Source of the DNA: an uncultured Bacteroidales bacterium
GTDB taxonomy: Bacteria; Bacteroidota; Bacteroidia; Bacteroidales; Paludibacteraceae
DNA length: 54,122 nucleotides
Reading direction: 5' to 3'
Assembly (NCBI GenBank): GCA_903911085.1
Contig: CAIWCC010000080.1
Coordinates: forward strand, 1 to 54,122
Below, piece after piece: positions 1 to 54,122 of this stretch (within the stretch, counting starts at the first letter, position 1; the number at the start of each line of letters is the position of its first letter). The translations under genes were made by a program, and so were the position numbers. The notes beneath the pieces were generated by a model. That model was not told the DNA's origin, made no database searches, and worked only from the letters and a program-made list of their open reading frames with translations.

Positions 1-388
1 AAACACAAAAGTTTTCTACGCATACTTCACTCCATTTTTCGGCTCACCAGACGATGTCAGTCCAATGCGAGATTCGGACAGATTGGTAACACGCACATTT
101 TCAACAATATAAAATTTGATGTTTTTTTGTCATGTACTAAACAAAGTATTTTCTCAAAGTCCGATTTTACTTTTTTATTCTTCAATAATTCAACCAATCA
201 TTTGGTTGAAGAATCAAGTGCCAAAAACAACTTCAAAAAAAATATACTGCTTTGATTATCAATAGTTTTATCTGACATAAATGATTCTATTTCAGAAATT
301 TATAGTTAGACCTTCCAGCGTATCAATAAAACAATTCCTAATATATAGCGTTGTAAAGCTAGTTCTATTGATAATTACAAAATAATGC
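1..388. other. Left-edge region, no intact gene; possible frameshifted 38-aa peptide
   Basis: No intact gene is recognisable here. On the minus strand an ATG at 133-131 is followed by a run of seven A. As written the frame closes after about 10 codons. If the run were one A shorter, the frame would read 38 codons to the TAG at 18-16, with a natural-looking composition (it contains NVRVTNLSESRIGLTSSGEP). This could be a decayed small gene, a piece of a larger element, or a sequencing error. The remaining 134-388 is AT-rich leader sequence in front of nhaA, in which I see no convincing promoter. Confidence 0.3.
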
Positions 389-1546
389 ATGATTAGATTA
401 ACAAGACTTTTTAAGGAATTTTATCACAGCGAAAAGGCTGGCGGATTGGTTTTGGTTTTCGCAACAGCTCTTTCGCTAATAGTAGCAAACTCTGCATGGC
501 AGGCAAACTATATCAGTTTTTGGAACATTGATTTTGCTGGGCATAGTATTGTTCATTGGGTGAATGATGGACTTATGACGATTTTCTTTTTACTCATAGG
601 ATTAGAATTAGAGCGCGAAATATATCAAGGAGAACTTTCGAACATAAAAAATGCTGCACTGCCTATTGTTGGGGCTTTGGGTGGTATGCTCGTTCCCGCA
701 GGTTTGTTTATGATGCTAAATTTTGGTACAAATACGCAGGCAGGTGCTGGCATTCCAATGGCTACCGATATAGCTTTTGCAATTGGTATTTTATCACTTC
801 TTGGAAACCGTGTGCCAACTTCACTAAAAGTATTTCTGACAGCTTTAGCTGTAATTGACGATTTAGGCGCAATCATAGTCATTGCCATTTTCTATACCAC
901 ATCCATTTCTTATTACAATTTATTTATTGCCTTTGGAATTCTGGGAATTCTATTTGTTTTAAACCGAATGAAAGTTTTCAACCTAATCCCATATATAATC
1001 GGAGGAATTGCCACTTGGTATTTTATGTTACATTCGGGAGTTCATGCTACTATTACAGGAGTTTTGTTGGCGTTTGTTATTCCTTTTGGCAATGGTGACG
1101 AGAAATCGCCTTCGTTCGTTCTACAACATTTCTTACACAAGCCTGTAGCGTTTATAATTCTGCCTCTATTTGCTATTGCCAATACAGGAATTTCATTGGG
1201 CTCTAATTGGTCAAATGGTCTCACCGATACAAACAGCCTTGGTATTATTGCGGGATTGGTTATTGGAAAACCTTTGGGAATTTGGCTCTTCTCGTTTATA
1301 GGAGTTGGTTTAGGACTTTGTGTTTTGCCTAATGATTTGAAATGGAAAAATATTCTTGGTGCAGGTTTATTAGGAGGTATAGGTTTTACTATGTCCATAT
1401 TTATTACGCTTCTAGCATTTGATAATGCTGAAATTGTGAATAATTCTAAAATTGCTATTCTCGCTGCATCATTTATTGCCGGATTAATAGGATTCTTTTT
1501 TCTAAAAGTAACACTAAAAACGCAGATTAAAGATAATGATAATTAG
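389..1546 (+). CDS. nhaA: Na+/H+ antiporter NhaA
   Basis: Inner-membrane antiporter that exports Na+ in exchange for protons, for pH and sodium homeostasis. The 385 residues match the usual NhaA length. They are almost entirely hydrophobic helices, and the conserved unwound-helix region LAVIDDLGAIIVIA places the paired aspartates at 157-158, equivalent to the ion-binding Asp163/Asp164 of the E. coli protein. Other family landmarks are the N-terminal FFLLIGLELERE stretch and GGIGFTMSIFI near the end. The ATG at 389 is preferred over an out-of-frame ATG four bases upstream. It is convergent with secDF and separated from it by a bidirectional terminator. It appears to be a single-gene unit. Confidence 0.95.
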   Translation: MIRLTRLFKEFYHSEKAGGLVLVFATALSLIVANSAWQANYISFWNIDFAGHSIVHWVNDGLMTIFFLLIGLELEREIYQGELSNIKNAALPIVGALGGMLVPAGLFMMLNFGTNTQAGAGIPMATDIAFAIGILSLLGNRVPTSLKVFLTALAVIDDLGAIIVIAIFYTTSISYYNLFIAFGILGILFVLNRMKVFNLIPYIIGGIATWYFMLHSGVHATITGVLLAFVIPFGNGDEKSPSFVLQHFLHKPVAFIILPLFAIANTGISLGSNWSNGLTDTNSLGIIAGLVIGKPLGIWLFSFIGVGLGLCVLPNDLKWKNILGAGLLGGIGFTMSIFITLLAFDNAEIVNNSKIAILAASFIAGLIGFFFLKVTLKTQIKDNDN

Positions 1547-1650
1547 TCAAAACAAGTATTTATTTTACTGATAATCAAAGATATTTTCCATCTAATCTAC
1601 AATTAATGGGTTAAATGGCTAGTATGCTTTCACTGAAACTTTCACTAATA

Positions 1651-1686
1651 AAAAAAAGCCTTACTGATTTCTCAGTAAGGCTTTTT
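1651..1686. terminator. Bidirectional intrinsic terminator (nhaA / secDF)
   Basis: Perfect 10-bp stem GCCTTACTGA / TCAGTAAGGC (1658-1667 and 1672-1681) with a 4-nt loop. It is flanked by an A-run on the left and a T-run on the right, so it can end transcription from both convergent genes. Confidence 0.9.
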
Positions 1687-1715
1687 CGGGCTTTTATAAA
1701 TCGTATTTCTATGAA

Positions 1716-4700
1716 TTATTTCTTTACTTCCAATTCTTTTTTGGCTCGTCTAATTTTCACTAACTTATCCATTTCTACAGTTACTGGTGAAGCGATAAAT
1801 ACCGAAGAGTAAACACCAATAAATATACCAAATAACATAGCAAAAATAAATCCACGGATTGAATCTCCACCAAATATAAACATTGCTATCAAAGTGATAA
1901 TAACTGTAAATGTAGTACTAAAAGTACGACCTAACATTTGGTTTACAGAATCGTTGATAATCGTAACTCTATCGCGTTTAGGGAATAAACCAACGTTTTC
2001 ACGAATTCTATCGTAGTTGATCACAGTATCATTAATAGAGTATCCAAGTACAGTTAGAATAGCTGCAATAAACGATTGGTCAATTTCCATAGAGAATGGT
2101 GCAATTTCGTAGAATATCGAGAATACACCCATTGTAATTACCACATCGTGAGCCAATGAAATAACAGCTCCTAAAGTATATCCCCATTCGCGGAAACGAA
2201 TTAATATATACAGTCCAATACCAAAAATTGCAAATAAAATAGCCCATACAGCGGAGGTTTTAATGTCGTCGGCAACTGTTGGTCCTACTTTAGAAGAACT
2301 TTTAATATTTTCTTTTACAAAGCTAGCCTCAGTAACATTACTATTCAACATTGGTTTCAAGTTGCTGTAAAGTTTAGATTCAATCTCATCATCAATTGTA
2401 GGTCCGTTTTCAGTGATTTTGTATTTAGTAGAAATACGAACTTGATTTTCATTACCAATTGAGATAACTTGCGGCAAATCACCTTCAAATGCATTTTTAA
2501 GTAATGATTTTACTTCTTCTGTTTTAACTGGCTTGTCAAAGTTTACAATATAATTACGTCCACCTGTAAAGTCGATACCCAAACTAAAACCATGAACACC
2601 AAATGATATAAAACTAATTGCAAATAATATAGCCGATAATACATACATCTTTTTACGAATACTCATAAAATCGATTTTTGTATTTTGAAGGAAATGTTCC
2701 GAAATTTTAGTGTGGAAAGGCAATTCCTTAGCATCTTCACGAGCTGCATAAGTTTCAATCATATAACGGGTTAAAAATACCGCAGTAATAAATGTAGTTA
2801 AAATACCAAAGCTTAATGTAACCCCGAAACCTTTGATAGGACCTTGACCAAAAATTACCAATACAATACCAGTTAAAAGAGTAGTAACGTTAGAGTCGAT
2901 AATAGCTGTTAATGCGTGTTCAAAACCTTCCTTAATAGAAGCACGCATGTTTTTACCATGACGCATTTCTTCACGTATACGTTCGTAGATAAGTACGTTA
3001 GCATCCACTGCCATACCCATTGTGAGCACAATACCCGCAATACCTGGCAATGTAAGAACAGAACCAAATGAAGCTAAAATTCCCATTAAGAAAAATACGT
3101 TGGCAAAAAGTGCAATATCAGCAATAAGTCCAGGTATAAAACCGTAATAAAGAATCATATAAGCCAAAACCAAAAGGAAAGCAATGATAAATGAAATTAA
3201 ACCATTATTAATTGCTTCTTGACCCAATGAAGGACCAACAACATCTTCTTGTACAATACGAGCAGGTGCAGGCATTTTACCCGATTTCAATGTGTTAGCT
3301 AAATCCTTTGCTTCTTCTACAGTGAAGTTACCTGTAATTTGTGAGCTACCACCCGAAATTTCTGTGTTTACTGTTGGGAATGAATAAATATAACCATCCA
3401 AAGCAATTGCAATCGATTTACCGATATTATCTTTGGTCATACGCGCCCATGTTTTTGAACCTTCTTGATTCATTGTCATGCTTACGTTGGCATAAGCCGA
3501 AGTTTGACTAAAGTCTGCACGAGCATCTGTAATCACATCGCCACCAAGTGGAGCACGTCCGTCGCGATTAGTGATTTTGATAGCAATCAGTTGGAAAATT
3601 TCCCCTTTTGTATCTAAAGCTTTTACTGTCCAGCGCAAACCTAAGTCGCGAGGTAAAACTTCCTTAACTTGTTTGGTTGCAAAGTAAGCATTAATTTTTG
3701 CAGTATCTTTACTTTGTGCCATACCTACAATTGGTCCACGACCTCTATTGTCGACTTGAAGAATTGCAAACAATGGATTTTCAGCACGGCTTTTTTCCAT
3801 CATTTTAGTAGAGTCAGTTTTTGATTCAACTTTCTTTCCTAAAGCTGCTTTTAAACTATCTACTTTATTTACAGCTTTAGCAGCCGCTGGAGCAGTTGTT
3901 GCTGCAGCAGCAACAGCAGCTTTAGTAGTATCAGCAACAGCAGCAGGAGCTTTACCAGCAGCCGATTGCAAATTAAATAAAACTGTATTAGCTTGAGCCA
4001 AATTATTATAAATTTCGCTTAACTCATAAGTTTCCCAAAATTCCAAATTGGCAGAACCTTGAAGTAATTTACGAACACGTTCTGGTTCCTTAATTCCTGG
4101 AAGTTCAATTAAAATACGACCAGTACTTTCAAGTTTTTGGATATTAGGTTGAACAACACCAAAACGGTCGATACGAGTACGTAATACGTTGAATGAATTG
4201 CTAATAGCACCATCAACTTCAGTTTTAATCACTTTTAAAACATCTGCATTAGAAGTTGTAAGAGATATTTTATCTTTCAATTCGAAAGTACTGAAAATGG
4301 TAGCCAATTTTGCATTTGGATCCAATTTTGTATAAGTTCTTGCAAACAAATCCAAATAAGGTACTTGACTGTTAGTGAATTGAAGTTTAGAAGCACTATC
4401 CAAAGCTAGATTGAAAGTTGGATTGGTGTTGAAATCGGATAACGAACGAATAATATCTGGAACAGATACTTCCAATGTTACGTTCATACCGCCTTTTAAG
4501 TCGAGGCCTAAGTTGATTTCTTTTTCGCGACACTCTTTAAGGGTGTAACCTAACCAAACTTTTTCGCTAGCTATAGAGTCTAAGTAGTTGTACTCTTTTA
4601 GTTTATCGCCGGCGGCATACTCTTTAGCTTTTTTGTTGTAGTTGCCAGTTACAAAGCTAAACGAAAGGTAAAATAAGCACACTAAGGTAAGTGCTATTGC

Positions 4701-4730
4701 AAAAAGTCTTACAAGTCCTTTGTTTTGCAT
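1716..4730 (-). CDS. secDF: Fused protein translocase subunit SecDF
   Basis: Membrane component that uses proton motive force to help SecYEG-translocated proteins leave the channel. SecD and SecF are fused in one 1004-residue chain, as is usual in Bacteroidetes. The SecD half begins with one membrane helix and the conserved GLDLKGGMNVTLEV region near residue 75. The SecF half begins around residue 680, with GIDFTGGRNYIV near 715. Each half ends in a five-helix bundle; the first contains the MGMAVDANVLIYERIREE motif. Between about residues 248 and 316 lies an Ala/Lys-rich low-complexity insert inside the first periplasmic domain, probably a flexible loop. A -7-like box lies about 54 bp upstream of the start. 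Confidence 0.96.
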   Translation of the reverse strand: MQNKGLVRLFAIALTLVCLFYLSFSFVTGNYNKKAKEYAAGDKLKEYNYLDSIASEKVWLGYTLKECREKEINLGLDLKGGMNVTLEVSVPDIIRSLSDFNTNPTFNLALDSASKLQFTNSQVPYLDLFARTYTKLDPNAKLATIFSTFELKDKISLTTSNADVLKVIKTEVDGAISNSFNVLRTRIDRFGVVQPNIQKLESTGRILIELPGIKEPERVRKLLQGSANLEFWETYELSEIYNNLAQANTVLFNLQSAAGKAPAAVADTTKAAVAAAATTAPAAAKAVNKVDSLKAALGKKVESKTDSTKMMEKSRAENPLFAILQVDNRGRGPIVGMAQSKDTAKINAYFATKQVKEVLPRDLGLRWTVKALDTKGEIFQLIAIKITNRDGRAPLGGDVITDARADFSQTSAYANVSMTMNQEGSKTWARMTKDNIGKSIAIALDGYIYSFPTVNTEISGGSSQITGNFTVEEAKDLANTLKSGKMPAPARIVQEDVVGPSLGQEAINNGLISFIIAFLLVLAYMILYYGFIPGLIADIALFANVFFLMGILASFGSVLTLPGIAGIVLTMGMAVDANVLIYERIREEMRHGKNMRASIKEGFEHALTAIIDSNVTTLLTGIVLVIFGQGPIKGFGVTLSFGILTTFITAVFLTRYMIETYAAREDAKELPFHTKISEHFLQNTKIDFMSIRKKMYVLSAILFAISFISFGVHGFSLGIDFTGGRNYIVNFDKPVKTEEVKSLLKNAFEGDLPQVISIGNENQVRISTKYKITENGPTIDDEIESKLYSNLKPMLNSNVTEASFVKENIKSSSKVGPTVADDIKTSAVWAILFAIFGIGLYILIRFREWGYTLGAVISLAHDVVITMGVFSIFYEIAPFSMEIDQSFIAAILTVLGYSINDTVINYDRIRENVGLFPKRDRVTIINDSVNQMLGRTFSTTFTVIITLIAMFIFGGDSIRGFIFAMLFGIFIGVYSSVFIASPVTVEMDKLVKIRRAKKELEVKK

Positions 4731-4783
4731 GGAAAAATTTATTTAAAATAAGACATTAATTAGTTCATTTTTTTTACGAGGTG

Positions 4784-4791
4784 CAAATATA
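4784..4791 (-). promoter_or_regulatory. -7 box of the secDF promoter
   Basis: CAAATATA on the plus strand reads TATATTTG on the minus strand, matching the Bacteroidetes TAnnTTTG -7 consensus about 54 bp before the secDF start. A CAAA at 4807-4810 could be the -33 TTTG, but the 15-bp spacer is shorter than usual. The rest of this 336-bp gap, up to the tRNA promoter, is AT-rich and shows nothing I can name. Confidence 0.5.
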
Positions 4792-5021
4792 GCGTTTTTT
4801 TCTTTACAAACATAGTGAAATCTTAATCAGGTGTTTGAAAAGCATATAAAATTATGAAAATAAATTTATTTTGAGGTTATTCAATACCAAACACTATGAT
4901 TTGTTTATTACTTTTAATGATAATTGGCATTTTAACAAGAAATGTTTTCTGTTGTAAAGATATGATTATATAGTACTTAGTAAGTATATTACTCCGATTT
5001 TCAAAAAATAACAATAAATTA

Positions 5022-5052
5022 TTTGTTTATAATGAAAAAAGCAGTACTTTTG
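5022..5052 (+). promoter_or_regulatory. Promoter of the initiator tRNA gene
   Basis: TTTG (5022-5025), a 19-bp spacer, then TACTTTTG (5045-5052). This is an excellent match to the Bacteroidetes -33/-7 consensus TTTG-N19-TAnnTTTG, placed 14 bp before the tRNA 5' end. Confidence 0.85.
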
Positions 5053-5066
5053 CAGTCACAAAATAT

Positions 5067-5138
<72 letters not shown>

Positions 5139-5141
5139 CAC

Positions 5142-5178
5142 AAAAAAAGGTTGTTTCTTTATTGAGACAACCTTTTTT
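5142..5178. terminator. Bidirectional terminator after tRNA-fMet
   Basis: The stem GGTTGTTTC / GAGACAACC is flanked by AAAAAAA and TTTTTT. It serves the tRNA gene on the plus strand and the convergent tamL on the minus strand. Confidence 0.88.
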
Positions 5179-5223
5179 ATTTAAATTATTCGGCCTTGAA
5201 ACTATTTAGTCATACCGAAACTT

Positions 5224-7497
5224 TTAAAACGGATATCCAATTGCGAGGTGAACAGCAAAATCGTCATTCCATGAAGGACTAATCCTCCATTGCTCCCTGC
5301 GAGTTCTTACAGGGTCGAAAAGTCTAACTCCAAGATCTAATCGGGCAATAAAAAAAGAAATATCGAACCGTAACCCCGTTCCATAAGCAATGGCTATTTG
5401 TTTCATAAATGAATCAATTTTAAAAGTTCCACCCAATTGATTGTCATAATCGTTAATAGTCCAGATATTTCCTGCATCTAAGAAAAATGCTCCTTCAATA
5501 ATCCAAAAAAGTTTGGTGCGATATTCCATACTCATTTCTAACTTAATATCGCCTACTTGATTATAATCTCTTTTTTTATCAGCAATTCGTTTATACACTC
5601 CTGGTCCTAAAGTACTTTCGCTCCAACCCCTAATACTATTGGCACCGCCGCTAAAAAATCGTTTTTCGTATGGAATTATGTCAGCATTTCCATAAGGAAC
5701 TGCAAGACCAAGTCCTAAATGATATACAAAGCGATTGTTTTTGTCATAAATTTGGTGATGGGTGGTATTGTATTCGCCTTTAATATATTGCGAATACTGA
5801 ATATTAAATAAGCGATAAGCACCAGTCGTATCGGGAGTACTTTTCATTAAATGACTCAGTCCATACAAAAGATTACCCGCTGTTTCGATGCTGTATTTAT
5901 AGGTGGAGAAATTTTGTAATGATCTGGAAGCACTTGCGGTACTGTAAGAGCCTGAATATCCAATACGCATAATAAAGTGATTTTCGTAATTGAATTTATT
6001 GAACACGCCAGTATTCAAATAATTATCAATAAACGACTCTGATTTCCAAGGAAAATAGACATAATTAAGGTCTAATAATTGAAAACTATGGCTATAGCGC
6101 TGACGAGTCCATGAATACATTGTACCTGTTCCAATGTTGATAGACGAAAACTCATGAGGGCGATATTGGTAGCTAAGAGCACTCGTAAATTCAGTATTAG
6201 CATGAAAATTTCTCTTAAAATCGTAAGTCCCTATTGGCAACATGAATCGGGGAATTTTTAACCCCAATTGTACCCCTAATTGTTGTGCCCAAATATCTTT
6301 TTGCCACTCGTACGAGCTTTTCAATTGCATAGAAAGTGTTTCGGCGCCTTTAAAGATATTTCGGTGCATCGTACTAAAATTCAATGCACCACCCCAATAT
6401 CCGTCGGTATATGTACCTTCCAATTCTGTTGAAAATGAAACCTCCTTGCCAGGAACAACAATAATATAACAATCCAACAAGCTGTCAGTGGCTACTTTGA
6501 AATTAATATTTACATACTTTATTGGACCAAGTGAATTGAGTGAAGAATATGTTCTTTCAACATCTCTATCACTAAAAACTGTATTTGGATTTATGTAGGT
6601 ATTTTGTACTAATGCATCTAGTTTTATGATTTGTTTTTGAGGTGAAACAAGAATAAAATCGCGAAATGAAACTGTATCTAAAGATTCAGAAGCACGTAAC
6701 CCTGGTGTCAAATTTGCAGCAGTATTGGAATAAAATATTACTTTTCGAATTTTAAATTGCTTAAAAACAGCTTTGTACGTAGAGTCATTTTTGTTCTGTA
6801 AATAGTCGCGCAATTGTAACGAAACATCAACAATGTGAGAGTTTAATGCACTATCAACTGAATATGTCAAAAATTCTTTGCTGAAATTATAATAACCGCG
6901 GCGACGAAAACGCTCTGTAATACGATCTCTTTCGGCATTAAAGACATCTACATCAAACAAAATATTTGTTTTTATTAACGATCGTGAAGTGTCGGCAGCT
7001 ATTGCTAATAATGAATCATTGTTTAAATTAATTTTATAGTCTCTTAATTTGTATGGTTGATTTGATTTAATGATATATTCAACATTTGCTTTTTTTCCTT
7101 TTGTGATAACATTACTTGATACTTTTGCATTCATATATCCTTTGTTTTCGACTAAAAGCTGAAGTTGCTTAACCGAAATAGAGGTAAGTGACGAATTGTA
7201 AATAACTGGTTCATCACCAATTCGTTTGATAGTTTTATTTACAAATCGTTTGAATTTTGTGGTAGAATCTTTTCCTGCTAAATTATAAATGCCTAATTGC
7301 ATTCTAAAAAGTCCAAAAACAGCGGCATTGGCAGTTTGCCTTAAATACTCTTTCAATTCGGAGCGTTTAACTTCTTTAATATCGCCTTTTATACTTGTTT
7401 TGTTGAGCAAAAACTCACCTTCGGGCACAAACTTAGTGCTATTGCAAGCTGAAATCAAAAGAACAAGAATAAATAAGCTCAAAAACTGTTTTTTCAT
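5224..7497 (-). CDS. tamL: TamL-type outer-membrane assembly lipoprotein (BamA/TamA family)
   Basis: Predicted Omp85-family outer-membrane protein that helps insert or assemble envelope proteins. In Bacteroidetes the TamA homologue is lipidated (TamL) and pairs with TamB. The N-terminus has a hydrophobic stretch ending in LLISAC, with the lipid-accepting Cys at about residue 18. Residues of about 20-330 look like POTRA repeats. The rest (about 370-757) is a 16-strand-type barrel rich in alternating aromatic residues. The motif GGANSIRGW late in the barrel is the VRGF/Y-like loop motif of the family. No tamB is next to it in this window. Confidence 0.85.
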   Translation of the reverse strand: MKKQFLSLFILVLLISACNSTKFVPEGEFLLNKTSIKGDIKEVKRSELKEYLRQTANAAVFGLFRMQLGIYNLAGKDSTTKFKRFVNKTIKRIGDEPVIYNSSLTSISVKQLQLLVENKGYMNAKVSSNVITKGKKANVEYIIKSNQPYKLRDYKINLNNDSLLAIAADTSRSLIKTNILFDVDVFNAERDRITERFRRRGYYNFSKEFLTYSVDSALNSHIVDVSLQLRDYLQNKNDSTYKAVFKQFKIRKVIFYSNTAANLTPGLRASESLDTVSFRDFILVSPQKQIIKLDALVQNTYINPNTVFSDRDVERTYSSLNSLGPIKYVNINFKVATDSLLDCYIIVVPGKEVSFSTELEGTYTDGYWGGALNFSTMHRNIFKGAETLSMQLKSSYEWQKDIWAQQLGVQLGLKIPRFMLPIGTYDFKRNFHANTEFTSALSYQYRPHEFSSINIGTGTMYSWTRQRYSHSFQLLDLNYVYFPWKSESFIDNYLNTGVFNKFNYENHFIMRIGYSGSYSTASASRSLQNFSTYKYSIETAGNLLYGLSHLMKSTPDTTGAYRLFNIQYSQYIKGEYNTTHHQIYDKNNRFVYHLGLGLAVPYGNADIIPYEKRFFSGGANSIRGWSESTLGPGVYKRIADKKRDYNQVGDIKLEMSMEYRTKLFWIIEGAFFLDAGNIWTINDYDNQLGGTFKIDSFMKQIAIAYGTGLRFDISFFIARLDLGVRLFDPVRTRREQWRISPSWNDDFAVHLAIGYPF

Positions 7498-7528
7498 ACC
7501 AAATTAAAAAAGAAATAAAAATATTTTG

Positions 7529-7536
7529 CAAATATA
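7529..7536 (-). promoter_or_regulatory. -7 box of tamL
   Basis: CAAATATA on the plus strand (TATATTTG on the minus strand) matches TAnnTTTG and lies 32 bp before the tamL start. No clear -33 box is seen. Confidence 0.45.
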
Positions 7537-7558
7537 GCTTTTTTATCGTTTTCTTTGC

Positions 7559-7566
7559 TAGCTTTG
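7559..7566 (+). promoter_or_regulatory. -7 box of the RNA methyltransferase gene
   Basis: TAGCTTTG matches TAnnTTTG about 120 bp before the ATG at 7686, in the divergent region shared with tamL. The -33 element is poor. Confidence 0.4.
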
Positions 7567-7685
7567 TAACATAAAGATTTACTATTCATACAAAAACACT
7601 TCATTTAACTTTTTAAAAGTTTTAAGTGAATTTTTTTTAGAAGTAAGTAATGTTACCAAGATATATTAAACCCCGATAAAGTAAA

Positions 7686-8438
7686 ATGCTATCGAAAAGT
7701 AAAATTAAATTAATAACTAGCTTATTACAAAAGAAATTTAGAGACGAAACTGGATTATTCATTGCCGAAGGTGGTAAATTAGTATTTGATTTGTCCTCAT
7801 CTTTCCGTTGCAGCATACTTATTGCGACAGTAAATTGGTGGAGCGAAAATGAAAAAATTATTTCAGATGAATATATTACAGTTACTGAGGATGAGCTAAA
7901 AAAAATCTCAAATCAGAAAAGCCCTCAAGGAGTTATGGCAATTTTCGAAAAGCCTTCCAATGACTTTACAATGGGCGACTTGACCAATAAACTAAGTTTG
8001 GCATTAGACAATGTTCAAGATCCGGGTAACTTAGGAACAATAATTCGTGTGGCTGATTGGTTCGGAATTGCAAATGTGTTTTGTTCAAAAAATTCAGCTG
8101 ATGCATACAGTCCAAAAACAGTTCAAGCAACAATGGGAGCGTTGGCAAGAGTTAAGATTCATTATTTGGACTTACCTGAATTTATAAAGAATTGTAACAA
8201 TCTACTTCCAATTTATGGTACTTTTATGGATGGAGAAAACATTTATAGTAAAGAGTTGACTGAATCTGGAATTATAGTGATGGGAAATGAAGGTAATGGA
8301 ATTTCTGAAGAAATTGAAAAATTAATTACAAACCGTTTGTTGATACCAAGTTATCCGTCGAATGAACCAAGTTCAGAATCGTTAAATGTGAGTATAGCGA
8401 CTGCTCTTGTATGTGGCGAATTTAGAAGAAGAATTTGA
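7686..8438 (+). CDS. TrmH/SpoU-family RNA 2'-O-methyltransferase
   Basis: Predicted SAM-dependent methyltransferase that adds a 2'-O-methyl group to rRNA or tRNA. The N-terminal 90 residues form a SpoU substrate-binding-type domain (KKFRDETGLFIAEGGKLV). All three SPOUT knot motifs follow: DNVQDPGNLGTIIRVADWFG (motif 1, around 100-120), IVMGNEGNGISEEI (motif 2) and IPSYPSNEPSSESLNVSIA (motif 3) near the C-terminus. The 250-residue length is typical. The family is certain. Whether the target is 23S rRNA (RlmB-like) or tRNA cannot be told from sequence, so no symbol is given. It is a single gene with its own terminator. Confidence 0.9.
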   Translation: MLSKSKIKLITSLLQKKFRDETGLFIAEGGKLVFDLSSSFRCSILIATVNWWSENEKIISDEYITVTEDELKKISNQKSPQGVMAIFEKPSNDFTMGDLTNKLSLALDNVQDPGNLGTIIRVADWFGIANVFCSKNSADAYSPKTVQATMGALARVKIHYLDLPEFIKNCNNLLPIYGTFMDGENIYSKELTESGIIVMGNEGNGISEEIEKLITNRLLIPSYPSNEPSSESLNVSIATALVCGEFRRRI

Positions 8439-8480
8439 CATGTAAGATTTATTAAAAACAAGTTATACCCATTTTGTACA

Positions 8481-8523
8481 AAAAAAAAGAATGTCTGACT
8501 TTTGAAATGTCAAACATTCTTTC
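8481..8523. terminator. Intrinsic terminator, usable from both sides
   Basis: The stem GAATGTcTGAC / GTCAaACATTC, with one mismatch and a 9-nt loop, is flanked by an A-run and a T-run. It ends the methyltransferase transcript and probably also the convergent 8656-11784 transcript. Confidence 0.75.
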
Positions 8524-8655
8524 CGAGCTAATAAACAAACAAATAAACTAAATAATTTCAAATTCTTACTCAATTTTACTATGTAAGTATTTGAATAATT
8601 GAACTTTGTGTTGCTTTATGAAAAATTCAGTACCCGAAAGGGATTGAAGTTGTAA

Positions 8656-11600
8656 TTATGGGTTCACAATCTTTCTCACCCAACTTTTTCCACCAACTTC
8701 AATCTGAACGGTGTACATTCCTTTTGCTGAAAGTATTATTTCCAACGAATTGTTGCTCGCAGTTTTATTAATAACCATTCGTCCAATAGCATCAAAAACC
8801 CGAACACTAGAATTTGGCAACAAATTATTAATTGACAATTGACGGTTGACAATTGACAGTTGAAAAGCATCTATATCAGTTTCCACTACATTAGCAGTTG
8901 GAATTCGTTGTGCAGTAATTGTAAAACGCGTATTGTCTGTTCCAGCACTAGCAGTAAAAGTATAATTGGAAGTCAATAAATCAGTAATAATTGCAGGATT
9001 GGTACCATTATCTGTTAGTAATAGCTTTGATAAACTTTTCACTTTTGTACCATCTACGCTGATTGTAGTGCTACCTGCTGTTTTGGTATAAATGGCCAAA
9101 GGAAGTTGAGTCACACTGCTTGTAGGCAATACATTGTATGAATAATTGAGACCATTCAAAACTGTATAAACTTGCGGAATAATTGTTTCGGTAGTTATCA
9201 TTTTTTCATAATCAACGCCATTTTGATAGCCCGCACTTTGAGTATCGTCCAAAATAATATTCGTTCTATCCGTTCCAGTAGCTGTTGTACAGTCAAGGAA
9301 TACTACGTCGGCAGTATTTGCAGATACAGTTGAACGTACAGATTGACGCGAGGCCAAGTCGAATGACAAGCTACCAGCGGCTGTAACTTTGGTAAAATAT
9401 GCCGCAAATGGATCGACGACAGGAAGATTTTGAACATAAGCGTCATTGTAATAATCATTATATGTCAATCCATTGAATTTCCACATATTGGTCATATTAC
9501 TTCCATTATTAGCATTGTATTTGCTCAAGTAAGGCTGTCCAACCAAGTTCCAACCATGATCGGTAGAAGCTGCAGCACCTGTGTAATTTGTTACATCAAT
9601 TGTTTTAGCTGTTTCACTTAACACAATGGTTTTTGTTAAAGGAAAGTTTAATGTTGCTGTACCTGTTGCTATTCCAAAAATATAACCTTTGTAAGCTGTC
9701 AAAGTACTACCCGAAGTAACTGAAAACCAGTTAGAACCAGTTCCTTTTTTAGCACGATTGTCTCCATCATATTCTTTAATAAACCAAGTGCTACCTAAAG
9801 TTCTACCACCATCAACTGTTATTGTATTAACGTCGATATTACAAGGGAATGACATAAAATACCATTTTTTGTCATCAATAGTTCGTTGGTAAATAACATT
9901 TCCAGTAACATTAATTCCACCTGTGCCCAAATTAGCACTAAAGGTTTCAGTATCTGTGGCTTTGAAAGTCAAATCGCCATTTACAGCCAAGGTATTTGAT
10001 AAATCGAGTTTTGCACCAGCATCAATCACAACAGCACCCGATACCGTTAATGGTTGTGAAACAACAAGTTTACCACCAGTAGATGCAGTAATACTATTTA
10101 ATGTCTTATTTTCATTAATCGTTAGTACAGTATTTGCGCCACCTATTGTTACATCACAACTTGTGCAATTAGTTAAAAAAGATGCGTTAATAGAAGTCCC
10201 TGTTGGCACTGTAACATCAATTGTAGCAAAATTTGCTACCAATATTTTGGCGTCTGACACTGTAAAAGCGTAAGATGCGGATGTGGATTGCTCAGCGCCA
10301 CCGCTTGAATTCAATGTCCAGTTTACAAAACGATAACCAGCATTTGCAGCAGCAATGACGGTTGCACTTGCTCCCGAATCATAAGTTCCAGCACCAGAAG
10401 TGATACTTCCACCTGTTCCAGCTGAAGCAGCAACAGCAAATTGTTGAACAAAGTTGGCAACTAAAGTTGTTGCGCCCGACACTGTAAATGTATATGATGC
10501 AGATGTGGATTGCTCAGCACCACCGCTTGTATTCAATGTCCAATTAACAAACCGATAACCAGCATTTGGAGTAGCAGTAACCGTTGTTGAAACACTTTTG
10601 GTAAATGTTCCAGCACCTGAAACACTTCCCATGGTTGGATTTCCATTTGTCAAAGTCACATCAGCATTAGTTCTTGGTGTGGGGCTATCGTCAATCCAAA
10701 TTTCGTCGCAATAATAATCACCTACAGCAGTACCATCCCAATGCCCCATTCTGAAATCTAAAGCGGTAAAATATCCAATCGAAGATAAATCAATCACTAC
10801 ATCCTGCCAGGTATTAGCATCAGTAATTGTATATTCCGAATTTATTGCTGCATCAGTTGAGCACTGTTTTATATAACATAGAATTTTTTGACCAGCAACT
10901 GGCACCGACACCAAAAAGTGAAGGTATTTGTGAGTAGCATCTACTTGTACCGTGTTACTAAATGTCATTATGCTTTGTGTATACCACAGTGCATTGGCAA
11001 TTACCGAACGCTTAAATACCTTGGCTGTCGTGTTTTTAGCATTTTCCATCGGGTTAGCAAAAGGGTAAGTAACCGTATTGTCAGCATTAATAGTTCCTTC
11101 ATTAATCCATATACTTGCATTGGCTGCTGTGCCAGGTTCAAAATCGTATAGGTTATTTCCTGAAAGGTAAGGCCGAGGTAGAGGATTGTTACTTAGAATG
11201 ATTTCGTCGAAATAATAATTGGTAACAGACTCAGCATTTCCACTCCAGTTCAAATCCATTGCAACCGTTATTAATGATACTGCTGTTGAATTATCTTGAA
11301 ACCATTTCAAATCCACGACCACATCTTCCCATTTGCCAGCGGCTGTGAGGTTCATGTCCCATGATTTACCTGCTTCTCCATTTCTATGTTCTGTATTAAT
11401 TGATACACTAAATCCATAATTTTGATTTTCACGATACATAAATATATGCAAATAGCGATTTTCATTTGTTATAGTAATAGGTGTATTAAGATTAAAATTT
11501 AAAAAATCAGGCCACCAGCTATGACCTTGTAATGACTTTAAATGCAGCACTTTATTAGTACTGTTTATTCCACTTTTATCAGGATTGTCGGTATTGCGTG

Positions 11601-11784
11601 CATAAACTGGCGACTCCGTTGTACCAAAATTTTCATAATTTCCAGCTGCATTAGACCATGTGCACATATCCATTCGTGAAAAAGCTTCGGGAGTTGTTTC
11701 ACCTGTAAAGAGAATTGTGTTTGCGGAATAAATTAACGAATAGCAGGTTAATGCTAATAAAATAAGAATAGTTTTTGTTTTCAT
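8656..11784 (-). CDS. Secreted multimodular protein: two PUL modules, two InlB-type B repeats, T9SS tail
   Basis: No catalytic domain is recognisable. After a signal peptide (about 1-20) come two copies of the non-catalytic module that recurs throughout this locus (about 21-204, ending YYFDEIILSNNPLPR, and about 208-371, ending YYCDEIWIDDSPTPR). Two tandem divergent InlB B-repeat-like units follow (about 375-446 and 447-519). Next is a long beta-rich region of unknown type (about 520-970), then a type A T9SS sorting domain in the last 60 residues (VRVFDAIGRMV, KGMYTVQI). It is therefore predicted to be exported and attached to or released from the surface. It stands alone behind operator A. 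Its first 40 residues are nearly those of the 42274-43725 product, indicating a shared duplicated leader. A glycan-binding or adhesin role is an inference. Confidence 0.8.
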   Translation of the reverse strand: MKTKTILILLALTCYSLIYSANTILFTGETTPEAFSRMDMCTWSNAAGNYENFGTTESPVYARNTDNPDKSGINSTNKVLHLKSLQGHSWWPDFLNFNLNTPITITNENRYLHIFMYRENQNYGFSVSINTEHRNGEAGKSWDMNLTAAGKWEDVVVDLKWFQDNSTAVSLITVAMDLNWSGNAESVTNYYFDEIILSNNPLPRPYLSGNNLYDFEPGTAANASIWINEGTINADNTVTYPFANPMENAKNTTAKVFKRSVIANALWYTQSIMTFSNTVQVDATHKYLHFLVSVPVAGQKILCYIKQCSTDAAINSEYTITDANTWQDVVIDLSSIGYFTALDFRMGHWDGTAVGDYYCDEIWIDDSPTPRTNADVTLTNGNPTMGSVSGAGTFTKSVSTTVTATPNAGYRFVNWTLNTSGGAEQSTSASYTFTVSGATTLVANFVQQFAVAASAGTGGSITSGAGTYDSGASATVIAAANAGYRFVNWTLNSSGGAEQSTSASYAFTVSDAKILVANFATIDVTVPTGTSINASFLTNCTSCDVTIGGANTVLTINENKTLNSITASTGGKLVVSQPLTVSGAVVIDAGAKLDLSNTLAVNGDLTFKATDTETFSANLGTGGINVTGNVIYQRTIDDKKWYFMSFPCNIDVNTITVDGGRTLGSTWFIKEYDGDNRAKKGTGSNWFSVTSGSTLTAYKGYIFGIATGTATLNFPLTKTIVLSETAKTIDVTNYTGAAASTDHGWNLVGQPYLSKYNANNGSNMTNMWKFNGLTYNDYYNDAYVQNLPVVDPFAAYFTKVTAAGSLSFDLASRQSVRSTVSANTADVVFLDCTTATGTDRTNIILDDTQSAGYQNGVDYEKMITTETIIPQVYTVLNGLNYSYNVLPTSSVTQLPLAIYTKTAGSTTISVDGTKVKSLSKLLLTDNGTNPAIITDLLTSNYTFTASAGTDNTRFTITAQRIPTANVVETDIDAFQLSIVNRQLSINNLLPNSSVRVFDAIGRMVINKTASNNSLEIILSAKGMYTVQIEVGGKSWVRKIVNP
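10228..10662 (-). repeat. Two tandem B-repeat units, period about 222 bp
   Basis: Two in-frame copies of about 74 codons, each containing GYRFVNWTLN and GGAEQSTSASY. They remain strongly similar at the DNA level, e.g. GATGC(G/A)GATGTGGATTGC at 10274 and 10496. The protein pattern resembles the divergent InlB B-repeat family of surface proteins. Confidence 0.85.
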
Positions 11785-11859
11785 AATAACACAAATTTAA
11801 TTTAACAATGTATTTAAATGGGTTAATAATACGAATACTAATGTTCCGAATTTATTTTG

Positions 11860-11924
11860 CAAATATATCGCTTTGACTAAGTCTTGATGTTTACTATTTT
11901 ACCAATTTCTTTAATTATTGTAAC
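11860..11924 (-). promoter_or_regulatory. Operator A plus -7 box, upstream of the 8656-11784 gene
   Basis: The -7 box TATATTTG (minus strand; CAAATATA at 11860-11867) lies 76 bp before the start codon. Exactly 22 bp further upstream begins a 35-bp element (11890-11924) shared with three other PUL promoters. On the plus strand it contains half-sites ACTATTTTACC (11893-11903) and ATTATTGTAAC (11914-11924) with a 21-bp period. No TTTG -33 box is present, which suggests activator dependence. The rest of the 11785-12095 gap holds only the GH2 terminator. Confidence 0.75.
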
Positions 11925-12020
11925 GCATCATTCTAATACTATATATTTATACTATTAGTGAGTGAGTTGCGCCCCAAAAATTGCAAATATTACAACGAGA
12001 TTTCAAATCCATTATTCGCA

Positions 12021-12058
12021 AAAAAAAGCCTCAACTACAAACTGTAATTGAGGCTTTT
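12021..12058 (-). terminator. Terminator of the glycoside hydrolase operon
   Basis: A 12-bp stem, GCCTCAACTACA / TGTAATTGAGGC (one mismatch, 3-nt loop), is followed on the minus strand by a T-run (AAAAAAA at 12021-12027). It lies 38 bp past the GH2 stop and closes the six-gene operon. Confidence 0.88.
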
Positions 12059-12095
12059 CATAATATAAACCTTGTTTACAAACATCCAAAATATA

Positions 12096-14525
12096 TTATT
12101 CAACCGATTGAATTTTAACGACTGCATCTTTCAACCAAGGTGCAGCAAACTTAACGCTTATATTACCAACTTGACCGTTTGTCTGAATATAAGCCAGCAA
12201 TCTGCCATTATAAACGCGTTGTACATTGTCGGAATAGTTTCCCATATCTGAGTTATTGCTGGCTTCGAGCCCAAGCAACTTTGCAGGACCTTCAATGGTG
12301 CAGGTAACTTCATCTTCCGAAATCATTACGGGAATGCCATCTTTGTCAACTACCTGAACTACAACCTGCGCCAATCCTCTGTCTTTTTTTATAAGAGTCA
12401 AATCGGAGATAGCGGTAATGGCTTGTGGTCTACCGGACGATTGTATCGCAAATTGGCACACTGGCAGGTTTTCATTATTCATTCCCACCACTTCCAGTTT
12501 TCCTTTGGCGTAAGGTATATCCCAATAAATAACACCCGTATTGTCGTCGAGCGTTTTAATTTCGCCGACTTGATTCCCGTTCAATACCAACTTGGATTTC
12601 GGGGTGTTGGTATAACAGACTACACGAATGGTTTCGCCCGATTCGTAATTCCAAATTGGCCAGGCATCCGTCGACAAGAAATTCTTATCGGCTGGCTGTG
12701 GGTACGTTCCGATATAAGTAACCGGCTTTGTGCTCCATAAAGCCTGGCGGAAATGACCGCGTGGTTTAAGGAAACCGCCAAAATCGAGAAAACCTGTATA
12801 GAATCCGCGTGACGGCCATTCGCCTGATTCGCCGAGGTAATCAATCCCCGTCCATATAAATTGCCCAAAAATATAATCGTTATCACGCACCGCCTTCCAT
12901 GACTCCATGCTGTGACCATTTTCACTGCCAAAAATAACACGCTTTGGATATTTAGCGTGATCCTGTGTATATCGGTCTTCGGTATAATTATAGCCTGTAA
13001 TGTCTAACACATAGGGGTATTCGGTTTCGTTGGACATAACTACTCCGGCCAGAGCAGCTGTAACAGGGCGCGAAGTATCAAGGCTGCGTACAATAGTGGA
13101 CAATCGTTTTGAAATTCCGCTCAAACGCTCAGCTTTAGGGCTATTAGGCAAATAGCCACCATGCATTGGCTGATTAATGCTCGTTCCATCAAGAATTGGG
13201 TGAGTATAGGGATCGTTTGGATAATCTACCTCGTTGCCTATGCTCCACATAACAATAGAAGCATGATTTCTGTCGCGCAAAACCATATCAGCCAAATCTT
13301 TATCACTCCATTCGTTGAAAAAATCTGCCGAACCCTGAAATTCCGGAGTTCCCACGTTCCATCCGGTTATCCACTTACGTTTCGGAAATTCCCACTCATC
13401 AAATGCCTCATCCATAACGAGCAGCCCTATTTCGTCGCACAATTCGTAAATATCTGACGCTTGTGGATTATGACTCAGGCGAATGGCATTGCAACCCATT
13501 TCTTTTAAGTTGTTTAATCGTCGTTTCCACACTTCGCGAGGCACAGCAGAGCCTAAACAGCCGGCATCATGATGAATACAAACACCTTTCATTTTGGTAA
13601 AAACATTGTTCAATGCAAAACCTTTGTTGGCATCGAATGTTAGTGTGCGAAGTCCTAAATTTTGCTCATTTTGGTCAATAATTTTTCCATTTTGCTTCAC
13701 GACGGTTTTAACAGAGTAAAGTGTTGGGTTTTCTAATGACCACCGTTTTGGATTATTGACGGTAAGCAATTGCGAAATAATGGTTTTTTTGCCCACTTCT
13801 GTTTTCAGCTTTTTGGAAACAGATGCAATAATTTTTCCGCTTTGCGTATCCATAATTTCGTTCAACACCTGAACTTCCGTAGCGATTTTTGATTCGTTAT
13901 TGATGGTCGATTCAACAGACACAACCGCTTTTTTATCTGTAATACTGGTTGCTTTGAAATACACGCCCCACAAATCGAGATGTACCGGCGAAGCAGTTAC
14001 TAAATACGCATCCCGATAGATACCTGAACCAGAATACCAACGTGAATCACGTTCTCTGGAATGGTCGACCCGAACTGACAATACATTTTTTTCGCCGAAT
14101 TTCAAATAAGGAGTCAAATCATACATAAATGAAATATATCCATTGGGGCGTTTACCAACAGAATTTCCGTTGATAAATACTTCGCTGCGATTATAAACAC
14201 CTTCAAAATAAACAAATACTTTATTGTTTTTTTCTGATGCGGGAACAATAAAAGTCTTTCGATACCAACCAATACCGCCCGGAAGATATCCCTGGCAACT
14301 GGCTTTATCCGGACTGTAGACTCCTTTCACGCTCCAATCATGTGGTAAATCGAGGGATTGCCATTTGGAGTCGTCTAATGTGGGATTAGCACCATCCTTT
14401 ACATCGGCAAGTGTAAATCGCCAATCATTATTAAACAATATGGCATTACCAAACTGAGGCTTAGCCGAACTGAATATAGTGGCTAGAAATAAAAATACGG
14501 TTGTGAGAATTAATAATCGTTTCAT
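12096..14525 (-). CDS. GH2 glycoside hydrolase, probable beta-galactosidase
   Basis: Retaining glycosidase of family GH2. A signal peptide (about 1-22) precedes the jelly-roll sugar-binding domain (GGIGWYRKTF, FINGNSVGKRPNGY), an Ig-like domain (about 190-300) and the TIM barrel (about 300-600). The acid/base is Glu432 in MWSIGNEVDYP and the nucleophile is Glu535 in FGSENGH. A DUF4982-like region and a further Ig-like domain complete the 809 residues. There is no lipobox and no T9SS tail, so the periplasm is expected. It is the last gene of the enzyme operon, 33 bp after GH106. Beta-galactosidase fits this GH2 type best. Beta-glucuronidase or another exo-activity is possible. Confidence 0.85.
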   Translation of the reverse strand: MKRLLILTTVFLFLATIFSSAKPQFGNAILFNNDWRFTLADVKDGANPTLDDSKWQSLDLPHDWSVKGVYSPDKASCQGYLPGGIGWYRKTFIVPASEKNNKVFVYFEGVYNRSEVFINGNSVGKRPNGYISFMYDLTPYLKFGEKNVLSVRVDHSRERDSRWYSGSGIYRDAYLVTASPVHLDLWGVYFKATSITDKKAVVSVESTINNESKIATEVQVLNEIMDTQSGKIIASVSKKLKTEVGKKTIISQLLTVNNPKRWSLENPTLYSVKTVVKQNGKIIDQNEQNLGLRTLTFDANKGFALNNVFTKMKGVCIHHDAGCLGSAVPREVWKRRLNNLKEMGCNAIRLSHNPQASDIYELCDEIGLLVMDEAFDEWEFPKRKWITGWNVGTPEFQGSADFFNEWSDKDLADMVLRDRNHASIVMWSIGNEVDYPNDPYTHPILDGTSINQPMHGGYLPNSPKAERLSGISKRLSTIVRSLDTSRPVTAALAGVVMSNETEYPYVLDITGYNYTEDRYTQDHAKYPKRVIFGSENGHSMESWKAVRDNDYIFGQFIWTGIDYLGESGEWPSRGFYTGFLDFGGFLKPRGHFRQALWSTKPVTYIGTYPQPADKNFLSTDAWPIWNYESGETIRVVCYTNTPKSKLVLNGNQVGEIKTLDDNTGVIYWDIPYAKGKLEVVGMNNENLPVCQFAIQSSGRPQAITAISDLTLIKKDRGLAQVVVQVVDKDGIPVMISEDEVTCTIEGPAKLLGLEASNNSDMGNYSDNVQRVYNGRLLAYIQTNGQVGNISVKFAAPWLKDAVVKIQSVE

Positions 14526-14558
14526 ATTCGTTATTTATATATTTATCATCAATTTCTA

Positions 14559-17500
14559 TTAAAACTCTAAAAATCGTATCGGTATTTCCTTCTTAACACT
14601 TCCAGAGCTATACATTAATCTGAGTGCTTCTCCACTAATATTATCAAAGTAATCTACTCTGATTGAGTGCTTTCCTAGCGTAAGTTCACTGCTACCTACT
14701 TTTTCTATTTCGCCATGAGAGCCATCGTTGTCGATAATCAGTTTGCCATCGATATACAGTTTACTACCATCATCCGAAAGCAGATAAAATGTATAGTTAC
14801 CTGTATTGGGAATTGAAATAGAACCATTAAATTTTATGCCAAAATGATCTTCGCGTCCTTTTATTGCAGCAAGGTCAAAACCAATTGATTTTCCTTTTTT
14901 CAGTGGTGTTAGATTTTCCAAATCGGATGTTTTTGTTATTTCTCCCTCATAATATTCGTAGTTTAATCCGTTAATTTTGGGGTCAAAAGCAGCTACTTCG
15001 AGTTGCGAAACGTCACTGGGTTGCTTGCCTTTTTCAAACGCTTTGGCTTTGACAATTGTATACTCAGTCAATTCAAAAGGTTTGGAATAAATCGCCGACT
15101 TTTCGGTAGGCGTTGTACCATCTATTGTGTAATGTATAGTGGCATTAGCGGTTAATGTTGTGAGTGTCACCATAGCTTTTTCAGGTTTTGAAATCACTTG
15201 CTTATCAACAGAAATGACAACTTTTTGAACATAAGGTTTGGGGTCGTCAATTTGCAAAGTAACAGGGCCAATAAGTCCCGATGACAGTAAAGGCGCATTG
15301 GCATCAGGTGCTGTGGTGGCGTTTGTAGTGCGTTTTTCGGCTGGCAAAGCAGCATCACCCACCAAGCGGTTATTCCATGTGTTGGTTATCTCTATTTCGA
15401 GAACATTATTTTTCTTTTTCAGGAATTTAGAAATTTCCACCATGTGAGGTTCAGCCCACACCAACCCTAATGCTTGACCATTCAGCTTTACTTCGGCCAA
15501 TGAATTAAAAGCACCTAAATTGAGATACACAGCCTTCTTATTATTGAAACTTGGGGCATTGAATATTTTACGATAACGAGCCGTTCCGCTGTAATACTTA
15601 ATACCGGCTTCGGGACGTTTTGTCCAGTCTTCGAGCTTCTCAAAAACCACCGATTCGGGTGCTCCCTGTTTTTTATCAAAACCTACCGTCCACGCATCAA
15701 CAAGTTCTCCAATTGTTTTTTTACGAACGAAATTGATTGGATTTGCATTGACAGTAGTGGCTTTTTTTTGAAAAACAATAAAATAAGACTCACGAGCAGC
15801 AAATTCCAAGGGTACAATGGTTTTACCATTTTCAATTTTAAAATCGGTTAAATCACGTAATTCTTTAGTTACCGGATTCCAAAGCTCTGGCTGCAAACCA
15901 GTGACTCTGAACGATGGCGAAAATTCATCCATTTGATCTTTCTGGTTTGAGATGTAATAAATTTCGGCATCGGCGGCCGAACGGTGTATCCATGGAAATG
16001 ATTTGGCATCGATATTACCAATATCAGGAATAAGATTCAAGTCATTGAAAACCGCTGTCAACTCTACTCCGTTGTATATTTTCCCTTTGCCAACTGCTAT
16101 GCTCTTCGTTTGTATGCCATCGCAATTTTGCCACAGTTCGTGCGCCATTTTTTTCACTTGCTCATCGCAGGCTGGATAATTTTGGAGACTTGGCGACCTG
16201 GTTGGAGCTGGCCCTACCACAATGCCTCCATCGAAAATCAATTGTTTCAATTTACTTAACAGGGCAGGACGCATGGTGTTTTGCGGCGGTAATACCAACA
16301 CTTTGTACGACATACCATCGGGTAATACAAAACGACCATTTTTGATGTGCATTTTTTCAATTACTTCGGCATTTACATAATCAAAATTGTATCCATCGGG
16401 CAATTGTGGATTACGGATTCCGGTCATTTTAGGCGCATCTTCGCCCGTGAAATAAGCCACATCCGCCACATATTTTCCTTGTTGAAGCATATAATGCGTA
16501 CGGCGCATGTAGTCCATCCATTCTTTTGATTGGTAAAACCAGGTGTTGTGGCGATTAAATTCCACCCCAAACCAGGCGTTTATTCCGGGTATTTTATCTT
16601 CGTAAGGTTGGTGAATGTACACGTGCATCACAAAATGATTGATGCCTTTGGTAGCAGCCCAGTCGCCACGTTTTTTCAAACTCCATGGCTCCCAGTTCCA
16701 CATAGGACCACCTGAAGTAAATGCCTCGGCATGAACCACATTTTTGCCGTAACCATGCGCTGCCGACGATGCTGCGCGAAGTTCCAGCCCTTCGGGTTCG
16801 TCACCTGTCCAAAACTCGCCTCCTATTTCGTCACTTTGTCCGCCATATTGCAAAAACTCGCCCGGATAACCCCAGTGTCCGTAGTTTTCTAACCACAGTT
16901 TCAAGCCATATTCATTGGCTTTTTGGCGTAATCCACCTACGTAATGATAGGAAATACGGTCGGCAATAATGCGTCGTAAATCCCATAGAAAGCGGTCGGA
17001 CATGTCGGCACTACCCACTACAAGTCCCGAAATTACAGGCAGAAAAGGCGTTGGGTCGTAACCGAACTGTTTTTCAAAATCGGCAGCCATGCCGTCGGTC
17101 CAGTTTTGCGCACCCGTTTCGTAACTATCAGCCACTATGTGTTTCAGCGCTGTTCGTTCACTTTCGGGCAGTCGTTTAATTATTTTTCCAATATAAGCAT
17201 CAAAATGACCAGCAACCCATTGCTTATTCATTTTGTCGATTTCCAAGCCGGTAGCTTCCACCGATGCAGGAGCATTTTTTTGTCCTGTCGATGTCATTCC
17301 AATGCGTTGAATCATCCATTCGCCGACAGGCACATCCCATTCCAGTGTGCCATCAGTTTTCATTTTCGATGAGATATTTATCACCTTTTGCGGTTGAATA
17401 GTCAGCGTATTATCAGTCATTTCAGCTTGCGGTTTCCACAAATAAGCATCCCAAAGCGGTGCCGGTGTTGGCCATAGTTTTGCCAGTTGTTTTTCGGCAA

Positions 17501-18455
17501 AACGTTCGGTGCGAGCTGCACCTGAAAGTGCAATTTCGGTAAATCCTGCTTTTCCGTTTATATTGGAGAAAATCAACCGAAATTGCGTGGAAGAAGTAGC
17601 TGGAAATGTTTCGCAAATTGGTGCAAAAGGAATAAAACCAACACTGGTACTGTTATTTGTACGTTCAATACCGAATGTTTTGAGCGTTTTAAATGTACCA
17701 TCACTTTGTTTGTACTGCAACTCGCATTGTGCACTAAAACTGCTGTGGGATGGGTAAAGCGTTAAACTCCGCACTGTATAAGGTTCCAATTGAGTGAAAT
17801 TCAGCTTAAATGTATTTGACAGTGAGGCTTGTAAATATGTTTCTATCGTCTGATTGCCATCAAACCATTTAATTGAATTCTCAGTTTCGGGTGAGCAAGT
17901 AATTGCAGAATTGGCATTCGACAAATAATTGGCATCATTCACTGGTGCGCAATACGCTATAACCGCCACATCCTGAAACTGTGCGGTAGGTGCGGTGAGT
18001 TTTACCGACAGTTTTTGTGGTCCTTTCACCTTGAGCTCCGACATGGTAAGATAGCGCATCGAGTTTTCGGGTTTATTCCACGGCCCGCCAGACTGACTCC
18101 AACCCGGCGAGTTGAATAAGCCAATGTTAACACCAGTGCGTTTCCCCTCACGAATGGCGTGATCTATCATAAGAAACCATTCTTCGGTAAGAGCTTTTAC
18201 CTTTCCTTTTTGCTTTATTTCATCAATATTTCCAATCAATGCTTCGCCAATTCCCACTTTAGCCATTGCTTCGAGGTCTTTGGTAATGCCTTCTTTGGAA
18301 ATATGGTCGCTAATCCAGTACCAATACACCCAGGGCTTGGTTGAGGCCGGTGGATTTTTGAAATTTGTTGATAAAGGATCTGTTTGTGCTTTTACCGAGG
18401 AAAAAACACTTAGAAAGAAAATAATCAGGGCTGATTTTAAGAATATTTTGCTCAT
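14559..18455 (-). CDS. GH106-type alpha-L-rhamnosidase with a C-terminal PA14 domain
   Basis: Predicted to remove terminal alpha-L-rhamnose. The N-terminus (signal peptide about 1-23, then KPWVYWYWISDHISKEGITK) and the following barrel are characteristic of GH106; the core runs to about residue 900. After it comes a GH2-like galactose-binding fold (LGAFNSLAEVKLNGQALGLV) that closes the GH106 unit. Next is a chitobiase-C-like Ig domain (ATIHYTIDGTTPTEKSA), and finally a PA14 domain (about 1160-1298, LLSDDGSKLYIDGKLIIDND). PA14 domains in glycosidases commonly bind glycans. The length of 1298 residues is long because of this added domain. No T9SS tail is present, so a periplasmic location is inferred. 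Confidence 0.85.
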   Translation of the reverse strand: MSKIFLKSALIIFFLSVFSSVKAQTDPLSTNFKNPPASTKPWVYWYWISDHISKEGITKDLEAMAKVGIGEALIGNIDEIKQKGKVKALTEEWFLMIDHAIREGKRTGVNIGLFNSPGWSQSGGPWNKPENSMRYLTMSELKVKGPQKLSVKLTAPTAQFQDVAVIAYCAPVNDANYLSNANSAITCSPETENSIKWFDGNQTIETYLQASLSNTFKLNFTQLEPYTVRSLTLYPSHSSFSAQCELQYKQSDGTFKTLKTFGIERTNNSTSVGFIPFAPICETFPATSSTQFRLIFSNINGKAGFTEIALSGAARTERFAEKQLAKLWPTPAPLWDAYLWKPQAEMTDNTLTIQPQKVINISSKMKTDGTLEWDVPVGEWMIQRIGMTSTGQKNAPASVEATGLEIDKMNKQWVAGHFDAYIGKIIKRLPESERTALKHIVADSYETGAQNWTDGMAADFEKQFGYDPTPFLPVISGLVVGSADMSDRFLWDLRRIIADRISYHYVGGLRQKANEYGLKLWLENYGHWGYPGEFLQYGGQSDEIGGEFWTGDEPEGLELRAASSAAHGYGKNVVHAEAFTSGGPMWNWEPWSLKKRGDWAATKGINHFVMHVYIHQPYEDKIPGINAWFGVEFNRHNTWFYQSKEWMDYMRRTHYMLQQGKYVADVAYFTGEDAPKMTGIRNPQLPDGYNFDYVNAEVIEKMHIKNGRFVLPDGMSYKVLVLPPQNTMRPALLSKLKQLIFDGGIVVGPAPTRSPSLQNYPACDEQVKKMAHELWQNCDGIQTKSIAVGKGKIYNGVELTAVFNDLNLIPDIGNIDAKSFPWIHRSAADAEIYYISNQKDQMDEFSPSFRVTGLQPELWNPVTKELRDLTDFKIENGKTIVPLEFAARESYFIVFQKKATTVNANPINFVRKKTIGELVDAWTVGFDKKQGAPESVVFEKLEDWTKRPEAGIKYYSGTARYRKIFNAPSFNNKKAVYLNLGAFNSLAEVKLNGQALGLVWAEPHMVEISKFLKKKNNVLEIEITNTWNNRLVGDAALPAEKRTTNATTAPDANAPLLSSGLIGPVTLQIDDPKPYVQKVVISVDKQVISKPEKAMVTLTTLTANATIHYTIDGTTPTEKSAIYSKPFELTEYTIVKAKAFEKGKQPSDVSQLEVAAFDPKINGLNYEYYEGEITKTSDLENLTPLKKGKSIGFDLAAIKGREDHFGIKFNGSISIPNTGNYTFYLLSDDGSKLYIDGKLIIDNDGSHGEIEKVGSSELTLGKHSIRVDYFDNISGEALRLMYSSGSVKKEIPIRFLEF

Positions 18456-18508
18456 GTAATATTTATTATATATCTTATATTAAGCGATTTATAACTCTGT
18501 ATAACAAT

Positions 18509-18919
18509 CTAAATTACTATTGTTTTAAGTAAAGTGGTTTTGTTATATTTCGAACTTATTTTCACCAAATAAACTCCGGGTGTTTTTACATTAAAATTCG
18601 ATTTGCCATTAATAATTGTTTTCAATTGGATAGTAAGTCCGCTAATATTCATTAGTTCGGCTTTATAACCATCTTCGGCATATACAATCACGTTTCGATT
18701 ATTTACATTTACATAATAAGATTTTGATAATGTGTTATTTACATTTGAATTAATATCTATAATTTTCCGAGGCGTAGAATCATTGCTCAGCGTGATAGCA
18801 TCAATATAAAAGGTTGATATTTCCTCCGTTTTAATTGAAGCTGAACGTTGAGCAGAAAGATTATTTTGGACTAAAGCAAGTGCCAAAAAAGCTAAAATGA
18901 TACTGATATTGAGTTTCAT
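18509..18919 (-). CDS. 136-residue relic: signal peptide + end of the PUL module + T9SS tail
   Basis: An intact small reading frame that looks like a larger gene with its middle deleted. Residues 1-23 are a signal peptide. The mature part then begins almost at once with FYIDAITLSNDSTPRK, the exact C-terminal signature of the recurrent module of this locus (compare FYLDAIAINGNADPR in 42274-43725). A T9SS sorting domain follows directly (VYAEDGYKAELMNISG, PGVYLVKIS). The binding face of the module and any catalytic domain are absent. It sits in the operon between GH78 (33 bp) and GH106 (53 bp). It could be a non-functional stub or a secreted minimal peptide. I see no frameshift inside it. Confidence 0.7.
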   Translation of the reverse strand: MKLNISIILAFLALALVQNNLSAQRSASIKTEEISTFYIDAITLSNDSTPRKIIDINSNVNNTLSKSYYVNVNNRNVIVYAEDGYKAELMNISGLTIQLKTIINGKSNFNVKTPGVYLVKISSKYNKTTLLKTIVI

Positions 18920-18952
18920 ATTTGGATGTTTTTTAATTATAAGAATAAATTT

Positions 18953-21900
18953 TTACAAGTCGATTACTTGCGAACCTTCTTTTAACTGTACCTCTTGTTT
19001 ATTCCATATCAATGTTCCAGTTAAACCAACAGGCAAAGTTATGACTGCATGAAGTTTGCCTAACGTAGATTTGGTAAGATTAACGGTAATTAAGCCCAGC
19101 TTATGTGGCACTTTGCATTGAATCGTCGTTAATGAGCCCATTTGGGGTTTGACAAGAACACTTGTAAATCCATCGTCTTTGGGTTGTACCCCTGCAACAT
19201 ACTGCGACATAAGTGTAAGCGGACCGCCTGCCCAGCCGTGGTTGTATGAACCACCACCATACGTGGCAGAACCTACTCCCCAACCTTCCCACAACGTAGT
19301 TAAATTACTTTCAACCATAGCTTTATAACGTGCTTTCATGCGATTTATACCTCCTATGGCATCGTTCATCACAAAATAGGCTTCGAGAATATATTTTTCG
19401 ATATATGGTCCGGCAAAATACGTAGCGTCCAACAAGGTTTTGATAGATGTCCATTTCGTTTCGTCGGCAAGTCCGGCAACCACTGCCAACCCATTTCCTC
19501 TATCATCAGTTGGTCCAATATACAATGGCGAGCGGTATTCTTTACCTGTCCAAAATGTTTTATTAAAAGCATCTTTTAGCACTTGTCGTTGTCGTTCATA
19601 TTTTGCTGCATCCTCTGTATATCCTTGCAAAGTGGCCATTTTCGACAAAGATTCAAGTGCCATATAATACCATGCATTTTCGCATAAAGGCATATCAATA
19701 TTGCTTCCCCAATCTGTCCAATCCCAAAACAACCCATTTCCTCTTTCGGCTAAACCGGGGCGATGGACTACCAGTCCTTGCGAATCGAGTTTCCATAAAT
19801 CCATGTATCGTGCAATTTTTGGATAGGCATATTCCACAAAGGATTTATCGCCGGTGTATCGGTAATAATTCCAAAATCCAAATTTGCCTATACTAGCCAA
19901 TGTTTGCTGTGGAAGTTCGTTAACCCATTTTCCCGGTATGGGCGAATAAATGGAGGCATCGGGTCGTTGCCATTCCAGCAAGTTCGACATGGCTTTTTTA
20001 ATTGCTTTCACTCCAATGCTATCGCAGGTATAAAAAATTTCACCCAGAATAATCGTAGCATCACCCCACCATTGAGCGCGCTCGCGATCAGGGTCTTGTA
20101 TGGCATCGCGCATATTTAAGTCCATGGTATTCATCGCCTTTCTCCAAAGTGAATTTAAAAACGCATCATCACTTTGAAACAATCCAATGTGTTCGCTGGG
20201 GAATGAAGTTCGGCGATAGCCCAGTTTAAGTACTTTTATACCTGCCGGTATCGAATATTGCACTTTGTGCCCGTTCATATAACCAAAAGTTTCAAATTCC
20301 TGTACACCGGCACGTGTAACATATTCGGTACGGACATTGTATTCACTGCCTCCGTTGTAATTATCGGTGCGAATATCAATTGTAACTCCCGCTGTGGGTG
20401 CATCAATTTGAAGATAGGGTGTAATGGTGTAATTTACAGGAAGATCCATTTCTACAACAGTGCCATTGGATACAAAAGGATAGGTTAAGGTATTGGTATA
20501 ATCTACTACACCTGAATTTTTCCATTGCGGGAATGGTCGTTTCCAAAGTTTATTCCAGGGAGCACCGCCAGCAATTGCAACTTCCACCGATGCCGTAAAG
20601 TTGGCTTCGTTGTATGTAGGCAACATCCAGCCGTCATAGTTAGCAGTTGAGGTGTAACGAATATTGTATTCTGGCAAACGTGAATTAGGTTTTGGATCGC
20701 CGGTTTCGCCAAAAGCATCACATTTAGTATTTTTCCATGTTTTATCCGAAAGCAATGAAACTTGCGAATTTTGTGCTTCGAAAAGAAAACCTGCTGTTCC
20801 ACTATTTTTGTGATTATAGCCATCGCGACCCCAATACCAAAGTAAAGCCGCAATGGTATTTTCGCCTTGCTTCAGATAGCTGGTAATATCAACCTCATCA
20901 TAATAGGTGTCGGTTGGAGTAGGGCCCCGTTTCAACTGCCCTTCAAAAACTACTAGTTCTCCATTGATGTAAAGCCAGTATTTTGAATCGGCAGCTATTT
21001 TGGCAACCAGTTTTTCGCTCAGCGGATTGTCAAGCGTAATTTTTTTACGGAACATCAACCATTGATTAGGCGTACTCGGGCTTTTTGCGCTCGTAATCCA
21101 TTTCGTTTTGGCATTAAATGTTCCATTTGTTTCGTTTGAAATCCATTGCGCACTGTTTGGATTATTTTGGATATTACGATAATATACAGCTATTTCACTT
21201 ACAAATTTTAAGGGTGAAACATCTAAAACAAAATCCTTCCATTCTCCAGCTTCATTCGCTGTAACTTTTTTAATAATTTCAACTGAACTTCCGCCAATAT
21301 CTTTGGCTAAAAGTTTAACATTAACACCCGATGCACCTATTTGCCCAGTAGGAATAAAGACCAAGGTGTGTAAATAACCAGGCAATGTGCCACCTACGGG
21401 AATAGCCCCTTTTAATTCAATTTTGGGACCTTCTTGCCAATTGAATGCAAGGCTGCTTTTATTGAATTTCAAGACCTTACCTTTATTATTTACTACGCTC
21501 TGAGTAAATGGATTAGCTAGTATTTCGTTTGAATTTCCGGTATATTGATTGTCAATCTTCAATATCCATTTGTTGGTTTCATTTTCGTCCTCAAAATTCA
21601 GATTAAACCCAGTACCATCTATAATATCTTTTATTCTTGGCTGTGAATTATCGCTAAATTCAAACTGATCGAAGAGATACTTTGCTTCCCCCCAACCAGA
21701 TCGAGGGTCATCCCAATTATCACTAAGTATCATCTCAATATAATTCACTTTAGTATTTAAATGGTTAACACCAAGGTCTATAACAACATCTTCCCACACG
21801 CCATCCTGTGTAAGTTTACCTCTAAAAGCAATTGATTCAATTCCATTGATACCTATAGAAAAATTTTTGGGCTGAATAGATCTGTAACACATTATTTTCA

Positions 21901-22207
21901 AATACCGATTCTGTTGGGTAATTGTTACGGGATTTTTCATCGAAAAAAAGATGAAATTTCCCCACCAGTCGACATTTGCCAGGTTAACCGCCTGCACGCA
22001 TGTGGCGGTTTTGTTAACCCCCGAGATATCCGGATTGGGTACTAGTCCCGGCGCACCTTTGAATAAGTTACCATCGTACCAGGTTCCTGGACCATTAAGC
22101 ACAATATTATTTGTTCCTCCGGTTTCAAAATCGGAAAGAAGTTGAGAAAAAGTGCTAACATTTGAAAACAATAGAAACAGGAAGATAATACAGTTAATTC
22201 TTCTCAT
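18953..22207 (-). CDS. GH78-type alpha-L-rhamnosidase with N-terminal PUL modules
   Basis: Predicted inverting alpha-L-rhamnosidase. After the signal peptide (about 1-21) comes one clear module of the recurrent family (about 22-192; WEDVVIDL, YLFDQFEFSDNSQPR) and a second, divergent copy (about 196-350; GEWKDFVLDVSPL). A GH78-type N-domain follows (KYWLYINGELVVFEGQL). The (alpha/alpha)6 catalytic barrel has the acidic cluster DPDRERAQWWGD, and the later LWEGWG and YNHGWAGGP motifs carry the expected Glu and His. A short beta C-domain ends the chain. There is no sorting tail, unlike the GH43 neighbours, so the periplasm is expected. The leader and first module are almost identical in DNA to those of the next gene upstream. 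Confidence 0.88.
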   Translation of the reverse strand: MRRINCIIFLFLLFSNVSTFSQLLSDFETGGTNNIVLNGPGTWYDGNLFKGAPGLVPNPDISGVNKTATCVQAVNLANVDWWGNFIFFSMKNPVTITQQNRYLKIMCYRSIQPKNFSIGINGIESIAFRGKLTQDGVWEDVVIDLGVNHLNTKVNYIEMILSDNWDDPRSGWGEAKYLFDQFEFSDNSQPRIKDIIDGTGFNLNFEDENETNKWILKIDNQYTGNSNEILANPFTQSVVNNKGKVLKFNKSSLAFNWQEGPKIELKGAIPVGGTLPGYLHTLVFIPTGQIGASGVNVKLLAKDIGGSSVEIIKKVTANEAGEWKDFVLDVSPLKFVSEIAVYYRNIQNNPNSAQWISNETNGTFNAKTKWITSAKSPSTPNQWLMFRKKITLDNPLSEKLVAKIAADSKYWLYINGELVVFEGQLKRGPTPTDTYYDEVDITSYLKQGENTIAALLWYWGRDGYNHKNSGTAGFLFEAQNSQVSLLSDKTWKNTKCDAFGETGDPKPNSRLPEYNIRYTSTANYDGWMLPTYNEANFTASVEVAIAGGAPWNKLWKRPFPQWKNSGVVDYTNTLTYPFVSNGTVVEMDLPVNYTITPYLQIDAPTAGVTIDIRTDNYNGGSEYNVRTEYVTRAGVQEFETFGYMNGHKVQYSIPAGIKVLKLGYRRTSFPSEHIGLFQSDDAFLNSLWRKAMNTMDLNMRDAIQDPDRERAQWWGDATIILGEIFYTCDSIGVKAIKKAMSNLLEWQRPDASIYSPIPGKWVNELPQQTLASIGKFGFWNYYRYTGDKSFVEYAYPKIARYMDLWKLDSQGLVVHRPGLAERGNGLFWDWTDWGSNIDMPLCENAWYYMALESLSKMATLQGYTEDAAKYERQRQVLKDAFNKTFWTGKEYRSPLYIGPTDDRGNGLAVVAGLADETKWTSIKTLLDATYFAGPYIEKYILEAYFVMNDAIGGINRMKARYKAMVESNLTTLWEGWGVGSATYGGGSYNHGWAGGPLTLMSQYVAGVQPKDDGFTSVLVKPQMGSLTTIQCKVPHKLGLITVNLTKSTLGKLHAVITLPVGLTGTLIWNKQEVQLKEGSQVIDL

Positions 22208-22251
22208 AAGAAATAATTTAATGATTTTAGTAATTAGAGGTATAATGGTTT

Positions 22252-24519
22252 TTACAAAACAAATTTAGATGCGTACTTTTTCCCGTTGGTTCCAAGTACA
22301 ACAAAATACACACCTTTCGGAAAAGGTAAATCAACTTCAATAGAGCTACCTACATCCATTTTTACTTGTTTACTGAGCAATTGAATTCCTGATACATTCA
22401 GAATCTGTATTTGCACATACTGTTGAAGAGTAGAATTTAAAACCAATTGTTTTTTATCGTTTACAGAATATTTTAGTGCAAGCTCCTTCAAAGTAGGTGG
22501 TAAGGTGGTGATATCATTTGCCAAATCGAGCTTAAAACTATTGACAAAACTCAGTTTTTGAATAGAACCATCGGCATTAAATACAAGCGGACTGCTCCAG
22601 TATTGGAAATCGTGTCCTTTAATGCCATCAGGGCGTGAACCCCATCGGTCGGCCATCCACAAATAGGCAGTACCGGTAAGCGTGGGTATTTCGGCAATGT
22701 GTGTTTGCTGACCATGGATAATATTATCGCTTGCATCCAGGTATTCCGACGAGGCACGGACAGAGCCTCCATTGGCTTTTGCCGCCACATTCACGCCGTT
22801 TGCGTAGGCTTCCAACTCAACTAATCGCGAATGATCATTGCTTTTTGAGCTACGGACGATGAGCCGGATTTTATTGGTTGAAACCGCTGCGAATGTTATT
22901 TTGCGCCAAACCAAATTATTACCGGAAATAGATCCACCGGGAATTATTTTCCAACTTGTACCGTCCCAATACTCTACATCAAAAGCCGTATTGCCATAAT
23001 CAGCAAAAGTCATTATTTCGGTTGGAGTTGTAGCACTTCCGTCCTGAATAGTAAATACATCAACTTCCGAAATTGACTTCGCACCGTTAAACGTAAATTC
23101 CAGACTATCTGGGAAATACCCTGGTGAATTGTCGTTCCAACCACCCGAAATTCCCCAATTAGTACCTATGCGATCGCCATCAATGGTTGCCGATGCTGGA
23201 TATCTTGATTTCTCAAGATTGTTTATATTTCCGCGGTAATTATACGGTCCCAATGGATTTGCCGAAGTGTAAACTTGCGCTCCAGAGCCTTCGGGGCAAA
23301 ACGGACATGTTCTGTCAGCCAACACATAATAAATACCATTACGCTTGAACATATTACAGGCCTCGCCATTAGCCAAAATAACACCACTACTTACTTGCGC
23401 TGAACCCAAATAATCATCAGTAAGTAATTCCACACTAATTAAATGGCCGGGAAATGTGGTGTAAACAATGTATCCTTTTGCATCTTCATCCACAAACAAA
23501 CTTAAATCGCCTACATTTTTTGCTAGGTTTTTTACGATAACATTCTGATTGACTATGGTGTATGGACCTTCTGGATTATCGGATGTGGCAACACCAAATA
23601 GTCCATTCCAAAGGGTTGGATACCAATTGTACCACATTACATATTTTTTTTGCTTAGCGTTATACACTACATGTGGCCGATAATAAACTCCAGTTGGGGG
23701 ATTGGTAAGCATTTTGCCACAAGGCGTCCATTTGGTTAAATCAGTAGATTTATACGTCTGATAATAATTTGTATTTACAAATCCGTCCGTATTTCCATAA
23801 GCCGTTCCATACCAATAATAGCTGTTTCCAAATTTAATAACTTTTCCATCGTGCGCATCTACAATGTTACCATTAGTATCGTATCGTGGAAGTACATTAT
23901 CAATGGTAATTCCAGTTTTGGATCCACCATCAATGATTTTTTGTGTTCGAGGCAGAAAATTATCGCTTAATTCAAACTGATCGAAGAGATACTTTGCTTC
24001 CCCCCATCCAGATTGAGGTGCATCCCAATTGTTACTAAGTATCATCTCAATAAAATTTACTTTGGTATTCATATAATTAACACCAAGGTCGATAACTACA
24101 TCTTCCCACACGCCATCATGTGTAAGTTTACCTACAAAAGGAGTTGATTCAATGCCATTGATACCAATAGTAAAATTTTTGGGCTGAATAGACCTGTAGC
24201 ACATAATTTTCAGATAGCGATTCTGTTGGGTAATTGTTACCGGATTATTCAGTGTAAAAAAAATGAAATTTCCCCACCAGTTGGCATCTTTCACATTGAT
24301 AGCCTGTACGCAAGTAGTTGTTTCGTTAATGCCAGTCAAATCAGGGTTGGGTACTAAGCCTGGTGCGCCATTAAATAAGTTACCATCGTACCAAGTTCCG
24401 GCACCATTCACCACAATATTGTTTGTTCCACCAGTCTCGAAATCGGACAGAAGTTGAGAATAGATAGAAAAATTGGACAATAAAAATATATAGATGATAA
24501 GCGAGTTTATTCTTCTCAT
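22252..24519 (-). CDS. GH43-like protein with N-terminal PUL module and T9SS tail (apparent chimera)
   Basis: Architecture: signal peptide (about 1-21), recurrent module (22-191), a five-bladed GH43-type propeller starting near residue 204 (AHDGKVIKFGNSYYWYGTAYG), a discoidin/CBM32-like insert (YPASATIDGDR, WRKITFAAVSTNKIRLIV), a final propeller segment, and a T9SS tail (FPKGVYFVVLGTNGKKYASK). It is probably a secreted exo-glycanase. The pattern resembles the GH43 subfamilies that attack beta-1,3-galactan, but the subfamily call is tentative. Up to about residue 198 the gene matches the GH78 gene's 5' end; beyond that it matches its upstream neighbour 24650-26395. The switch lies at about 23913-23925. 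Confidence 0.78.
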   Translation of the reverse strand: MRRINSLIIYIFLLSNFSIYSQLLSDFETGGTNNIVVNGAGTWYDGNLFNGAPGLVPNPDLTGINETTTCVQAINVKDANWWGNFIFFTLNNPVTITQQNRYLKIMCYRSIQPKNFTIGINGIESTPFVGKLTHDGVWEDVVIDLGVNYMNTKVNFIEMILSNNWDAPQSGWGEAKYLFDQFELSDNFLPRTQKIIDGGSKTGITIDNVLPRYDTNGNIVDAHDGKVIKFGNSYYWYGTAYGNTDGFVNTNYYQTYKSTDLTKWTPCGKMLTNPPTGVYYRPHVVYNAKQKKYVMWYNWYPTLWNGLFGVATSDNPEGPYTIVNQNVIVKNLAKNVGDLSLFVDEDAKGYIVYTTFPGHLISVELLTDDYLGSAQVSSGVILANGEACNMFKRNGIYYVLADRTCPFCPEGSGAQVYTSANPLGPYNYRGNINNLEKSRYPASATIDGDRIGTNWGISGGWNDNSPGYFPDSLEFTFNGAKSISEVDVFTIQDGSATTPTEIMTFADYGNTAFDVEYWDGTSWKIIPGGSISGNNLVWRKITFAAVSTNKIRLIVRSSKSNDHSRLVELEAYANGVNVAAKANGGSVRASSEYLDASDNIIHGQQTHIAEIPTLTGTAYLWMADRWGSRPDGIKGHDFQYWSSPLVFNADGSIQKLSFVNSFKLDLANDITTLPPTLKELALKYSVNDKKQLVLNSTLQQYVQIQILNVSGIQLLSKQVKMDVGSSIEVDLPFPKGVYFVVLGTNGKKYASKFVL

Positions 24520-24576
24520 AATTAATAAATTGCTGATTTTTTAATAGTATTTTTGGAAATAAGTATTCAATAAATA

Positions 24577-24636
24577 ATTATATATTTTACGAAAGCAATA
24601 TTCGGAGAACCAGACTTGTAACTAAATCCTTGTAAC
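24577..24636. other. Half-site-like sequences inside the GH operon (degenerate operator?)
   Basis: In the 130-bp gap between the two GH43-like genes, ATATTTTAC (24582-24590) and two copies of TTGTAAC (24616-24622 and 24630-24636) resemble the operator half-sites. Their spacing does not follow the 21-bp rule, and no TAnnTTTG box sits at the expected distance. This may be a decayed or alternative site, or AT-rich coincidence. Confidence 0.25.
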
Positions 24637-24649
24637 TACTTAATGATTC

Positions 24650-26395
24650 TTACAAAATAAATTTAGTTGCGTACTTTTTTCCGTTGGTTCCGAGTACAAC
24701 AAAATATACACCTTTCGGAAAAGGTAAATCAACTTCAATTGAGCTACCTACATCCATTTTTAGTTTTTTACTGAGCAATTGAATTCCTGACACATTCAGA
24801 ATCTGTAATTGCACAGACTGTTGTTGGGTTGAATTTAAAACCATTTGATTTTTATCGTTTACAGAATATTTTAGTACAAGCTCGTTCAATGGACTTGTCA
24901 AAGCGGTATTGCCAGTTGATAAATCGAGAGAAAAACTATTGACAAAACTTAGTTTTTGGATAGAACCATCGGCATTAAAAACCAGCGGACTGCTCCAATA
25001 CTGAAAATCGTGTCCTTTAATGCCATCAGGGCGCGAACCCCAGCGGTCGGCCATCCACAAAAAGGCAGTGCCAGTAAGCGTAGGAATTTCGGCAATGTGT
25101 GTTTGCTGGGCATGGATAATATTATCGCTGGCATCCAGATATTCCGACGAGGCACGGACGGAACCACCATTGGCTTTTGCAGCCACGTTTACTCCGTTGG
25201 CAAAAGCTTCCAGTTCAATAACGCGCGAAAAATCACCACTTTGAGAGCCACGGATGATGAGTCGGATTTTAGAAGTTGAAACCGCATTGAATGTTATTTT
25301 GCGCCAAACCAGATTGTTACCGGAAATAGATCCACCTGGAATTATTTTCCAACTTGTTCCGTCCCAATATTCTACATCAAAAGCCGTGTTGCCACTTTTG
25401 GCGAAAGTCATCAATTCTGTTGGAGTAGTGGCGTTTCCGTCCTGAACACTAAATACATTGACCTGCGATATTGACTTTGTACCGTTAAACGAAATTTCTA
25501 GGCTGTCCGGAAAATATCCTATCGTGTTGTCGTTCCAGCCACCGGCATTCCCCCAGTTTGAACCTGTGCGGTCGCCATCGATGACAGCAGAAGCAGGATA
25601 TTTTGTTTTTTCGGCATTATTAATATTACCCCGATAATTATAAGGTCCCAACGGGCTTGCCGAAGTAAAAACCTGTGCCCCTGAACCTTCGGGGCAAAAC
25701 TGACACATTTTATCGGCCAAAACATAGTATGTACCATTTCGTTTGAACATGGAACAAGCCTCGGCACTGGGTAAAATAACGCCACTGTTTGTTAGTAGCG
25801 AGCCCATAAAATCGTCGGTTAGCCTTTCTACCGTTATGGTGTGGTCGGCTAAGGTGGTGTACACAATGTATCCTTTAGCATCTTCATCCACAAACAGACT
25901 AAAATCGCCCACGCCTTTTGCCGAATATTTAACGCTAACATTCTGACTCACTATGCTATATGGGCCTTCTGGATTGTCGGACATGGCCACACCATATTGC
26001 CCATTCCAAAGGGTTTTGTACCAGTTGTACCACAATACATATTTTTTGCGTTTGGCGTTGTACACCACATGCGGCCGGTAATAAATACCCGTTGGTGGAT
26101 TAGTTAGCATATCTCCACAAGGCGTCCAAGTAGTTAAATCAGCTGATTTATAGCACCGAAAAACATTGGTAGTGCCATATCCGTCGGTGTTTCCATAAGC
26201 CGTTCCATACCAATAATACGTGTTCCCAAACTTAATAATTCTACCATCGTGTGCATCAACAATACTACCGTTAGTATCGTATCGAGGAAGTACATTATCA
26301 ATGGTAATTATATTGTTGGCAAACATCGAAATACACACAAATAAACCAATAAAGTTTAGCAATATTTTCTCTAATTTGATTGATTTATTTATCAT
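24650..26395 (-). CDS. GH43-like protein with CBM32-like insert and T9SS tail
   Basis: First gene of the enzyme operon. The signal peptide (about 1-27) is followed directly by the GH43-type propeller (IVDAHDGRIIKFGNTYYWYG; RPHVVYNAKRKKYVLWYNW; EACSMFKRNGTYYVLAD, where a Glu sits in the usual general-acid position). A discoidin/CBM32-like insert comes next (about 285-420), then the closing propeller segment (WMADRWGSRPDGIKGHDFQYW) and a T9SS sorting tail. It is a close paralogue of 22252-24519 but lacks the N-terminal module. A secreted, surface-acting exo-glycosidase is expected. Galactan is a plausible substrate, not proven. It is driven by operator C and divergent from the regulator. Confidence 0.8.
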   Translation of the reverse strand: MINKSIKLEKILLNFIGLFVCISMFANNIITIDNVLPRYDTNGSIVDAHDGRIIKFGNTYYWYGTAYGNTDGYGTTNVFRCYKSADLTTWTPCGDMLTNPPTGIYYRPHVVYNAKRKKYVLWYNWYKTLWNGQYGVAMSDNPEGPYSIVSQNVSVKYSAKGVGDFSLFVDEDAKGYIVYTTLADHTITVERLTDDFMGSLLTNSGVILPSAEACSMFKRNGTYYVLADKMCQFCPEGSGAQVFTSASPLGPYNYRGNINNAEKTKYPASAVIDGDRTGSNWGNAGGWNDNTIGYFPDSLEISFNGTKSISQVNVFSVQDGNATTPTELMTFAKSGNTAFDVEYWDGTSWKIIPGGSISGNNLVWRKITFNAVSTSKIRLIIRGSQSGDFSRVIELEAFANGVNVAAKANGGSVRASSEYLDASDNIIHAQQTHIAEIPTLTGTAFLWMADRWGSRPDGIKGHDFQYWSSPLVFNADGSIQKLSFVNSFSLDLSTGNTALTSPLNELVLKYSVNDKNQMVLNSTQQQSVQLQILNVSGIQLLSKKLKMDVGSSIEVDLPFPKGVYFVVLGTNGKKYATKFIL

Positions 26396-26432
26396 ATTAA
26401 TAAGCAGTTATTTTGTGTTTTTTTAATAGCTG

Positions 26433-26497
26433 CAAAGTTATTACTAAAATGGTTTCGTAACTTTAAGTCATGTACAAATTTCTTCAATTATTGTAAC
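26433..26497 (-). promoter_or_regulatory. Operator C plus -7 box, enzyme operon promoter
   Basis: The -7 box TAACTTTG on the minus strand (CAAAGTTA at 26433-26440) lies 38 bp before the start of the first GH43-like gene. The 35-bp element (26463-26497) begins exactly 22 bp beyond it. The distal half-site ATTATTGTAAC (26487-26497) is perfect; the proximal one, AGTCATGTACA (26466-26476), is weaker. The 21-nt core AATTTCTT[T/C]AATTATTGTAAC differs from that of operator A at one position. The region is shared with the divergent regulator promoter. Confidence 0.75.
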
Positions 26498-26542
26498 ATT
26501 CTTTTCATATCATACCAATTTGTAAAATTATATGTAAATCCA

Positions 26543-26574
26543 TTGCCATAATTATATACAAATCTTTATCTTTG
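26543..26574 (+). promoter_or_regulatory. Promoter of the HTCS regulator gene
   Basis: TTG (26543-26545), a 21-bp spacer, then TATCTTTG (26567-26574), a match to TAnnTTTG. The box ends only 17 bp before the ATG, so the leader should be very short. Just upstream, 26513-26538 carries ACCAATTTGTAAA-like sequence resembling part of the operator, but not in the same phasing. Confidence 0.5.
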
Positions 26575-26591
26575 TGTAAATATCAATAGCC

Positions 26592-29500
26592 ATGAAAACA
26601 CAATCACGAATTTCGAACATTTTTTTAATTTCAATATTGCTATTTGGAATTTCTATTAAAGTTATTTCTCAAAAAATAGAATCAAACCTAATCAACAAAT
26701 ATTCTACAGAGCAGGGGTTATCAAGCAATATAATTTATAGTATTTTACAAGATAAATACGGATTAATTTGGATAGCAACCGAAGAAGGTTTGAACAAATT
26801 TGATGGTAAAAGTTTTACTCATTTTTCAATCAATAATGGACGGTATTCACTTTCACATAATAGAACTCAAACATTACTTCAGGCACGCGATGGCAATATA
26901 TGGGCTGGAACTTCGGATGGATTGAATATCTATGACTACAAATCGGATAGTATAATTAAAGTCAGAACCAATACCAGCCCTATGAAGTTGGTTTATAATG
27001 ATATAACCTGTCTTGTAGCGAGTATTGACAAATCAAGAATCTGGATAGGAACGTATGGCAATGGGGTGAATTATTTTGATTGGAAAACCAACAAATTCTA
27101 TGCTCTCACTCTACCAAAAATTCCAAGTGTTCCAGCACCACTCAACGTGATGAGTATATTGGATGATGATAACAACCGACTTTGGATTGGCACACAGCAC
27201 GATGGGCTTTACAGATATAATTTGGAAGAAGAAAAGTTAGAATTTTTTGAGCTTCCCGAAAATGGTCGATTTGTGCGTTCAATATATCAGGATAGCTTCC
27301 GTAGAATTTGGATTGGCACCTCCAAAGGTTGTTATTTATACAACGAAACAACCAATAAATTAGACTTAATAACTTATCCAGAGTCACTCAATATCAATTC
27401 GATAGGCGGTATTAAAGAAGATAGAAATGGTTTAATTTGGTTAGGTACAGAAAATTTTTTAATGGGTTTTTCGGTACGCTCGTTTTCGTTAACCGAAAAA
27501 TTTGCGTATCAAGTAATCAAACAAGGTGAATCGGCTACCAGCTTGAGATGTGCTTCAATTAACTCTTTATTTACCGACAAAGATAATAATTTATGGATTG
27601 GCACTGCTTGGGGTGGTGTTAATATGCTACATGGTACTTCAACAAAGTTTAAGCTATACAAGCACGATCCTGAACGATTAGGCTCGATACCAAACTCACC
27701 AATAAATGCAATTGCTTACGATGGTGAAGGTAGTATTTTTGTTGCCACTATGGGAACTGACAAAGTCGGTTTATATAAAATGAACCTGCAAAGTGGAGAA
27801 TCAAAACCCCTTGAAGTATCCAAAAAACTTTCAGGAAATGTATATCAATCTTTATTATACGATTTAGATGGCAATTTATGGATAGGCACATACAACAATG
27901 GATTGATAAAATCTAATAAGCAAGGAACTGGTTTGAAACAGTATTTATTTAACAACAAAAACAATAATTCGTTACCTGGTAATGATGTACGTACTATTTT
28001 TCAAGCAAAAGACAAATCAATTTGGATTGGTACAAGCAGTGGATTAGCAAAGTTCGATTTAAAAACACAAACATTTAGTCGGATTCAATTAATCAAAAAC
28101 AGTATTGTTGCCATTCGCTCAATTGAGCAAGACAACAAGGGTGTTTTGTGGATTGGTACTTACGGAAAAGGTGTACTCACATACAACACTGTTAATCATA
28201 ATATAAACTTAGACCCAACAAACCAAAATACTCACGTGGTGAGCGATATTTTTCTCAATGGTGATAGCGTTTGGATAGCTACACAGGGCGAAGGTTTGTT
28301 TTTTTATAACCAGAAAAACAAAAGTAATGCAAATTTCAACTCATCTAAAGGGCTACTAAGCAACTATTTAGCATCATTAGAACGCGATAATACAGGAAAA
28401 ATATGGATAGGGACAAGCAAAGGTCTATCAAGAATTGACCCTAAAACAAATGAAATTGAAAGTTTCAGACCGAGTGATGGAATTCAAAACAGAGAATTTT
28501 CGGAAAGGGCTGCACTTGCTTTGCCCAATGGTCTATTTGCATTTTCAGGATTTGGAGGCATAAATATATTTAATCCACAAAACGTTACAAAAAATGATAA
28601 ATGTCCTTCGGTATTTTTTACTAAACTTTTAATTTTCGATGAATTAATAACACCATCCGAAAATAAAGATGAATATTCTCCACTTAAAGAAAATATTACA
28701 CTTACCCATAAAATTGAACTTAAATACAATCAATATGTATTTACGATTGAATTTATGGGAATAAATTACAATGCTGATCAAAAAACACAATATGCATATT
28801 TTCTCGAAGGATCAGATAAGAAATGGAATTACTTAGGTAATCAAAACAGTGTCACCTTTCGTAATTTACAACCCGGAAAGTATGTATTTAAAGTAAAAGC
28901 ATCGAGCCCAGATGCAGTATGGAGCGATAGTAACATAGCTTCAATAATCATCATTGTACGTCCGCCTTGGTGGGCTTCGTGGTGGGCATACCTTATTTAT
29001 TTTATTCTATTTATTGCATTATTGTATTTAGCTTGGCTGTTTGTAAACATAAGAATTGAAACCGCTAATGGATTAAAAATTGAACGTGCCCGACGTGAAA
29101 AAGATGAAGAATTGCATCAAGAAAAATTACAGTTCTTTACGAATATATCGCATGAATTTCGTACGCCTCTCACATTAATTATTGGACCATTGGAAAAATT
29201 ACAGTTTGAAGAAATTGATCCGGATAAAAAATCGAACATTAAATTGATGCTTCGAAACGCCAACCGATTACTCACAATGGTTAATCAGTTGCTCGATTTT
29301 CGGAAAACGGAGCGTGGACAAATGAAATTGAAAGTTCAGAGATTAGATATTAAAAAATCAATCAGCGAAATTATTCTATCGTTTGATGAACTAAAAAAAC
29401 AAAGGAACATAAATTTAAAACTCACTTGTGCTGATAAGGAGTTATGGGCGTGGTTCGATTTAGAATTCTTAAACAAGTCATTAACAAATCTTCTTTCAAA

Positions 29501-30713
29501 TGCTTTCAAATTCACACCTGATGGCGGTGAAATTTCAATTTCCTTACTGTCTACAAAAGACACGTTGGAAAACAATCAACTTGAGATAACAGTTTCGGAT
29601 AACGGTAAAGGGATACAGACCAAAGACATAAATAATATTTTCGACAGATTTTTCCAAGGCAAAGAAAAGAGCAATATGCAGCAAGGATCGGGAATTGGGC
29701 TTCATTTAGTAAAAAACCTTATAGAACTTCACCATGGTACTATTGAAGTTGAAAGCACACCAGGTATTCAAACTAGTTTTAAAATAACACTTCCAATCGA
29801 GAAAAGCGCTTATCTTAAAGATGAATTTATGGAAGATACTGAATCTGGCATAAATCGAAAGAAAGAGCAATCTAATGAAGAAAATGATAAAATAATTCAT
29901 GAAAATAATTTATCAGATAATTCAAAATCAAACCATAAAAAAAGAATATTAGTAGTTGAAGACAATGCTGATATCAGAAGCTACATGCGTAGTATTTTGG
30001 GTTCAAATTACATTATTGAGGAGGCTGAAAATGGAGCTATAGGACTTGAAGCAGCTGTTTTACAAGATTTTGATTTAATTATTAGCGATATAATGATGCC
30101 CGAAATGGATGGAATTGAAATGTGTAAACAATTAAAAAAATCTATTGAGACAAATCACATTCCAATAATTTTACTTACCGCAAAATCGGACATAGAAAAC
30201 CGTATTGAAGGTTTGAGCATAGGCGCTGATTCATATATTACCAAACCATTTCATCCTCAACATCTTACAATTCGTGTTGAAAAATTGATAGAGTTACGTG
30301 AAATGCTCCAAGAACGATATAGTAGAAAAATTTCACTTGGTGAAATGCACAATCAGAATATAAAATCAGAATCGCCAGAGGAGTTGTTTTTACAAAAAGC
30401 TATTTCGATAATTCTGGACAAAATGATTGAATCAGATTTTAATGGCGATGTGCTTGCCAATGAACTTTGTATTAGCAGAATGGGATTGCACCGGAAAATA
30501 AAAGCCCTTACCGGACAAAGTACTGGCGAATTTATACGAAATATCCGCCTTAAAAAAGCCTGTGAATTACTAAGTAACCATGGTAAAAATATTTCGGAAG
30601 TTTGTTACGATGTTGGATTTAATTCCCCATCGTACTTTACTACCTGTTTTACAGAAGTATACAAAATGACACCCACAGACTTTGTGAAAAGCATAAAATT
30701 GCAAATAGAATAA
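26592..30713 (+). CDS. Hybrid two-component system (HTCS) sensor-regulator
   Basis: One-protein signalling system that senses a glycan fragment in the periplasm and activates PUL genes. Domains: signal peptide; a two-bladed-type sensor of repeated WIGT...G.L propeller motifs (to about residue 710); a Y_Y_Y domain (about 715-785, FRNLQPGKYVFKVKA); a membrane helix (about 790-820); a histidine kinase with phospho-His854 in ISHEFRTPL; an ATP-binding domain (NLLSNAFKFTPDGG, DNGKGI, GSGIGLHLV); a receiver with acidic pocket D1124 and phospho-Asp1166 in SDIMMPEMDG; and an AraC-type DNA-binding domain (about 1275-1373, NISEVCYDVGFNSPSYF). All catalytic residues are present. Its position inside the locus, divergent from the enzyme operon, makes it the likely binder of the four shared operators. 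Confidence 0.95.
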   Translation: MKTQSRISNIFLISILLFGISIKVISQKIESNLINKYSTEQGLSSNIIYSILQDKYGLIWIATEEGLNKFDGKSFTHFSINNGRYSLSHNRTQTLLQARDGNIWAGTSDGLNIYDYKSDSIIKVRTNTSPMKLVYNDITCLVASIDKSRIWIGTYGNGVNYFDWKTNKFYALTLPKIPSVPAPLNVMSILDDDNNRLWIGTQHDGLYRYNLEEEKLEFFELPENGRFVRSIYQDSFRRIWIGTSKGCYLYNETTNKLDLITYPESLNINSIGGIKEDRNGLIWLGTENFLMGFSVRSFSLTEKFAYQVIKQGESATSLRCASINSLFTDKDNNLWIGTAWGGVNMLHGTSTKFKLYKHDPERLGSIPNSPINAIAYDGEGSIFVATMGTDKVGLYKMNLQSGESKPLEVSKKLSGNVYQSLLYDLDGNLWIGTYNNGLIKSNKQGTGLKQYLFNNKNNNSLPGNDVRTIFQAKDKSIWIGTSSGLAKFDLKTQTFSRIQLIKNSIVAIRSIEQDNKGVLWIGTYGKGVLTYNTVNHNINLDPTNQNTHVVSDIFLNGDSVWIATQGEGLFFYNQKNKSNANFNSSKGLLSNYLASLERDNTGKIWIGTSKGLSRIDPKTNEIESFRPSDGIQNREFSERAALALPNGLFAFSGFGGINIFNPQNVTKNDKCPSVFFTKLLIFDELITPSENKDEYSPLKENITLTHKIELKYNQYVFTIEFMGINYNADQKTQYAYFLEGSDKKWNYLGNQNSVTFRNLQPGKYVFKVKASSPDAVWSDSNIASIIIIVRPPWWASWWAYLIYFILFIALLYLAWLFVNIRIETANGLKIERARREKDEELHQEKLQFFTNISHEFRTPLTLIIGPLEKLQFEEIDPDKKSNIKLMLRNANRLLTMVNQLLDFRKTERGQMKLKVQRLDIKKSISEIILSFDELKKQRNINLKLTCADKELWAWFDLEFLNKSLTNLLSNAFKFTPDGGEISISLLSTKDTLENNQLEITVSDNGKGIQTKDINNIFDRFFQGKEKSNMQQGSGIGLHLVKNLIELHHGTIEVESTPGIQTSFKITLPIEKSAYLKDEFMEDTESGINRKKEQSNEENDKIIHENNLSDNSKSNHKKRILVVEDNADIRSYMRSILGSNYIIEEAENGAIGLEAAVLQDFDLIISDIMMPEMDGIEMCKQLKKSIETNHIPIILLTAKSDIENRIEGLSIGADSYITKPFHPQHLTIRVEKLIELREMLQERYSRKISLGEMHNQNIKSESPEELFLQKAISIILDKMIESDFNGDVLANELCISRMGLHRKIKALTGQSTGEFIRNIRLKKACELLSNHGKNISEVCYDVGFNSPSYFTTCFTEVYKMTPTDFVKSIKLQIE

Positions 30714-30744
30714 AACTTGATAGCTGAAATTTTAATTCAAATTA

Positions 30745-30776
30745 AAAGTCCACTGAAAATTAATTCAGTGGACTTT
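30745..30776. terminator. Bidirectional terminator (HTCS / uptake operon)
   Basis: Perfect 13-bp stem, AAAGTCCACTGAA / TTCAGTGGACTTT, with a 6-nt loop. It lies between the convergent HTCS gene and the last gene of the uptake operon. Confidence 0.9.
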
Positions 30777-30830
30777 CTTTTACAAATTAATTGAAACCTT
30801 ATAAAAAACTAAACAATCCCTGAATTAGAT

Positions 30831-31388
30831 TTATTCCACTTTTACAAATATTGGAATAATACGTTTGTTCATATTGGTGTCGGTAACTGTTAGTTCTAAC
30901 TTGTGATAAACAGTGGATATTTTCATAAACTGACCGTCATTGAAATAGTAGTTTTCCAACCATGAACTAGAAATAGCTGTTGCAGGCACTGCTATTTCGG
31001 CATTGAGCGTGTAGCTTTGCGGAGTAAGCGGGATGCCAGCTTCGGGGTTAGCAAAATTAATATATTTGCTATACAACCACGGTGAATAAGCCAATGTCAG
31101 GCTGCGTAACGACACATTGTCGCTGACAACTACACTAATACTGAAAGTTCCACCTTTGGCTACCGAGATTGTTGGTAATGATATAGTTTCGAGATTTACC
31201 TGAGGAATAAAGCACCAATAATACTTGGTAACATTTGCGTCGTCAATCACTTTGGTTTGAGCACCTGAAACAAGTGTAACGGTCTTACAATCTGGCACTT
31301 GGTGGTCGAAGCCATTGCTAATATCTTCAGACGATTGACATGATACTATCGCCACTGCCACAATAAGTATATATAGAATTCGTTTCAT
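30831..31388 (-). CDS. Small lipoprotein at the end of the uptake operon, function unknown
   Basis: A 185-residue protein. The signal peptide ends in AVAIVSC, giving a lipid-accepting Cys at about residue 17, with an acidic SSED run just after it that is compatible with surface export. The rest looks like one or two beta-sandwich domains (GGTFSISVVVSDNVSLRSLTL; KLELTVTDTNMNKRI). It lies 34 bp after SusD, the position usually taken by SusE/F or surface glycan-binding proteins, so a glycan-binding role is possible. It has no recognisable family signature I can name confidently; DUF4625-like lipoproteins look most similar. Confidence 0.65.
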   Translation of the reverse strand: MKRILYILIVAVAIVSCQSSEDISNGFDHQVPDCKTVTLVSGAQTKVIDDANVTKYYWCFIPQVNLETISLPTISVAKGGTFSISVVVSDNVSLRSLTLAYSPWLYSKYINFANPEAGIPLTPQSYTLNAEIAVPATAISSSWLENYYFNDGQFMKISTVYHKLELTVTDTNMNKRIIPIFVKVE

Positions 31389-31422
31389 TGTATTTAATTT
31401 TTAATTCTTAATTCTTAATTAA

Positions 31423-33132
31423 TCAATTGTCTTCCCAACCCTGATTTTGAACAATCAACTTTCCCATATTCCGGTATTTCAAAATCTCTTTGCGGGGAAT
31501 AGGATACCAATACATTTTAGGATCAAAACTACGTGAGTCGGCATCAAAAGTTTCGTAAGTTAAAGCGCCGGTTGTTGGGTCTTTGGTAATTCTCACCCCT
31601 TTTACAGGTTGGTTGAGCACTGTTTCGGCATCTTTCCAGCGGCGTAAATCCCAGAAACGGTGCTCCTCGAAAGCCAATTCAATACGACGCTCCAATTTAA
31701 TGTACTTACGCATTTCGGCTTGGTCTTTCAGCAAGGTTTTATCCGCAGTAGATAGCGGCTTAAGGTTACCGTTATTACGAATTATATTAAGCTGAGCCAC
31801 TATTACGGCATTATTAGCCACATTGTCGGCCTCGTTGAGTGCTTCCACATAATTGAGAATAATTTCGGCATAACGCATATACACCCAAGCACGTTTACTG
31901 GTTTGCCCTTTGGATAAATCCAAAGTATTATCTATAAACTTGCTCATATAATAGCCTGTTTTGGTGGCAGTAGGCGTCGAAAACAAACCATCCTTTGCCC
32001 CAATAAATGTGGCTACAGTGGTATCTTTGAGTCGCGCACTATTAAAATACACTGTTTGTTTCAAGCGATCTTCTCGCTTTTTGGCAGCCGTAATGCTGTA
32101 GGGATCGGTAGCAACAAAACCCACGTTGCGGTCGATGTACGTACTTGCAGCCATACCATACGCCGCTACCAAATCTTCGGTGGGGTTCATGAATCCACCA
32201 CCCTGAAAACTAACAGGATAGTTATTGGTTTCAATATCATTGCGATTAAAAGCTCTTACTGCAAAGATAATTTCTTTATTGTACAAATCGGTAAATACTT
32301 TTGATCGCGTATATAAAGAATATTTATTAGAGTTGACAATTACTTTGGCTGCATCAGCGGCACGTTTCCACTTCAATACATCGTTGGTAGAATTATTCAG
32401 CGGACTGGCAGCGTATAGCAGCAAACGCGATTTGAGTGCTAGTGGTGTCCAGCTAATGGCTCGTCCTTTGTAACTGTCATCGGGGTAAGCCGATGGCATA
32501 AGCACGGCGGCCGAATCGCAATCGGCTACAATAAATTCTACTGCTTGGTCGAATGTAGATTGCGTAGCATCAAACACTTCATTTTCGTTTTGTGAATCAA
32601 TTACTTTATTGATATAGAATATCTGACGGTAACGCTTCAGCAATTCGAAGTGGAACAAAGCCCGTAAAAACAGAGCTTGTCCTTTGTAATAATCGCGCAT
32701 ATTTACAACACCAGCACCCACAGCCAAAGTTTTGGGAATGCTGTTTGTTTTCACAATAATGCCCGAATCGGGGTTCAGTTCTTTTAAAAAGATATTGCAT
32801 TTGCGAATGCCACGATACATCTTGTCCCACACATCGTCGGGGTTGGTAGTGGCATTAATGGCATTCTTATTGAGCAACTGAATGGTAGCACCCGAGTTAG
32901 AGCACACAGCTTCGTCGCAAGCCGCAGCCAGCATAGCACCACCAAAACGAGAATAACCATCGGGTATATCGTTGTAGATATTATTTAGGAAACCCGGCGC
33001 ATAATGCACGTCAGAAAAAATTTCCTGATAGTCGAGTGTGGTGTCCATATTCACATCTTTGTCTAAATAATCGGCACACGAAGTACTTAAAAGTAGAAAA
33101 GCGGCAATTGTAAAATAATATATTCGTTTCAT
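31423..33132 (-). CDS. SusD/RagB-family glycan-binding lipoprotein (pair 2)
   Basis: Outer-membrane surface lipoprotein that caps the SusC channel and binds oligosaccharides. The lipobox is LLLSTSCADYLDKD (Cys at about 19). The helical TPR-like SusD fold is indicated by YYKGQALFLRALFHFELLKRY, GRAISWTPLALKSRLLLYAASP and the C-terminal ERRIELAFEEHRFWDLRRWK, a very typical SusD signature. The 569 residues are normal for the family. It starts 12 bp after the stop of its SusC partner. Confidence 0.93.
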   Translation of the reverse strand: MKRIYYFTIAAFLLLSTSCADYLDKDVNMDTTLDYQEIFSDVHYAPGFLNNIYNDIPDGYSRFGGAMLAAACDEAVCSNSGATIQLLNKNAINATTNPDDVWDKMYRGIRKCNIFLKELNPDSGIIVKTNSIPKTLAVGAGVVNMRDYYKGQALFLRALFHFELLKRYRQIFYINKVIDSQNENEVFDATQSTFDQAVEFIVADCDSAAVLMPSAYPDDSYKGRAISWTPLALKSRLLLYAASPLNNSTNDVLKWKRAADAAKVIVNSNKYSLYTRSKVFTDLYNKEIIFAVRAFNRNDIETNNYPVSFQGGGFMNPTEDLVAAYGMAASTYIDRNVGFVATDPYSITAAKKREDRLKQTVYFNSARLKDTTVATFIGAKDGLFSTPTATKTGYYMSKFIDNTLDLSKGQTSKRAWVYMRYAEIILNYVEALNEADNVANNAVIVAQLNIIRNNGNLKPLSTADKTLLKDQAEMRKYIKLERRIELAFEEHRFWDLRRWKDAETVLNQPVKGVRITKDPTTGALTYETFDADSRSFDPKMYWYPIPRKEILKYRNMGKLIVQNQGWEDN

Positions 33133-33144
33133 AATTTCCTCGAT

Positions 33145-36100
33145 TTAAAATTTAAGGCTTGTGCCAATGTTAATAACGCGTGTTTCGGGATAAAGTGTAA
33201 CACCTGCATTGGGTATTTCGGCACTCAAATTGTGTTTGCTCATACTATCGAACGAGAACAAATTATATCCATTTACAAAAAAGCGTACGTCTCTGATATT
33301 GGCTTTCATCAGCAGTTTCTTAGGCAAATTGTAACCAAGTTCTAGTGTTTGAATGCGAAGAAAATCAACATTTTGCAACCACATAGACGACGCCTGATAA
33401 TTATGAGCATTTAATTGTGTGGTAAGTCGTGGATAAGTTGGCGTGGTACTCACTCCCCACGAATTGGAAGCCACTTCGGCAGTTATGCTATTATTATCCT
33501 GCAAACCCCACATCACACTGTTGGAAATAAATAAACTACGATTGGCAATACCGGTTAATAACACATTGAAATCAAAACCCTTGTATTCGCAGCCAAGGCT
33601 TAGACCAAAATTCAGTTCGGGTACAGAAGGATTGCCAAGAGGCACGTAATCCTGACTATCAATGACTCCATCTTTGTTTTGATCTACATATTTCACGTCG
33701 CCAGGCTGTACCAAACCATACGTTGATTTTGCCCAACCGTCAATTTCAGTCTGCGTATTGAAAAACATCGAAGGGTCAACTAGCAGTCCCCATTGCTGCA
33801 TCACAGTCTGGTTGGTTCTGTATTCCCACGCATTCATGCCCGACACTTCTTCTTGTTTGGTGATTTTGTTTTTTGCCAACGATACATTTCCTTGTATATT
33901 ATAGCTAAAATCCCCCACTCTATTATTGTGTTTCAGGGTAATTTCAAAACCGCGACTGAGAACCGATCCGTTATTTACGTAAGGTAAATCCTGACCAATA
34001 AAACTTGGCAGCGTATTCCAGCGTCCTGTAATAATTTGTGTGCGGTTATGGCTGAAAACATCAACTTCTATACTAAATTTTTTCAGTAGTTCTGCCTCAA
34101 TCCCCACATTGGCATTCAAAGATTCTTCCCAGGTAATGGCACTATTGGGAATGCGTCCCTCGTAAGAGCCGTCGGTATCCGATGTTCCAAAATAATAACC
34201 ACTTCCGGCATAGAAATTTTGCTCGTAAGGAAAACGGTACCCAACTCCAATGTTTGAGTTACCCACTTTACCTACTGAACCACGAAGTTTGAGGAAACTA
34301 AGCGTATTATTATTCTTCAGAAAATCTTCGTTTGAAAGTACCCATGCGCCCGAAACGGTAGGGAAAAAGCCAAAGCGATTTCCTTTGATAAAGTTTTCGG
34401 AACCATTGTAGGCAAATCCAAATTCGGCTGTATAACGTTTGTCGTAGGTATAAGTAGCACGCCCAAAAATGCCCTGATTGCGATAATCGGGATTACTCCC
34501 ATCCACCATCATTGTCGATTGCATATATTTTACATCGGCAGCAATATCGTTTCTGCCAAAGCTTCGATTGTACGAAAGCCCCATCAAATAATTGAGCATC
34601 AAACTATAATCGGAACCCCAACCAGTATATTTAATATCTATAGAACTTTCTTCGCCAAACTTGGTGTACGTATTATCAATATTTTGCTGATAAACTGCAT
34701 AGTTCTGACCTTTTGATCTTCCATAACTTTTTGTGGCATCAAATCCAAAAAGTCCATTTGCCGAAAGCCCCTTGGTAATGGCATCTAACTTTAAATCTAC
34801 AGTTGTAGTACCTTGCAAATATCGACTAAACCTGTCAGCAAAACCACTTTGAGCAATTAAGCCATACGGATTTGAGCGATAAATAGACGAACCCGAAATG
34901 GAATTATCAGCATTGCGAAAAGGCATGGTAGGCGGCAATTTCGACAATGAAGTAATGATACTCGAAGCTGATGAGTTCGGTGTATGACGGTTTTCGACAC
35001 GTCCCGCCAAATTAACACCCACTTTCAGTATGGAACTCAAATCAACGTCGACTGCTGAACGAAAATTATACCGCGAAAAATTATTTTGGGTCGAAAAACC
35101 CGAATTTTCTTCGGCAAAATTGTACAGTCCTTTTTGGTCTACCATGCCCATCATAACATAATATTGTGCCACTTCGTTACCACCTCTGAACGACAATTTA
35201 TACATTTGCTGTGGAGCAGTTTTATTCAAAAATTCATCGTACCAATTGGAGTTGGCGTATAAAAATGGATTACTGCCGTCATAACTAGCTGGATTATTCC
35301 GTGGATTGCTCAAAAAAAGATTGTTAAATTCTGTATCAGTAAGCTTGCTGTAATCGTTGCGCAACCCGAGATTGCGGTAGCGCACATAATCTTGCGAACC
35401 TACATAGCTGGGCAAACGTGTTGGCGACTGCATACCATATTGAGCTGTGAGCGAAATAATTGGCTTGCCAATAAATCCTTTTTTAGTAGTGACATTGATA
35501 ACACCATTGGCACCACGCATTCCATACATTGCCACAGCAGCAGCGTCTTTGAGTATGGTAAACGATTCAATTTCTTCGGGATCCAATTGCGAAAAGTCAC
35601 GCTCTACATTATCCACCATTACCAAAGGTGCAACTCCACCGCCAAACGACTGAACACCACGGATATAAATGCTTGGCTGGTCCCAACCCGGCTCTGCACC
35701 AACGGTACGGAGCACGGTAAGCCCCGACCCAAGCCCCTGAATGGCATTGCCTAAGGTTGAAACAGGTGCTTTGCTCAAATCATCGGCAGAGATAGTAGAA
35801 ATGGCCGAGGTAAGCGTTGAGCGCGAGCGAACACCATAGCCAACCTGAAAGATTTGTTCTGCACTTTCGTTTTCCATTGTCAGAGCGATGGACTGTTTGT
35901 TTTTTACAGCAAACTTCAGTGCTTTAAAACCTATTTTACTGGCAAACAATGTTTTTCCAGGTGCTGTGCTTATAGTGAAATCTCCATTAGCATCTGTAGA
36001 TACTTGTGTAAATTCATCCAATACCGACACCACCACATTGGCAATTGGGTTACCTTTGGCGTTTGTTATCCTACCATTAATCAATGTATTATCCTGCCCA

Positions 36101-36171
36101 AAAGTGAAGTTTATGGCAAGGAAAAACATCAACAAAATAGATATTGCCGGCTTTTTCTTTATTGTAATCAT
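33145..36171 (-). CDS. SusC/RagA-family TonB-dependent transporter (pair 2)
   Basis: Outer-membrane barrel importing oligosaccharides with TonB energy. The signal peptide (about 1-25) is followed by the carboxypeptidase-regulatory-like domain (INGRITNAKGNPIANVVVSV), a plug domain (LGNAIQGLGSGLTVL, PSIYIRGVQSFGGG, FTILKDAAAVAMYGMRGANG) and a barrel to the C-terminal NIGTSLKF, which ends in an aromatic residue as barrels do. The 1008 residues make it a typical SusC. It is only moderately similar to pair 1, so it probably accepts a different fragment. It lies 33 bp after the previous SusD. Confidence 0.93.
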   Translation of the reverse strand: MITIKKKPAISILLMFFLAINFTFGQDNTLINGRITNAKGNPIANVVVSVLDEFTQVSTDANGDFTISTAPGKTLFASKIGFKALKFAVKNKQSIALTMENESAEQIFQVGYGVRSRSTLTSAISTISADDLSKAPVSTLGNAIQGLGSGLTVLRTVGAEPGWDQPSIYIRGVQSFGGGVAPLVMVDNVERDFSQLDPEEIESFTILKDAAAVAMYGMRGANGVINVTTKKGFIGKPIISLTAQYGMQSPTRLPSYVGSQDYVRYRNLGLRNDYSKLTDTEFNNLFLSNPRNNPASYDGSNPFLYANSNWYDEFLNKTAPQQMYKLSFRGGNEVAQYYVMMGMVDQKGLYNFAEENSGFSTQNNFSRYNFRSAVDVDLSSILKVGVNLAGRVENRHTPNSSASSIITSLSKLPPTMPFRNADNSISGSSIYRSNPYGLIAQSGFADRFSRYLQGTTTVDLKLDAITKGLSANGLFGFDATKSYGRSKGQNYAVYQQNIDNTYTKFGEESSIDIKYTGWGSDYSLMLNYLMGLSYNRSFGRNDIAADVKYMQSTMMVDGSNPDYRNQGIFGRATYTYDKRYTAEFGFAYNGSENFIKGNRFGFFPTVSGAWVLSNEDFLKNNNTLSFLKLRGSVGKVGNSNIGVGYRFPYEQNFYAGSGYYFGTSDTDGSYEGRIPNSAITWEESLNANVGIEAELLKKFSIEVDVFSHNRTQIITGRWNTLPSFIGQDLPYVNNGSVLSRGFEITLKHNNRVGDFSYNIQGNVSLAKNKITKQEEVSGMNAWEYRTNQTVMQQWGLLVDPSMFFNTQTEIDGWAKSTYGLVQPGDVKYVDQNKDGVIDSQDYVPLGNPSVPELNFGLSLGCEYKGFDFNVLLTGIANRSLFISNSVMWGLQDNNSITAEVASNSWGVSTTPTYPRLTTQLNAHNYQASSMWLQNVDFLRIQTLELGYNLPKKLLMKANIRDVRFFVNGYNLFSFDSMSKHNLSAEIPNAGVTLYPETRVINIGTSLKF

Positions 36172-36204
36172 AATAATTTGATTTTCGAGTGTGATTGAAT
36201 AAGG

Positions 36205-37914
36205 TTAATAACCGGGATTTTGAACAAATAATGGATTCTTATCCATTTCGCCCAGCGGAATTTGATAATAGTTATTGCAAGGTTGATAAATACGGGTATA
36301 GTATGGTTCTTCACCGTAAGTAACTGTATTTCCGATTTTTGTAATCACCGTTTTAAAAAACTGACCTCCAAACCATTTCATAGCCAATTCGCCTTCTTCT
36401 CCGGTACTCCAACGACGTGCATCCCACCAGCGGTGTTCTTCAAAGCAAAGTTCTATGGCGCGTTCGCGCTGTAAGCGGTTGCGCATCGACTTCTTATCGC
36501 TGGTTAATGCCACCGGTAAATCTATAACTCCAGAGCGACTTCTAACTGCATTTACAGCATCGCGCACCCGTTGAGTTGGGCCTTCCACTTCGTTCATAGC
36601 TTCGGCATAATTCAAGTACATCTCTGCCAATCGGAAATAAATCCAGTTGTGATAAGCTGTAACGGTAGTAGCCTTTTTCACCTCTTCAGGTAGATATTTG
36701 CGTACAAAATAGCCTGTCAAAAACGAACCAGACGGAAATTGAGCTGATGTAAAATCAACAGTTACACCTTGCCATACACTCCCTTGATAAATAATAATTT
36801 TATAAAATCGAGGATCTCTATTTAAATATGGTTTTGTAGGATCATACGATGTACCAGGTTCATCAATGTATTTACCGTCAGCCATCTCGAACAGTTTCAC
36901 AAAATTATTGGTTGGTTGTACCTCACCGGCACCACCAAAATCGCCATGCGGCATCCAGACACTAATTTGGGCACTTCCAATACCTACAGGCGCTTCGTGT
37001 TTATAAAAAATCACTTCTTTATTTCCATGTTCCCTGCGTTTGAAAAACAGATTTTGATAATCGTCGGCTTTATTGACAGCAGTGGTTTTATACAGTTCGT
37101 AAGTTGATGTTCCATCAGCATCTTTCAAATCGATAACTGCTTTGGCGGCTTCGGCGGCTTTTAACCACCAGGTTTTGTTATCTTTATCCAACCAGTCATC
37201 TACCGTTCCACCCACACCGAGCAACCCTGTTTTATTAGCATAAAGCGGACTGGCAGCGTAAAGAAACATACGTGCTTTAAGTGCCATGGCAGCACCTTTA
37301 GTGGCACGCCCATATTCGTTGGCTGTAAGCGTTATAGGCAACCAATCGATGGCTTTTCCTAAGTCCGACATTATAAAAGCGAAACATTCACGATAAGAAT
37401 TACGTGGACGAATTAAGTCATCACCGGGAATAAGTATATCAGCCTCGGTCATAATGGGCATTCCACCAAATCTTTTCAGTATTTCGTTGAAATAAAATGC
37501 CCTTAGAAAATAAACTTCGCCCAACATTTTGTTTTTGGTATTATCATCGGGGAAAGGTATTCGATACGCATTTTTTAAAAAGGTATTGACTTTACGAATG
37601 GCAGAATAATAATTGTAAATGTTGGCATCTACTCCATTGTAATTACCCATGTTTAAGGATTTTGTGCCAGCATAACCTGCCAATGATTCCGATTCGTCTG
37701 AAGCCGATGACATGGGAACAGGATTAAAACTTCCCAAAGCGTTAAACCGTTGTGTTAAACCACTGTAAATATCGGCTTGATAGCGCTGAGCATTCAAAAA
37801 ATCGGTAAATACTTTATCTTCGTTAAGATTGACGTTGGGCGTACGATCAAGAAAGTCGTCACAAGCAGTCAGTCCAACTACCAAAAATAGCAGTATATAT
37901 TTTATGTTCTTCAT
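36205..37914 (-). CDS. SusD/RagB-family glycan-binding lipoprotein (pair 1)
   Basis: The lipobox VGLTACDDFLDRTP puts the Cys at about 18. The SusD fold is marked by MLGEVYFLRAFYFNEILKRF, GAAMALKARMFLYAASPLY and RERAIELCFEEHRWWDARRW. It pairs with the SusC immediately upstream in the operon (12-bp gap). Its 569 residues are exactly the length of the second SusD, yet the sequences differ through most of the chain. Confidence 0.93.
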   Translation of the reverse strand: MKNIKYILLFLVVGLTACDDFLDRTPNVNLNEDKVFTDFLNAQRYQADIYSGLTQRFNALGSFNPVPMSSASDESESLAGYAGTKSLNMGNYNGVDANIYNYYSAIRKVNTFLKNAYRIPFPDDNTKNKMLGEVYFLRAFYFNEILKRFGGMPIMTEADILIPGDDLIRPRNSYRECFAFIMSDLGKAIDWLPITLTANEYGRATKGAAMALKARMFLYAASPLYANKTGLLGVGGTVDDWLDKDNKTWWLKAAEAAKAVIDLKDADGTSTYELYKTTAVNKADDYQNLFFKRREHGNKEVIFYKHEAPVGIGSAQISVWMPHGDFGGAGEVQPTNNFVKLFEMADGKYIDEPGTSYDPTKPYLNRDPRFYKIIIYQGSVWQGVTVDFTSAQFPSGSFLTGYFVRKYLPEEVKKATTVTAYHNWIYFRLAEMYLNYAEAMNEVEGPTQRVRDAVNAVRSRSGVIDLPVALTSDKKSMRNRLQRERAIELCFEEHRWWDARRWSTGEEGELAMKWFGGQFFKTVITKIGNTVTYGEEPYYTRIYQPCNNYYQIPLGEMDKNPLFVQNPGY

Positions 37915-37926
37915 ATTTCCAAGATA

Positions 37927-40900
37927 TTAAAAATTAACGTTCAACCCCATGTTAAAAGCGCGTGTTGGAGGCATTTGACCACCACGAATATTTCGATTGT
38001 CGGGGTCGATGTATTTTTCCACCGACCACATATAAGTATTGTTCGACGACAAATAGATTCTGGCACTAGAAATGTTTACCTTTTTTATCAAAGATGTTGG
38101 CAGTGAATATCCAATTTCAATATTTTTCAAACGGATATAGTCACCAGAACCAGCCTCATAAGTAGAAAAATAACGTTCGTTATTCACCCACGATTTGCCA
38201 TAAAATCTTGTAAATTGAGCATTGCTTGCAGTTTCGGGTGCCCAGTAATAATTATGTTTTTCAAAAGAATTTTCGTTGTTGGAAAAAGCCCACATAAGTT
38301 CCCAATACTTCATAAACTGGGCATTGGCAGAACCTTGTAATAAAGCCGAAAAATCGAATGATTTCCAATTGAATCCGACTGTAACACCATATTGAATTTC
38401 GGGAACTGTACCATACCCTTGTTTGTAAGCATCCAGTTGATTTATAACACCATCATTATTGAAATCAAGGAATTTTAAGTCGCCAGGTATAATTTCTACA
38501 TTCCCTGACAAACCATTTCGATACGTTAACTGAGTTGGGCTGTTAGCAATTTCTTCGTAGCTACCAAAGTAACCTGTATTTTTCCACATCAACTGAGTGC
38601 CAATAGAATAACCTTCTTCTTTTTGGTAAGGTAGCAAGCCCAATCTGTCGGCTTTTTTAATTATTTTATTACGAGTAAAAGTAAAATTACTTTTCACAAA
38701 ATATGAGAAGTTTTTGTTTATTTTGTTATTGTGTTTCAACTCTGCCTCAAAACCCTGATTGGTAGTTTCCCCAATGTTAGCAGGTTTGAAAATAGCACCT
38801 ACATATTCGGGCTTAACATTTTCTATATCAGTGAGAATATTGTTTCTGAATTCGTAGAAATAATCAACATTTAAAGCGAATAATCCTTTGAAAAACTCAG
38901 CATCAAAACCAATATTTTGTTTACGGGCTACTTCCCAAGTTACCACTTTATTCGCTATACTGCCCTGTTGAATTCCGCCAAATGTATTATCGCCAGAACC
39001 AAAGGTATATCCACCGGCATTGGAGTACTCGTCGAGAAACAAGAATCTAGACGAACTTTTATCATTGCCCACCATACCAATAGAACCTCTGATTTTCAGC
39101 GCAGTAATTACTTTTCCAATCGATGTGTTAGCAATAAAATCTTCGTTGCTAATCATCCAACCTAGTGCCAAAGAGGGGAAAATGCCGTATTGCATACCTT
39201 TCGGGAAGTTTTCAGAACCATTATAACCTGCATTCACTTCTGCAAAATACCGTTTATCAAAATCATAAGTTACACGTCCCACCAGTCCTTGATCGGCAAA
39301 AGGAACTTCATCATTGCGAACCAAGAAGTTACGATTGGCAAGAAATAATCCGGTAACAGAATTTTTCCCGAATGTACGATTGTAATTCAATCCTGCATCC
39401 AGATAGAATTTATACCAATTGTAGCCTTTGAGCGTTCCTGCAAAAGATAGCGGGCGATCTTCGCCATATTTCTGATAACTATTGGTACTTTGTGTGTAAA
39501 AATATTCGGCGGTAGATTTGCTCCATTGCCTACCATTTTCACCTTGATTATCAAATGAAACCTGCGATTTTGCCGAAAGCCCTTTGGTAATAAAATCCAT
39601 TTTATAATTCAGACTTAAACTTGTTTCGAGCGTACTCTTGATGTTTTTATAGAGTGCTGCTTCTTTTAAATTCTTCACTATATTACTACCAGTGCCTGCG
39701 TATGAACCATCTGGATTATAAACCAGAGATTTACGACCATTACTTGAAAATGCTGCCCGATACACATCCCAACTGCTCCATATAGTATTAGTTGGCGATT
39801 GTAAATCTTCCACATGTGCACCAATATTGAGCGATGCAGATAAGTTTTTGGATACTTCTACATCCAAATTACTTCGGAAATTAAAACGGGTGTAATTGGT
39901 GAAATTATCGTTTTTGTAAAATCCATTTTGAGTAACCACACCACCCGAAACAAAGTATTTCACAGTTTTTGTACCACCCGAAATGTTTACATTATATTGT
40001 TGTTGGGTCGATGTTTTTTTCATAACCTGATTAACCCAATCTACATCGGGGTGCGTCCAGGGTGAAGCACCTGTGCGGTACATCATTAAATCGTACGCTA
40101 AGCCCTGTGAGCTTATAGGTGTATTTGTTCGATATTGTCCCCAATCTTGCAAATAAAACAAACTGGTAGCATCATAAGCTCCAAGTGGTTGCGGTATTCG
40201 AATGGGCTCTGTGATGGCACTTTGAGCCGTGAATGATATTTTTGGTTTGCCTAACGCACCACGTTTGGTAGTGATAATAATTACACCATTGGCACCCTTT
40301 ACTCCATAAACAGCAGTTGCAGAGGCATCTTTCAGAATGTTGATTGTCTCAATTTCATTGGGGTCAATTTTTGCGAATTCTACCCGTACAATGCCATCTA
40401 CCACGTACAAGGGAGTTGCGTCGTTCCAAGTGGACATACCACGTACATAAATATCGGCCACATCGCTGCCTACTTCGCCCGAACTTTGCACTACCTGAAT
40501 ACCTGAAAGTTTACCTGCCAATGACTGAGATATATTGGAAACGGGTACCGAAACCAATGATTTATTGTTGATAGAAGAAATGGAGCCGATAACCGATTCC
40601 TTTTTTTGAGAACCGTAACCTACCACTACCACTTCATTAAGCTCACTGGTTGCATCGCTCATTTTAATGCTTATAGTGCTATTTTTCAACACCTTTTCTT
40701 CAGTATTTTCATATCCAATGTACGAAAAGACAAGCTTTGCGTCAGCGGGATTCGGAACTTCAAGCGAATAGTTACCGTTAATGTCAGTAACTGTTCCTTT
40801 GGTAGTTCCCTTAATTACAACATTAACGCCTATGAGTTCATCGCCAGTTTTGAAATCTGTTACTTTTCCGGTAATTTTTCGTGTTTGTTGAGCTTGTAAT

Positions 40901-40953
40901 GGCAACTGAACCAAAAGTATACAAGTCAATATAAATAAGATTTTTTTCTTCAT
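37927..40953 (-). CDS. SusC/RagA-family TonB-dependent transporter (pair 1)
   Basis: The signal peptide (about 1-21) precedes a CarboxypepD_reg-like domain (GKVTDFKTGDELIGVNVVIK), the classic SusC TonB-box-like stretch LNEVVVVGYGSQKKESV, a plug (VYVRGMSTWND-like region; INILKDASATAVYGVKGANG) and a barrel ending in FNMGLNVNF. The 1008 residues are standard. It is the first transporter in the uptake operon, 21 bp after the small lipoprotein 40975-41670. Confidence 0.94.
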   Translation of the reverse strand: MKKKILFILTCILLVQLPLQAQQTRKITGKVTDFKTGDELIGVNVVIKGTTKGTVTDINGNYSLEVPNPADAKLVFSYIGYENTEEKVLKNSTISIKMSDATSELNEVVVVGYGSQKKESVIGSISSINNKSLVSVPVSNISQSLAGKLSGIQVVQSSGEVGSDVADIYVRGMSTWNDATPLYVVDGIVRVEFAKIDPNEIETINILKDASATAVYGVKGANGVIIITTKRGALGKPKISFTAQSAITEPIRIPQPLGAYDATSLFYLQDWGQYRTNTPISSQGLAYDLMMYRTGASPWTHPDVDWVNQVMKKTSTQQQYNVNISGGTKTVKYFVSGGVVTQNGFYKNDNFTNYTRFNFRSNLDVEVSKNLSASLNIGAHVEDLQSPTNTIWSSWDVYRAAFSSNGRKSLVYNPDGSYAGTGSNIVKNLKEAALYKNIKSTLETSLSLNYKMDFITKGLSAKSQVSFDNQGENGRQWSKSTAEYFYTQSTNSYQKYGEDRPLSFAGTLKGYNWYKFYLDAGLNYNRTFGKNSVTGLFLANRNFLVRNDEVPFADQGLVGRVTYDFDKRYFAEVNAGYNGSENFPKGMQYGIFPSLALGWMISNEDFIANTSIGKVITALKIRGSIGMVGNDKSSSRFLFLDEYSNAGGYTFGSGDNTFGGIQQGSIANKVVTWEVARKQNIGFDAEFFKGLFALNVDYFYEFRNNILTDIENVKPEYVGAIFKPANIGETTNQGFEAELKHNNKINKNFSYFVKSNFTFTRNKIIKKADRLGLLPYQKEEGYSIGTQLMWKNTGYFGSYEEIANSPTQLTYRNGLSGNVEIIPGDLKFLDFNNDGVINQLDAYKQGYGTVPEIQYGVTVGFNWKSFDFSALLQGSANAQFMKYWELMWAFSNNENSFEKHNYYWAPETASNAQFTRFYGKSWVNNERYFSTYEAGSGDYIRLKNIEIGYSLPTSLIKKVNISSARIYLSSNNTYMWSVEKYIDPDNRNIRGGQMPPTRAFNMGLNVNF

Positions 40954-40974
40954 AAAATTGCTCTTTTACCGTTG

Positions 40975-41670
40975 TCAATTGCTTTGTTTCTGAAATTTAT
41001 AAATGTATGTTTTTTGCGTACGAAGCTCTTTTTGAATAATCCAATAATTGGCATCTGTTACAAGTTTTGGACTGTAATTAATTTTTCCGGCAGCCACGTT
41101 TAATTCTACAAAGTCGGCAGGGTCAGGCGCAAAAAGCAATGCATATTTTTTCTCGCCAACATAAGTTTTCAGGCGGATTTCCATTTCAGTATCTGTGAGT
41201 TTCAATATGGTAAACCTGGATTGAATATGGTATTTTGCCCACTGTTTTTGAACACTTTTTAGTGTATCAACAATTATAATCGTATCACCTGGCGCTCTTA
41301 CAAATTTTTTATGGTCGAGATTTACTTTTGCACTATCAGCTGATAATGTGGCAATTATTTCCCATTTATCGGTGCTAAAGTTTACCCATGTGTCGTCTAA
41401 AATACTCCAAGTTCCATAAAAAGCTGTTGGGCCATTGCCCTTGTTGTACGAGCTAAATGCTTGTTGATAACACCGGTAAACCCCGTTGGCATCAATTAAT
41501 AATTTGCAGCTTTTTTGTTCAGGGGTAAGGTTCATCTCTGCGCCATCTTCCGTTACCGAAACCTGTTTCCAAAGTCCGGTCATATTGCTTGCCGGAAATT
41601 GTTCCTTTACACAAGAGTGAAGCAAGAAAATCGGAATCAGCAATATGATAAATTTATATACTGTCTTCAT
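40975..41670 (-). CDS. Small lipocalin-like lipoprotein upstream of SusC
   Basis: 231 residues with lipobox FLLHSC (Cys about 20). The mature part begins with MTGLWKQVSVTEDG and continues with YGTWSILDDTWVNFSTD. The Gly-x-Trp plus beta-strand pattern is that of the Bacteroidetes lipocalin-like (DUF4488-type) lipoproteins. A role in holding or sensing a sugar or hydrophobic ligand is possible but unproven. It follows 41688-42191 by 17 bp and precedes SusC by 21 bp, so all are in one transcript. Confidence 0.6.
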   Translation of the reverse strand: MKTVYKFIILLIPIFLLHSCVKEQFPASNMTGLWKQVSVTEDGAEMNLTPEQKSCKLLIDANGVYRCYQQAFSSYNKGNGPTAFYGTWSILDDTWVNFSTDKWEIIATLSADSAKVNLDHKKFVRAPGDTIIIVDTLKSVQKQWAKYHIQSRFTILKLTDTEMEIRLKTYVGEKKYALLFAPDPADFVELNVAAGKINYSPKLVTDANYWIIQKELRTQKTYIYKFQKQSN

Positions 41671-41687
41671 TATTTTCGAATTGAGGG

Positions 41688-42191
41688 TTATTTTATGTCG
41701 ATATTTGCAACACGTGTGAATATTAAAACGGTTTTGGAGATAGTTCCATCCGTTTTAAAATCAGTACGTTCCAAATTTAATGTTGATGCATCGGTGGTTA
41801 CTTTCCAACTTGCGGGCATATCAATAGCTAGATTTAACAATCCGGAATTATAGCTCCAACCCGAACGTTTTACTATGGTCTTGGCTTTTACAGATGCAGC
41901 AGTTGAATCGCAAAGTAGGCAAATATTGTTGGAGTTAATCTGAAAAAGTAAACGGGTACTATCTTTTGAGGAAGTTGCTCCATTTATAATGCGGGTAGTT
42001 TGATTCCAAGTACCTACAAAACTATTAATTGTGTCGGCATCTGTAGTATCCGCTTTACAAGCCGAAAAAAATAATGCAATTACGGTAGGAAAAAAGGCAT
42101 AAGCCATTATGCGAAAGAGTTTTCTTTCGATGGGATTTTTCATAAGTACACCTGATTTTTTTATAGAGTTGAATAAATCTTTATGTTTCAT
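41688..42191 (-). CDS. Small lipocalin-like lipoprotein, possible start at 42143
   Basis: 167 residues as drawn, with lipobox ALFFSACKAD. The mature part opens with FVGTWNQTTRIINGA, again the Gly-x-Trp lipocalin-like pattern of its neighbour, so the two are probably distant paralogues. The start at 42143 (MKNPIERKLF...) is likely better: it gives a normal signal peptide of about 30 residues and has an AGGTG sequence a few bases upstream, whereas the first ATG adds 16 charged residues ahead of the signal. First gene after the 42223-42257 hairpin. Confidence 0.6.
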   Translation of the reverse strand: MKHKDLFNSIKKSGVLMKNPIERKLFRIMAYAFFPTVIALFFSACKADTTDADTINSFVGTWNQTTRIINGATSSKDSTRLLFQINSNNICLLCDSTAASVKAKTIVKRSGWSYNSGLLNLAIDMPASWKVTTDASTLNLERTDFKTDGTISKTVLIFTRVANIDIK

Positions 42192-42222
42192 GTATTATGT
42201 TTACAATTGAAAAATAGAGATT

Positions 42223-42257
42223 AATAAAGGGAGAGAGCTCATCTCTCTCCCTTTATT
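42223..42257 (-). terminator. Strong hairpin inside the uptake operon (terminator or attenuator)
   Basis: A perfect 14-bp stem, AATAAAGGGAGAGA / TCTCTCCCTTTATT, with a 7-nt loop follows the 42274-43725 stop by 16 bp. On the minus strand it is followed by AATCTCTATTTTT. No TAnnTTTG promoter is visible between it and the lipoprotein start, so the SusCD genes may depend on read-through past it. It could also protect the upstream mRNA end. Confidence 0.75.
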
Positions 42258-42273
42258 ATTGGGAATGAAATAC

Positions 42274-43725
42274 TTATTTTATAAGCACTTTTGAAATTGA
42301 GTTTGCACCTGTTAGCGACAATGTGTTCACTAAATAAACTCCACTTTGAGTAACTGGAATTGTAGTATTAGTGGTTACTGAAGTTATTTTAGTAACCAAT
42401 TTACCTATTGAATTGTAAACACTGATTTGTGAAGCAGTACCTTCTAAACGAATATTTTTATCTTTTGCAAATACTTTTATTCCGTTGTCTTTCACTGTGG
42501 TTACACTTGTAGGTGCCACCACTGCTGTACGAGGATCGGCATTTCCATTAATGGCAATTGCATCAAGATAAAACACACCTGCTGGCGAATTAATTCTTAC
42601 ATCCGCAGCATCTCTTCTTAGGTCGAAACGTACCGTGAATTCTTGAACATAACCCAATGAGCTTACATCAAGCACTAAATCTACCCAAGTGCCTTTGTCT
42701 GAAACCCAATATTTCAATGCATCACCGCTGTCGAGTTCTTTTCCAGTATAGTCTTTGGCATTTAATTGAACTACATAATAATCAGGGGTAAGCGGACTAA
42801 TTGGCATATCGGCAATATTTATCATAGCGTGCAAATAAGTTGGAACACCTCCTACACCTACTGGAAGAATACCAGGCATTACCACCCGTACACTTTGCCA
42901 CCATGAAGCATTGGCACTTTTGTTGAATTTAAGTACCGAAGTTGAGTTCAACACAGCCGTTTGAGTAGTGAATGGATTTGCAACAATGGCCGAAGTATTT
43001 TCAGGATGTTGTAAATCGAGATTTTTCACCCATTTAGCGTATGAAGCTGTATTGCCAAAGAATAGTGACATTTGAGTATCGGTAAGAATAGTAACTCCGC
43101 GTGGAAGTGGATTATTATTCAATGCAATTTCGTCGAAATAATAATTGGTAACAGGTTCTGCTGCTCCACCCCAGTTCATATCCATCAAAACAGTTATTTG
43201 CTTTAATGCCTCAGCGTTATCCATAAACCATTTCAAATCCACCACCACATCTTCCCATTTACCCGCAGCGGCAAGGTTCATATCCCAGCGTTTAGTGCCT
43301 TTGTCAGCATCCCAAGGCGTTTCCCGATTGATGTTTACACTAAATCCCTGATTCAAATTTTCGCGATACATATAAATATGTAAGTAGCGGTTTTCAGCAG
43401 TGATAGTGATTGGTGCAGCAACATCAAGATTCAAAAAATCGGGCCACCAACTATGACCTTTAAGTGATGTCAGTTGTAACACTTTGTTTGTTGTATTCAC
43501 ACCGGTTTTGTCTGGGTTATCAGTAATTCGGGTAAAAGCAGGTGCATCTACAGTTCCAAAATTTACATATCTGGCAGCGTCTTTTATTTCACCCATTGCC
43601 CAGCCTACCATGTCCATACGTGAAAAAGCTTCGGGAGTTGTTTCGCCAGTAAACAACTTGGTGTCAGCTGCATAAATCAGTGAATAGCAGGTTAATGCTA
43701 AAGAAAGTAAAATTGTTTTTTTCAT
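42274..43725 (-). CDS. Secreted two-module protein with T9SS tail, first gene of the uptake operon
   Basis: No catalytic domain. The signal peptide (about 1-19) is followed by module 1 (about 20-211; NRYLHIYMYREN, KWEDVVVDLKWF, YYFDEIALNNNPLPR), module 2 (about 218-400; WVDLVLDVSSLGY, FYLDAIAINGNADPR) and a T9SS sorting domain (about 415-483; ISVYNSIGKLV, QSGVYLVNT). The leader and module 1 are near-duplicates of those of the 8656-11784 product. A secreted or surface glycan-binding protein is the natural guess, since it is co-regulated with SusC/D, but binding is not shown by the sequence. Confidence 0.78.
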   Translation of the reverse strand: MKKTILLSLALTCYSLIYAADTKLFTGETTPEAFSRMDMVGWAMGEIKDAARYVNFGTVDAPAFTRITDNPDKTGVNTTNKVLQLTSLKGHSWWPDFLNLDVAAPITITAENRYLHIYMYRENLNQGFSVNINRETPWDADKGTKRWDMNLAAAGKWEDVVVDLKWFMDNAEALKQITVLMDMNWGGAAEPVTNYYFDEIALNNNPLPRGVTILTDTQMSLFFGNTASYAKWVKNLDLQHPENTSAIVANPFTTQTAVLNSTSVLKFNKSANASWWQSVRVVMPGILPVGVGGVPTYLHAMINIADMPISPLTPDYYVVQLNAKDYTGKELDSGDALKYWVSDKGTWVDLVLDVSSLGYVQEFTVRFDLRRDAADVRINSPAGVFYLDAIAINGNADPRTAVVAPTSVTTVKDNGIKVFAKDKNIRLEGTASQISVYNSIGKLVTKITSVTTNTTIPVTQSGVYLVNTLSLTGANSISKVLIK

Positions 43726-43798
43726 AATGATGTAATTTAATTGATTATTAATTAACGATTTATTTTTAAAGACGAAAATCTATTCAAAATTTCATTTA

Positions 43799-43863
43799 CA
43801 AAGGTATACCATTCTGCATCTCTGCTCTTCAAGTATTGTAAAAATAGCTTTCAAATTTGTAAC
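43799..43863 (-). promoter_or_regulatory. Operator D plus -7 box, uptake operon promoter
   Basis: The -7 box TACCTTTG on the minus strand (CAAAGGTA at 43799-43806) lies 74 bp before the start at 43725. The 35-bp element (43829-43863) begins exactly 22 bp beyond it. On the plus strand it has half-sites AGTATTGTAAA (43832-43842) and AAATTTGTAAC (43853-43863), again with a 21-bp period. It lies in the 159-bp gap after the GH30 stop, where I see no terminator. Confidence 0.72.
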
Positions 43864-43884
43864 AACAAACATTAAAGTAAAGTT

Positions 43885-46056
43885 TTAAGGTATTAAAATT
43901 CTCTGGCAGAATGCATTATTATTTACTTCGGTACGAACTATGTATATGCCTTTTAATGCTTTAGCCGAAAGTGAGCAAGGTGTATTTTGATTGTTGAATT
44001 TTGATACGCATTGTCCAGCAGTATTGTAAATGGAAATGTTACATTTTTCTTCATTTGTAGAAATAATATGCAATTTTCGATCTTCAACATACACTTTGAA
44101 TAAATTTTGCTTATCATTTATTTCATCAATTGCTGTGGGTTGATTAATAGGAATTACAAAAGTGGCACATGACTCCGAAAGTGCATCGTAAGAAAACGAA
44201 TTGCCTACAACAGTAAGGTAAGTAACAGAATTTTTCACACCAAGCGACGCCAACGCTCGGGTACGAATTTGAGTAACTCTACCTATGCCGGTGAATTTGG
44301 ATAAATCAATTTTGAATTTTTGCGTATATGTTTCTTTGTTATCTACCACCACCACTAGTTCATTGCCATTAGGGCTTAAAGCGGCCAACGAATTGGGTGA
44401 CGAATTGTCGATAATGGTGTAACCAGCTTTAATATATCTGCTGAATTGTGCTCTGATATAATACGAAGCCAGTTTAGAAAATGGCGCATTATTCACGTCG
44501 TACTGACCACCAATTAATGCCCAAAGCGGACTTGTGCCACTGCCAACTATTTGCCAATCGGCCCAAGCAGTACATCTTAAATCACGCACATCGGTAATAA
44601 TTCTGTCTGCCATAATCATAATTATGCTTTCATCAGTTCCACCAATGTTTATAGGTCCCGATTCAGATTGCCATAGTTTTAAATTATATGCCTTTGCCAC
44701 GGCTGCAGTACCACTACGTTGACTACCTCCATAACTATGAACCGAAACTAATTTCAACTTTGACATAATGTCGCCAGCATTTTTATAAGTATTCAATGCA
44801 TTGTAACCAGCATCCAACGAGTTAGCATCATTCGCTGTAATTTGAGAATAAGCTAGCATATTTTTAGCTAACATTTTAGCATATAATTCCCTAATCATAA
44901 CCATTTGGTCGCTTTCCGAGAAATAACATCCCTCCTGATTTCCAAGTGCTTTCCACCATCCACCATCGGGTTCGTTAAATGGCTCAATATAATTGAAAGT
45001 AATACCCAAATTGTCGTGGTAATACTTCACCACTTCAGTCTGATAATCGGCAAAATCATCATACATATCCGATTTTAAATTCGATACATTTCCTTCGGCA
45101 CTACCTGCCGAGCATCCACTACGAGTCATCCAATAAGGTGGTGAGTTAGAAAATGCAACTAATTGAATATCATTTACACCAGCTTTTTCAATGCGCGATG
45201 CAATCAATTGTTGCATTACTTTTCGTTGAGCCGAGTCTTGTCTCCAATCGTATGCTGCTGTCAATGAAGCTTTATAGCCTGGCATATCTCCACCATCGGA
45301 GCGCATGTGCTTATGAGTAGGGTCATCGCCTCCACCAATATTAAACCGAAATATATTCATATTCAATCCATTAACGGGATCTACTATCCAATCGCAAATA
45401 TATTTAATACGGGCATCGGAATACTTTCCCACAATGTTTGCCCACCAACATAGCGAGCCACCCCAACCTTCAATTATTTGGTTTTTGATAGTAGGATCGA
45501 TGGTAATATCTGTACGGGAAATTGAGGCTGGATTATCAGAAAGTGATATTTGGTCTATGTAATAAATTCCAGCCGCATCACCTATTTTAATTGCAATAGT
45601 TTTCAAATTAATACCCGATGTAATAGGCAGCACATAATCAGTCCATGCTCCAGACGTATTTTTCGTTTGCCATACATCGGCACTTTGTGTACCACCGAGG
45701 GGAGTAAAAGTGAGTGCAATACGCGAAGTGGTTGTTTTATACACCATTACATGTAAGTATTGATTGGCAGTAGTAATGGGAGTGGTATTTGCAAATGTTA
45801 CTTCCAAACCAGTCCAGTATTGGTCATTGGCTTGCTTTGTAATTTTATAACACTTGGCGGTGGTGTTTATTGGGTCGGATGTAATTGGATTTGGTGATGA
45901 CCAAACCGTGGCTGCCGTTCCTGCGGTAGAATAATTTAGCCATGAAGTTACAGAAGTTGGAACGGTTGCCGATTCAAAATCGAGCAAAATGGTTTCGGCT
46001 GCCAAAATTGGAACCGCAATAATGATTAAAAGAATGAGAGATAGCGATTTTTTCAT
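43885..46056 (-). CDS. GH30 glycoside hydrolase with N-terminal PUL module and T9SS tail
   Basis: Retaining enzyme of family GH30. Signal peptide (about 1-19), one copy of the recurrent module (about 19-178, ending IYYIDQISLSDNP), the GH30 barrel plus side beta-domain (about 180-640; IIEGWGGSLCWWA at its start), and a T9SS tail (LKGIYIVRTEVNN). The acid/base is Glu362 in PFNEPDGG and the nucleophile is Glu465 in LWQSESGP. The GGSLCWWA entrance resembles GH30 members acting on beta-1,6-galactan (subfamily 5) more than glucosylceramidases or xylanases. That substrate call is tentative. It is co-transcribed with the URO-D-like gene (26-bp gap) and predicted to be extracellular. Confidence 0.83.
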   Translation of the reverse strand: MKKSLSLILLIIIAVPILAAETILLDFESATVPTSVTSWLNYSTAGTAATVWSSPNPITSDPINTTAKCYKITKQANDQYWTGLEVTFANTTPITTANQYLHVMVYKTTTSRIALTFTPLGGTQSADVWQTKNTSGAWTDYVLPITSGINLKTIAIKIGDAAGIYYIDQISLSDNPASISRTDITIDPTIKNQIIEGWGGSLCWWANIVGKYSDARIKYICDWIVDPVNGLNMNIFRFNIGGGDDPTHKHMRSDGGDMPGYKASLTAAYDWRQDSAQRKVMQQLIASRIEKAGVNDIQLVAFSNSPPYWMTRSGCSAGSAEGNVSNLKSDMYDDFADYQTEVVKYYHDNLGITFNYIEPFNEPDGGWWKALGNQEGCYFSESDQMVMIRELYAKMLAKNMLAYSQITANDANSLDAGYNALNTYKNAGDIMSKLKLVSVHSYGGSQRSGTAAVAKAYNLKLWQSESGPINIGGTDESIIMIMADRIITDVRDLRCTAWADWQIVGSGTSPLWALIGGQYDVNNAPFSKLASYYIRAQFSRYIKAGYTIIDNSSPNSLAALSPNGNELVVVVDNKETYTQKFKIDLSKFTGIGRVTQIRTRALASLGVKNSVTYLTVVGNSFSYDALSESCATFVIPINQPTAIDEINDKQNLFKVYVEDRKLHIISTNEEKCNISIYNTAGQCVSKFNNQNTPCSLSAKALKGIYIVRTEVNNNAFCQRILIP

Positions 46057-46082
46057 TTTCTTGGATTTGAATTAAAAAATAA

Positions 46083-47174
46083 TTAACAAACTGAGTTCAA
46101 ATTCTTTACAGCTTCCACAAATGCCATTACATTTTCTACCGGAGTATCGTCTTGAATGTTGTGAGCCGGAGCAATAATATAGCCTCCACCTTTTCCTAAT
46201 ACAGAAGCAATGCGTTTTACTTCCGACTTAATTTGTTCGGGAGTTCCGTTTGGCAAGAGTTCTTGCACACATATTGCTCCAAAAAAATTAATCTTTCCTT
46301 GAAAAAGATTACTAATATTTTCAGCATCCATATCCTTTGCCATTGGTTGTAGAGGATTCATATAATCCAAACCTAAATCTATAAATTTGGGGATAAGCGG
46401 AATAATGGAACCACAAGAATGCCATGCCAATTTTATATTTGGATTAGCCGCTTTAAACGTGGCAAACATTTTTCCAATACGTGGCGCAAAATATCTGTCA
46501 AACATTTCAGGGCTCATTATCAAACTATTCTGCGAACCAAAATCATCTCCAGCCCAAATCATATCCACACCACATTCTATCAATCTGAGCCCCGTTTGAG
46601 TCGCAATATCTGTAACTTTGTCTAACAACACATCCACATAAGGTTCTTCCAGCATCATGTCCATCAGCAGTTTCTCTAAGCCCACCAAGTACCACGAAAT
46701 TTCGTAAATAGCACATTCCAAATCCCCAATTATACCAAAATCATTGCCATACTTGGCAATAGTTTCCTCGGCAAATCTGAATCGTCCTGGCGCATCCACT
46801 TTCGGAAAAGGGTAGTTTTCAATATCTTCTATTGTTTGTGCATGAGCTAATGGATGAATGGCAAATTCATCATATAATCCTACGGTTTTAGTTCCAATGC
46901 CCCATTCGTTAATTGTAATACCATCATCCCGAAGTACAGGTTGCCCATTATCAGGAAAACAAGCTGCTACTCCGATAGCGTCAACACCCATATAAGTAAG
47001 CATATTATTAAACGAAATTCTACTACCTAAAAGTGAAGAAACGGGTTGCTCGTATGGCACGTTAAGGTATGCACTCATTCGTTTAGCTAATTGTGGCACC
47101 ATGCTAATGTAAAGTGGTGGTCTATCTGTTTCTACACCATTCAAAGTATTGATAAAACGTTCTCTGTGTGTCAT
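46083..47174 (-). CDS. URO-D/MtaA-superfamily protein inside the PUL
   Basis: A 363-residue cytoplasmic protein of the uroporphyrinogen decarboxylase superfamily (start MTHRERFINTLNGVETDRPP; DLECAIYEISWYLVGLEKLL; GGGYIIAPAHNIQDDTP). The motif WHSCGS puts His252 and Cys254 where methyltransferases of the MtaA/CmuA branch bind zinc. The second Cys of that site is not obvious: APAHN has His where MtaA has Cys, and there is a Cys in GAICVQ. This makes a methyltransferase or unknown activity likelier than true haem synthesis. There is no corrinoid protein or haem gene nearby. It is the first gene of a two-gene unit with GH30. Function unknown. Confidence 0.7.
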   Translation of the reverse strand: MTHRERFINTLNGVETDRPPLYISMVPQLAKRMSAYLNVPYEQPVSSLLGSRISFNNMLTYMGVDAIGVAACFPDNGQPVLRDDGITINEWGIGTKTVGLYDEFAIHPLAHAQTIEDIENYPFPKVDAPGRFRFAEETIAKYGNDFGIIGDLECAIYEISWYLVGLEKLLMDMMLEEPYVDVLLDKVTDIATQTGLRLIECGVDMIWAGDDFGSQNSLIMSPEMFDRYFAPRIGKMFATFKAANPNIKLAWHSCGSIIPLIPKFIDLGLDYMNPLQPMAKDMDAENISNLFQGKINFFGAICVQELLPNGTPEQIKSEVKRIASVLGKGGGYIIAPAHNIQDDTPVENVMAFVEAVKNLNSVC

Positions 47175-47270
47175 AAATTAGATTTTAATTGATATTTAAG
47201 TGATTGCAAATTTTCATTAGAAAAAAACTAATAAGTATCTCTACTAATTTGAAACAATTAACTCAATCTG

Positions 47271-47278
47271 CAAAGTTA
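47271..47278 (-). promoter_or_regulatory. -7 box of the URO-D/GH30 unit
   Basis: CAAAGTTA on the plus strand reads TAACTTTG on the minus strand, about 97 bp before the start at 47174. The sequence 22 bp upstream of it (47301-47335) does not match the shared operator, so this unit appears to be controlled differently. Confidence 0.45.
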
Positions 47279-47291
47279 ATAGATTATAACG

Positions 47292-47352
47292 AAAAACTGC
47301 TTGCAAAAAAATAATTTAAGTATCCCTTAAATGCTATTTGCAAGCAGTTTTT
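47292..47352. terminator. Long composite hairpin terminator after 47374-48696
   Basis: The outer stem is a perfect 16 bp, AAAAACTGCTTGCAAA / TTTGCAAGCAGTTTTT. The loop contains a second 7-bp stem, ATTTAAG / CTTAAAT. T-runs occur on both strands. It separates the two-module gene from the URO-D/GH30 unit. Confidence 0.85.
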
Positions 47353-47373
47353 TTACCTTTTTTAAGCCCTATG

Positions 47374-48696
47374 TTACTTTACAAGAACTTTAGTGGTTTG
47401 ACTACCCACTTTTACAAAATACAAACCGGCATTATTCACTGCAATAATTTCGTTATTTCGTATTTGTTTGCTGATGATATTTTGACCATTTGCGTTATAA
47501 ATATTTAACTGACTTTCGATACCGGCATTTACAATATTTATCTTGTTATTAGTGGCATAAATTTTTAGCATAGATGAAGGATCTTTTAATACTGTTGCAA
47601 CAGCAGTTCTTGAAGTTGCGCTTCCGTCAATATAAATTTCGTCGAAATAGTAATCGCCTACTGCAGCTCCGTCCCAATGTCCCATTTTAAGAGAAAGCCC
47701 AGAAATATAAGCCAAACCTGACACATCATACACTACATCTTGCCATACATTGGCAGTGGAAATAGTACTCAAACCATCAGAAATAATATTTGTTGCTCCT
47801 TGTCTTACATCTAACGCAATTTTCTGACCATCAACGGGTACCGAAACTAAAATATGTAAATATTTATGTTCAGCATCAATTAGCACAGGGTTAACAAAAC
47901 TGAATGAAAAACCACTCCACCATTGCGGACTAGCTACTATTACCGAGCGTTTACCAACATTGGCTGTTGAGTTTTTTGTATTATTCATTGGGTTTGCAAA
48001 TGGATATGTAACAGGATTATCTGTATTTGCCGAAGTGTTTACACCCGAAATATTGGCTGCAGTACCAGGTTCAAAATCATACAGATTATTTCCGGTTAAG
48101 AACGATGTACCACGTGGTAGTGGATTGTTGCTAAGAATTATCTCGTCGAAATTGTAGGTACCACCAGAACCTCCTCCCCAACCATTCAAGTCGGGATTCA
48201 TGCCAAATGACGAAAGTTGAACGTTATTTGTAATTAAATAATTTAAATCAACTACAATATCTTGCCATGTATTATTTGCAGTTAAATTTCCATCAAAACG
48301 TGTACTATTCACAATTCCATTCATGTTTCCAAGATTGATATTGATAGAATAGCCTCCGCCAGCTATATTGGAAGTGCGATACATGATATGTAAATATCGA
48401 TTAGCATTAGTAATTGTTGTTGGCGTAGTTAGCGTAAATACCGAAAGATTATCCCACCAATTTACCCCTGAAGATTCAACCAAGTTTAACGAAGTTGATG
48501 TGGTATTAATGCCGATTGAACCTGGGTTTGTACTGGGTGCATAGCTTGCAATGTAAGGTGCCCCGGGCCAAGCCATTGAATATGTACCTAGTTGAGTGGT
48601 TCCTGTTTCGAAATTAAAAAGCACAGTTTGCGCATTTAAGGCACTCACAAATAAGAAAAAAGATAGAAATAAGCCAAAAGTAAAATTTGTTTTCAT
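47374..48696 (-). CDS. Secreted two-module protein with T9SS tail
   Basis: 440 residues with no catalytic domain. Signal peptide (about 1-22); module 1 (about 23-197; NRYLHIMYRTSN, WQDIVVDLNYL, YNFDEIILSNNPLPRG); module 2 (about 203-365; HKYLHILVSVPVDGQKI, WQDVVYDVSGL, DYYFDEIYIDGSATSR); T9SS tail (about 370-440; LNIYNANGQNII, NNAGLYFVKVG). Module 2 is closest to module 2 of 8656-11784 (both with FEPGTAAN and TYPFANPM). It is a single-gene unit between operator B and a strong terminator. Its job is probably glycan capture at the surface, by analogy only. Confidence 0.78.
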   Translation of the reverse strand: MKTNFTFGLFLSFFLFVSALNAQTVLFNFETGTTQLGTYSMAWPGAPYIASYAPSTNPGSIGINTTSTSLNLVESSGVNWWDNLSVFTLTTPTTITNANRYLHIMYRTSNIAGGGYSININLGNMNGIVNSTRFDGNLTANNTWQDIVVDLNYLITNNVQLSSFGMNPDLNGWGGGSGGTYNFDEIILSNNPLPRGTSFLTGNNLYDFEPGTAANISGVNTSANTDNPVTYPFANPMNNTKNSTANVGKRSVIVASPQWWSGFSFSFVNPVLIDAEHKYLHILVSVPVDGQKIALDVRQGATNIISDGLSTISTANVWQDVVYDVSGLAYISGLSLKMGHWDGAAVGDYYFDEIYIDGSATSRTAVATVLKDPSSMLKIYATNNKINIVNAGIESQLNIYNANGQNIISKQIRNNEIIAVNNAGLYFVKVGSQTTKVLVK

Positions 48697-48747
48697 GATA
48701 AATGTTTTAATTTTTTAATAATAATAGTTGTAGAACAATTCACGATG

Positions 48748-48812
48748 CAAAAGTAAGCTATCAGTAAAAGCACAATATCTACTATTTTACCAAACACTAT
48801 AATCATTGTAAC
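48748..48812 (-). promoter_or_regulatory. Operator B plus -7 box, upstream of the 47374-48696 gene
   Basis: The -7 box TACTTTTG on the minus strand (CAAAAGTA at 48748-48755) lies 52 bp before the start. The 35-bp element (48778-48812) begins exactly 22 bp beyond it. The half-sites on the plus strand are ACTATTTTACC (48781-48791), identical to operator A, and ATCATTGTAAC (48802-48812), with a 21-bp period. Confidence 0.75.
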
Positions 48813-49083
48813 AACTAAAGATTTTTTGCAAAATCAATACCCAAAAAACTAATAATCGTTCAAATTTTAATAATTTGATTCAAATAATTACGTGCAAATG
48901 TGAATAGTTACGCATTTAAGAAACCTAAAAAATATGTTCCTCTCTTTTAATTCAAATTCTACCGCTCAAAAATGAAACACATTTTTATCAAATTGTAATA
49001 TCAAATTATTAAACCACAGTACATTTCAAGTTGGTCAACATGAATATTTAAGATCGGAATCAAATCTAAAATCAGTTTTAATA
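48813..49083. other. AT-rich intergenic stretch, PUL boundary
   Basis: Between operator B and the promoter of the epimerase-like gene I see no gene, hairpin or repeat. A 65-codon minus-strand frame starting at 49198 has no family resemblance and overlaps the epimerase promoter and leader, so I do not call it. Confidence 0.5.
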
Positions 49084-49112
49084 TTGACAAATCAGTTTTT
49101 TCCCTAACTTTG
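49084..49112 (+). promoter_or_regulatory. Promoter of the aldose-epimerase-like gene
   Basis: TTGA (49084-49087), a 17-bp spacer, then TAACTTTG (49105-49112), a match to TAnnTTTG. It lies about 90 bp before the ATG at 49204. The shared PUL operator is absent. Confidence 0.5.
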
Positions 49113-49203
49113 TATCCAAAATTGAAAACTTTTGACTTTTCTATTTTATATATATTAATTGTTCGGACAGTTACAAAATTAATTACACAGTAATACATTT
49201 ATC

Positions 49204-50202
49204 ATGAAAATAGAAAAAATATCGTGGCACGGAGTTGATGCCGTTTTGCTCGAAACAACTGTTTATGAAGCAATTATGATTCCATCGGTAGGCGCAAACC
49301 TTGTAAAACTTTACAATAAAGTTAAGAAAATTGACATCTTGCGCACGCCAACCGAAGACGAAGTAGGCTCTTTTTTGTTAAGACCACAAATTTTTGGTGT
49401 GCCATTGCTTTTTCCGCCGAACCGTATTGAAGACGGAACATATAATTTTGCGGGTAAAAAATACGAATTTCCTATTACTATTCCAGCTCAAAATAACTAT
49501 CATCACGGTATAATGAAGTCACAAGATTTTACCATCACGCGCACTCGATTTTCGGCTGACGCAGTGGAGGTAGAAGCTACTTTTTATTCCAACCGAATTA
49601 ACAATGCTATTTATGTAAATTTTCCACACGATTTTGTTTGTAAAATTAGAATTATTCTCACAGATAATGAATTGACACACATTGTTTCATTCACAAATTT
49701 TGGATTAGAACCTATGCCTTTGGGTGTTGGTTTTCATACACCTATACGTTTACCTTTTTCCGAAAATACCGAAAAATCGGATTACAAAATGCGCTTATCT
49801 GCTGGAAATCGTTGGGAACTTTCCGAAAGAAGTTTGCCTACTGGTAACTTACTTGAATTGTCGGAAGAAGAGCTTCAATTAAGAAATGAAGGAATGACCG
49901 TGACTGGAAAACCAATAGAAATTGCACTGACCGACAAGGCGATTGAAGTAAACGGAAAACCTTACCATGGAGCTATTTTAACAAACTCAAAAGACAATGT
50001 GAGTGTATTTTATGAAGTGGATAAGGAATTTAAACATTGGACACTTTGGAACAATGGTGGTGAAGTAAATTGGGTTTGCCCCGAACCGCAAACATGGGCT
50101 ATTAATGCGCCTAATTTAAAACTTCCTGCCGAAATTACTGGATTTCAATCTGTAAAAACAGGAAAAACTTGGAGTGGTACTACACGGTTTTATGTAAAAT
50201 AA
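49204..50202 (+). CDS. Aldose 1-epimerase (mutarotase)-family protein
   Basis: 332 residues with the galactose-mutarotase beta-sandwich pattern: the N-terminal IPSVGANLVKLYNKVKK, then FGVPLLFPPNRIEDGTYNF, the His pair in NNYHHGIMKSQDF (about 97-101), GVGFHTPIRLPF with the second catalytic-site His, and a late Glu in VCPEPQTWAINAPN. Members interconvert alpha and beta anomers of free sugars in the cytoplasm. It could help with monosaccharides released by the PUL but has its own promoter and is not behind the shared operator. There is no signal peptide. The exact sugar is unknown. Confidence 0.82.
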   Translation: MKIEKISWHGVDAVLLETTVYEAIMIPSVGANLVKLYNKVKKIDILRTPTEDEVGSFLLRPQIFGVPLLFPPNRIEDGTYNFAGKKYEFPITIPAQNNYHHGIMKSQDFTITRTRFSADAVEVEATFYSNRINNAIYVNFPHDFVCKIRIILTDNELTHIVSFTNFGLEPMPLGVGFHTPIRLPFSENTEKSDYKMRLSAGNRWELSERSLPTGNLLELSEEELQLRNEGMTVTGKPIEIALTDKAIEVNGKPYHGAILTNSKDNVSVFYEVDKEFKHWTLWNNGGEVNWVCPEPQTWAINAPNLKLPAEITGFQSVKTGKTWSGTTRFYVK

Positions 50203-50212
50203 TAAACTTGGT

Positions 50213-50665
50213 TTATTCTATCGCCTCTTTCACCGTTTTGAAAGCACGCTCCAATTTTAGCATTTCTTCGGACATGAATTTATAAAATTCCATCCATTGA
50301 ATGCGACGATGTAGATCAATTCCGTTTTTTTCGGTATATATACGACAAACTTCTGTACCACACTCGCGTACATAAGCAAAATTCCATATCAATCCATTGG
50401 GGAATTGTTTTTCCATTATGGATTGATATTGTTCAAATTGCTCGTATTTTTCTAAACGCAATTTTACGTCTTGAAGATTTATTTCCAAAATTACAAAAGC
50501 GCCATGGCGTGTAGCGTCAAACTTAAGCTCTACACCTTTCATTTTAGTATTATAAAGCATAAACTTGCTTTTTCGACGCTTAAGGGCTGGAATTTCGCTA
50601 CAATAAATGCCAAATCCTTCCCAAAATTCTTTTTTCAGTTGTTTTAATTCCTCTTTGCTATACAT
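50213..50665 (-). CDS. DUF4268-family protein
   Basis: 150 residues, soluble, without signal peptide or membrane segment. The pattern (KKEFWEGFGIYCS; KFDATRHGAFVILEIN; IYTEKNGIDLHRRIQWMEFY) is that of DUF4268 proteins, which are often stand-alone in Bacteroidetes and have no proven function. In some genomes this domain is attached to nuclease-like proteins. It lies 33 bp after dprA and is probably the third gene of a vanZ-dprA-DUF4268 unit. It is convergent with the epimerase gene with no clear hairpin between them. Confidence 0.75.
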   Translation of the reverse strand: MYSKEELKQLKKEFWEGFGIYCSEIPALKRRKSKFMLYNTKMKGVELKFDATRHGAFVILEINLQDVKLRLEKYEQFEQYQSIMEKQFPNGLIWNFAYVRECGTEVCRIYTEKNGIDLHRRIQWMEFYKFMSEEMLKLERAFKTVKEAIE

Positions 50666-50698
50666 CTATTTCTTTGGTCTTTTATCAGCAAGAATTTA

Positions 50699-51817
50699 CT
50701 ATTTTACAATTTTATAAACACTTCCAGGCAAACATTTTACCACTCCTTTAAATTCCATTTCGAGTAACATAGATGATATTTTGCTTATAGGTTTCTCAAG
50801 TATTATTGCTAATTCATTTTGTTGTACGCCATCTGGAAATTGCCTTAAAGTTGAAACAATATTATGTTCTTCGTCCGAAAGATCAAGAAACAAAGTTGTT
50901 TGAACATTTGTAGTTGCTTGAACATTCAATTTCTCCCAACTCATGAATTTTAAAATATCATCGGCCGACTCCACCAAAGCTGCTTTATTTGACCTTATAA
51001 GCGCATTGCATCCTGCCGACCATTCATCGTTTACTCGTCCAGGAAATGCAAACACATCGCGATTATAATCGTTAGCAATTTCGGCGGTAATCAATGCACC
51101 TCCTTTTGAAGCAGATTCTATTACAACTAAAGCATCGCTCATTCCAGCAATTATTCTATTTCGTTGAACAAAATTTGGACGATCGGGATTTGTACAGCTT
51201 AAATACTCAGTAACCAATGCTCCATTTGGCATCATTTTTACTGCAGTTGGACGATGTGCCGCTGGATAAATTCTATCTAAACCATGCCCAATTACGCCAA
51301 TAGTTGGTAATCCACAATCAAGTGCAGCTTTGTGAGCACAAATGTCTACGCCATAAGCCAAACCACTAACAATGATAGTGTTAGGAAGAATATGAGCTAA
51401 ATCACTAATTAATTTTTTACAATTATCCTTGCCCGCTTCAGTGGCATTTCGAGTACCTACTACTCCAACAAATTTACCATTATTCAAATCACAATTACCT
51501 TTACTGAAAATCATTATGGGCGAATCTGCACACTCTTTTAGGCGAAATGGAAATTCTCTATCGGTGTAATAATATGTTTTTATTTTGTTTTTAATAATGA
51601 ATTCGATTTCTTCTTCGGCACGCGAAAGTACATTTTGCGAAACAATTTCATTTGAAAGCATTTCGCCAATACCAGGAATTTTGGCTAATGCTGCTTGTTT
51701 TTCTTTAAATACACCTTCAACACTCCCAACATAAGCTATCAAGTTTTTTGCAAGATTACTCCCTATGCCTTTAATTAGTGTGATTCCAATTTTGTATTTC
51801 AATAGTTCGTCATTCAT
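50699..51817 (-). CDS. dprA: DNA-processing protein DprA
   Basis: Binds incoming single-stranded DNA and loads RecA during natural transformation. 372 residues: an N-terminal helix-hairpin-helix region (KIGITLIKGIGSNLAKNLI; LAKIPGIGEML), the extended Rossmann core (FVGVVGTRNATEAGKDN, IVSGLAYGVDICAHKAAL, FVQRNRIIAGMSDALVVIE, GGALITAEIANDYNRDVFAFPG) at about 110-285, and a C-terminal winged helix (DGVQQNELAIILEKPISKIS). All family landmarks are present and the length is normal. It overlaps nothing and follows vanZ by 26 bp. Confidence 0.95.
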   Translation of the reverse strand: MNDELLKYKIGITLIKGIGSNLAKNLIAYVGSVEGVFKEKQAALAKIPGIGEMLSNEIVSQNVLSRAEEEIEFIIKNKIKTYYYTDREFPFRLKECADSPIMIFSKGNCDLNNGKFVGVVGTRNATEAGKDNCKKLISDLAHILPNTIIVSGLAYGVDICAHKAALDCGLPTIGVIGHGLDRIYPAAHRPTAVKMMPNGALVTEYLSCTNPDRPNFVQRNRIIAGMSDALVVIESASKGGALITAEIANDYNRDVFAFPGRVNDEWSAGCNALIRSNKAALVESADDILKFMSWEKLNVQATTNVQTTLFLDLSDEEHNIVSTLRQFPDGVQQNELAIILEKPISKISSMLLEMEFKGVVKCLPGSVYKIVK

Positions 51818-51843
51818 AATTTATTGTTTAGGTGTTTGATAGA

Positions 51844-52230
51844 TTAAAGACGTACTTTTCTGAATAAAATTATACAAATCCAACCTAATAAAACACCAAT
51901 AATATTGAACAATAAATCTAACCAACTAGCAGAACGTGGAATAAAAAGTAGCGGTTGTAGAATTTCAATGATTCCACCAATTAGGGCTGGAAAAATTACG
52001 CACAAAAGAACAAAAGGGAATGTTATGTTGTTTGATTTTTTGTAGTTTTGAAAATCGAATGCCAAAATAAATGCAAGTCCAGCATACATAAATAAATGTG
52101 CTAATTTATCTTCATTATCAAATGTTGGTATTTTCTTAAATGTCGAAGGTGGTGCAAATGAGAGATATAATATGATAAATATGACCGAAATGGATTTCCA
52201 ATAGTGGCAAAAAACATTCTTTATTTTCAT
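51844..52230 (-). CDS. VanZ-like membrane protein
   Basis: 128 residues with four predicted membrane helices. The pattern (FDNEDKLAHLFMYAGLAFIL, then LIGGIIEILQPLLF and SASWLDLLFNIIGVLLG) is the VanZ-like signature: a K-x-x-H-x-x-x-Y motif and a G-x-x-x-E-x-x-Q motif with a later D-x-x-x-N. VanZ proteins are linked to envelope or antibiotic tolerance in some bacteria; the role here is unknown. It is the first gene of the minus-strand unit and divergent from the M48 gene. Confidence 0.85.
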   Translation of the reverse strand: MKIKNVFCHYWKSISVIFIILYLSFAPPSTFKKIPTFDNEDKLAHLFMYAGLAFILAFDFQNYKKSNNITFPFVLLCVIFPALIGGIIEILQPLLFIPRSASWLDLLFNIIGVLLGWICIILFRKVRL

Positions 52231-52267
52231 GTTTCGTTTTGTGAAATTGTAAATAATTTATACCGAA

Positions 52268-52300
52268 TTGACTTTATTTAAAACCTAATAATTATCTTTG
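52268..52300 (+). promoter_or_regulatory. Promoter of the M48 peptidase gene
   Basis: TTG (52268-52270), a 22-bp spacer, then TATCTTTG (52293-52300), a match to TAnnTTTG. The ATG follows 56 bp later. Confidence 0.5.
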
Positions 52301-52356
52301 CGAAAACATTTATTCAAATAAATATTTTTTAATTTCACTCAATAATTTAAATAATT

Positions 52357-53148
52357 ATGAAAAAAACTATTTTTTTTGTACTATTAGTTACTATATTATC
52401 CTCATGTTCAAGCGTTTTGCTAACTGGTCGTAAACAATTGTTATTAGTTCCCGACTCGGAAGTACTTGCTATGAGTTTACAAAGTTACAAACAATTTATT
52501 GATTCTGTACCACTCTCTACAAATAAAACAGATGCAGCTTTGGTAAAAAAAGTAGGACAAAAAATTTCTAAAGTAGTAGAAAATTACTTAAGAACCAATG
52601 GTTTAGAATCCGAAATAGCAAATTATGCATGGGAATTTAATTTAGTAAAAGATGCGTCAGTTAATGCATTTTGTATGCCTGGTGGAAAAGTGGTTGTTTT
52701 TGAAGGTATATTGCCCGTAACAAAAAACGAAGCTGGATTAGCAGTTGTAATTGGCCATGAGGTGGCTCACGCAGTGGCAAAACATAGCAGCGAAAGACTC
52801 AGTCAACAAATGCTAGTTCAATATGGTGCTACTATTACTGACGCTTTGCTAACAAATAAATCGCAAATTACTCGAGCTGGAATAAACTCGTTATATGGCA
52901 TTGGAGCACAATATGGTGTAATGCTTCCCTATTCGCGCAAACACGAATATGAAGCAGACAGAATGGGATTAATATTCATTGCTATGGCTGGCTACAACCC
53001 AACCGAAGCAGTTGCGTTTTGGGAACGTATGGCAGCAAATAGTACCAATGCCCCTGTGGAATTTATGAGTACTCACCCAACCGATGCTAATAGGATTGCT
53101 AAAATGAAAGAATATCTTTCTGAAGCTCTTACTTTTTATAAAAAATAA
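52357..53148 (+). CDS. M48-family metallopeptidase lipoprotein
   Basis: Zinc peptidase of the Oma1/LoiP/BepA type, probably involved in envelope protein quality control. The signal peptide ends in ILSSC, with the lipid Cys at about 17. The zinc site is His134-Glu135-x-x-His138 (GHEVAHAVAKHSSER), and the third ligand lies in HEYEADRMG. The later FMSTHPTDANRI is a family landmark. The 263 residues have no TPR tail, so it is closer to LoiP (YggG) than to BepA. Its stop abuts the stop of the convergent epimerase gene, with no spacer. Confidence 0.9.
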   Translation: MKKTIFFVLLVTILSSCSSVLLTGRKQLLLVPDSEVLAMSLQSYKQFIDSVPLSTNKTDAALVKKVGQKISKVVENYLRTNGLESEIANYAWEFNLVKDASVNAFCMPGGKVVVFEGILPVTKNEAGLAVVIGHEVAHAVAKHSSERLSQQMLVQYGATITDALLTNKSQITRAGINSLYGIGAQYGVMLPYSRKHEYEADRMGLIFIAMAGYNPTEAVAFWERMAANSTNAPVEFMSTHPTDANRIAKMKEYLSEALTFYKK

Positions 53149-53970
53149 TTATAGCATTATATTCAATTTAAACCAATCAATAGCTTCTAATACAGCTACT
53201 TCCAAATCGCTTTCAGTAAAATTTAATTCATCTTTTGCTTTTTTGTTACTATAATATTCTCTTATTGTAAGTTGATTCAAATTCATTGTACTAATATCAG
53301 TTTTGATACCGATTTTTCGAAGTAAATCGCCAATTTTTCCGACAGCTTTTATTATAAAATTAGGCACTTCAATAATCAATTGTTGGTAACCTTCCACTCT
53401 CATCTGCAATTCGTAAAACTCTCTGAATGAAAGGTTTTTTCCCGAAGTCAAATAGCGAGCTCCACTCCTACCCTGCGTTAATGCATTGCATACTGCATTT
53501 GAAACATCTATTACTGGTACAAAATTTTTACCTCCTTTAGGCACAAACATCATCCATCGCTTATAACCCATAATCAACAATTTGCCCGAACTAGGTTTAG
53601 TATCATAAGCACCAATCATAAAAGTTGGATTTATAATGATAATATGATTATTTGACAATAAAGAGGCTTCTACAAATAACTTTTCAGCCTCCATTTTACT
53701 TTGAGCATAAAACGATTTTGAAAAAGGATATTCAATTGAAAATGTCTCATTCGAAGCCACTTGTTCTGTTCCGTAGCCCACTGTATTCGCAGAACTTACA
53801 TAAACTATATTTTTTATATTCAATTCATTAGCTACTCTTATTATTTGATTACTGCCATTCACATTTACATCGGCATAATCATTAAAATGCAGTAAATTTG
53901 TGCTAGTTATAGCGGCAATATGTATAATAGCATCGCAATTTTGAGCTGCATTCTCTAATATTTTATAGAC
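53149..53970 (-). pseudogene. NAD-dependent epimerase/dehydratase (extended SDR), N-terminus lost
   Basis: The recognisable coding sequence extends beyond the GTG at 53862: upstream codons read YKILENAAQNCDAIIHIAA and on to FNDYADVNVNGS. These match the second half of the SDR Rossmann domain (the usual CDxVIHxAA and NVxGT motifs). The frame is then closed by TAG at 53986-53988. The nucleotide-binding GxxGxxG start and about 60 residues are missing. The catalytic Tyr-x-x-x-Lys is present as YAQSKMEAEK, and SS in YVSSANTVGYG. The break coincides with sequence resembling an insertion-sequence end, so disruption by insertion is likely. The product might still be made from GTG, but it would lack cofactor binding. 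Confidence 0.7.
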
Positions 53971-54122
53971 ACAAAAATTTCGTAACTACTCAGCACTTGA
54001 TATTTAGAAATTATTAGCCACGGCAAGGATTGCCAAGAAAGGATTTTGATTATTCTTTTTGGCAGTTTGTGCGATGGAATGAATTTGACAGTAAGTATGT
54101 GAACCCATTTGGGATTTAAACA
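53971..54122 (-). mobile_element. End of an insertion sequence (partial, runs off the right edge)
   Basis: From about 53971 the sequence no longer continues the SDR gene. It carries a short non-coding end (GTGCTGAGTAGTTACG on the minus strand) and then the C-terminal codons of a transposase-like frame. The exact end and any inverted repeat cannot be fixed because the other end is outside the window. Confidence 0.45.
54004..54122 (-). CDS. Transposase C-terminus, IS66-like (partial)
   Basis: The last 38 codons before the TAA at 54006-54004 (frame from 54120) read as QMGSHTYCQIHSIAQTAKKN followed by NQNPFLAILAVANNF. This resembles the C-terminal FRS..GA..yA.I.Si..T..KN..N.F.AI pattern of IS66-family transposases. 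The match is short and by memory, so the family name is tentative. Confidence 0.4.
   Translation of the reverse strand, partial: FKSQMGSHTYCQIHSIAQTAKKNNQNPFLAILAVANNF

Follow-up and report, generated by a model that had tools for sequence, protein, structure and literature searches.

Results

Organisation of the locus

The DNA analysed here, a stretch of 54,122 nucleotides from an uncultured Bacteroidales bacterium that we refer to as the window, is a polysaccharide utilisation locus (PUL) according to the Pfam and NCBIfam scans by which its gene families were assigned. It contains a complete HTCS gene, which is divergent from promoter C, and minus-strand genes behind the four promoters A to D (Table 1), the limits of these transcription units being judged from gene order. 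The enzyme set suggests that the substrate is a plant glycan rich in rhamnose, galactose and arabinose. Promoters, SusCD pairs and HTCSs are all in keeping with a member of the Bacteroidota.

The proteins behind A, B and D (8656-11784, 47374-48696 and 42274-43725) have a region of about 330-400 aa in common, as seen by BLAST of homologues, and the same region matches parts of the GH78-like rhamnosidase (18953-22207) and of the second GH43 protein (22252-24519). Pfam gave no match for the 483-aa protein of D and the 440-aa protein of B, and only Flg_new_2 for the 1042-aa protein behind A. The structural model of the 483-aa protein is mostly beta (pLDDT 73.7, pTM 0.60) and its best match among solved structures is a tandem CBM22 (4xup; E 9.5e-9), with a query TM of only 0.25; it is perhaps a tandem carbohydrate-binding protein. 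The T9SS sorting domain TIGR04183 occurs here in a SusCD-type PUL, above the cut-off in 8656-11784 and below it in 47374-48696. Also within the PUL is a URO-D/MtaA-like protein (46083-47174), which scores below the NCBIfam cut-offs and has an 84% identical match in the PUL of the related genome G046. Both of the tandem SusC-SusD pairs (30831-43725) are retained in G005, G046, G031 and G033.

Table 1. Putative operators, -7 boxes and genes of the locus, numbered from the first letter of the window
Feature	Position	Strand	Remarks
Operator A	11890..11924	-	half-sites 11893-11903 (proximal), 11914-11924 (distal)
Operator B	48778..48812	-	half-sites 48781-48791 (proximal), 48802-48812 (distal)
Operator C	26463..26497	-	half-sites 26466-26476 (proximal), 26487-26497 (distal)
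Operator D	43829..43863	-	half-sites 43832-43842 (proximal), 43853-43863 (distal)
-7 box of promoter A, TATATTTG	11860..11867	-	75 bp from ATG
-7 box of promoter B, TACTTTTG	48748..48755	-	51 bp from ATG
-7 box of promoter C, TAACTTTG	26433..26440	-	37 bp from ATG
-7 box of promoter D, TACCTTTG	43799..43806	-	73 bp from ATG
1042-aa protein	8656..11784	-	T9SS sorting domain; putative target of A
Putative operon of C	12096..26395	-	GH43, GH43, GH78-like rhamnosidase, 136-aa ORF, GH106, GH2
HTCS, 1373 aa	26592..30713	+	Reg_prop sensor, Y_Y_Y, HisKA, HATPase_c, receiver, AraC-type HTH_18
Putative operon of D	30831..43725	-	483-aa protein, two small ORFs, SusC-SusD, SusC-SusD, 185-aa ORF
Putative operon of B	43885..48696	-	440-aa protein, URO-D/MtaA-like protein, GH30

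Four elements at a fixed distance from the -7 box

A preliminary description of this DNA had proposed that four promoters of the PUL carry a 35-bp direct-repeat element. The elements are present at all four positions given there and, read on the minus strand, are oriented toward the minus-strand genes. The reported count of 18 invariant columns out of 35 was reproduced, and the best star alignment over the four 300-bp upstream regions arrives at the same number; 100 Markov-randomised sets aligned in this way averaged 11.7 invariant columns and never exceeded 13. The box expected of a primary-sigma promoter, TAnnTTTG, is found in all four promoters and begins in each of them exactly 22 bp after the element, as had been claimed. 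The summed identity of the half-sites is 28/44 at the proposed period of 21 bp and 9-19 of 44 at 12 other lags (15 to 27). Seven of the eight half-sites fit the suggested form A-n-n-n-T-T/A-n-T-A-n-n, from which the proximal half of C deviates.

Pairwise, the four promoters are identical at 22-29 of 35 positions in the element, at 5-8 of 22 in the spacer and at 14-23 of 60 in the 60 bp upstream. The spacer is thus fixed in length and variable in its letters, which distinguishes selection on geometry from simple copying. When matrices were built from three of the sites, the left-out site ranked 4th of 108,176 positions for all four, the rank expected if only the three training sites outscore it. 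A loose scan of the window (at most 3 mismatches) was less clear than the other tests of the element: it gave four matches, three with 0 mismatches and one with 1, against 1.33 expected, and 6 of 100 shuffles reached at least four.

The whole genome (6,251,348 bases, 269 contigs, 97.89% complete) was scanned with a 17-letter pattern over 35 bp, allowing up to 3 mismatches. Only the four PUL sites match with 0-1 mismatch; the one mismatch of site B falls on pattern column 14, a letter that varies among the sites. The full scan at up to 3 mismatches returned 212 places compared with 242 for the reversed-pattern control. The expectation that good matches would be confined to the PUL was therefore largely borne out, since the four sites are the sole matches of this quality in 6.25 Mb. 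The statement that the HTCS is the only regulator holds within the window; the genome contains 23 Y_Y_Y matches in all, that is, about 22 further HTCS candidates.

Sites in relatives follow the HTCS orthologue

Among 298 genomes searched, HTCS orthologues with 55-82% identity were found in 10 of the 48 genomes of the genus, including that of the window, and beyond the genus in G153 of the same family (58%) and in G242 of another family (42%). A matrix made from the four window sites alone gave 11 distinct hits above a score of 14 in the stretches from relatives. All 11 have a TTTG in register, eight as TAnnTTTG and three with G in place of the first T. Iteration of the matrix led to 21 hits including the four of the window, and 19 of the 21 are in register, a proportion somewhat favoured by the procedure, as in-register hits were retained at a lower score.

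We then ran a fixed-spacing pattern of 65 bp, consisting of element, 22-bp spacer and box, on the 48 genus genomes. It matches 29 places, 27 of them in the 10 orthologue genomes, each of which has a hit, and two in the 38 others; run backward as a control, it matches one place. A site conserved together with the orthologous HTCS is hence found in 10/10 vs 2/38 genomes, with a pattern trained on 16 of its 29 places, from 8 of the 10 orthologue genomes. Of the 13 places outside the training set, orthologue genomes hold 11 (binomial p 1.6e-6, calculated from genome numbers), one of which, G020:C68, is identical in its letters to a training site. Both orthologue genomes without a training site, G032 and G034, are hit as well (Fisher p 0.008). 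The two hits in other genomes have 2 mismatches each and lie before a sulfatase gene (G042) and near a sugar transferase gene (G028). Changing the spacing to 21 or 23 bp reduced the 29 hits to 2 and 5, respectively, and five of these seven are sites of the 22-bp pattern shifted by one base. Genome G020 carries one and the same 65-bp promoter on two contigs (G020:C68 and G020:C143; L237 and L246), possibly an assembly duplicate.

The next ORF could be read at 24 of the 25 places outside the window. By best hit, it is a homologue of the window's 483-aa protein (five cases), 440-aa protein (four), GH30 (two), GH43 (one) or GH106 (one), and others encode three GH2, one GH38, one acetyl xylan esterase domain, one sulfatase and one sugar transferase. 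Four of the 24, one of which (L237) had no Pfam scan, have neither a known family nor a homologue in the window PUL. These assignments come from Pfam scans for 20 of the 24 and from BLAST only for the remaining four; in three cases the ORF starts more than 240 bp past the box, and a nearer start may have been missed.

A site directly upstream of the HTCS gene and pointing away from it is found in G007, G046, G031 and G005 and at the 42% relative in G242. In G032, the 40 kb around the HTCS gene contain no in-register site, but the contig does carry one at a distance of about 46 kb. Among nine orthologues (the two of G033 were left out), the DNA-binding domains are 77-91% identical, with both helix-turn-helix stretches nearly invariant; the receiver is about as conserved (74-93%), and the sensor shows 53-84% identity.

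A tendency towards a 21-bp register at other HTCS loci

A first look at 62 stretches around other HTCSs, with 141 promoters, placed lag 21 on top. The enlarged set, which includes the first one, comprises 124 stretches, 120 with an HTCS match; nearly all are from Bacteroidota by title or kinship, one is from Balneola, and three belong to the 42% relative G242. As promoters we counted all TAnnTTTG boxes located no more than 350 bp upstream of an ORF, which gave 359 promoters at 107 loci. Twenty stretches without an HTCS match served as control, 19 of them with promoters (93 in total).

Self-comparison of the 359 promoters at lags 12-30 showed that the eight best of 836 cells all have lag 21, with the first half-site starting at -64 to -53 of the box (-57 in the window). 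Counted per locus, 73 of 107 show a positive excess at lag 21 (Wilcoxon p 1e-5). The control set, which is smaller and not wholly flat, has no lag-21 cell among its eight best, and its excess is positive in 12 of 19 loci (p 0.13). At a fixed place, 33 of the 359 promoters reach at least 9 of 16 identities at lag 21, compared with 8-12 at eight other lags (17 to 25); in the control these numbers are 3 of 93 and 0-4. Taking the best promoter per locus, 28 of 107 reach 9/16 at lag 21 and 5-12 do so at the other lags from 14 to 29. None of 300 Markov resamplings attains the observed value at lag 21 (z 5.4), and the control has a z of -0.3.

Promoters of the same locus tend to share their half-sites, if modestly in bulk. 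Of the same-locus pairs, 16/537 reach 15/26 identities at slide 0 (0.030 vs 0.004 between loci) and 0-5 pairs do so at slides of 1 to 5, the top pairs including possible divergent promoters or repeats that share DNA, such as the L062 pair. Mean half-site identity is 0.310 within and 0.291 between loci, but it fails to single out the half-sites since the spacer rises about as much (0.311 vs 0.296); they stand out in the upper tail and in the slide control alone.

The other HTCS candidates in the window's own genome (81 promoters in 19 of 21 stretches, one of which, L210, is also in the 124-stretch set) gave ten best cells that all have lag 21, with the first half from -66 to -57 and with sequences that differ per locus. 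Among the strong promoters of this set lag 21 is barely ahead, with 8 vs 7 at lag 22 and 0-5 at the others. Promoters with SusC as the first gene, a small set of 17, have the highest mean at lag 21 (6.76 of 16, next 5.47). A half-site common to the phylum did not emerge: in the 33 strongest lag-21 promoters no base exceeds 0.58 over the stretch and none exceeds 0.55 in the halves. From this weak consensus the half-sites look regulator-specific. The 21-bp-repeat register is thus a statistical tendency of the HTCS class, perhaps less exact than in the window regulon, and it is diluted, since many of the promoters may not be targets of an HTCS and some boxes are chance matches.

The -33 region

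The preliminary description had noted that a clear -33 TTTG is missing. Indeed, the interval 18-28 bp upstream of each box is free of TTTG; boxes B and D are preceded by a TTGT and a TTGA at distances of 20 and 26 bp, respectively. The missing TTTG cannot be used as a sign of dependence on an activator, because the 93 control promoters do not show an excess of TTTG there either (0.12 at 18-28 bp, 0.14 at 40-50 bp upstream). Moreover, the idea that the HTCS site replaces the -33 box is opposed by the frequency of TTG, which is if anything commoner there in HTCS-locus promoters: in the 342 that do not precede SusC it is 0.37 at 18-28 bp and 0.25 at 40-50 bp upstream, compared with 0.25 and 0.23 in the control. 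In view of these counts, the -33 clause was left out of our reading of the general architecture.

Discussion

Overall, our data indicate that the four elements are very probably direct-repeat operators at which the HTCS of the window activates four transcription units. This rests on the sites themselves, their period and fixed spacing, their genome-wide exclusivity, their conservation and co-occurrence with the HTCS orthologue, the conserved DNA-binding domain of the orthologues and the glycan genes downstream. The regulon of four units that had been proposed earlier is thereby supported. Points against this reading are the weak proximal half of C, the single hits in two genomes that lack the orthologue, the distance between site and HTCS gene in G032, and the downstream ORFs that have neither a family nor a window homologue.

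An improbable alternative is that the sites belong to another regulator, i.e. another HTCS or an AraC-type protein, and that the HTCS gene is merely nearby. The many further HTCS candidates in the genome speak for it. However, the sites track the HTCS orthologue across the genus, as far as a pattern partly trained on 8 of the 10 orthologue genomes can tell, and five genomes have a site immediately before the HTCS gene, facing away from it. Less probable still is that the promoters are alike through copying together with duplicated genes, the element itself being free of selection. The first genes of D and B do have homologues whose similarity extends to the gene of A, over about 330-400 aa, but we rejected promoter duplication because spacers and flanks are poorly conserved while the spacer length is constant; besides, the gene behind C encodes a GH43, and like elements precede GH2, GH30, GH38 and GH106 genes in relatives. 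Equally remote is the view that the element is part of the promoter itself, e.g. an alternative sigma-factor or UP-type element, which would account for the fixed distance to the -7 box, but this box is the ordinary primary-sigma TAnnTTTG, the element is a direct repeat of 21-bp period with four good matches in 6.25 Mb, and other HTCS loci have different sequences in a similar register.

Activation by the HTCS, the reading that we prefer, agrees with what has been described for this class of regulators. According to the available text of Ravcheev et al. 2013 (PMC3878776), motifs were predicted for 16 of 36 HTCSs in Bacteroides thetaiotaomicron; they are direct repeats averaging 21 bp apart, located upstream of PUL operons, and a dimer was proposed with its monomers on one side of the DNA. 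The window has the same two-site direct repeat about 21 bp apart, upstream of PUL operons and beside an HTCS gene with an AraC-type domain. The organism and the regulator are different ones, and the likeness to the motifs in that text is one of spacing and arrangement. The SusR-type operators covered there are likewise direct repeats upstream of glycan-use operons, but with 67 or 77 bp between the sites and for a different regulator family. That text does not tie the motif to a -7 box or give a fixed distance. HTCS regulator fragments or their variants bind PUL promoters in EMSA (PMC11253607; PMC5061871), and according to a supplementary legend of the latter its promoter regions carry marks for predicted sites and -7 boxes. 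In the openly accessible texts searched on HTCS sites and promoters, we found no fixed distance between HTCS site and box. Hence 21-bp direct-repeat HTCS operators are already described as a class (PMC3878776), and the register to the -7 box is the addition made here. For the primary sigma factor of Bacteroidota, PMC7366714 gives TAnnTTTG at -7 and TTTG at about -33.

The arrangement also resembles a classical activator. When AraC occupies araI1-araI2, the half-sites are 21 bp, or two helix turns, apart and overlap with the -35 element. The window shares with this case the AraC-type domain and two half-sites two helix turns apart near the upstream promoter element, and by geometry alone it resembles class II activation, the proximal half-site standing at a fixed place beside that element. 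It differs in that the domain is fused to a receiver, a kinase and a periplasmic sensor and that the promoter is of the Bacteroidota type. At araBAD, the AraC dimer on these two proximal half-sites recruits the polymerase (PMC4760080).

By analogy, a dimer of the AraC-type C-terminal domain would bind both half-sites (approximately GTTACAATA and TTGGTAAAATA), which are directly repeated; being two helix turns apart, these would lie on the same face of the DNA. The proximal half ends about 22-25 bp upstream of TAnnTTTG, close to the expected place of the -33 element, and the bound dimer would fix the geometry in which RNA polymerase carrying the primary sigma factor sits, much as AraC does at araBAD. 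If the periplasmic propeller domain senses an oligosaccharide, all four transcription units would be switched on together, and the co-induced set would comprise two SusCD pairs, enzymes of the GH2, GH30, GH43, GH78-like and GH106 types and secreted proteins. We infer binding, control by phosphorylation, polymerase contact, operon limits and start sites from the sites and from comparison.

The survey of other loci leads us to lean towards a wider rule, with more reserve than for the window itself: HTCS promoters throughout the Bacteroidota may carry a 21-bp direct repeat with regulator-specific letters that is locked to the -7 box, at about -64 to -25 from the first T of TAnnTTTG.

Bacteroidota rely on HTCSs as a main switch for the use of glycans. 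If the general rule is true, an HTCS regulon and its start sites could be read from raw sequence, and activation by HTCSs would use a single rigid geometry of the polymerase, similar to that of AraC. With a position rule anchored at the -7 box, the search for motifs would come down to examining one defined place in each promoter, and candidates for regulons, start sites and glycan-inducible promoters could be named from the sequence. In the PUL of the window, four transcription units make up the probable regulon so defined.
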